A stretch of DNA of 32,092 nt. Origin: Clostridia bacterium. Lineage in GTDB: Bacteria > Bacillota_A > Clostridia > Christensenellales > Aristaeellaceae. Shown here piece by piece: positions 1 through 32,092 of this stretch (position 1 is the first letter of the stretch; every line of letters begins with the position of its first letter). A program made the position numbers and the translations under genes. The stretch lies in contig JAFUPT010000145.1 in NCBI GenBank assembly GCA_017481065.1, forward strand, positions 1 through 32,092. The letters are read 5' to 3'. The notes beneath the pieces are model-generated. The model was given only the letters and a program-made list of their open reading frames with translations, had not been told where the DNA came from and did no database searches.

Positions 1-3000
1 AGATGGCTGGTCTGGGGATCGTTGTTGACCTTGTCAGCGATCATGTTGATCAGCTTGATGATGGCCTTCGCGCGGGCGTAACCGGCAGCAGCCTTCGCGC
101 CGAAGATGTAGGCGGTGGGGGTGAAGTCGGTGAGGGTGCCGTCCTTGAGCTTGAAGTAGATGTTCAGGATGGACAGCGCGTTCATGAATTGGCGCTTGTA
201 TTCGTGCAGGCGCTTGACCTGGATGTCGAAGATCATGTCGGGGTCGAGCTTGACGCCCTCCTTCTTGTAGATCTCCGCGGCCAGCTGCTCCTTCTTTTCA
301 CGCTTGACGGCGATGAAATCCTGTGCCAGGTTATCGTCGATCAGGGGCTTGAGCTTCTCCAGCTCATACAGGTTGGTCATGAAGCCGGAGCCGATCTTGC
401 TTTCGATCAGCTTGGTCAGCTCGGGATTGCACAGGCCCAGCCAGCGGCGCTGGGTGATGCCGTTGGTCTTGTTCTGGAAGCGGTCCGGATAGATGGCGTA
501 CCACTCACGGAACACATCATCCTTGAGAATCTGGGAGTGGATGGCGGCCACGCCGTTTACATAGCTGGAGGCGTATACGGCCAGGTTTGCCATGTGCACG
601 CGCTTGTTCTGGATGATGCGCATGGCGGAGGGATTTTCCACCTTGTCGCGCACGCTCTTGCGCTTGAGCAGCTTGGCGAGCTGCTTGTCGATCAGCTTGA
701 TCACTTCCACCATCTCGGGAGCCACATCGCTCAGCAGGCTCACATCCCAGCATTCCAGCGCTTCGCGCATCACGGTGTGGTTGGTGTAGTTGAAGCTCTT
801 CTGGGCGAGGGCGAAGGCTGCGGCGAAGTCCATGCCTTCCGCCATCAGCAGGCGGATGAGCTCCGGAATCGCCATGGTGGGATGGGTGTCGTTCAGCTGG
901 ATGGAGTGCAGCTCCGGGAACATGGAATAATCGCTGCCGTGCTGGGCGCGGTAAGTGCGCAGCATATCCTGCAGGCTCGCGCTGCAGAGCACATACTGCT
1001 GGCGCACACGCATCAGCTTGCCGGCGCGCAGGGTATCGTTGGGGTAGAGGAGCTTGGTGATATCCTCGGCGGTGTTCTTGTCCTTGGCGGCGGCTGCGTA
1101 ATCCTGGGCATTGAAGAGTTCGAAATCGAATTCATTCGTGCTTTCACACTGCCAGAGGCGCAGGGTGCCGAAGTTCTTTCCGCCGTAGCCAACCACGGGC
1201 ATATCATAGGGAACGGCGCGCACAGTGAGTCCCTTCATGGGAACCAGCACGCTGAGCTCATCCCGGCGGATGCTCCAGGGATCGCCGTACTTCGTCCAGT
1301 CGTCCGGCAGTTCGTGCTGCTTGCCATCCACAAATTCCTGCTTGAACAGGCCGTATTTGTAGCGCAGGCCATAGCCGTCCAGAGGAACGGCGTGGGTGGC
1401 GGCGCTGTCAAGGAAGCAGGCGGCGAGGCGGCCGAGACCGCCGTTGCCGAGGGCGGCGTCCTCAATGTCCTCGAGAGTGGCAAGGTCCACGCCCTTTTCG
1501 GCGAGGAGCGCCTTCACTTCGTCCAGAAGGCCGAGGGAGAAGAGGTTGTTGTACACCAGCCTGCCCACCAGGTATTCGGCGGAGAGGTAGAGCGCATGGC
1601 GCTTTTCGAGGCGCACGGCGTGGTCATCCGCCCACATGGGGGCGATGGCCATCATCACTGCGGAGGAGACGCCCTCGTGCAGCTGAACTGCGGAGGCATC
1701 CCTGATATCCGCGTGGTACTTGCCCTTTACGATGGCCTCGGCGTCGGCGATGATCGCGTCTGCGTCCAGCGCGGGTACATTGCCGCGGCCATAGCGGCGG
1801 TTCAGCACGCGGATGCGGGCGGCGATGGGAGCGTAATCGGCGGGCAGCATGCGCCAGAGCCAGTTGCCGCCCACGGTGCCGGGAAAATTCATGCGGGCTT
1901 CCGCGCCGCAGCCCAGCAGATCCTGCATGGGAATGATCACGGTGTCGGCAATGCTCTCCCAGCCTGCGCGCAGCAGGGCGGAGATGATATCATCGTCCGT
2001 CTCGGCCATGCCCAGCTTCTTGCGGGCGAAGGCGCGCACGGAGGGCTTGGTGTTCTGCCACCAGCCGATGGTGGTTTCGTTGTCGTGGGTGCCGGTATAA
2101 ACGATGCAGTTGCTGCTCTCGTAATTCTCCGGCAGGTCCTGGCTGTCGTCGCCGCCATCGAAGGCGAACTGCAGAATCTTCATGCCCGGGTAGCCGGTGA
2201 AGGCCAGCAGCTTCTTTACCCGCTTGCTCACCACGCCCAGATCCTCGGCAACGATGTTCAGCTCCGGCAGCTCCTTCCGGATGCGGCGGAACAGCTTGGC
2301 ATTCGGGCCGAGCTCATACTTGCCGTTGCGGGCGGTGGGCTCGGTGGCGGGGATGGCATAGTAGTTGGCAAAGCCGATGAAATGATCGATGCGCAGGATA
2401 TCAAACATGCTGCCCAGCGCCTTCAGGCGGGCGATCCACCAGGCATACTTCGTTTCCTCATGCTTCTTCCATGCGTAGAGGGGATTGCCCCAGCGCTGGC
2501 CGTCCTTCTGGAAGTAATCCGGGGGTACGCCGGCGATGCGGATGGGGCGCACGTCCTCGTCCAGCTCAAACATATCGGGGTTGAGCCATACGTCCGAGGA
2601 ATCCGCGGCAACGTAGATGGGCATGTCGCCCATCAGCTCCACGCCGCGCTCGCGGGCGTAGGCATGCAGGCGCTCCCACTGGGAGAAGAACACATACTGG
2701 CAGAAGACATAGTATTCGATAGAATCCTTGAGCTCAGCCTGGTAGCGCTCAATGGCAGCGGCCTTGCGGTGGCGGATGTCCTCATCCGGCCACTGCATCC
2801 AGGATACATAGCCGAAATGTTCCTTGATGGCGTAGAACAGGGCGAAATCCTGCACCCAGGCCTTTTCCGCCTTGAAGGCTTCGAGCTCCGAGGCGATCTT
2901 ATCGCGGGAAGACCCGAAGGCCAGCTTGAGCAGCCGGGTATTCTGGGCCTTCACGGCATCGAAATCCACCTTTTCCCGGATGGGCAGGGGTTCGTAGGAG

Positions 3001-3248
3001 CCCCCGGGCAGCAGGCCGTCCGCCTCCATCATATCAAAATCGATCATGAGGGGATTGCCGGCATAGCTGGATGCGCTCTGGTAGGGGGATTCGGCATAGC
3101 CGGTGGGCCCTACGGGCAGCATCTGCCAGATATTCATGCCGGAAGCCTTCACGAAATCAACAAAATCATAGCTCGCCTTGCCCAGCGTGCCCACGCCGCC
3201 GCGGGAGGGCAGGGAGGTGATGTGCATAAGTACACCGCTCTTTCTCAT
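1..3248 (-). CDS. MalQ-GlgP fusion: 4-alpha-glucanotransferase / glycogen-maltodextrin phosphorylase (C-terminus beyond window)
   Basis: One reading frame runs from the ATG at 3248 leftward through the window edge, with about 1082 codons visible. Residues 1-480 are a complete GH77 MalQ: nucleophile motif RIDHF near 288, acid/base motif AEDLG near 335, and THDN with Asp 389 followed by GWW. From about residue 490 it becomes a GT35 alpha-glucan phosphorylase: YLSAEYLVGR, the glycine-rich stretch LGNGGLGRLAACFLDS, GYGLRYKYG, HPTMAIPEL, QVKRLHEYKRQ and NNDPQ. I checked the frame on both sides of the junction and it is continuous. The pyridoxal-phosphate lysine region and about 200 residues should lie left of the window. 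MalQ rearranges maltodextrins into longer chains, which phosphorylase cuts to glucose-1-phosphate, so fusion would couple the steps. An AGGAGG lies 9 nt before the ATG. The long open frame on the opposite strand is a shadow. Confidence 0.93.
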   Translation of the reverse strand, partial: MRKSGVLMHITSLPSRGGVGTLGKASYDFVDFVKASGMNIWQMLPVGPTGYAESPYQSASSYAGNPLMIDFDMMEADGLLPGGSYEPLPIREKVDFDAVKAQNTRLLKLAFGSSRDKIASELEAFKAEKAWVQDFALFYAIKEHFGYVSWMQWPDEDIRHRKAAAIERYQAELKDSIEYYVFCQYVFFSQWERLHAYARERGVELMGDMPIYVAADSSDVWLNPDMFELDEDVRPIRIAGVPPDYFQKDGQRWGNPLYAWKKHEETKYAWWIARLKALGSMFDILRIDHFIGFANYYAIPATEPTARNGKYELGPNAKLFRRIRKELPELNIVAEDLGVVSKRVKKLLAFTGYPGMKILQFAFDGGDDSQDLPENYESSNCIVYTGTHDNETTIGWWQNTKPSVRAFARKKLGMAETDDDIISALLRAGWESIADTVIIPMQDLLGCGAEARMNFPGTVGGNWLWRMLPADYAPIAARIRVLNRRYGRGNVPALDADAIIADAEAIVKGKYHADIRDASAVQLHEGVSSAVMMAIAPMWADDHAVRLEKRHALYLSAEYLVGRLVYNNLFSLGLLDEVKALLAEKGVDLATLEDIEDAALGNGGLGRLAACFLDSAATHAVPLDGYGLRYKYGLFKQEFVDGKQHELPDDWTKYGDPWSIRRDELSVLVPMKGLTVRAVPYDMPVVGYGGKNFGTLRLWQCESTNEFDFELFNAQDYAAAAKDKNTAEDITKLLYPNDTLRAGKLMRVRQQYVLCSASLQDMLRTYRAQHGSDYSMFPELHSIQLNDTHPTMAIPELIRLLMAEGMDFAAAFALAQKSFNYTNHTVMREALECWDVSLLSDVAPEMVEVIKLIDKQLAKLLKRKSVRDKVENPSAMRIIQNKRVHMANLAVYASSYVNGVAAIHSQILKDDVFREWYAIYPDRFQNKTNGITQRRWLGLCNPELTKLIESKIGSGFMTNLYELEKLKPLIDDNLAQDFIAVKREKKEQLAAEIYKKEGVKLDPDMIFDIQVKRLHEYKRQFMNALSILNIYFKLKDGTLTDFTPTAYIFGAKAAAGYARAKAIIKLINMIADKVNNDPQTSH

Positions 3249-3297
3249 CGGGTATAGCCTCCTATAAGAATAAATGAAAATGTGGTGTCATCTTAAT

Positions 3298-3326
3298 ATT
3301 ATAATCTTTCCCAGCGAAATTGACAA
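3298..3326 (-). promoter_or_regulatory. Sigma-A type promoter for malQ-glgP
   Basis: On the minus strand TTGTCA (3321-3326), a 17-nt spacer and TATAAT (3298-3303) form a near-consensus promoter about 50 nt before the start codon at 3248. Confidence 0.7.
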
Positions 3327-3357
3327 GCGTTTAACCAAGCTGAGCCGGGATTTTACC

Positions 3358-3393
3358 TTATCCACGAACGGAACTAATATTGTTCATGGATAA
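3358..3393. promoter_or_regulatory. 12-bp inverted repeat upstream of HAD gene
   Basis: TTATCCACGAAC (3358-3369) and GTTCATGGATAA (3382-3393) are reverse complements except for one position, with a 12-nt AT-rich centre. The repeat sits 34 nt before the HAD start codon at 3428 and has no T-run, so an operator or a 5' leader hairpin fits better than a terminator. Its function is unknown. Confidence 0.4.
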
Positions 3394-3427
3394 TAGTAAA
3401 AGATAACGGGTAAAGAGGGTATATGTG

Positions 3428-4252
3428 ATGGCAAAATACAGTCTGATTGCGCTGGATATGGATGGAACCCTGCTCAACAGCGAACTCAAGCTCAGCGAAG
3501 GCAACAAGGAAGCTGTGCACCGCGCCGCAGCAGCGGGCAAGCATGTTGTGCTCTCCACGGGCCGCTGCCTGGCGGAGATTCGGGATACGCTGCGGGAACT
3601 GCCGGAGATTCGCTATCTAGTATGCGAAAATGGAAGCTGCGTATACGATTGCAAATACGACCATACCATTCATGTGGCGCCCGTGCCGGTGGAGGAGATA
3701 TTGTATATCCTGAACTTGGTAAAAAATGAGCGCACGGTGCTGCAGTGCTTCCATGAAAACCAGCCCTACTTCAACCAGCCCAACGGCGAGTGGAGCTATG
3801 GCTTCCGCGTGGGAAACTACCGGGATGTCTTTGATAAAACCGCCGTGTGGGATGCAAAGCTCTTCGATACCTATGCCGAAAAGCCCTTTCGCATCGAAAA
3901 GATCAACCTCTACTTTGAAAATGCGCGCGCCCGGGACCGCATCCATGAGATTCTGGAAAAGCGGAACCTGAAGCTGGCCAATTCCATCGGCTACATGATC
4001 GAGGTTGTGGCCGGCGAGGCGGACAAGGGCGCGGGCCTTATAGAGCTCTGCAAGCACCTGAACATTCCCATCGGGGAAACCATCGCCGTGGGCGACAGCC
4101 CGAACGACCTGGAAATCCTGCGCACCGCCGGGCTCTCCGCCGCCATGGGAAATGCCTGGCCGGAGGCGAAGGCCGCCGCAGATATCGTCACCGAGGACTG
4201 CGACCACGACGGCGTGGCGAAGGTGATTTACGATTATCTCCTGGCAGAATGA
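3428..4252 (+). CDS. Cof-type HAD-IIB phosphatase
   Basis: A 274-residue haloacid-dehalogenase superfamily hydrolase. Motif I is DMDGTLLNSE near the N-terminus, motif II is LSTGR, and the C-terminal acidic motif is GDSPNDLEIL. The C2-type cap lies between motifs II and III, and the size matches the Cof/YkrA family, which dephosphorylates sugar phosphates and related metabolites. The substrate cannot be read from sequence. I chose the ATG at 3428, preceded by AAAGAGGG; an in-frame GTG directly before it at 3425 is also possible. The gene is monocistronic: it diverges from malQ-glgP and converges with the glycosyltransferase gene, sharing a hairpin terminator with it. Confidence 0.9.
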   Translation: MAKYSLIALDMDGTLLNSELKLSEGNKEAVHRAAAAGKHVVLSTGRCLAEIRDTLRELPEIRYLVCENGSCVYDCKYDHTIHVAPVPVEEILYILNLVKNERTVLQCFHENQPYFNQPNGEWSYGFRVGNYRDVFDKTAVWDAKLFDTYAEKPFRIEKINLYFENARARDRIHEILEKRNLKLANSIGYMIEVVAGEADKGAGLIELCKHLNIPIGETIAVGDSPNDLEILRTAGLSAAMGNAWPEAKAAADIVTEDCDHDGVAKVIYDYLLAE

Positions 4253-4254
4253 TT

Positions 4255-4312
4255 TGCCAAGGGCTTCTCTCCGGGGAGAGGCTGTCGGGCGCACGCCTGA
4301 CTGATGCGCTGC
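4255..4312. repeat. Interspersed repeat-like hairpin sequence of the gut-Firmicutes type
   Basis: After the HAD stop codon there is an imperfect hairpin (CTTCTCTCC / GGGGAGAG), then a GCTGTCGGGCGCACGCCTGA segment and CTGATG. The layout resembles a repeat I recall from many gut Clostridia genomes (a GGAGAG hairpin followed by a CCTGACTGATG tail). Attribution is from memory, not from a search. Confidence 0.4.
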
Positions 4313-4315
4313 AAG

Positions 4316-4357
4316 AAAACAGCATCCATTCCAAATTCAGGAATGGATGCTGTTTTT
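4316..4357. terminator. Bidirectional terminator between converging genes
   Basis: The stem AGCATCCATTCC / GGAATGGATGCT (12 bp, extended by AAAAC/GTTTT) with a 7-nt loop is followed by T-runs on both strands. It serves the HAD gene on the plus strand and the glycosyltransferase on the minus strand. The latter's stop codon (4337-4339) lies in the loop, and its last residues, NSIHS, are encoded by the stem. Confidence 0.85.
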
Positions 4358-5470
4358 GATTGTGTTGCAGATAACTTCCCTTGGATCAAAGCCGAATTCT
4401 TCCCGGCATTTTTGGCTGAGCTTCTGCCGGTCTTCCGAAGCGTTGAGCATTGAAGAGGCGATTTTGCCCATGGAAATCGCGCCGCCCGAGGCCGCCGCGC
4501 AGCCGATGCCGGTGAGGAATTCCATATTCCGGGTTTCGCAGCCGGGGGCCATGTTGATCAGGATCAGCGGCAGGCCCTTATGCATGGCTTCGGTGGTGCT
4601 GAGCCCGCCGGGCTTGGTGAGGAATACATCCGCCGCGTCGAGGTAGCGGTGCATGTGCTTCACATAGCCCTTCACCAGCAGCTTCTTGCTGCGGACGAGG
4701 TATTTCAGGTTTCGCTCGAGCTTCCGGTTGCTGCCGCAGATGGCGATGAGCAGCGCATCCTTGGGCAGCATTTCCGTCAGCAGCAGCACCAGCTTGCCCA
4801 TGGGGCCGGCGCCCATGCTGCCGCAGCTGAGCACGGCGATGCGCTTGTCTTCGGGCAGGCCGAGCTCCCGCCGGGCTTCATCCCTGTCTCCCCGGGAGAG
4901 GAATTCATCGCGCACGGGTATGCCGGCGGGAATGATCTTTTCCTCGGGAATGCCGTAGGAGGCAAATTCCGGAACCAGCGCGGGGTGGGGGATGAGCCAG
5001 CCGTGCATATCCAGCTGGTTTACGCCGGGGCTGCAGGTATAATCCGTAGCAAGGAAGAAGCAGGGCATGCCCAGCTCGCCCTTGCGGCGCAGTTCGCTGA
5101 CCAGGCGTGCAACGAACACATGCACGCAGAGCACGGCGTCAAAGCCGCCGGCCTCGAGGTAAGCCTTCAGGCTGGGCACATTCCTCGGCGCGCGCTTGCG
5201 GCGGGAAACCTGCCGGATCAGCTGGCGCTGGTAGGGCTGGTGCTGGGCCTGGAATTCCTCGAAGCGGTAGCCGATGCCGTAAACCTTCGGCAGCTTCCGG
5301 TAGAAGAATACATGGCCCCGGCAGATCAGCTCGCCCTTTGTGCGGGGCAGGAAGGCGAGGCCATCCTGCACGGTACAGCGGTCGCCCCGGGTTTCGAAAT
5401 ATTCCTTGAGGGCTTTTGCCGCAGAATTGTGGCCTTCGCCAGTGTTGGCGGAGAGAATCAACAGGTGCAT
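4337..5470 (-). CDS. Glycolipid glycosyltransferase of the UgtP / MGDG-synthase family (GT28-like)
   Basis: A 377-residue glycosyltransferase with GT-B layout. The N-terminus LILSANTGEGHNSAAKAL matches the MGDG-synthase/UgtP N-terminal domain, with its GxGHxxAA signature at residues 11-18. The C-terminal nucleotide-sugar site is KPGGLSTTEAMHKGLPLIL near 285-305. Family members transfer glucose or galactose to diacylglycerol at the cytoplasmic membrane face to make glycolipids or lipoteichoic-acid anchors. The true start is the ATG at 5470; a longer frame to 5824 overlaps the upstream gene and is not credible. The start lies inside the 3' end of the preceding acyltransferase gene (13-nt overlap), so translation is probably coupled. 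The acceptor lipid and donor sugar are inferred only from family. Confidence 0.88.
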   Translation of the reverse strand: MHLLILSANTGEGHNSAAKALKEYFETRGDRCTVQDGLAFLPRTKGELICRGHVFFYRKLPKVYGIGYRFEEFQAQHQPYQRQLIRQVSRRKRAPRNVPSLKAYLEAGGFDAVLCVHVFVARLVSELRRKGELGMPCFFLATDYTCSPGVNQLDMHGWLIPHPALVPEFASYGIPEEKIIPAGIPVRDEFLSRGDRDEARRELGLPEDKRIAVLSCGSMGAGPMGKLVLLLTEMLPKDALLIAICGSNRKLERNLKYLVRSKKLLVKGYVKHMHRYLDAADVFLTKPGGLSTTEAMHKGLPLILINMAPGCETRNMEFLTGIGCAAASGGAISMGKIASSMLNASEDRQKLSQKCREEFGFDPREVICNTIKNSIHS

Positions 5471-5943
5471 TTCTTTTTGCGTTCCTCGCGTTCTTTCAGG
5501 CGCTTTGCCAGCAGGGTGAGGGTGGGCCGGTTGTAGCGCTGGATGATGATGAAGGGGATGTGGCTCAGGCCGTAGATGATGGCAGCGAGGCCGCCCCAGA
5601 AATTCGGGCAGATGAGATAGATGATGAAGGACAGGAGCATCAGCGCCCAGTGCACCGCCTCTGCCACGCAGGTTTCGGCGGCAACGCGGTCGGCGGCTTC
5701 CGCGCCGCCGGTGAGGGATATGCTCTTGCGCACCATATTCGGGGAAATTTTGCTCATATCCGGCATGCGGTCCTTCCAGGCATGCACCTTGATTTTGCGG
5801 TAAATGCGGCCGCCATCCTCCCATTTATAGGGCGCATAGGGCGGCTCATCCGCGTGGAACCAGCGTCGGGGCAGGGCGTTTCCGATGAAGTGGGAAAGTA
5901 TACCCGCCGCTGCCATATAGATCAGGCAGAAAATAAAGCGCAT
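5458..5943 (-). CDS. CrtO-family acyltransferase (glycosyl-4,4'-diaponeurosporenoate acyltransferase-like)
   Basis: A 161-residue membrane protein with an N-terminal hydrophobic helix and a second hydrophobic pair near residues 98-130. It carries the pattern I recognise from staphylococcal CrtO: RRWF, a tryptophan-led WEDGGRIYRKIKVHAWKDRMPD block, ETCVAEAVHW, and IIQRYNRP near the C-terminus. CrtO acylates the sugar of staphyloxanthin, and the length is close to its roughly 165 residues. No carotenoid genes are nearby. Instead it overlaps a glycolipid glycosyltransferase gene by 13 nt, so it may acylate that enzyme's product; this is inference. The RBS GGAGAG lies 5 nt before the ATG at 5943. 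Confidence 0.8.
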   Translation of the reverse strand: MRFIFCLIYMAAAGILSHFIGNALPRRWFHADEPPYAPYKWEDGGRIYRKIKVHAWKDRMPDMSKISPNMVRKSISLTGGAEAADRVAAETCVAEAVHWALMLLSFIIYLICPNFWGGLAAIIYGLSHIPFIIIQRYNRPTLTLLAKRLKEREERKKKCTC

Positions 5944-5979
5944 TTGATCTCTCCAGACTTTTCAAATTGGTCGAGGGAT

Positions 5980-6008
5980 ATTATACCATAGACATGGGCA
6001 AAGGACAA
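5980..6008 (-). promoter_or_regulatory. Promoter of the acyltransferase-glycosyltransferase pair
   Basis: On the minus strand TTGTCC (6003-6008), 17 nt and TATAAT (5980-5985) lie 37 nt upstream of the ATG at 5943. On the plus strand a TATAAT at 6042-6047 probably serves sbcD, but no good -35 box was seen for it. Confidence 0.65.
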
Positions 6009-6084
6009 GGTCTTGATTTTTCCCGCAGTTTCGCTTAGGATTATAATGTGGATATATGAACCAAGGATGAATTTGGAGGCACAA

Positions 6085-7227
6085 ATGAACTTCCTGCACA
6101 TATCAGATCTTCATATCGGAAAAAAGCTTTGCGGCAAGAGCCTGATTGACGACCAGCGGCACATCCTTTCCGAAATCCTGGAAATGGCGCGCCGGAAGGA
6201 TGTAAACGCCCTGCTCCTTGCCGGGGATATTTATGATAAATCCCAGCCCGGCGGGGAGGCGGTGGAGCTGGCGGGCTGGTTCCTTACGGAGCTGGCGGCC
6301 ACCGGAAAGCCCTGCTTTATCGTGAGCGGAAACCATGATTCCGCCGAGCAGGTGGCCTACTGCCGCAGCATACTCTCCGGGGCGAAGCTGTATGTTTCCC
6401 CGGCCTATGCGGGCCCGGCGGAGAGGCATGTGCTCCGGGATGAAAATGGCGAAGTGCATGTGTATCTTTTGCCCTTCGTGCGCCCTGCCCAGGTGCGCCG
6501 CGCCCATCCGGAGCGGGCGAAGGAGATCGCAGGCTATGCCGATGCGCTGCGCGTGGCTGTGGAGGAGATGCGGATTGATCCCTCTGTGCGGAATGTGCTG
6601 GTGGCGCACCAGTTCGTCTGCGGCGCGCACGATATGGAGCTTACCGATTCCGAGGAGCGCATGGTGGGCGGCGTGGATGCGGTGCCCGCAGATATATTTG
6701 CCGGCTTTGATTATGTGGCCCTCGGCCATCTCCATGCCCCCCAGCGGGTGAAGGGGGACAGGATTCGCTATGCAGGTTCGCCGCTGAAATATTCTCTCTC
6801 CGAGGAGAAGCAGAGGAAGGCGGCGCTGCTGGTGAAGCTCGCAGATGGCTTCGAAGTGGAGGCGCTGCCCTACCATCCCCTGCGGGATGTGAAGGGCATA
6901 AGCGGCACGCTGGAAGAACTCACCGGGGAAACCATCGACAGGGATTATGTGTTTGTCACCCTTACGGATGAACTGCCACCGCTGGATGCGCTGGGTTCGC
7001 TGCTGCTGAGCTACCCGAACCTTGTGCAGCACCGCATCCGCAACAGCCGCTCCGGGGAAGCGGCGGATTTCGTACAGGCGGAGCGGGTGGAGGAGAAAAA
7101 TCCGCTGGAACACTTCGTAGAATTCTTTGCTACCCAGAATGCCGGGGCTGAACCCACGGTCCGGCAGATGGAAATTATGAAAAAGGTGATTGAGGAAGCG
7201 GAGGTGAAGTGCGGTGCGTCCCGTTGA
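6085..7227 (+). CDS. sbcD: Exonuclease SbcCD subunit D (Mre11-type nuclease)
   Basis: A 380-residue metallophosphoesterase that forms the nuclease subunit of SbcCD, which cleaves hairpins and processes double-strand ends. Metal-binding motifs are in order: SDLHIGK (Asp8, His10), AGDIYD (Asp48), SGNHD (82-85), VAHQF and LGHLH. The start at 6085 is preceded by GGAGG at 6075-6079 with a 5-nt gap. An in-frame upstream extension to 6013 lacks a site and starts before the likely promoter. The stop overlaps the sbcC start by 14 nt. A hairpin-cutting nuclease is an interesting neighbour for a chromosome rich in perfect palindromes, though sbcDC is widespread. Confidence 0.96.
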   Translation: MNFLHISDLHIGKKLCGKSLIDDQRHILSEILEMARRKDVNALLLAGDIYDKSQPGGEAVELAGWFLTELAATGKPCFIVSGNHDSAEQVAYCRSILSGAKLYVSPAYAGPAERHVLRDENGEVHVYLLPFVRPAQVRRAHPERAKEIAGYADALRVAVEEMRIDPSVRNVLVAHQFVCGAHDMELTDSEERMVGGVDAVPADIFAGFDYVALGHLHAPQRVKGDRIRYAGSPLKYSLSEEKQRKAALLVKLADGFEVEALPYHPLRDVKGISGTLEELTGETIDRDYVFVTLTDELPPLDALGSLLLSYPNLVQHRIRNSRSGEAADFVQAERVEEKNPLEHFVEFFATQNAGAEPTVRQMEIMKKVIEEAEVKCGASR

Positions 7228-9811
7228 ACTGGAAATGACAGCCTTCGGCCCCTATGCGGGCACGGAGAGGGTGGATTTCAGCATTTTCGGCAGGAGCTGC
7301 CTCTTCCTCGTGACCGGCGATACCGGCGCGGGAAAAACCTCCATCTTTGACGCCATCTCCTTTGCCCTCTACGGCGAGGCGTCCGGGCGCACCCGGGAAG
7401 CCAAGGGCTTCCACGGCGATTTCGCGCCCCGGAACCAGGAGAGCAGCGTCACCCTGAAGTTTGAGCATGAGGGGAAGAACTATACCGTCTGGCGCACTCC
7501 GGCCTATATGGTGCCCAAGCGGGACGGCAGCGGCGAGCGCCTGCATCCGGCCCGGGCTGAGATGGAATGCGATGATGGCCGCAGCTGGGGTTCGGTTACG
7601 GAGGTGAACCGGGCCGTGCAGGAGATCATTGGCCTGAGTGCGGAGCAGTATTCCCAGGTGGTGATGATCGCCCAGGGGGAATTCCAGCGCATCCTGCTGT
7701 CCAAGAGCGAGGAGCGGCGCGTGCTGCTGAGCAGGCTCTTCGGTACGGAGATCTACCAGGAAATCCAGAAGCAGCTCAAGACCATGAACAGCGAGGCGAT
7801 GGCGGAGGTCTCCGCCGCCCGGCAGGATTATGCCGCCGCCTGCACCCGGGTGCAGGGCGCTTCCGAGCGCCTGCGGGAGTTGATGGGCAGCCCTGAGCGC
7901 GCCGACGAGGCGTGCGCTCTCCTCGAGGCGCAGATTTCCGGGGAAACGGCCCAGCATGAGGCGCTCGAGGCTGAGATTGCCCAGCTCCGCAGGAAAAACA
8001 CCGCGCTCCGGGAGCAACTTGCCCAGGCGCAGCAGCAGAACGCAGGCCTGAAACAGCTGGCCGGGGCGGAGAATGCCCGGAAGGAATTGCAGGCGCGCAG
8101 GGATGAAATTGCCCGGCAGTCTGCCGAGCTGGAGGCTGCCGAGCGCGCTGAGAAGCTGCGGGGCCTGGAAAATATGCTCTGCCGCGAGGAGCAGGAGCTG
8201 CGGCATGCCATAAATGACGCGCAGGCCGGAGAAGCCGCGCTCGCAGCAAGCGAAGCGCAGAAAAGGAGCGCGGAGGAACAGCTGAAAATTGTGGAGCCGC
8301 GCCTGGAGCGCAGGGAGGAGCTGAACCTGCGCATGGAGCAGCTGCGGCTGATGCTGCCCGGCTTCAAGGCGGCGAAGAAGGCCATCGCCGAGGCGGATTT
8401 GGCGAAGAAGGCAGCTTCCGAGGCGATTTCTGCCCAGCAGAGCGCGGAGGCCGAATATGCCCGGCTGCATGAGCTCTACCTGATGGACCAGGCGGGTATA
8501 CTTGCCGATGAGCTGATTGAAGGCCGGCCCTGCCGGGTCTGCGGATCGATGCACCACCCGAGCCCTGCCGGGCACATCGAAAATGCGCCGGACCGGCGGC
8601 AGGTGGATGCAGCTGCCAAGCTCCGGGATGAGGCCAGCCGCCGTGCCGAGCAGCTCTCTTCCGAGAGCGGCAAGGCCCGGGAGCGCGCGGATGCACTTCT
8701 GAAACAGCTGGACTGCGCTGCAGGGGAATTGGAGGATCGGGAGGCGGCCTGCATCGCCGAGGGCAGGGCATGCCGCAGGGAAGCGGACGAAATCAAGGCC
8801 GCATACGATGCTGCTTCTGCCGCCGCGCAGGCTGCGGGAGCCAAGCACAGCGCCGACCTGGCGCGCCGGGATGCGGCACAGGCGAACCTTGCCAAGCGCC
8901 GCGAAACCGAACAGGCCGCCCGGGATGCATGGCTGAACGGCCTCGGAGACGGCGGCTTTTCCTCCGGGGAGGCATGGCGCGCCATGCTCCGCAGCGACCG
9001 CCAGCGCGCCGCGCTCCGCAGCGAAATCGAGGGCTGGCGCAGCGGCATGCAGGCCATCGAGGGCCAGATTGCGGTTCTTACGCAGCAGTGGGGCGGCAGG
9101 GAATTGGTTGATACAGACGCTCTGATTGCCGAGGACGCCGCGCAGGCCACCTGTATCCGGGAGAAGGACGCCGCCGAGCACAGCCTGCTCGCCCGCTGCG
9201 AGCAGAACCGTAATGCGCTGAAGGTCATGAAGAAATGCGTGAAAGCCCTCGCCGCTGCGCAGGAGCGCTTCGGTGAGATCAACATACTCTACCAGACGGC
9301 CTCCGGCCAGCTGGGCGGTGTGAACAAGCTGCCCTTTGAGAATTATATCCTGCAATACTACTACCGGCGGGTGATCGCCGCAGCGAACCGGCGGCTCGAG
9401 CGCATGTCTGACGGACGTTACCTGCTGCGCAGCAAGGTGGAGAGCGTGGGCAACGCCAAGAGCGGCCTCGGCCTGCGGGTGCTGGACGGCAACACGAACC
9501 GGGAGCGCGAGGTTTCCTCCCTCTCCGGCGGCGAGGCGTTCATCGCCTCCCTTGCGCTGGCGCTGGGCTTTGCCGATGTGGTGCAGGCGGAGAGCGGCAG
9601 CGTGCGCGTGGATGCGGTGTTCATTGATGAGGGCTTCGGTTCCCTCGACGAGGATACCCTGCGCCGCGCCCTCAATACCCTCGAACACCTCACCGGCGGC
9701 GACCGGCTCGTGGGCATTATCAGCCATGTATCCGAACTGCGGGACTATATCGAACCCAAAATCTATGTGGAGAAAACCAGCCGCGGCAGCCGCGTGAATG
9801 TGCAGGCGTAG
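7214..9811 (+). CDS. sbcC: Exonuclease SbcCD subunit C (Rad50-type ATPase), compact form
   Basis: 865 residues starting from a GTG inside the end of sbcD. Domains: N-terminal ATPase lobe with Walker A GDTGAGKTS (35-43), a long Ala/Glu/Arg-rich coiled coil, a zinc hook CRVCG near residue 440, the return coiled coil, ABC signature LSGGEAF near 770, Walker B VFIDEG near 803 and D-loop SLDEDTL. It pairs with SbcD and drives ATP-dependent opening of DNA ends. Typical SbcC proteins are about 1000-1050 residues, so the coiled-coil arms look shortened while all catalytic motifs are kept. A modular hairpin element starts just after the stop. Confidence 0.96.
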   Translation: MRPVELEMTAFGPYAGTERVDFSIFGRSCLFLVTGDTGAGKTSIFDAISFALYGEASGRTREAKGFHGDFAPRNQESSVTLKFEHEGKNYTVWRTPAYMVPKRDGSGERLHPARAEMECDDGRSWGSVTEVNRAVQEIIGLSAEQYSQVVMIAQGEFQRILLSKSEERRVLLSRLFGTEIYQEIQKQLKTMNSEAMAEVSAARQDYAAACTRVQGASERLRELMGSPERADEACALLEAQISGETAQHEALEAEIAQLRRKNTALREQLAQAQQQNAGLKQLAGAENARKELQARRDEIARQSAELEAAERAEKLRGLENMLCREEQELRHAINDAQAGEAALAASEAQKRSAEEQLKIVEPRLERREELNLRMEQLRLMLPGFKAAKKAIAEADLAKKAASEAISAQQSAEAEYARLHELYLMDQAGILADELIEGRPCRVCGSMHHPSPAGHIENAPDRRQVDAAAKLRDEASRRAEQLSSESGKARERADALLKQLDCAAGELEDREAACIAEGRACRREADEIKAAYDAASAAAQAAGAKHSADLARRDAAQANLAKRRETEQAARDAWLNGLGDGGFSSGEAWRAMLRSDRQRAALRSEIEGWRSGMQAIEGQIAVLTQQWGGRELVDTDALIAEDAAQATCIREKDAAEHSLLARCEQNRNALKVMKKCVKALAAAQERFGEINILYQTASGQLGGVNKLPFENYILQYYYRRVIAAANRRLERMSDGRYLLRSKVESVGNAKSGLGLRVLDGNTNREREVSSLSGGEAFIASLALALGFADVVQAESGSVRVDAVFIDEGFGSLDEDTLRRALNTLEHLTGGDRLVGIISHVSELRDYIEPKIYVEKTSRGSRVNVQA

Positions 9812-9989
9812 GGGAGGGGAGACGCCGGGGGTCCGCCAAAGGACGCTGTCCTTTGGGAACCTGCTTAAGGCTCCGCCTTAAGAATCCGCCAAGGGGGCAG
9901 CGCCCCTTGGAACCCTGCTCAGGAGACTCCGTCCCCTGAAACCCCTGCCAGGGGAAATGATTTCCCCTGGACCCCTCTGCATAAAAAAT

Positions 9990-10013
9990 ACCCCCGGAGC
10001 GGGGGTGTTTTTT
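9990..10013 (+). terminator. Rho-independent terminator after sbcC
   Basis: Stem ACCCCCG / CGGGGGT with loop GAG is followed by GTTTTTT. It sits at the centre of element E1. Confidence 0.85.
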
Positions 10014-10053
10014 GATTGGATCAAAAGGCACGAATTATGAGCCATAATAATCA

Positions 10054-10084
10054 AAATCCCTGTCCCGGAACGGGACAGGGATTT
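10054..10084. repeat. 14-bp perfect hairpin without a plus-strand T-run
   Basis: AAATCCCTGTCCCG (10054-10067) and its reverse complement (10071-10084) surround a GAA loop. No T-run follows on the plus strand; on the minus strand TTTGATTATT follows, so it may be a decayed or minus-strand terminator. It lies in the middle of element E1 next to the real terminator. Confidence 0.6.
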
Positions 10085-10192
10085 ATGCATGGGATTCTTA
10101 AGGGACAATGTCCCTTAAGCAGGGTGCAGGGACAGCGTCCCTGCCAGGGTCTGGGGCAGAGCCCCAGCGTCTCCCCACAGAAAGGAAATCGT

Positions 10193-10633
10193 ATGATCCG
10201 TAAAATCACCGAAAGCGACCGCGCGGCCTATCTCGCCATGGCCCGCGATTTCTATCATAGCCCGGCAGTGCTGCATGCGGTGCCGGATGAACATTTCGAG
10301 CGCTGCTTCCATGAAATGATGGCGGGCAGCCCCTATCTCGAGGGCCTGATCTTCGAGCAGGACGGCGCAATCGCCGGCTACGCGCTGCTGAGCAAAACCT
10401 ATTCCCAGGAGGCCGGTGGGCTGTGCGTATGGATCGAGGAGATCTATGTGCTCCCCGAGCTGCGCAAAAAAGGGCTCGGCAAGGCCTTCTTCCACGCCCT
10501 GCCCCGCATCATTCCCGCCGCCCGCTACCGCCTTGAAATCGAACCCGACAACACCCGCGCCGAGCGCCTCTACCGCAGCATGGGCTTTGAGCCGATGCTC
10601 TACCGGCAGCTGGTGATGGAGGGAAACGACTAG
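10193..10633 (+). CDS. GNAT-family N-acetyltransferase
   Basis: A 146-residue acetyltransferase with the GNAT fold. The acetyl-CoA pyrophosphate-binding loop is in VLPELRKKGLGKAFF near residues 87-101, preceded by the strand IEEIYVLP, and the C-terminal motif is LYRSMGF. The N-terminus MIRKITESDRAAYLAMARDFY is typical of small-molecule GNATs. The substrate is unknown. The start at 10193 follows AAAGGA with a 6-nt gap; the in-frame extension to 10016 reads through the repeat element and is not coding. The gene stands alone between two hairpin elements. Confidence 0.88.
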   Translation: MIRKITESDRAAYLAMARDFYHSPAVLHAVPDEHFERCFHEMMAGSPYLEGLIFEQDGAIAGYALLSKTYSQEAGGLCVWIEEIYVLPELRKKGLGKAFFHALPRIIPAARYRLEIEPDNTRAERLYRSMGFEPMLYRQLVMEGND

Positions 10634-10639
10634 GCTTGC

Positions 10640-10696
10640 GCCGGGAACTCTGTCCCCAACTCCCGGCAGGGTGCAGGAGACGGCATCCTCCATCCC
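10640..10696. repeat. Decayed hairpin-array element E2
   Basis: Between the GNAT gene and the MreB-like gene lies a degenerate version of the element: GCGCCGGGA, an imperfect GGGAACTCTGTCCCC stretch, the linker GCAGGGTGCAG, and an imperfect hairpin CAGGAGAC / ATCCTCC. Stems carry mismatches, suggesting an older copy. No T-run terminator is present. Confidence 0.5.
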
Positions 10697-10742
10697 CCCA
10701 ATTTGTCGAATTATTATCCAAGTTTATCCCCCATATGTATGC

Positions 10743-10761
10743 TATAATTGTACCATATAAT
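10743..10761 (+). promoter_or_regulatory. Two candidate -10 boxes before the MreB-like gene
   Basis: TATAAT occurs at 10743-10748 and again at 10756-10761, followed by the RBS GGGGAGG. No convincing -35 hexamer is found at the right distance for either, so the exact promoter is open. Confidence 0.4.
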
Positions 10762-10778
10762 CGGGGAGGTATGTCGGC

Positions 10779-11804
10779 ATGCGCTGGGACATCGGAATGG
10801 ACTTGGGCACGGAATTTGTGCGCACGGCGGAATACAAGCAGGGAGCGGCGCTGGAAACAGCGGCGAAACTGGCCCTGCGGGATGGCAGGGAAACGCCCAT
10901 CTGCTGCGGCGATGTGGCCGCGCGCATCGCGGGAAGAACCTGCGAGGGCGTGGAAGTGGTTTCCCCGCTGAAGGACGGCGTGCTGGAAAACAATTTCTAT
11001 GCCGACCGGCTGTTCCGTTGGATTTACAACCAGAGCGATGGCGTGGGCAAGGCCAAGCGCTTCGGCGCGATGATCACCTGCGCGCCCTTTGCCCGGCCCG
11101 TGCAGCAGGAGGCGATGCTCACCGCCGCAATGGATGCAGGCGCAGCCGAGGCCGCGCTGGTGCGCAGCGATGTGGCTGCGGCCGTGGGCGCGGGTCTGGA
11201 TCTGCATGCCCCGGAGGCCAAGCTGGTGGTGGATATCGGCGCGGGCAAGGTGACGGCCACGCTGTTTACCTTCGGCCGGATCGCCGCATTCGGATACCTG
11301 CCCTACGGCCTGAACCGCATCGATGAGCGTATTCAGCGCATCGTGCGCACCGAGGGCGGCTATCGCATCGGCATGGGCTCCGCCCGGGAGATCAAGCATA
11401 CCCTCGGCACCGCGCTCCCCGAAGCTGCGCCGAAGGACATCATCATGCATATGACGGGCTTTTCCCTGGAGCGGCGGCTCCCCGAAGCCTTCGATGTGGA
11501 AACCGCACCGGTGCTGCATGCCTGCGAGGAGGTTGTGCGGGAAATTGCCGGGCTCTGCGCCAATGTGGTGGCCGAAATTCCCGAGGAGCTCTCCGCCGAC
11601 CTGAACGACGCGGGCGCAACCCTGGTGGGCGGCGGCGCGGAGCTTACCGGGCTGGACAAGCGCATCGGCGATACGCTGGGCATTCCCTGCCGCATTGCAG
11701 ACGCACCCTCGAAATGCGCCGCGCGGGGACTGTTTGAAATCATGCGCGCGCCGGAGAAATATGAAAATGCCGTGCTGCGCCACGCCAGGAAGGGCGGCCG
11801 ATGA
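10779..11804 (+). CDS. Divergent MreB/Mbl-like actin-fold ATPase
   Basis: 341 residues, close to MreB length. Actin-family motifs are present in order: phosphate-1 DLGTEFVR (8-15), SPLKDGV, phosphate-2 VVDIGAGKVTATLF (about 150-163) and the adenosine motif VGGGAELTGLDKRIGDTLGIP, followed by SKCAARG, which matches the MreB TCVARG region. Compared with canonical MreB, phosphate-1 lacks the usual DLGTANT and phosphate-2 has GAGKV in place of GGGTT. It is not next to mreC or mreD. It overlaps a metalloprotease gene by 4 nt. A cytoskeletal or shape role is likely by family, but this looks like a specialised paralogue. I chose the ATG at 10779; the ATG at 10771 is out of frame. Confidence 0.8.
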   Translation: MRWDIGMDLGTEFVRTAEYKQGAALETAAKLALRDGRETPICCGDVAARIAGRTCEGVEVVSPLKDGVLENNFYADRLFRWIYNQSDGVGKAKRFGAMITCAPFARPVQQEAMLTAAMDAGAAEAALVRSDVAAAVGAGLDLHAPEAKLVVDIGAGKVTATLFTFGRIAAFGYLPYGLNRIDERIQRIVRTEGGYRIGMGSAREIKHTLGTALPEAAPKDIIMHMTGFSLERRLPEAFDVETAPVLHACEEVVREIAGLCANVVAEIPEELSADLNDAGATLVGGGAELTGLDKRIGDTLGIPCRIADAPSKCAARGLFEIMRAPEKYENAVLRHARKGGR

Positions 11805-12511
11805 AGCGAAGCGTTCTTTCCGGCGGCCAGCCGCTGGAATACATATTGATACAATCCAAGCGCAAGAGCGTGCTCATGCAGGCGCTGCCGGAGGGCGTTA
11901 CCAAGGTATACGCCCCGGCCTACATGCGCCTGAAGGACATCGACGCCATGGTGCGGAAGAAGATTCCCGAGCTGAAGCAGATGCACGAACGGCTGGACAA
12001 CGAACTGCGCCGCAGCCGGCTGGAGCACCCCGTTTCCCCGGGCAGCCGTATCTGCGTGGAGGGAAAGGGACTTCGGCTCATATTGGAAAAAGGCGAGCGC
12101 ATTTCCATGAAAATCGATGGAGAAAGCTGTATCCTGCGGCTGAAAGAGCCCGAAAACGAAGAAGCCGTGCGGCATGCGCTCAAGCAGGCGCTCTCCCGGC
12201 TGGCGCTCAGGCGCATCCGTGAAGAGCTGGGCAGCTATGCGCCGCGCATCGGCGTGGAATTCGGCCGGGTGGCCATCCGCGATCAGAAATCCCGCTGGGG
12301 CAGCTGCTCCGCCAAGCGCAACCTGAATTTCAATTGGAAGCTCATCATGGCGCCCCCGCAGGCGCTGGAATATGTGGTGATCCATGAGCTCTGCCACCTG
12401 ATCGAATTCAACCATTCCCCCCGCTTTTGGCGGCTCGTAGAGAGCCAGATGCCCGAATATGAAAGCTGGAAAAAATGGCTGAAAACCCACGGCAGCGAGC
12501 TGGGGGTGTAA
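11801..12511 (+). CDS. YgjP-like (DUF45) zinc metallopeptidase
   Basis: 236 residues. The C-terminal domain carries RWGSCSAKRNLNFNWKLIMAP followed by HELCHL (HExxH, first His at 195) and then FNHSPRFWRLV, the SprT/YgjP arrangement in which two histidines and a glutamate form a zinc site. The N-terminal 100 residues are the beta-rich part usual for YgjP relatives. The cellular substrate of this family is not well defined. Its ATG overlaps the stop of the MreB-like gene (ATGA), so the two are translationally coupled; whether the protease acts with the filament protein is inference. Confidence 0.88.
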   Translation: MKRSVLSGGQPLEYILIQSKRKSVLMQALPEGVTKVYAPAYMRLKDIDAMVRKKIPELKQMHERLDNELRRSRLEHPVSPGSRICVEGKGLRLILEKGERISMKIDGESCILRLKEPENEEAVRHALKQALSRLALRRIREELGSYAPRIGVEFGRVAIRDQKSRWGSCSAKRNLNFNWKLIMAPPQALEYVVIHELCHLIEFNHSPRFWRLVESQMPEYESWKKWLKTHGSELGV

Positions 12512-12515
12512 ATGG

Positions 12516-12687
12516 AACGCTAGGCATGCTTAGGGGACTGCGTCTCCTAAAAACCCTGCCCTGGACCCCTCGGCAATAAAAATCGATCCCGGAGCGGGAT
12601 CGATTTTTTGTATGGAAAAATTCTGCCTTATCTCTCCTTGCAGATTGTGCCGGGTCCGGGGGAGGGCCTCCCCCAACCCGTATATTT
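12516..12687. repeat. Composite hairpin-array element E3 (YgjP / HAD junction)
   Basis: This fills the first half of the 314-nt gap. Left half: GGAACGCTAGG bookend remnant, imperfect hairpin TTAGGGGAC / GTCTCCTAA, then CCCTGCC joined directly to CTGGACCCCTC, exactly where other copies carry the GGGGAAA hairpin. A terminator follows at 12578-12609. Right half in reverse: GTGCCGGGTCC, then a hairpin GGGGGAG / CTCCCCC with loop GGC (12658-12674). No coding potential is seen; the rest of the gap holds the HAD promoter and an inverted repeat. Confidence 0.7.
12578..12609. terminator. Rho-independent terminator after the YgjP-like gene
   Basis: Stem AAAAATCGATCCCG / CGGGATCGATTTTT (14 bp) with loop GAG. 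It belongs to the same sequence family as the terminators at 25322 and 28259, with paired substitutions in the stem. Confidence 0.88.
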
Positions 12688-12754
12688 CCCCCTCGCTTTT
12701 CTCATTTTCCTATCAAAAATGTGTCATGGAATTATCGGGCAAATATACGGGCAA
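12677..12754. promoter_or_regulatory. Inverted repeat and direct repeats upstream of the HAD-hprK operon
   Basis: CCCGTATATTT (12677-12687) is matched by its exact reverse complement AAATATACGGG (12741-12751), 53 nt apart. CGGGCAA also occurs twice on the same strand (12736-12742 and 12748-12754). The right arm lies just upstream of the promoter at 12772, a position suited to a regulator site. Which regulator is unknown. Confidence 0.4.
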
Positions 12755-12771
12755 TGTATGGCCCATATCAC

Positions 12772-12800
12772 TTGAAAGTCATAAGAAAATAATATAAAAT
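12772..12800 (+). promoter_or_regulatory. Promoter of the HAD-hprK-glcK-pepT operon
   Basis: TTGAAA (12772-12777), 17 nt and TAAAAT (12795-12800) lie 25 nt before the start codon at 12826. Confidence 0.6.
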
Positions 12801-12825
12801 GTAGGGTAGACTGAGGTGAAATGCG

Positions 12826-13638
12826 ATGATTCGAATGATTGTGACCGACCTGGACGGCACGCTGCTGGCCGGGGGAAACAATATACCGGAGGAAAATATT
12901 TCCGCGCTTGCCCGGGCGATGGAGGCCGGGGTAAGGGTGGTTTTGTGCAGCGGCCGCATGGTGGAGGCCACCTGCCCGATATGGGAAAAAGTGCGCTCCA
13001 ACGCCCCCATGGTGCTGTTCAACGGCGCGATGGTTTACGACGGGGAAAATGATGAAATCCTGCGCGGCCACACCATTCCGCGGGAGACTGCGCTCGCGGT
13101 CCTGCGGGAAGTGGAAGCGCGGGGCTGCTATGTGCAGGCCTTTCCCGGCAGGGGCTATTATTTGGAAAAGGCCAACGAATGGACTGCCTATTACTCCGGA
13201 AAAATCGGGGTGCAGGGCATAGAAACCGGCAGAAAGCTGAGCGCCTGGCTGGATACGGATGTGTACAAGCTGCTGTGTCTCGGGAAACCGGAGCAGCTTG
13301 CCCTGCTGGCCCGGGAGCTGGGGCCGAAATTCCCGGATGTATGCTTTGTGAAATCGGCGGAGACGCATCTGGAGATCGTGGCTGCGGGGGTGGATAAATC
13401 CACCGGACTCCGCGAGCTGGGCGAAATACTGGGCATTTCTCCGCAGGAAATGATCGGTTTCGGCGACGAGGCCAACGATTTGCCGATGCTCAGCCATGTG
13501 GGCACGGTCTATGTGATGGAAAATGCGCCGGAGAACGTGCGCCGGGAAGTGCGGCTCGTTGCTCCGAGGAATACGCAGGCGGGGCTTGCGAAGATCGTAA
13601 ATCTCTGCCTGAACGAGGGAAGAATGGGAAGGGGCTGA
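12826..13638 (+). CDS. Cof-type HAD-IIB phosphatase
   Basis: 270 residues with HAD motif I VTDLDGTLL at the N-terminus, motif II LCSGR, a C2 cap, and motif IV GFGDEANDLPMLSHVG near the C-terminus. It is the second Cof-type phosphatase in the window and clearly diverged from the one at 3428. It heads a tight operon, ending 4 nt before hprK, so a sugar-phosphate substrate linked to carbon flux is plausible; this is inference. The ATG at 12826 is preceded by GAGGTGA with a 6-nt gap; the ATG at 12821 meets a stop after two codons. Confidence 0.9.
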   Translation: MIRMIVTDLDGTLLAGGNNIPEENISALARAMEAGVRVVLCSGRMVEATCPIWEKVRSNAPMVLFNGAMVYDGENDEILRGHTIPRETALAVLREVEARGCYVQAFPGRGYYLEKANEWTAYYSGKIGVQGIETGRKLSAWLDTDVYKLLCLGKPEQLALLARELGPKFPDVCFVKSAETHLEIVAAGVDKSTGLRELGEILGISPQEMIGFGDEANDLPMLSHVGTVYVMENAPENVRREVRLVAPRNTQAGLAKIVNLCLNEGRMGRG

Positions 13639-13642
13639 AGCC

Positions 13643-14581
13643 ATGATCCGCGAAAAGGACTTTGTAGAAACCCTGGGACTTACCCGCATTTATGATGCGA
13701 AACTGAAATACCTGCCCATCGAGGTGAGCAATTCCACCCGCCCGGGACTCCAGCTGGCGGACTACTGGGATTTCTTCGCCTACGAGCGGCCGCAGCTGCT
13801 GGGATTGGTGGAGATGACCTACCTCTCCAGCCTGGATGAGAGCACCCGCCGCGCCCGGCTGACCCGGCTTTTTAATTACAAATTGCCCTGCATCATCATC
13901 TGCCGCGGCATTCCCTGCTTCGATGAAATGCTGATATTGGCGGCGGCGCACCGCATTCCCATCTATTCCACGCCCCATGAAACCACGAAATTTGAATTGG
14001 AATTGATCAATTACCTGAACAGCGAGCTGGCTCCCAAGGAGACCCGCCACGGCGTATTGGTGAATGTATTCGGCACAGGCATGCTGATCACCGGCAACAG
14101 CGGCGTGGGCAAGAGCGAGGCGGCGCTGGAATTGATCAAGCGCGGCCACCAGCTGGTTGCCGATGATGTGGTGCAGATTCGCCGCATCAATGAAAAGCGG
14201 CTGGAGGGCGAATCCCCGGAGCGGGTGCGCCATTTCATGGAAATCCGCGGCGTGGGCATTATAAATGTGGCGAATATTTACGGCGCGGGCGCTGTGCAGC
14301 GCAGGAAGAGCATCGATATGCAGGTGCATCTTGAGATGTGGCAGAATGGCAAGGAATACGACCGCCTGGGCCTCACCGAGGAATACACGGAAATCCTGGG
14401 CGTGCGCATTCCCTCGCTGCTGCTGCCCATCCACCCCGGCAGGAACCTGGCCGTGGTGCTGGAGGTGGCGGCCCGCAACTTCCGCCAGAAGCAGATGGGT
14501 TACAACGCCGCCATCGAGCTGGCCCGCAGGAGCGCGGAGATCGCCCAGCGCGAGGCCATGGAGGACGAAGAGGAGGAATAA
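13643..14581 (+). CDS. hprK: HPr kinase/phosphorylase
   Basis: 312 residues. The C-terminal catalytic domain has the conserved RHG with His136, P-loop GNSGVGKSE (151-159), DDVVQIRR and the HprK signature EIRGVGIINV near residue 200. The enzyme phosphorylates and dephosphorylates Ser46 of HPr in response to fructose-1,6-bisphosphate and phosphate, and so controls carbon catabolite repression. The N-terminal domain covers residues 1-125. It sits 4 nt after the HAD gene and 4 nt before a ROK glucokinase. From memory, many Clostridia carry hprK followed by a ROK kinase, then murB, rapZ and whiA; here pepT and dapF take the place of the latter set. Confidence 0.96.
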   Translation: MIREKDFVETLGLTRIYDAKLKYLPIEVSNSTRPGLQLADYWDFFAYERPQLLGLVEMTYLSSLDESTRRARLTRLFNYKLPCIIICRGIPCFDEMLILAAAHRIPIYSTPHETTKFELELINYLNSELAPKETRHGVLVNVFGTGMLITGNSGVGKSEAALELIKRGHQLVADDVVQIRRINEKRLEGESPERVRHFMEIRGVGIINVANIYGAGAVQRRKSIDMQVHLEMWQNGKEYDRLGLTEEYTEILGVRIPSLLLPIHPGRNLAVVLEVAARNFRQKQMGYNAAIELARRSAEIAQREAMEDEEEE

Positions 14582-14585
14582 TTCC

Positions 14586-15539
14586 ATGTATTATATCGGT
14601 ATCGACGTAGGCGGCACCGGCATCAAGGCCGGCCTGGTGGACCAGAATGGCAAAATCCTGCACAAATGCGCCTGCCCCACCGGCGTGGAGCGCGGCCATG
14701 AGGCAGTGATCCATGATATGGCGCAGCTGGCCATCCGCGTTGCCGGGGAATACGGCTGCGGCATGGACGGGGTGCATTCCATCGGCATCGGCATCCCCGG
14801 CATCCACGATCCGGCCACCATGCGCGTGCCCTTCTGCACGAACCTGGCATGGCATGATGTGCCGCTGGTTCAGCTGATGCAGAAGGAGATTGACAAGCCG
14901 GTGTATGTGAACAACGATGCAACCGTTGCCGGGCTCGCCGAATCCGTGGCGGGCGTGAGCAGCGGGGTGAAAAACAGCGTGTTTATCACCCTCGGCACCG
15001 GCGTGGGCGGCGGCGTGGTGATCGATGGCAAGGTATTCATGGGCCCCCACGGCATCGCCACCGAAATCGGCCACATGATCACCGTGGCCGGCGGCGAGAT
15101 GTGCACCTGCGGCAACCGCGGCTGCTGGGAGAGATACGCCAGCGCATCGGCCATCATCCGCGAGGGCAGGCGGTTTGCGGAGGCAAACCCCGAGAGCCCG
15201 CTGGCAAAATCCGTGGAAAACGATCTTTCGAAGATCGAGGCGCGCACCGTGATCGATCTCGCCAAGGCGGGGGACCCGGACTGCGTGAAGCTGTTTGACG
15301 ATTATGTTTACCACCTGACCGTGGGCATTGTGAACCTGATCAACCTCTACGATCCGGAGATCATCGCCCTGGGCGGCGGCGTATCCCATGCGGGCGATTT
15401 CCTGCTGGACAAGGTGCGCGCGCTGCTGCCGCAGCTGGTATTCTTTAAGACCATGCCCCATGCAAAGATCGAGCTGGCCCGCCTCGGCAACGATGCAGGC
15501 ATCATCGGCGCAGCCATGCTGGGCAGGCAAGAGGTTTGA
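14586..15539 (+). CDS. glcK: ROK-family glucokinase
   Basis: 317 residues. Motifs: N-terminal phosphate loop DVGGTGIKAG, GIGIPGIHDP, NNDATVAGLAE with the catalytic Asp, TLGTGVGGGVV, EIGHM and the ROK zinc motif CTCGNRGC near residues 172-180. ROK kinases of this length phosphorylate glucose to glucose-6-phosphate, although N-acetyl-sugar or repressor paralogues exist; no DNA-binding domain is present here. The start at 14586 follows AGGAGGA located in the end of hprK, with only a 4-nt gap between genes. Co-transcription with hprK ties glucose phosphorylation to the catabolite switch. Confidence 0.9.
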   Translation: MYYIGIDVGGTGIKAGLVDQNGKILHKCACPTGVERGHEAVIHDMAQLAIRVAGEYGCGMDGVHSIGIGIPGIHDPATMRVPFCTNLAWHDVPLVQLMQKEIDKPVYVNNDATVAGLAESVAGVSSGVKNSVFITLGTGVGGGVVIDGKVFMGPHGIATEIGHMITVAGGEMCTCGNRGCWERYASASAIIREGRRFAEANPESPLAKSVENDLSKIEARTVIDLAKAGDPDCVKLFDDYVYHLTVGIVNLINLYDPEIIALGGGVSHAGDFLLDKVRALLPQLVFFKTMPHAKIELARLGNDAGIIGAAMLGRQEV

Positions 15540-15541
15540 TT

Positions 15542-16744
15542 ATGCGCGCATACGAACGTTTGCTGAAATACGCACAATACGACACCGCCTCCGATGAGAG
15601 CAGCCCCAGCTGCCCTTCCACAGAGAAGCAAAAGATTCTCGGCGCGGATCTGGTAAAGGAAATGCTGGAGATGGGCATTGCCGACGCCCAAATGGATGAA
15701 CACGGCTATGTATACGGCTCCATTCCGGCAAACTGCGATGGCCAGCCCGCCATCGGCCTGATCGCCCACATGGACACCGTGGACTGCGTGCCGGTGGTTC
15801 CCGTGAACGCCCGAATCATTGAAAACTACGATGGAGAAAGAGTGCAGCTCGCCGGCGGCGATTGGCTGGACCCGGCGGAATTCCCGGAGCTGCGCGAGCG
15901 CGCGGGCAAGGATTTGATCGTGACCGATGGCAAGACCCTGCTGGGCGCGGACGACAAGGCGGGCATCGCCGAAATCCTCACCGCATGCGAGGCAATCCTT
16001 TCCTCCTCCCGCAAGCACGGCAAGATCTGCATCGGCATCACCCCGGACGAGGAAATCGGCCGCGGCGCGGACAAGTTTGACATCCCCGGCTTCGGGGCGG
16101 ACTTCGCCTACACCGTGGATGGCGACGCCGTGGGCGGCATCGAATATGAAAATTTCAACGCCGCGTCCGCCGCGCTCAGCTTCCGCGGCAAGAGCGTGCA
16201 TCCCGGCAGCGCCAAGGACAAGATGATCAATGCCGCGCTGCTGGCTATGGAATTTGATTCTCTGCTGCCGCCCCAGCAGCGGCCCGAGCACACCGAGGGC
16301 TACGAGGGCTTTTACCATCTCTGCGAAGTGAAGGGCGATGTGGAAAACGCATCCTCCTTCTACATCATCCGCGACCACGACAAGGCAAAGTTTGCCGAGA
16401 AGAAGGCCGCCATGCAGCGCGCGGCGGATTTCATGAACGCCAAATATGGCCCGGGCGCCGTGGAATGCAAGGTTTCGGACAGCTACTTCAACATGAAGGA
16501 AGTGCTGCAGCCGCACATGCATGTGATCCACCGCGCTGAGGCCGCCTACCGCGCAGTGGGCGTGGAGCCCTTCGCCAAGCCCATCCGCGGCGGCACCGAT
16601 GGCTGCAAGCTCTCCTTCGAGGGCCTGCCCTGCCCCAACCTCGCCACCGGCGGCATGAATTACCACGGCCGCTTCGAATGCATCGCCGTGCAGGATATGG
16701 ACAAGATGGCGGAGATGATTGTGGAGCTGGTCTGCGTGGGGTGA
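15542..16744 (+). CDS. pepT: Peptidase T (tripeptide aminopeptidase)
   Basis: 400 residues, close to the usual 405-410 of PepT. The M20 metallopeptidase features are visible: LIAHMDTVD (first zinc ligand His near 77), LGADDKAGIAEIL (bridging Asp), TPDEEIGRGA (catalytic and metal-binding Glu), the dimerisation domain around GKSVHPGSAKDKMINA, and IRGGTDGCKLS. It releases N-terminal residues from tripeptides in the cytoplasm. I chose the ATG at 15542 (7 nt after AAGAGG) over a TTG at 15536. The gene starts 2 nt after the glcK stop. Confidence 0.95.
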   Translation: MRAYERLLKYAQYDTASDESSPSCPSTEKQKILGADLVKEMLEMGIADAQMDEHGYVYGSIPANCDGQPAIGLIAHMDTVDCVPVVPVNARIIENYDGERVQLAGGDWLDPAEFPELRERAGKDLIVTDGKTLLGADDKAGIAEILTACEAILSSSRKHGKICIGITPDEEIGRGADKFDIPGFGADFAYTVDGDAVGGIEYENFNAASAALSFRGKSVHPGSAKDKMINAALLAMEFDSLLPPQQRPEHTEGYEGFYHLCEVKGDVENASSFYIIRDHDKAKFAEKKAAMQRAADFMNAKYGPGAVECKVSDSYFNMKEVLQPHMHVIHRAEAAYRAVGVEPFAKPIRGGTDGCKLSFEGLPCPNLATGGMNYHGRFECIAVQDMDKMAEMIVELVCVG

Positions 16745-16810
16745 TGCGGGAACGGTCAGGGGACAGTGTCCCCGCCGTCTCCCTTCAGCGTCCCCCAACG
16801 TCTTCCCCAG
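16745..16810. repeat. Short hairpin element E4 (pepT / dapF junction)
   Basis: A GGAACGGTCA bookend, one perfect hairpin GGGGAC / GTCCCC with loop AGT (16759-16773), then CCGTCTCCC and ACGTCTTCCCC directly before the dapF RBS AGAAAGGAG. There is no T-run, so pepT transcripts can probably continue into dapF. Confidence 0.6.
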
Positions 16811-16822
16811 AAAGGAGAACTC

Positions 16823-17632
16823 ATGCGTTTTACCAAGATGCACGGCATCGGCAACGATTTTATCGTTGTGGATGCGATGAATAAGGAAATTGAAAACCCG
16901 AACGAACTGGCAGTGAAGCTGTGCAACCGGCGCACGGGCGTCGGCGGCGATGGCTTGATCCTGATGGTGCCGAGCAAACGCGGCGATTCGATGATGCGGA
17001 TCATCAACAGCGATGGTTCGGAGCCGGAGATGTGCGGCAACGGCGTGCGCTGCGCGGCGAAGTTTTTGTACGACAGCGGCATTTGCAAAAAGACCGAGAT
17101 GGACATCGACACGCTGGCAGGCGTGAAGCACATTGTTTATAATCCGGAGAAGCATTCCGCCACGGTGGACATGGGCGAGCCGGACTTCGAGCCCGCGCGC
17201 ATCCCGGTAGCGGCGGATTCCAACCTGTTTTCCGCGAATCTCGGTGGAAGGAAGGTGGATTTCTTCTGCGTATCCATGGGCAATCCCCACGCGGTGACCT
17301 TCGATTTCTTCCCGGATGACGAAGATTTTGCCCGCTTCGGCCCCTACATGGAGAGCCATCCCCTGCTGCCCGCCAAGGCGAACATTGAATTCTGCCGCAT
17401 CGACGGCCCCGGCAAGGTGACCGTGAAGGTGTGGGAGCGCGGCTGCGGCCCCACCCTCGCCTGCGGCACCGGCTCCTGCGCGGTGCTCGCCGCCGGCGCG
17501 AGCCTGGGCCTGATCGATCGCAGCGCGGAAATCCGCCTGCCCGGCGGCTCCCTGCACGATGTGTGGGCCGATGACAACCACATTTACATGACCGGCCCGG
17601 CGGAGACGGTGTACGAGGGGGAGGTACAGTGA
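16823..17632 (+). CDS. dapF: Diaminopimelate epimerase
   Basis: 269 residues. It converts LL- to meso-diaminopimelate for lysine and peptidoglycan synthesis. Both active-site cysteines are present: EMCGNGVRC (Cys71) and LACGTGSCA (Cys214), with the N-terminal KMHGIGNDF typical of DapF. The ATG at 16823 follows AAAGGAG with a 5-nt gap. It is separated from pepT by the short element E4 without a terminator, so read-through from the hprK operon is likely. A larger hairpin element with terminator follows it. Confidence 0.96.
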   Translation: MRFTKMHGIGNDFIVVDAMNKEIENPNELAVKLCNRRTGVGGDGLILMVPSKRGDSMMRIINSDGSEPEMCGNGVRCAAKFLYDSGICKKTEMDIDTLAGVKHIVYNPEKHSATVDMGEPDFEPARIPVAADSNLFSANLGGRKVDFFCVSMGNPHAVTFDFFPDDEDFARFGPYMESHPLLPAKANIEFCRIDGPGKVTVKVWERGCGPTLACGTGSCAVLAAGASLGLIDRSAEIRLPGGSLHDVWADDNHIYMTGPAETVYEGEVQ

Positions 17633-17718
17633 GGGGAGACGTCAAGGGGAGAACGTTAGGGGACTCCGTTCCCTAAAACCCCTGCCAGGGGAAATCACTT
17701 CCCCTGGACCCCTCTGTA

Positions 17719-17750
17719 AAGGCATGCTTCGCATGCCTTGAATATTTTTT
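17719..17750 (+). terminator. Rho-independent terminator after dapF
   Basis: Stem AAGGCATGC / GCATGCCTT (9 bp) with loop TTC is followed by GAATATTTTTT. Confidence 0.7.
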
Positions 17751-17781
17751 GAACAACGCGCCGCCAAATGGCGCGTTGTTC
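17751..17781 (+). terminator. Second terminator-like hairpin before yabP
   Basis: Perfect 12-bp stem GAACAACGCGCC / GGCGCGTTGTTC with a 7-nt loop. It is followed only by GTTTG, so its T-run is weak. Confidence 0.5.
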
Positions 17782-17868
17782 GTTTGCGCCGGGTCCACTA
17801 AGCGCCTCCCCGTCATACCCCCGCCGGCCGCCGCATAAAATCCTGCAAACCATCCTGGAGGGGATTGC

Positions 17869-18135
17869 ATGGAACAGAACAGCCATGGCATAACGCTCAG
17901 CGCCCGCAGCCATGCGGAGATCACAGGGGTGAGCGATGTGGATTGCTTCAACGAGGGGATGGTGGTGCTGACCACCACGATGGGCACGATGACGATCAGC
18001 GGCAGCGGCCTGAACATATCGAAGCTGAGCCAGGAGGAGGGTCGGGTGACGATCGACGGGGAATTTGATTCCATCGAATATTCGGGAAAGAGCCAGAACG
18101 GGAAGGGCGGCTTTTTCAGCCGGCTGCTGCGCTGA
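17869..18135 (+). CDS. yabP: Sporulation protein YabP
   Basis: An 88-residue small beta-rich protein with the YabP/YqfC pattern: SARSHAEITGVSDVDCFNEGMVVLTT, then TISGSGLNISKLSQEEGRVTIDGEFDSIEYS. YabP is expressed in the mother cell and needed for spore formation in Bacillus. The order yabP-yabQ-divIC is the same as in Bacillus and many Clostridia, which supports the call strongly. The usual upstream S4-domain gene (yabO/hslR type) is absent here; dapF and a hairpin element precede it. The RBS GGAGGGG lies before the ATG at 17869. Confidence 0.93.
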   Translation: MEQNSHGITLSARSHAEITGVSDVDCFNEGMVVLTTTMGTMTISGSGLNISKLSQEEGRVTIDGEFDSIEYSGKSQNGKGGFFSRLLR

Positions 18136-18503
18136 TGCTGTTTGCCACGATGGGGCAGGGCCTGCTGTTTCTATGGATGATGGCGGCGGGCGCGGTGGTG
18201 ACGGTGTGGTATTTGCTGTGCGCGGGGCTGCGGCGGCTCACGCAGGCGGGATTTTGGCTTACCCTCGCCTGCGATCTGCTGTTTGGCGCGGGCGCGGCAG
18301 TGATCCTGCTGTTTTTCCTGGTGAGCGGAAATTACGGCAGCGTGCGGCCGTTCGCGCTGCTGGGCGCGGGCTTGGGGGCAAGCATCTGCGCGCTGGCGCT
18401 GGTTCCGCCGCTGAAGGGCATGGGAAAAGTGCTCGGCAATGCGGGGAGGCGCATTATGACGGCGATCTCCCAAAATCGTCTGTTGAAGGTCATATTTAAA
18501 TGA
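18135..18503 (+). CDS. yabQ: Spore cortex biosynthesis protein YabQ
   Basis: A 122-residue membrane protein with three to four hydrophobic segments (about 6-30, 38-62 and 70-93) and a basic C-terminus. In Bacillus YabQ localises to the forespore membrane and is required for cortex formation. Identification rests on the membrane layout, on the segment AGFWLTLACDLLFGAGAA, and above all on its place between yabP and divIC. Its ATG shares a base with the yabP stop (TGATG). Confidence 0.88.
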   Translation: MLFATMGQGLLFLWMMAAGAVVTVWYLLCAGLRRLTQAGFWLTLACDLLFGAGAAVILLFFLVSGNYGSVRPFALLGAGLGASICALALVPPLKGMGKVLGNAGRRIMTAISQNRLLKVIFK

Positions 18504-18571
18504 CAGGAATCCCCATGGAAATGTCGAAGTTTTTATCATCTATGTCTTTATCCGGGTATAAGGAGGCTCCC

Positions 18572-18850
18572 ATGCGCCGCAGACTGCGCCCACGGCCGCG
18601 CTTCTGGCTGTTTTTGATCCTGCTGATGATCGCGGGCTTTGGGCTGAGCTGCGCCGTTTCGCAGGTGAAGCGCATGCAGGTGGATGCAAGGGCTGCCGCG
18701 CTGGAGGCGGAAAAGATGGCGCTGACCGAGCGGATACGGGCGCTGGAGAAGCAATACGCCTATGTGCAGACCGACGCCTATATCGAGCGCGTGGCCCGGG
18801 ACGAGCTGAACATGATTTACCCCGGGGAAATACGATACGTTTCAAACTGA
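18572..18850 (+). CDS. divIC: Septum formation initiator, DivIC/FtsB family
   Basis: A 92-residue bitopic protein: a basic N-terminus, one transmembrane helix at about 12-27 (FWLFLILLMIAGFGL), a coiled coil (about 38-65) and a short extracellular part ending YIERVARDELNMIYPGEI, the conserved DivIC/FtsB tail (ARxxLxxxxPGE). It joins the FtsL-DivIB complex at the division septum. I chose the ATG at 18572, 5 nt after AAGGAGG; an in-frame ATG at 18500 overlapping the yabQ stop would add 24 residues but lacks a good RBS. The polymer gene follows 12 nt later. Confidence 0.9.
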   Translation: MRRRLRPRPRFWLFLILLMIAGFGLSCAVSQVKRMQVDARAAALEAEKMALTERIRALEKQYAYVQTDAYIERVARDELNMIYPGEIRYVSN

Positions 18851-18862
18851 GAGGAACTTTGG

Positions 18863-20020
18863 ATGGGTCTGAAGGCCATCATAAAGCAGAATAAATGGAT
18901 TTACGCCGCAGCTAAATGCCTGCGGGCTTTGCCATATCCGTTTCTAAGGGGATATATGAAAATCTGCCGGGGAATGCGGGGCATTGATGGGAAAAAGGTG
19001 TATTTTTCCAGCTTCGGCGGCAAGCTGTACAATGAAAACCCGAAATATGTGTGCGAAGCACTGATGAAGGCCTGCCCGGAGGCGAAGATCATATTCCGGC
19101 TGAACAGGGCAGGCATGGCGCAGGAGCTGCCGGAGGAAATTATCAAGGTTCCGCAGAATTCCCCCGCCGCCCTCTTCCACATGGCGACGGCGAAGGTGAT
19201 CGTGAAAAACGCGGCGCTCCGACCGTGGATGGCGAAATCGAAGGAGCAGGTTTATATCCAGCTTTGGCACGGCGACCGGGGATTGAAAAAGATATTGCTG
19301 GACAAGGACCCGGCGGCGAACGTGCCGGACAGAAAACTGATGGACATCGGCGTTTCCGCATCCGAAATGGGAACGCAATGCTATATGCGCCGGGGCTTCG
19401 GCTTTGGCGGCGAAGTGCTGGAGTGCGGCTACCCGAAGAATGATATACTGGTGAACCCGCCTGCCGGGCTGGAAGCAAATATCCGGCGGGAGCTGGGCCT
19501 GGAGGGCAAGAAGATATTGCTCTATGCGCCCACCTTCCGGGATAAAACCAGCGGCAGCGCCCAGCAGGCGAATTTCAGCCTCGGGCGGCTGAAAAAAACG
19601 CTGGAGGAAGCCACCGGGGAGGAATGGGAGGTGCTCACCCGCGGGCACACGCTCAATACCGGGGTGAAGGCCGATGCGGGAAGGGATGTTTCCGCCTACC
19701 CGGACGTGAGCGAGCTTTTGCTGGCCACGGATATGCTGGTGACGGATTATTCCTCCATCTGCGGGGATTACATGATCCTGGAAAGGCCCATCATACTCTA
19801 CCACGCCGACCGGGGCCAATATGACCGGGAGCTGATCTTCGATCCGGAGAAATCGCCTTACAGGATCGCCCACAATGAGGAGGAGCTGACCGGCATCGCC
19901 GCCCGCTTCGGCGATGCTGCGGAAAATTGCCGCGCATTGGCCGGATTTTACGGCATGCGGGAGAGCGGCCGTGCCAGCGAAATTGTGGCCGGAAGAATCA
20001 AGGAGATCATTGAAGGATAA
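18863..20020 (+). CDS. CDP-alditol phosphotransferase, TagB/TagF family (1)
   Basis: 385 residues of the CDP-glycerol:poly(glycerophosphate) glycerophosphotransferase family. Recognisable parts are VYFSSFGGKLYNENPKYV, the catalytic-region YIQLWHGDRGLKKI, GYPKNDIL, LLYAPTFRD and the C-terminal VTDYSSICGDYMILERPIILY. These enzymes transfer alditol-phosphate units from CDP-glycerol or CDP-ribitol onto a growing teichoic-acid-like polymer at the cytoplasmic membrane. The length suits a primase-type TagB more than a long polymerase TagF. It lies 12 nt after divIC with its own RBS GAGGA, so it may be co-transcribed with the sporulation/division cluster. Confidence 0.88.
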   Translation: MGLKAIIKQNKWIYAAAKCLRALPYPFLRGYMKICRGMRGIDGKKVYFSSFGGKLYNENPKYVCEALMKACPEAKIIFRLNRAGMAQELPEEIIKVPQNSPAALFHMATAKVIVKNAALRPWMAKSKEQVYIQLWHGDRGLKKILLDKDPAANVPDRKLMDIGVSASEMGTQCYMRRGFGFGGEVLECGYPKNDILVNPPAGLEANIRRELGLEGKKILLYAPTFRDKTSGSAQQANFSLGRLKKTLEEATGEEWEVLTRGHTLNTGVKADAGRDVSAYPDVSELLLATDMLVTDYSSICGDYMILERPIILYHADRGQYDRELIFDPEKSPYRIAHNEEELTGIAARFGDAAENCRALAGFYGMRESGRASEIVAGRIKEIIEG

Positions 20021-20022
20021 CT

Positions 20023-21231
20023 ATGCTGAAGAAACTAAAGCAGGCGCTCAAGCGCAATCGAAAGCTGTATCTTGCCATTTCGCCGGTGTTCGGGCTCTAC
20101 CGAAACGCCGTGATGGGCTGCGCCCGCATTTTTAAGGGTTACGACGGCAGGCTCGCCGTGTTTTCCGCCTTTGACAGCCGATCCTACAACGATAACCCCC
20201 GCTACATCTCCGAGGCGCTGCATGAAATCTGCCCGGAGGCGAAGATCGTGTGGCTGTTCAGGGACGTTCAGAAAGCGAAGCGGGATTACGATATCCCGGA
20301 CTACATCACCTGCCTGAACGCCATCTCCCGGGAGGGCGTGAGCGCGCTGGCACGGGCGCGGATTGTGGTGGACAACTTCAACAAGCGCAGCTATATCAGG
20401 CTCAAATATCCCCAGCAGGTGTACATCCAGACCTGGCACGGCGACCGCGCCTTTAAGAAGGTGGGCTACGATAACCCCGGCCAATACAAGTATCTGATCG
20501 AGGAGCACGCCACGCTTTGCATATCCGGATCGGACTACGGGGACAGGCAGTTCCGCTCCGCCTTCCGCTACAAGGGCGAAATCATGAAGGTGGGCTATCC
20601 GAGGAACGACATCCTGCTGCGGAATGATCCCTCCGGGGCAGAAACCATCCGGGAAAGGCTCGGCATTTCCTCCGAAACGAAGCTGCTGATGTATGCTCCC
20701 ACCTTCCGGGATGTGGAGCAGCGGGCCCACCGGCCCCAGCAGGCGAGGTTTGACCTGCTGCATGTGCTGGATACGCTGGAGAGGAGCACCGGGGAGAAAT
20801 GGCAATGCCTGGTGCGCGCCCACTACATGAGCTACGGCATCCCTACCGACGATGCTTCCGGCAGGCTGGTGAACGTGAGCAGCTACCCCGAAATGGCGGA
20901 GCTTCTCAAAATTTCCGATGCGCTGATCACGGATTATTCCTCCTGCGCCGGGGATTTTGCCCTCACCCGCCGGCCCATCTGGCTCTACCAGGATGATATT
21001 GAGGATTACAAAAACAACAACCGCGCCCTCTACTTCGACATGGCGGAATCGCCCTACTGGGTGGCTTCCACGCCGGAGGAGATGGACGCGCTGATCCGGA
21101 ACACCACCCCGGAATCCGCCAAAGAGAACTGCGAAGCCATCCTTCGCTTCTACGGCGAGGCGGAGACCGGCCACGCCGCCAGATCCGTGGCGGAATACAT
21201 CGTCTCCAAGATGGAGAATGTCAAACCCTAA
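20023..21231 (+). CDS. CDP-alditol phosphotransferase, TagB/TagF family (2)
   Basis: 402 residues and a paralogue of the preceding protein, with the same landmarks: LAVFSAFDSRSYNDNPRYI, YIQTWHGDRAFKKVG, GYPRNDILL, LMYAPTFRD and ITDYSSCAGDFALTRRPIWLY. It starts 2 nt after the first copy ends. Two tandem enzymes could do primase and polymerase steps, or use two different CDP-alditols, as ribitol- and glycerol-phosphate enzymes do in other Bacillota; the sequence does not decide. Flanking CDP-activating genes support an alditol-phosphate polymer. Confidence 0.88.
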   Translation: MLKKLKQALKRNRKLYLAISPVFGLYRNAVMGCARIFKGYDGRLAVFSAFDSRSYNDNPRYISEALHEICPEAKIVWLFRDVQKAKRDYDIPDYITCLNAISREGVSALARARIVVDNFNKRSYIRLKYPQQVYIQTWHGDRAFKKVGYDNPGQYKYLIEEHATLCISGSDYGDRQFRSAFRYKGEIMKVGYPRNDILLRNDPSGAETIRERLGISSETKLLMYAPTFRDVEQRAHRPQQARFDLLHVLDTLERSTGEKWQCLVRAHYMSYGIPTDDASGRLVNVSSYPEMAELLKISDALITDYSSCAGDFALTRRPIWLYQDDIEDYKNNNRALYFDMAESPYWVASTPEEMDALIRNTTPESAKENCEAILRFYGEAETGHAARSVAEYIVSKMENVKP

Positions 21232-21241
21232 AATCCCACGA

Positions 21242-21292
21242 CAACCCCTCCGGCGCTTTGCGCCACCTCCCCTTGCACAGGGGAGGCGTGGA
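21242..21292. repeat. Interspersed repeat-like double hairpin, gut-Firmicutes type
   Basis: Two hairpins lie in the 107-nt gap: GGCGC / GCGCC with loop TTT, and CCTCCCC / GGGGAGG with loop TTGCACA, followed by CGTGGATCAA. This resembles a CTCCGG...CCACCTCCCC repeat that I recall from many gut Firmicutes. It is a different type from elements E1-E8. Confidence 0.5.
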
Positions 21293-21338
21293 TCAAACCC
21301 CATCCTTATCATTTACCCCTTCTATCGGAGGAAAAAGC

Positions 21339-22478
21339 ATGAAACCCATCCAGACCGCCGTTGTGATCGGCGGAACCAGCGGCATCGGGCGCTCCATCGC
21401 CCGGGCGCTGGCAGGGCTCGGCGCGCAGGTGACCGCCTACGGCCGCAGCCTTCCCGAAAATGAGCCGGGCATTGAATACCGCCGTCTGAACCTGCTGAGC
21501 GATGATCTGGGCTGCCTGCGGGAGCACATCTCCTGCGGCGCGCTCATCTATGCCGCGGGGCTCGGCCGCATCGCGCCCTTTGACCAGCTCAGCGATATGG
21601 AAATCACCACCGCCTTCCGCACCAATGCCGAGGGCTTTGCCCGCGTGCTGCACATCTTCCGGGAGCGCCTCTACGGAGAAGAGGATTTCCACATCGCGGT
21701 GCTGGGCAGCATTGCGGGGCTCGTTTCATCGCCCATGTTTGCGGCATACGCGGCGGGCAAGGCGGCTGTGGCGCGGCTGTGCGAATCGGTAAATGCCGAG
21801 CTCGCCGCCGCCGGAAAGCCGAACCGCGTATTGCACATCGCTCCCGGGATGATCGAGGGCACCGGCTTCTACGGAAAGCCCGACGAACCCGAAAAGACCC
21901 GGGCGCTGGCGGAGGAGATACTCCGCCGGATGCTCAACCGTGAAACCCTGTGGATTCCCAAATACGAAGAAACCTACCGCGCGGTGATCGAGCGCTACCA
22001 CGCCGATCCCGATGCCTTCGGCGCGGACAGCTGCCGCTACAAAATGGAAAGCGGCCGCGCTTCGGACAAACCCCGGGGCAAGATCGGCTTCCTCAGCGGC
22101 ACCTTCGATCTCTTCCACATCGGCCACCTGAACCTGATTCGCCGGGCCAAGCAATACTGCGATTACCTGATCGTGGGCGTGCATCCCCCGGGATCGAGCC
22201 ACAAGAACAAGCCCACCTTCATTCCCCTCGAGGAGCGCATGGCGATACTTGAGAGCGTGAAATATGTGGACAAGGTGGTTGTAACCCTCGATGAGGACGA
22301 TGATATGTACAAGCTCTACCCCTATGATTTCCTCTTTGTCGGCAGCGATTACAAGGGAACCGAGCGCTTCAACCGCTACGAGGCGGAGCTGACCCCGCTG
22401 GGCGTAAAAATCATCTACTTCCCCTACACCCAGGGCACCAGCTCCACCCAGCTGCGGGAGGCTTTGCTCCGCAAATAA
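21339..22478 (+). CDS. Fusion of SDR dehydrogenase and TagD-type cytidylyltransferase
   Basis: 379 residues with two domains. Residues 1-235 are a short-chain dehydrogenase: cofactor loop GGTSGIG near the N-terminus, Ser124, Tyr137 and Lys141 in exact S-x12-Y-x3-K spacing. Residues 246-379 are a glycerol-3-phosphate cytidylyltransferase-like domain: GTFDLFHIGH (HxGH at 260-263), DYLIVGV, GSDYKG and QGTSSTQLRE, the equivalent of the TagD ISTT motif. The dehydrogenase could reduce a sugar phosphate to an alditol phosphate and the transferase activate it with CTP. A related logic is known in Haemophilus Bcs1/Acs1, where an SDR is fused to an IspD-like domain instead. The start at 21339 follows GGAGGA; a frame extension to 21258 enters the repeat. 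Confidence 0.88.
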   Translation: MKPIQTAVVIGGTSGIGRSIARALAGLGAQVTAYGRSLPENEPGIEYRRLNLLSDDLGCLREHISCGALIYAAGLGRIAPFDQLSDMEITTAFRTNAEGFARVLHIFRERLYGEEDFHIAVLGSIAGLVSSPMFAAYAAGKAAVARLCESVNAELAAAGKPNRVLHIAPGMIEGTGFYGKPDEPEKTRALAEEILRRMLNRETLWIPKYEETYRAVIERYHADPDAFGADSCRYKMESGRASDKPRGKIGFLSGTFDLFHIGHLNLIRRAKQYCDYLIVGVHPPGSSHKNKPTFIPLEERMAILESVKYVDKVVVTLDEDDDMYKLYPYDFLFVGSDYKGTERFNRYEAELTPLGVKIIYFPYTQGTSSTQLREALLRK

Positions 22479-22490
22479 GGAGGTTTCGCC

Positions 22491-23204
22491 ATGAATATTG
22501 CTCTGATCATTGCCGGCGGCAAGGGCGTGCGCATGCAGCAGGAGGTGCCCAAGCAGTTCCTGACCGTGAACGAAAAGCCGGTGATCGCCTATACGCTGGA
22601 GGCCTTCCAGCGCCACGCCGATATCGACGCCATCGCCGTGGTTTGCATTGCGGGCTGGGAAAGCATACTCTCCGCCTACGCCCGGGAATACGGCATTTCC
22701 AAGCTCAGGCACATCATCCCCGGCGGGGACTGCGGCCAGGCTTCCATCCGCAACGGCGTGTTTGAACTGGAAAAGCACTATGGCAGGGACGACCTGGTTC
22801 TCGTGCACGATGCGATAAGGCCCATGGTTTCCGCAGAAATCATTTCCGACTGCATCGCCACCGCCACCCAGCACGGCTCCGCCATCGCAGTGATTCCCTG
22901 CCAGGAGGCCATGCTGGTGACCGGCGACCAATTATCCACCAATTCTTCCTTCCCACGCGCGAACCTGCGCCGCACCCAGACCCCGCAGGGCTTTCCCATC
23001 GGAACCCTGGCCGACGCCCACCGCGAGGCGCTGGAAAAGGGAATCACCAAGTCCATCGCTTCCTGCACGCTGATGGTGGAGCTGGGAAGAACCATATTCT
23101 TCTCCCACGGCTCCGAAAAGAACCTGAAGCTCACCACCCCCGAGGATATTGACATCTTCAAGGCACTGCTGGCGGTAAGAGACGTTCAGGGGCGCTGCCC
23201 CTGA
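22491..23204 (+). CDS. IspD/TarI-like cytidylyltransferase
   Basis: 237 residues with the IspD/TarI fold: IIAGGKGVRMQQEVPKQFL at the N-terminus, VLVHDAIRPMVS, RRTQTPQGFP and LTTPEDIDIF. Homologues activate either methylerythritol phosphate (IspD) or ribitol-5-phosphate (TarI). Its place directly after the SDR fusion and before LicD favours ribitol-5-phosphate activation for a cell-surface polymer, though IspD activity cannot be excluded. The ATG at 22491 has an AAGGAGG site. The last codons (VQGRCP) and the stop lie inside the first hairpin of element E6, so the repeat defines its C-terminus. Confidence 0.88.
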   Translation: MNIALIIAGGKGVRMQQEVPKQFLTVNEKPVIAYTLEAFQRHADIDAIAVVCIAGWESILSAYAREYGISKLRHIIPGGDCGQASIRNGVFELEKHYGRDDLVLVHDAIRPMVSAEIISDCIATATQHGSAIAVIPCQEAMLVTGDQLSTNSSFPRANLRRTQTPQGFPIGTLADAHREALEKGITKSIASCTLMVELGRTIFFSHGSEKNLKLTTPEDIDIFKALLAVRDVQGRCP

Positions 23205-23385
23205 AACCCCGCCAGGGGGCGCGCCGCCCCCTGGACCCGGCACAAATGAAAAACGCGCCATTCGGCGGCGCGTTTTTCAAAAAATTATTCAGGCACGCGT
23301 ATGCGTGCCTTTCAGAGGGGTCCAGGGGAAATCATTTCCCCTGGCAGGGTTTCCAAAGGGACAGCGTCCCTTTGGCAGCCCCCCA
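23178..23385. repeat. Composite hairpin-array element E6 (IspD-like / licD junction)
   Basis: Left: AGAGACG bookend in coding sequence, hairpin TTCAGGGGC / GCCCCTGAA (23185-23205, loop GCT) and hairpin CCAGGGGGCG / CGCCCCCTGG (23212-23234, loop CGC), then GGACCCGGCAC. Centre: terminator 23248-23278 and hairpin AGGCACGC / GCGTGCCT (23291-23310). Right, in reverse: CAGAGGGGTCC, hairpin CCAGGGGAAA / TTTCCCCTGG (23322-23344, loop TCA), linker CAGGGTTT, and hairpin CCAAAGGGAC / GTCCCTTTGG (23353-23375, loop AGC), then CAGCCCCCC before the licD RBS. All stems are perfect. Confidence 0.85.
23248..23278. terminator. Terminator after the IspD-like gene
   Basis: Stem GAAAAACGCGCC / GGCGCGTTTTTC with a 7-nt loop; A- and T-rich ends allow termination in both directions. 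Confidence 0.8.
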
Positions 23386-23401
23386 GAAAGGATAAACTCC
23401 C

Positions 23402-24193
23402 ATGTCCAACCTCACCACGCGCGAAATCCAGCTGAGCTGTCTGGAAGTGCTGAAAGAATTTGACGCACTGTGCAAAGCAAACCGGCTTACATATTTCCTG
23501 TCGGGCGGCACGCTGCTGGGGGCGATCCGGCACAAGGGCTTCATCCCGTGGGACGACGACGTAGATGTAATGATGCCGCGTGCGGATTACGAGCGGCTGC
23601 TTTCGTTGAAAAACCCCCGCGTTTACAGCGTGGAGGGCGGCAATTACGGCCGGCCATGGGCGCGGATGGCGGATGAAGGCACCCGCCGCAGCTCCGAAGC
23701 CCTGTTTACGGAGGACACCAGCGGCACATACATCGATATCTTCCCCATCGACGGCGTGCCGGAGGGGAAACTTGCCGCCAAGCTGTTTTACCGCCGCATA
23801 CGGCTCTATGATATGCTGTGGCGCACGGCCATGCGCAATTCCATCGGCGAAAAGGAGCGGATGCGGGCGCTCAAGAAGATCGCCGCCGCGCTGCTCAGGC
23901 CCATCGGCCCGAGGCCCTTTGCCCGGCGGATGAACAAAATTGCCATGGCGCAGGATTACGGCGGCAAATACCGCGGCGTTTCGATGATCACCCACTACGA
24001 CGCCCGGGAAAAGATGCCTGCCGGGGTATTTGACCACGCAGTGGAAGTGGATTTCGAGGGCCTGCGCCTTCCCGCGCCCTGCGGATATGATGCATACCTG
24101 ACCCGGCTCTACGGGGATTACATGGTTCTGCCGCCGGAGCACCGGCGCGCAACCCACAATGCCAGCTACCAGAAATCGGAGGCTAACGAATGA
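23402..24193 (+). CDS. LicD-family phosphotransferase
   Basis: 263 residues. The LicD signature is clear at residues 36-56: GTLLGAIRHKGFIPWDDDVD, with the metal-binding acidic cluster, followed by TYIDIFPIDGVPEG. LicD enzymes transfer phosphocholine or ribitol/alditol phosphate from a CDP-donor to surface glycans; the eukaryotic fukutin family is related. No choline uptake or kinase genes are in the window, so an alditol phosphate from the neighbouring cytidylyltransferases is the more economical donor (inference). The start at 23402 follows AGAAAGGA, the same leader as dapF and the GNAT gene. Its stop overlaps the next start (ATGA). Confidence 0.9.
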   Translation: MSNLTTREIQLSCLEVLKEFDALCKANRLTYFLSGGTLLGAIRHKGFIPWDDDVDVMMPRADYERLLSLKNPRVYSVEGGNYGRPWARMADEGTRRSSEALFTEDTSGTYIDIFPIDGVPEGKLAAKLFYRRIRLYDMLWRTAMRNSIGEKERMRALKKIAAALLRPIGPRPFARRMNKIAMAQDYGGKYRGVSMITHYDAREKMPAGVFDHAVEVDFEGLRLPAPCGYDAYLTRLYGDYMVLPPEHRRATHNASYQKSEANE

Positions 24194-25173
24194 AGGCGGA
24201 GGACAATCTGTTTCAGCGGGAGGCGGAGAAATTTGCCGCGCTGGATTTGCCCTGGGAGAAGCTGCGGGGCAAGGCCATTGCCATCACCGGGGCTACCGGG
24301 CTGATTGGCGGGAGCCTGCTGCGCTACCTGCGGGCCGCAAACGAAATCCGCGCTCTGGACCTGCGGCTCATCCCCCTGTGCCGGAAGCCGGATAGGCTGC
24401 CGGGCGCGGTTTTTTACGATGCGCTCGGGGAATTGCCGGAATTTGAGGCGGATTATATCATCCACGCGGCCTCCAACGCCCACCCGCTGGCCTTTTCCAG
24501 CGATCCCGTGGGCACGATGCAGGCCAACCTGCTGGGCACGATGCGCCTTCTGGAGCGCATTCGGGAACGGGGCGGGCGGCTGGTATTCTGCTCCACCGGG
24601 GAGATTTACGGCGAAAATCCCGCGCTGGACAGCTTTGACGAGGCTGCCTTCGGCGCGATTGATCCCATGCGCGCGCGTTCCTGCTATCCTGAGAGCAAGC
24701 GCGCCGGAGAGACGCTCTGCGCGGCCTACCATGCGCAATACGGCGTGGATGCGCTGGCGGCGCGGCTCTGCTATGTTTACGGGCCGGGGATCACTCCCGA
24801 GAACAGCCGGGCGGACGCGCAATTCCTGCGCAAAGCCCGGTCCGGGGAGGATATTGTGCTCAAGAGCCCGGGCAGCCAGCTGCGCTCCTACTGCTATGTT
24901 TTTGACGCGGCCTCCGCGCTGCTGACCCTGATGCTCCGGGGCGAGGCCGGGCAGGCCTACAATGTTTCCGGCAGCACCGCCAGCATACGGGAATACGCCG
25001 AAACCCTGGCCGCTCTCGCGGGCGTTTCCCTGCGCTTTGAGCTGCCTCCGGATGCCGAGAAGCAGGGCTATTCCGCCGTGACCCGCGCGGTGCTCGACAG
25101 CGGCAAGCTGCAGGCGCTGGGCTGGAAGGCGGAGTACGGCCTTGAAGAAGGCTTAAAGAGAACGCTGGGGTGA
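24190..25173 (+). CDS. NAD-dependent sugar epimerase/dehydratase (extended SDR)
   Basis: 327 residues. An N-terminal extension of about 28 residues precedes the Rossmann glycine motif GATGLIG (34-40). STGEIYG supplies the catalytic serine region, and CYPESKRAGE gives the Tyr166/Lys170 pair; LCYVYGPG and the C-terminal substrate region follow. It resembles UDP-glucuronate decarboxylases and dTDP-glucose dehydratases most, acting on a nucleotide sugar or possibly a CDP-linked substrate; the exact reaction is not clear. It is coupled to licD by a 4-nt overlap. Its stop lies in the degenerate first hairpin of element E7. Confidence 0.85.
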   Translation: MKAEDNLFQREAEKFAALDLPWEKLRGKAIAITGATGLIGGSLLRYLRAANEIRALDLRLIPLCRKPDRLPGAVFYDALGELPEFEADYIIHAASNAHPLAFSSDPVGTMQANLLGTMRLLERIRERGGRLVFCSTGEIYGENPALDSFDEAAFGAIDPMRARSCYPESKRAGETLCAAYHAQYGVDALAARLCYVYGPGITPENSRADAQFLRKARSGEDIVLKSPGSQLRSYCYVFDAASALLTLMLRGEAGQAYNVSGSTASIREYAETLAALAGVSLRFELPPDAEKQGYSAVTRAVLDSGKLQALGWKAEYGLEEGLKRTLG

Positions 25174-25280
25174 CGCTGCCCCGGAACCAAGCCAAGGGGC
25201 GCTGTCCCTGCACCCTGCTCAAGGCTCTGCCTTGAGAATCCGCCAGGGGGAGAGCCTCCCCTTGGACCCCGGCACAAAGC

Positions 25281-25307
25281 AAATCGGCCTCGTTCCGAGA
25301 CCGATTT
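25281..25307. terminator. Hairpin in the centre of element E7
   Basis: Stem AAATCGGCCTCG / CGAGACCGATTT with one mismatch and loop TTC, followed by GAATAATAAAT. Terminator-like, but the T-run is short. Confidence 0.5.
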
Positions 25308-25321
25308 GAATAATAAATATC

Positions 25322-25354
25322 AAAAAATCGACCCCGCTCCGGGGTCGATTTTTT
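25322..25354. terminator. Bidirectional terminator between epimerase and SH3b genes
   Basis: Perfect 15-bp stem AAAAAATCGACCCCG / CGGGGTCGATTTTTT with loop CTC, usable from both strands. Its stem core is identical to the terminator at 28259. Confidence 0.92.
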
Positions 25355-25433
25355 ATTCAGAGGGTTCCAAGGGGAATCATTCCCCTTGGCGGGGGTGTGG
25401 GGGCAGAGCCCCCACCGTTCTCCCCCTCACCCG

Positions 25434-27491
25434 TCAGTCGTACAGATCGGCGTAGCGGGAGGAGACCCAGCCGGTGACGCCCTGGTATTCAATCTTGTAC
25501 CAGACGACGCCGCGGGAATCCTTCTTGGACTTGCCGAGGTATTCGGCGGTTTTGCCTTCCTTGATCACGCCGAGGCGGGTGCTGTCCTTATTGGCCTTGG
25601 CGCGGATGGAGCAATCGCCGCCCACGATGCGCACGCGCTCTGCGGTGGATTCGCCGCCGGAGGAAGTGGAGCCATCGTTGGTGGGCTGCGCATACTGGGA
25701 GGAAACCCAGCCGGTAACGCCATCATACTTCACCTTGTACCACTTCACGCCGCGGGAATCGGTCTTGGCCACGCCGAGGCTGGTGGCGACGCCGCCGCTG
25801 GGAATGGTGCCCTTGGAGGCGCTATCCTTGGAGGCGCTGGCGCGGATATTCACCTTGCCGCCCACGATGCGGATATACTTTGCGCTCACATCGGTGGTGG
25901 TGCCGGTGGGGGTATCATTACCGGAGGAGGAAGAGGAGGTCTGCTTGGCATAATCGGCATAGATCCAGCCGGTGGAGCCATTGTATTCCACCTTGTACCA
26001 CTTGGAGCCGTTGGAATACTTGGCATACTTGCCCGCGCATTCCACGACGGCGCCCTCGGGGATGACGGCCTTCTTGGAGGAGGAGGCCTTGGGCTCGGAG
26101 CGCATATTTACATCTCCGGTGATCTTGAGATAATCAATGGAGGTATTGTAAATGGCCGGGCCGGAGGAAGAAGAGGAGGAACCGGAGGAGGAAGAGCTGC
26201 CGGAGCCGGTGGCAGTGCCCGTGCCGCTGCCCCAGTTGGGATTCACGGTGGCTACGGGCGCCGGGGTGGGCGTGGCATAGCCAATGGGCGTGGCCTGGGG
26301 CCTGGTGGAACCGCCGGAGGAGCTGGAGCCGCCGTTTTCAGCCGCTTCCTGGTTCTTCATGAAGTTTTCAAACCAATCGCTGGAAGCCTGCACGGCTTCG
26401 CTGGTGGGAGCGACGGTTGCGGTGGGCTCCACGCTCGGCAGCGGAGTGGTGAGGGCCACATCGGTGGCCAGCGCCAGATTGCCGGTGTAGAGCACGGTGG
26501 CGGTTCCGGTGGAGCGGACCTCGGTGAGGGTGAGCTTGGTGGGCTCCCAGACATAGAGGGTTTCGCCATCGGAAGCGACGGTGGAGCCGTTTTCGGGGGC
26601 GTAGAGGGAGATCGCGCCGGCTTCGCTTTCGAGGTTCAGCGCGCCCTCATACCATGCGACCACGCCGGCGGGCAGCGCCCAGAAGCCGGAATCCGGCTCG
26701 GCGCACTCGCTCTCGAGGGTCTTGAGCTGCACATCCAGGCTGTAAACGCGGCCCTTCAGGACGGCGCTTTCGCTGGTGCGCACGGCATATGCATCCGCAA
26801 GGTTATGGAAGTAGAGCTTCTGGTCGAGGATGGAGATATCCTCGCCGCCGCTCTTGAGCAGCAGATCGCTCTCACCGGTGTTCAGATCCAGGCGGTAGAC
26901 GCAGCCGGCCTGGGCGGTGGCGGTTTCCCCATCGTTGAGCTCGGCGGAATATTCCATCTGATCGCCGCCAGCGAGGTAATAGGCATAGCCCTCGCCCACG
27001 ACATAATCCAGCATCTGCGCGCCGGAGAGCTTGAGGCATACTGCGGTATCCGGCTCAACGGAATGGAGCAGGCCATCCATGAGCACCATCAGCTTGCCGC
27101 CGTAATAGGTCATGCAGGAAGCCTGGGCTGCGCCGAAGGAATACAGGCTGGAAACCTGGGCGCCGGAGCAGCTCATGATGGCGGAGGAGCCGCCGGTGGT
27201 CTTCAAATAGACCAGGCCGCCGCCGTAGTTGATAAGATCATCGATGGTATCCGCCCGGTCCATGCAGGTGGGCGCGGAGCCATCGAAGGGAACGCGCACC
27301 AGCATTTCGCCTGCGCCGGAGGGGATAACCATGTAAAGCTCATTGGCGGTGCGTACAGCATCCATGCCGTTGAGGGCAGTGACGGATACGGCCGCGGTGG
27401 TGGTCTGGGCAGGCTGCACCAGCTGCTCCGCACCGGCGACGCCGGAGAGCGCCATCAGCGCGACCAGAACCCATACGATAACCTTGCGCAT
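25434..27491 (-). CDS. Secreted protein with propeller-like region and three C-terminal SH3b domains
   Basis: 685 residues. The N-terminus MRKVIVWVLVALMALSGVAGA is a Sec signal peptide. Residues 30-330 form repeated short beta-strand units with WEP, LYF and YRLD motifs, suggestive of a DUF5050-like propeller. A low-complexity Ser/Gly/Thr/Pro linker covers about 345-450. Three bacterial SH3 domains follow (about 458-530, 537-605 and 617-685); the last two share RIVGG..IRA, SKG or RLG, DSRGV-WYK and GVTGWVSS. SH3b domains usually bind peptidoglycan, so the protein probably sits in the cell wall. No catalytic domain or sortase signal is seen. An AAGGAGG site precedes the ATG at 27491. Confidence 0.88.
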   Translation of the reverse strand: MRKVIVWVLVALMALSGVAGAEQLVQPAQTTTAAVSVTALNGMDAVRTANELYMVIPSGAGEMLVRVPFDGSAPTCMDRADTIDDLINYGGGLVYLKTTGGSSAIMSCSGAQVSSLYSFGAAQASCMTYYGGKLMVLMDGLLHSVEPDTAVCLKLSGAQMLDYVVGEGYAYYLAGGDQMEYSAELNDGETATAQAGCVYRLDLNTGESDLLLKSGGEDISILDQKLYFHNLADAYAVRTSESAVLKGRVYSLDVQLKTLESECAEPDSGFWALPAGVVAWYEGALNLESEAGAISLYAPENGSTVASDGETLYVWEPTKLTLTEVRSTGTATVLYTGNLALATDVALTTPLPSVEPTATVAPTSEAVQASSDWFENFMKNQEAAENGGSSSSGGSTRPQATPIGYATPTPAPVATVNPNWGSGTGTATGSGSSSSSGSSSSSSGPAIYNTSIDYLKITGDVNMRSEPKASSSKKAVIPEGAVVECAGKYAKYSNGSKWYKVEYNGSTGWIYADYAKQTSSSSSGNDTPTGTTTDVSAKYIRIVGGKVNIRASASKDSASKGTIPSGGVATSLGVAKTDSRGVKWYKVKYDGVTGWVSSQYAQPTNDGSTSSGGESTAERVRIVGGDCSIRAKANKDSTRLGVIKEGKTAEYLGKSKKDSRGVVWYKIEYQGVTGWVSSRYADLYD

Positions 27492-27521
27492 AAAAAAATT
27501 CCTCCTTAGTATTACCCTTTC

Positions 27522-27550
27522 ATTATAGCATATTCCCCAGCGAAACTCAA
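27522..27550 (-). promoter_or_regulatory. Promoter of the SH3b gene
   Basis: On the minus strand TTGAGT (27545-27550), 17 nt and TATAAT (27522-27527) lie 31 nt before the ATG at 27491. Confidence 0.7.
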
Positions 27551-27621
27551 CTATTATACTTTTAGACGGGAAAAACTTCCGTTTCGTTGCGGAAAATGCC
27601 GGGCAAAAATTGGTTTTTTCA

Positions 27622-27650
27622 TTGCATTTGGGCCCGGAGTTTGATATAAT
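27622..27650 (+). promoter_or_regulatory. Promoter of the 180-residue unknown gene
   Basis: TTGCAT (27622-27627), 17 nt and a perfect TATAAT (27645-27650) lie 36 nt before the ATG at 27686. Confidence 0.7.
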
Positions 27651-27685
27651 ACATAAAATTAATCCTAACGAATGGAGGGCGGAGC

Positions 27686-28228
27686 ATGCCTTTATTTGAT
27701 CGTGACGCCGAAGCCCTGCGCAAGCAGAATTTGAAGATCATGGAGGACAAGCGCCTCCGCTTTGCCGGGGAATTGCAGGACATGGGCTTTAATCCTGAAA
27801 AAATGCTGTATTGCTCCAGCGAGGAGGGCAGCTTTGTGGCCCTTGCGCGCTGGAATAACCGGGTGGCTGTAATCGTATCCCCCGCTTTCGGCAAGGAGGG
27901 CGAATTCCGCCTCGAGCTGCATGAAAAGCTGCCTTACGAAAAGGAAGATGTCTATGAAAAGGGCACCGGCCTGAACGGCGCATTCGGCTTCGGCAAGAAG
28001 GGCGCCAAGGGCTTTAAGCTGAACATCTCCCTGCGCAGCGGCGATGTGGTTTCCCTGGATGTGGTTGCAGGCCGCACTTCCTGGATGGAATGCAAGGGCA
28101 AGAAAAATCCCCTGCTCTCCACCAAGCGCCGCCGCGGCGACGCCAACCTGATCTGGGATTTGATGCCCATTGAGCCCGGCCACCTGGCCAAGATTGAAAA
28201 TGCGCTGGCAACGTATTATCTGGCGTAA
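27686..28228 (+). CDS. Conserved-looking protein of unknown function
   Basis: 180 residues, no family recognised. It has a charged N-terminal helix (residues 1-33), then a beta-rich region with FVALARWNNRVAVIVSPAF and FRLELHEKLPYEKEDVYEKG, a glycine-rich stretch GAFGFGKKGAKG near 98-109, and KLNISLRSGDVVSLDVVAGRTSWMECKGKKNP. There is no signal peptide or membrane helix, so it is probably cytoplasmic. It has its own strong promoter, a GGAGGGCGGAG ribosome site and a terminator shared with tadA. The pattern of alternating strands could be a PH-like domain, but I cannot support that. Confidence 0.8.
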   Translation: MPLFDRDAEALRKQNLKIMEDKRLRFAGELQDMGFNPEKMLYCSSEEGSFVALARWNNRVAVIVSPAFGKEGEFRLELHEKLPYEKEDVYEKGTGLNGAFGFGKKGAKGFKLNISLRSGDVVSLDVVAGRTSWMECKGKKNPLLSTKRRRGDANLIWDLMPIEPGHLAKIENALATYYLA

Positions 28229-28258
28229 TCGGGGAGGCTGGATTTCTCCCCTTTTATC

Positions 28259-28291
28259 AAAAATCGACCCCGCTTCGGGGTCGATTTTTTT
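28259..28291. terminator. Bidirectional terminator between the unknown gene and tadA
   Basis: Stem AAAAATCGACCCCG / CGGGGTCGATTTTT with loop CTT and a T-run of seven. Nearly identical to the terminator at 25322. Confidence 0.92.
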
Positions 28292-28296
28292 GCGTA

Positions 28297-28320
28297 TGGG
28301 TTCATGGGGAATCATTCCCC
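28297..28320. repeat. Half element E8 with the tadA stop codon in its loop
   Basis: To the right of the terminator lie GGGTTC and one perfect hairpin GGGGAA / TTCCCC (28306-28320). The 3-nt loop (28312-28314) is, on the minus strand, TGA: the tadA stop codon. Confidence 0.7.
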
Positions 28321-28767
28321 CGAACGCCGCCCTTCAAAAAAGCGCATCATGATTTCCCGGCATTCCTCCTCCAGCAGGCCGCCTTCGCTGCGGCAGAAGT
28401 GGCGGAAAGCGGGGTCCTCGGGAATGCGGTAGAGGCTGCCGGCGCAGCCGTAAGCGGGGTCATACGCGCCGAAAACCAGCCTGCCGACCCGGCTCTGGGA
28501 AATGGCCCCTGCGCACATGGGGCAGGGCTCAAGGGTGACATAGAGGGTGCAATCCTGCAAGCGCCAATCGCCGGAGGCAGCGGCGGCGCGGCGGATGGCG
28601 ATCATTTCGGCGTGGGCGGTGGGATCGCAGCCCTGTTCGCGCTGGTTATGTGCGCGGGCGATGATTTCGCCCCCGCGCGCGACCACGCAGCCCACAGGCG
28701 TTTCCCCTTCGGCGGCGGCAGCATGGGCCTCGGCGATGGCGGCGCGCATCAATTCGAAATCGTTCAT
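28312..28767 (-). CDS. tadA: tRNA-specific adenosine deaminase
   Basis: 151 residues. Zinc deaminase motifs HAE (52-54) and PCPMC (81-85) are in the order and spacing of TadA, and RVGRLVFGAYDPAYGCAGS matches the family's C-terminal half. It converts adenosine 34 to inosine in the tRNA-Arg(ACG) wobble position. I chose the ATG at 28767, 8 nt after AAGGAGGG. The C-terminus RRSGE and the stop are encoded by a hairpin of the repeat family, so the normal end of the gene may have been altered. Confidence 0.94.
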   Translation of the reverse strand: MNDFELMRAAIAEAHAAAAEGETPVGCVVARGGEIIARAHNQREQGCDPTAHAEMIAIRRAAAASGDWRLQDCTLYVTLEPCPMCAGAISQSRVGRLVFGAYDPAYGCAGSLYRIPEDPAFRHFCRSEGGLLEEECREIMMRFFEGRRSGE

Positions 28768-28821
28768 GCCCAAAACCCTCCTTCGCACCCATGATAGCGG
28801 AACCGGGGCGATTCGTCAAGC

Positions 28822-28856
28822 AAAAAAGATTCCCCCGCTGCTGGAACAACGGGGGA
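28822..28856 (-). terminator. Terminator of the beta-helix protein gene
   Basis: On the minus strand a 7-bp stem TCCCCCG / CGGGGGA with a 12-nt loop is followed by ATCTTTTTTG. Confidence 0.7.
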
Positions 28857-28911
28857 TATGATTATGAACAGGCAGTGCGAGGAGACGAACTGACTATTCC
28901 ATAATCTGGGG

Positions 28912-30504
28912 TTAGGTGCCTTCGACCTTGCAGGTACCACCGGTGACGGTTACCAGTTCAGCATAGGCTGCACGATCTTCATCTACCCATACGGCATTGA
29001 TATTATCTGCACTAACATCGGAGATGTCGACTCTGTTCAGGGTAATGTCTGCGCCAGTGCTAGAAGTTACCAGGATTGCAGCCTTAGAGGAGGTGGTAAA
29101 AGAAGCATTCTTTACGCTAAGAGTAACCTTGGCATTAGTGGCATCTTCGTCAGCAATCTTGATGCCGCGTCCTCCAGTAACGGTCAACCCATTAATGTTA
29201 ACAGTGTTACCTTCTGCCCAAATCCATACGCTGTAATTATCACCGTTCGGCGAGACAGTTACATTATTCAAAGTTGCATTCTTCTTGAATCCAACACCCG
29301 TGGCAGTTACATTATTGAGCTCTACCTCGCAATTGAAATGAGTAAGAATTCTCTTCCAATGACCAGTGTTGTTACCAGAATTCTTCAGATCAACATTGTT
29401 GAGGATCAACTTTGCATCGGATGCGGTATTGATATGGTCCCAATCACTGTCGGTATTGTAGAAAGAGAGCGTATGCCCATTACCGTTGATGGTAATAGTA
29501 TCAGTGGTATCACCGCCCATGGGGAAGTCACTCCACGGCCCAACTTTGTAAGTTACATCATTAGTCAAATTAACGATGATATTCTGCTTGTCCTCGCTCA
29601 GAGCTTTAATAAGTTCCTCATCAGTAGAAACATTGGTGCCGCCTGCGGTCGGGTCGCTGTTCATAGAGCCATTTGCCCACGGGTTGGAAGGCATATTTGC
29701 AAACGCTGCATCGGAAGTATCAAAGCCGTCAGCCTGAATTGCCTGTGCAAATACAGGAATATGTACTTCGTTTTCGAAGTTGAAGTCAATCTTATTGGCA
29801 TCAACATTCTTGTCGCCCAGGTAGTAACCTTCGCGGTCGAGTTCATCGCAGTAATCTACATCGTCATCCAGATAGAAGCCAACGAATGCAGCGGCAGTCC
29901 AGTTATCCGTTCTAGTGGTGTTGATATCATTTTCTGCCGGCAGGGGAGTGCTGCGGGTGAAGCAATAGATATTATAAGGAATATTATCGATAGAGAAGTT
30001 TTCAGCAACTACGGTGGGCTGGCCAGCAAAATCGTCATAGTAGGGAGATTCACTATCACTGTCGTTATAGCTGCCCGAACCCAGTTCATCGAAACGATTG
30101 CCAAGATTCCAATGCAGTGCATTCTTGGAAGCATCACCGTCGATTGCTTCCAATGCAGAGGGAACGGCTACGAAAATGCGTACCCATGCCGGGCTCTCGC
30201 CCTTGTTTTCTACGCGGACAATCTTGTCAACGTAGTTCTTTGCATTGATTTCTGCGGGCATGCCCCAGTCATCCTTGGGATCCTGTGCGGAACCAACGAT
30301 GGGCATCAGGTTCTTATTCTGAACGAAATCAACCAGTGCGCTGCCATCGGCGTTGCGCTGTTCTTCGTGCAGAACGATGTCAACCTTACCCACGGTCATG
30401 GTGTTTACCGCGGATTCGTCATCCGTCAGGTAGGCGACGGTGCCGGAGATGGCAAGAGTGGCAACGAGGGCCAGGCTCAGTACCATTGCCAGGATTTTCT
30501 TCAC
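28912..30504 (-). CDS. Secreted beta-helix protein with SipW/TasA-type leader
   Basis: 530 residues. The N-terminus has a hydrophobic leader ending GTVAYLTDDES, then NTMTVGKVDIVL, the pattern of SipW-processed TasA/camelysin proteins. Residues 40-275 resemble the TasA-like sandwich (AWVRIFVAVPSAL, WTAAAFVGFYLDDD, PVFAQAIQADGF). From about 290 to 525 short repeated strands (IIVNLTNDVTY, TITINGNGHTLSF, KLILNNVDLKNS, VELNNVTATGV, VNINGLTVTGG) suggest a parallel beta-helix. No LPxTG or membrane anchor is present, and no sipW gene is in the window. A surface fibre or matrix role is plausible, not shown. It starts with GTG at 30504 after GGAGGA. Base composition looks clearly more AT-rich than its neighbours. 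Confidence 0.82.
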   Translation of the reverse strand: MKKILAMVLSLALVATLAISGTVAYLTDDESAVNTMTVGKVDIVLHEEQRNADGSALVDFVQNKNLMPIVGSAQDPKDDWGMPAEINAKNYVDKIVRVENKGESPAWVRIFVAVPSALEAIDGDASKNALHWNLGNRFDELGSGSYNDSDSESPYYDDFAGQPTVVAENFSIDNIPYNIYCFTRSTPLPAENDINTTRTDNWTAAAFVGFYLDDDVDYCDELDREGYYLGDKNVDANKIDFNFENEVHIPVFAQAIQADGFDTSDAAFANMPSNPWANGSMNSDPTAGGTNVSTDEELIKALSEDKQNIIVNLTNDVTYKVGPWSDFPMGGDTTDTITINGNGHTLSFYNTDSDWDHINTASDAKLILNNVDLKNSGNNTGHWKRILTHFNCEVELNNVTATGVGFKKNATLNNVTVSPNGDNYSVWIWAEGNTVNINGLTVTGGRGIKIADEDATNAKVTLSVKNASFTTSSKAAILVTSSTGADITLNRVDISDVSADNINAVWVDEDRAAYAELVTVTGGTCKVEGT

Positions 30505-30520
30505 GGTGTTGTCCTCCTCT

Positions 30521-30526
30521 ATTATA
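30521..30526 (-). promoter_or_regulatory. -10 box of the beta-helix gene, with a 15-A tract upstream
   Basis: TATAAT on the minus strand lies 17 nt before the GTG start. No clear -35 hexamer was found. A run of 15 A (30572-30586; T on the minus strand) lies 45 nt further upstream. Confidence 0.5.
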
Positions 30527-30640
30527 CCCCTTTTGGGAGCATATATTTACAGAAATATGATAACACTTTTCAAAAAAAAAAAAAAACGACGGAATTATTA
30601 AGAAAATATCAACAAAATGACATAAATTTGGCGGAGGGGC

Positions 30641-30662
30641 GGCGGGATATGGGTATCCCGCC
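30641..30662. repeat. Perfect 9-bp hairpin in the beta-helix / argG gap
   Basis: GGCGGGATA / TATCCCGCC with a 4-nt loop. No T-run follows on either strand. Part of it (GGGATATGGG) recurs at 30671-30680. The rest of the 352-nt gap holds the two promoters, the A-tract and putative ArgR sites; no gene is seen. Confidence 0.4.
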
Positions 30663-30701
30663 CCGGAAAAGGGATATGGGGAAATCCACCGCATTTTTCC
30701 T

Positions 30702-30768
30702 TGCATAAATAATGCATAAAATTTAGCTGATATGCACTTATTTAACGGACATTATACATAAATATGCA
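30702..30768. promoter_or_regulatory. Candidate ArgR/AhrC operator with three ARG-box-like sites
   Basis: Three AT-rich sites precede the argG promoter: TGCATAAATAATGCA (30702-30716), TATGCACTTATTTA (30731-30744, inverted) and TACATAAATATGCA (30755-30768). They share a TGCAT-AAAT core like the arginine-repressor boxes of Bacillota. No argR gene is in the window, so the call rests on similarity and location. Confidence 0.4.
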
Positions 30769-30777
30769 GATTCCCCC

Positions 30778-30805
30778 TTGATTTTCAGGGAATTCGGTGT
30801 ATAAT
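30778..30805 (+). promoter_or_regulatory. argG promoter
   Basis: TTGATT (30778-30783), 16 nt and TATAAT (30800-30805) lie 51 nt before the argG start codon. Confidence 0.65.
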
Positions 30806-30856
30806 ATACCACAGAAAGACAACGACCGCACTGCGGCCCTGACAGGAGATATAAAA

Positions 30857-32083
30857 ATGAAGAAGAATACTTACAAGAAAATCGTTCTGGCATATTCCGG
30901 CGGACTGGATACCTCTATCATCATTCCGTGGCTGAAGGAAAACTATGAAGGCTGCGAAGTGATCGCCGTTTCCGGCAACGTGGGCCAGGCAGACGAGCTG
31001 GAGGGCCTGGAGGAGAAGGCGCTCAAGACCGGCGCTTCCAAGCTGTATGTTGAGGACCTGAACAAGGAATTCATTGAGGACGTGGTAATTCCCTGCGTGC
31101 AGATGGGCGCAAAATATGAAAACACCTATCTGCTGGGCACCAGCATGGCACGCCCGATCATCGCCAAGCGCCTGGTGGAAATCGCCAAGGCAGAGGGCGC
31201 GGACGCCATCGCCCACGGCTGCACCGGCAAGGGCAACGACCAGGTTCGCTTCGAGCTGGCCGTGAAGGCATTTGCTCCCGATATGCCCATCATTGCTCCC
31301 TGGAGAATTTGGGACATCAAGGGCCGCGAAGAGGAGATTGATTACGCCGAGGCGCACAACATTCCGCTGAAAATCAGCCGCGAAACCAACTATTCCAAGG
31401 ATAAGAACATGTGGCATCTGAGCCACGAGGGCCTGGAGCTGGAAGACCCCGCCAACGAGCCGAAGTATGCCGGCAACATGGAAATGGGCGTGACTCCCGA
31501 GGAAGCTCCCGAAACCCCGGATTATGTTTCCATCACCTTCGAAAAGGGCGTTCCGGTAGCGCTGGACGGCGAGAAGATGGATGCGGTTTCCCTCGTTTGG
31601 AAGCTGAACGAGCTGGGCGGCAAGCACGGCGTGGGCATCATCGATATCGTTGAAAACCGCCTGGTGGGCATGAAGTGCCGCGGCGTGTATGAAACTCCCG
31701 GCGGAACCATCCTGTACCACGCACATGAGATGCTCGAGCAGCTGTGCCTGGACAAGTATACCCAGCACTACAAGCAGCGCATGGCCCTGGAATTTGCCGA
31801 TATCGTTTACAACGGCCAGTGGTTCAGCCCCCTGCGCGAGGCCATGAGCGCTTTCTGCGAAAAGACCCAGGAGACCGTGACCGGCACCGTGAAGCTCAAG
31901 CTCTACAAGGGCAATATCATCGGCGCAGGCATGACCAGCCCCTATTCCCTGTATGATCCGGAAATCGCCACCTTCGACGCTGAAGACGTTTACGATCAGA
32001 CCTGGGCAGACGGCTTCATCACCCTGTTCGGCCTGCCCACCCAGGTGCATGCCAAGATGAAGGCAAAGAACAACCTGATGTAA
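30857..32083 (+). CDS. argG: Argininosuccinate synthase
   Basis: 408 residues, a full-length ArgG. The ATP-pyrophosphatase P-loop AYSGGLDTS lies at 12-20; later motifs are [25 protein letters not shown] and [24 protein letters not shown]. It joins citrulline and aspartate with ATP to form argininosuccinate in arginine synthesis. The start is the ATG at 30857, 7 nt after AGGAGA; an in-frame extension to 30797 overlaps the promoter. argH, often the next gene, would lie beyond the right edge. Three possible ArgR sites upstream suggest repression by arginine. Confidence 0.97.
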
Positions 32084-32092
32084 AAAATCTTC

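What the first reader, a model, noticed from the sequence alone, without database searches (positions are those of the whole stretch)
9816..28320. Ordered family of composite hairpin-array elements at most gene junctions
At least eight junctions (9816, 10640, 12516, 16745, 17633, 23178, 25158, 28297) carry the same architecture: stop codon, bookend GGGGAGA(A)CG, a series of 7-10 bp hairpins with mostly 3-nt loops joined by linkers of the type GAACCCTGC, inner motif GGACCCCTCTG or GGACCCGGCAC, a central terminator, then the same parts in reverse complement up to the next gene. Stem sequences differ between hairpins (CCAAAGGAC, CTTAAGGC, CCAGGGGAAA, TTCAGGGGC, GTGGGGGC) yet stay perfectly paired, which implies selection on structure or a copying process. 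I know of no assigned function. RNA 3'-end protection, protein binding, or REP-like mobile DNA are possible.
Basis: seen in the sequence. Interest (0 to 1): 0.78.

Follow-up and report, generated by a model that had tools for sequence, protein, structure and literature searches.

The report
Hairpin-ended repeats between bacterial genes
Gaps between genes in this Clostridia-type bacterium hold short, insertion-like DNA repeats built from well-paired hairpins; many related genomes carry them too, and they look like a new REP-like class of small mobile DNA.

Summary
The hairpin arrays are real: 46 perfect hairpins in the window against 9-15 in 5 shuffles, and three elements fold with z -9.6 to -13.8. 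Five of the eight junctions parse as arrays; three are remnants. Relatives show the unit: outer hairpin HP1, linker ACCC(C/T)G, inner hairpin HP2 with TGA loop, then ACCC. Two units face each other around a core, in the window terminator-like. An HP2 model matches in 114 of 308 genomes of one bacterial family, 66 with at least 5 matches. Elements are present, absent or inverted at orthologous junctions of sister species, once exactly at a stop codon. Among sites picked without using pairing and not chosen by a hairpin search, 38 of 41 HP2 stems pair perfectly, with 15 distinct arm pairs and no G-T pair. Y1/RAYT transposases are not associated with the repeats (44 of 114 against 83 of 194, P 0.55). 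Best reading: REPIN/BIME-like non-autonomous mobile palindromes with an unidentified mobilising enzyme, a class not found in the seven paper searches made.

The parts
9813..10182 (.). Element E1, between sbcC and a GNAT gene: left arm of five hairpins, core, right arm of three hairpins, bounded by GGGGAGACG and CGTCTCCCC
   Evidence: fold z -13.75
9836..9979 (+). E1 left arm; innermost HP2 CCAGGGGAAA-TGA-TTTCCCCTGG at 9948-9970, followed by ACCCCTCTG
   Evidence: R1 match 61.8 bits (this site is in the model's training set)
9990..10084 (.). E1 core: two terminator-like hairpins (9990-10006, 10054-10084)
   Evidence: consensus scan only
10091..10167 (-). E1 right arm; innermost hairpin CTTAAGGGAC-ATT-GTCCCTTAAG followed by AATCCC, an end type also seen in genome G003
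10634..10700 (.). E2: degenerate hairpin remnants between the GNAT and MreB-like genes
   Evidence: no clean array stem
12512..12680 (.). E3: one left hairpin, truncated HP2 (CCCTGGACCCCTCGG), terminator-like hairpin 12578-12608, right hairpin 12658-12674 with ACCCGGCAC end
16745..16790 (+). E4: single degenerate hairpin between pepT and dapF
17633..17816 (.). E5: HP1, HP2 (17685-17707, loop ATCAC), two core hairpins, right end reduced to GGACCCGGCGC
23176..23402 (.). E6: left hairpins 23185-23205 (holds the stop codon of the ispD-like ORF) and 23212-23234; two core hairpins; right HP2 23322-23344 and HP1 23353-23375
   Evidence: fold z -9.63
25150..25432 (.). E7: junction with a reverse-strand gene; eroded left hairpins, then 25218-25236 and 25243-25265; terminator-like 25322-25354; right HP2 25367-25389 and HP1 25397-25415
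   Evidence: fold z -9.72
28225..28340 (.). E8: terminator-like hairpin 28259-28289 plus one HP2 remnant GGGGAA-TGA-TTCCCC

Best explanation
The arrays are copies, some nested and some decayed, of a family of non-autonomous, insertion-type palindromic elements. Each end is a twin-hairpin unit: HP1, a linker ACCC(C/T)G, HP2 with loop TGA, then ACCC. In the usual form two ends face each other around a core, so HP1 is outermost and lies next to a gene. Shown: many copies per genome, two-ended layout, whole-length similarity between copies, presence/absence between sister species, near-perfect pairing of changing HP2 stems. Inferred: an enzyme recognises the ends as single-stranded DNA hairpins with the TGA loop and GGGT/ACCC foot, much as REP and IS200/IS605 hairpins are thought to be recognised, and moves the element to sites near stop codons where insertion is tolerated; the longer arms in the window arose by tandem copying or nested insertion. 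Once in place the terminator-like cores of the window copies probably end transcription in both directions.
For: Same unit across genomes: the HP2 model R1 matches in 114 of 308 genomes of G003's family at E<=0.01 (about 3 expected by chance at that cut), 66 genomes with at least 5, although only 21 candidates per genome were scored; 22, 29, 35, 48 and 65 matches in five genomes with 150 candidates scored. A zero-mismatch pattern found 9 of 308 genomes; its reversed control was 0 in every row shown. Facing ends: 24 pairs under 600 bp, 13 of them 380-394 bp (the shortest, 44 bp, is probably an overlap artefact). Ten whole elements from four sister genomes are 65-88% identical. Contigs break at copies: of 62 hits in regions I picked, 14 lie within 600 bp of the contig's far end, 1.94 expected. 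Insertion: G221 carries about 445 bp where G154 has 1 (alignment blocks), exactly at the upstream gene's stop codon, and HP1 supplies a new stop 9 codons on (frames read). G138 carries 475 bp against 8 in G009, between the dnaN stop and a terminator-like hairpin. After dnaN, G222 and G231 have elements in opposite orientation and G221 has none. Pairing: of 89 sites picked on the 5' half only, after removing every site that a hairpin search had chosen, 38 pair perfectly, 3 have one mismatch, none has 2-3 and 48 have 4 or more (chance); no G-T among 364 pairs, 15 distinct arm pairs. Of 22 units not chosen by R1, 20 have a TGA loop in HP2. HP1 lies upstream of HP2 in 131 of 152 sites and a hairpin lies downstream in 15 of 150 (set that includes chosen sites).
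Against: No mobilising enzyme was found: Y1 is not associated, and IS110, TnpB and DDE_Tnp_1 reach their cut-offs in 1, 0 and 7 of 11 carrier genomes. No consistent target-site duplication: none evident in the G221 case; a possible 5-bp GTGTT in G138 is one of several short chance repeats there. Sequence just outside HP1 is variable (CGT in 52 of 149 units). One fetched pair (L276) has the units back to back, HP1 inside. Presence/absence could come from deletion or replacement of the gap, and at some junctions different palindromes replace each other. The window's own genome is not held, so its copies were never tested for mobility.
Confidence: 0.6

Rival explanations
1. RNA elements: tandem hairpins plus terminators form protected 3' ends of mRNAs, kept by selection on RNA structure, and spread only by ordinary duplication.
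For: In the same-strand cases the outer hairpin often starts just after a stop codon (17 of 41 lie 7-24 nt after it); window cores are terminator-like; stems pair; two window hairpins have a G-T pair on the strand of the upstream gene.
Against: 30 of 71 units abut the 5' end of an antisense gene. No G-T among 364 HP2 pairs, and in HP1 the single non-Watson-Crick pairs are 3 G-T or T-G, 9 A-C or C-A and 5 others, so no sign of G-U tolerance on the canonical strand; RNA helices normally tolerate G-U (recalled). Use of both strands as RNA would weaken this. Elements also sit inside tight operons.
Confidence: 0.22
2. Replication template switching makes and keeps the stems perfect, so pairing needs no selection; the repeats are by-products of that process.
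For: Perfect pairing with no intermediates and no wobble in HP2 is what copying one arm from the other would give; the process is described for RNA hairpins (PMC8794818, abstract and start of the introduction seen).
Against: It does not explain the TGA loop (20 of 22 unchosen units), the linkers, the two-ended layout or the shared cores. It may act together with mobility.
Confidence: 0.12
3. True RAYT-mobilised REP/REPIN elements whose RAYT gene is merely missed in incomplete assemblies.
For: Layout, inverted doublets, position next to 3' ends and stop-codon supply match REP descriptions.
Against: Y1_Tnp in 44 of 114 repeat-bearing and 83 of 194 other genomes, P 0.55; 7 of 9 genomes with the zero-mismatch motif lack it; no GTAG tag among the 25 commonest. 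No unit in the flanks of 20 fetched Y1 loci, but only 3 of these lie in genomes of that set of 9.
Confidence: 0.06

Closest known systems
REPINs (REP doublets forming hairpins), PMC3116915 (passages seen)
   Same: Two inverted palindromic ends around a spacer, extragenic, many copies, ordered clusters, singlets seen as remnants
   Different: Each end here is a double hairpin with an ACCC linker and TGA loop, and stem sequence varies widely; no RAYT association
BIMEs (bacterial interspersed mosaic elements), PMC2817692 (passages seen)
   Same: Composite arrays with palindromes in both orientations; palindromes preserved through complementary changes
   Different: Here linkers and HP2 loop are more constant than the stems; terminator-like hairpins lie in the window cores; found in Clostridia assemblies; no linked rayt found
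CGTC-tagged REPs, PMC3733652 (sections seen; abstract)
   Same: No dedicated transposase known; head-to-head dimers; next to 3' ends of ORFs
   Different: CGTC REPs have A-T in the first two stem positions, loops of 4-5 and a CCA-type tail; here stems are G-rich with 3-nt HP2 loops, and the outer tag reads CGT in 52 of 149 units but CGTC in only 5
Miniature inverted-repeat elements (MITEs), recalled as a class
   Same: Short, non-coding, inverted ends, insertion polymorphism
   Different: Ends are hairpin pairs, not a fixed terminal inverted repeat; no regular target duplication seen

Membership tests
REP/REPIN (RAYT type) | Short extragenic palindromes in high copy | tested here: met
   22-65 HP2 matches per genome in five genomes, 150 candidates scored; 114 of 308 genomes with a match. 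REPs are usually put at over 100 copies (PMC2817692 abstract); that level was not shown here
REP/REPIN (RAYT type) | Inverted doublets as the repeated unit | tested here: met
   24 facing pairs under 600 bp; ten whole elements 65-88% identical
REP/REPIN (RAYT type) | Presence and abundance go with a RAYT (Y1 transposase) gene | tested here: not met
   44 of 114 against 83 of 194, Fisher P 0.55; also no link at >=5, >=10 or >=15 matches. Assemblies may be incomplete, and Y1_Tnp also covers IS200/IS605 transposases
REP/REPIN (RAYT type) | RAYT gene flanked by the cognate palindromes | tested here: inconclusive
   No unit in the short flanks of 20 fetched Y1 loci, but most lie in genomes with few or no repeats
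GTAG or CGTC REP super-families | Unpaired GTAG or CGTC tag at one foot, with family stem and loop lengths | tested here: not met
   Outer tag CGTC in 5 of 149 units and GTAG not among the 25 commonest tags; HP2 loop 3 nt
MITE | Terminal inverted repeats and target-site duplication | tested here: inconclusive
   Inverted ends yes; duplication not evident in one clean case, only a possible 5 bp in the other
Known Rfam RNA families | Match at gathering score | tested here: not met
   None at gathering score in the window; only matches below gathering score in the window and 12 related loci

The most novel reading that the evidence does not exclude
A third REP-like super-family, GGGT/ACCC-footed twin hairpins with a TGA loop, moved in trans by an enzyme that is neither a Y1/RAYT transposase nor any of the three other transposase families tested, and acting on single-stranded hairpin DNA.
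Probability: 0.3. Interest if true: 0.7.

Novelty: new variant of a known kind. Interest (0 to 1): 0.52.

Why it matters
The two REP super-families described in PMC3733652 lie mostly in Proteobacteria, and the GTAG one is tied to RAYT transposases. A two-ended, hairpin-built repeat family in Clostridia without an evident Y1 partner would show that hairpin-end mobility arose or persists another way, and would help explain why gene gaps, operon joints and assemblies of these poorly cultured bacteria vary. The near absence of wobble pairs in HP2 makes 'DNA hairpin or RNA hairpin?' directly testable.

Tried and rejected
Phage or plasmid origin: one phage-collection hit covering 25% of an E6 query, to a metagenome scaffold labelled phage whose reading frames look bacterial to me; none in plasmids for E1 (26) or for a G222 element, and none in phages for the latter. 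Two exact-pattern scans of viral contigs (16 and 33 stretches) gave scattered hits, not arrays of this kind. Known RNA family: none. RAYT partner: not supported. Autonomous partner: IS110, TnpB and DDE_Tnp_1 searched in 11 genomes; among the fetched transposase loci a unit lies only near one sub-cut-off IS110-like match. A gene-bearing element in L244: the frame between two units has no Pfam match and looks antisense to me. The first alignment of window hairpin pairs (A1) was misplaced in the arms and not used for a model. My first unbiased pairing count (47 of 51 perfect) still held some sites that a hairpin search had chosen; removes them (38 of 41) and is the one used. An earlier, larger set includes chosen sites. 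Literature: seven searches, the last for literal motif sequences, showed no description of this repeat in their listings; the library lacks most subscription journals. Papers seen: outlines with abstracts of PMC12306157, PMC3733652, PMC2267715, PMC8794818; Discussion part 1 and the distribution and CGTC sections of PMC3733652; searched passages of PMC8040213, PMC3733652, PMC12306157, PMC3116915, PMC2817692; the rest as search listings only.

Full report
What is in the window. The arrays are real. A scan for perfect hairpins (stem at least 7, loop 3-8) gives 46 in the window, against 9-15 in five Markov shuffles, and three elements folded as DNA beat all their shuffles (z -13.75, -9.63, -9.72). 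Parsed in one orientation they follow one grammar: GGGGAGACG, hairpin, AACCCTG, hairpin..., inner hairpin, ACCCCTCTG, core; the far side repeats it in reverse complement. The best copy is 9813-10182. Five of the eight named junctions parse as arrays, three of them (9813, 23176, 25150) with hairpins on both sides; 10634, 16745 and 28225 hold remnants. The core is asymmetric: the inner ends read ACCCCTCTG or a close variant on one side and ACCCGGCAC, AATCCC or a close variant on the other in E1, E3, E5, E6 and E7. At 23176 and 25158 the reading frame stops inside the first hairpin. Three array hairpins have one non-Watson-Crick pair.

Relatives. The window's genome is not held. Of ten genomes compared by SbcC the closest is G003 at 61% identity (contig JAUNNK010000014.1), and it stays closest among 150 genomes of its family. 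A zero-mismatch pattern for the inner hairpin gave 9 of 308 genomes of that family, with the reversed control 0 in every row shown. A covariance model of that hairpin (R1, 14 sequences) gave a match in 114 of 308 genomes at E<=0.01, where about 3 are expected by chance, and 66 genomes have 5 or more. Only 21 candidates per genome were scored there; with 150 scored, five genomes gave 22, 29, 35, 48 and 65 matches. In 73 loci of other Clostridia found through PepT, 3-21 kb each, R1 found nothing. I did not check whether those loci lie in the same family, save for a few, and so short a sample of each genome says little about how lineage-bound the repeat is. One hit outside is L140, a human-gut scaffold filed as phage.

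The unit. Sixty fetched regions contain 73 units of the form HP1, linker, HP2, A(A)CC-type foot; 51 were at sites that R1 had chosen and 22 were not. HP2 has loop TGA in 71 of 73 and in 20 of the 22 unchosen ones. Units come in facing pairs: 24 distinct pairs under 600 bp, 13 of them 380-394 bp. One pair, in L276, is back to back. G003 has full copies with ends like window E1. Ten whole elements from four sister genomes are 65-88% identical to each other (the limits of one of them, G154b, were inferred from a neighbouring alignment).

Pairing. To avoid circularity I picked sites on the 5' half only (linker, 5' arm, TGA) and dropped every site that a hairpin search had chosen: 89 sites, of which 38 pair perfectly, 3 have one mismatch (two A-A at the foot, an arm-length effect, and one T-T), none has two or three, and 48 have four or more and are chance. 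The 41 real sites have 15 distinct arm pairs and no G-T or T-G among 364 pairs. The loci themselves were mostly fetched because they hold some unit. HP1 is less strict: of 165 perfect TGA hairpins, 148 have an HP1 with at most one internal non-Watson-Crick pair, 131 of them perfect; the 17 others are 3 G-T or T-G, 9 A-C or C-A, and 5 other. RNA helices normally tolerate G-U (recalled), so this favours a constraint on DNA hairpins, or copying of one arm from the other, over an RNA role of the canonical strand. If the other strand or both were used as RNA, the argument would weaken; the A-C pairs would be G-U there.

Mobility. Using dnaN from G222 as anchor, 25 of 29 genomes of its genus matched. 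After dnaN, G222 has an element, G231 one in the opposite orientation, G221 a 9-bp gap. At the next junction G231 and G222 have elements of about 380-400 bp, G221 a shorter one, and G154 and G229 two unrelated-looking palindromes. Two comparisons are clean: G221 against G154 (about 445 bp against 1; alignment blocks, letters in 87), with the insert exactly at the stop codon of the upstream gene and a new stop supplied by HP1 (frames read); and G138 against G009 (475 against 8), with the insert between the dnaN stop and a terminator-like hairpin. No regular target duplication appears. Contigs end near copies more often than expected (14 of 62 picked hits within 600 bp of the far contig end, 1.94 expected), as high-copy similar repeats would cause.

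Position. With a simple longest-ORF caller, 71 of 78 units had a neighbour on the outer side: 41 a same-strand gene 3' end and 30 an antisense gene 5' end (five window units included); 17 of the 41 start 7-24 nt after the stop. This resembles what is reported for REPs, which sit close to 3' ends and often supply stop codons (PMC3733652).

Enzyme. Y1_Tnp is in 127 of 308 genomes and is not associated with the repeats (44 of 114 against 83 of 194, P 0.55; lists typed from the outputs). Twenty fetched Y1 loci carry no unit in their flanks, but most lie in genomes with few or no repeats. IS110, TnpB and DDE_Tnp_1 families reach their cut-offs in 1, 0 and 7 of 11 carrier genomes. Assemblies may be incomplete, so absence is weak for any one genome.

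Verdict. The thing works like a REPIN or BIME but does not meet the tested features of RAYT association or of the GTAG/CGTC tags. I file it as a new variant of a known kind: non-autonomous hairpin-ended repeats with an unknown mover, probably acting also as terminators where their cores are terminator-like. Steps shown: structure, spread, layout, presence/absence. Steps inferred: recognition as single-stranded DNA, trans mobilisation, nesting as the origin of long arms, termination in vivo.

Noticed in passing
L335:11566-11698 (G154), L345:2044-2240 (G229), L298:1669-1858 (G231): Other palindromic repeats (GTAGGAGGTAGGAAG-type and GAGTACAGAGTTCAGAG-type, by eye) fill junctions where sister genomes carry the hairpin element, so several repeat families may compete for the same gaps.
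   Followed up: partly
L251:4154-4372, L245, L244, L284: Cores in one genus contain a large nested hairpin (GCTTCTGGCCC ... GGGCCAGAAGC) found in either orientation inside the element; it may be a separate repeat module.
   Followed up: no
L051:5353-5505, L054:11273-11356, L043:11229-11316: Loci labelled Oscillospiraceae or Avoscillospira carry another tandem hairpin array with mostly CGCA or TGCA loops and AAATCCCC-type linkers, like this grammar but different in sequence.
   Followed up: no
L140 (MT839842.1): A record filed as Bacteriophage sp. from human feces has bacterial-looking reading frames (cysteine synthase-like, sugar kinase-like, by eye) and carries the hairpin array; it is probably a chromosomal fragment.
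   Followed up: partly
window 18863-25173: A teichoic-acid or ribitol-phosphate type cluster (TarF-like, cytidylyltransferase-like and cholinephosphotransferase-like matches, most below NCBIfam cut-offs) is interrupted by element E6 and ends at E7.
   Followed up: no
L155-L174, downstream of HP2: A possible third helix (GCGG..CCGC, ACCGG..CCGGT, ATTGG..CCAAT) with a 40-50 nt loop follows the two hairpins by eye; RNAalifold did not predict it.
   Followed up: partly
L101 around 5006: A viral contig has three GC-rich hairpins, two with ACCCC feet, similar in style to the unit.
   Followed up: no
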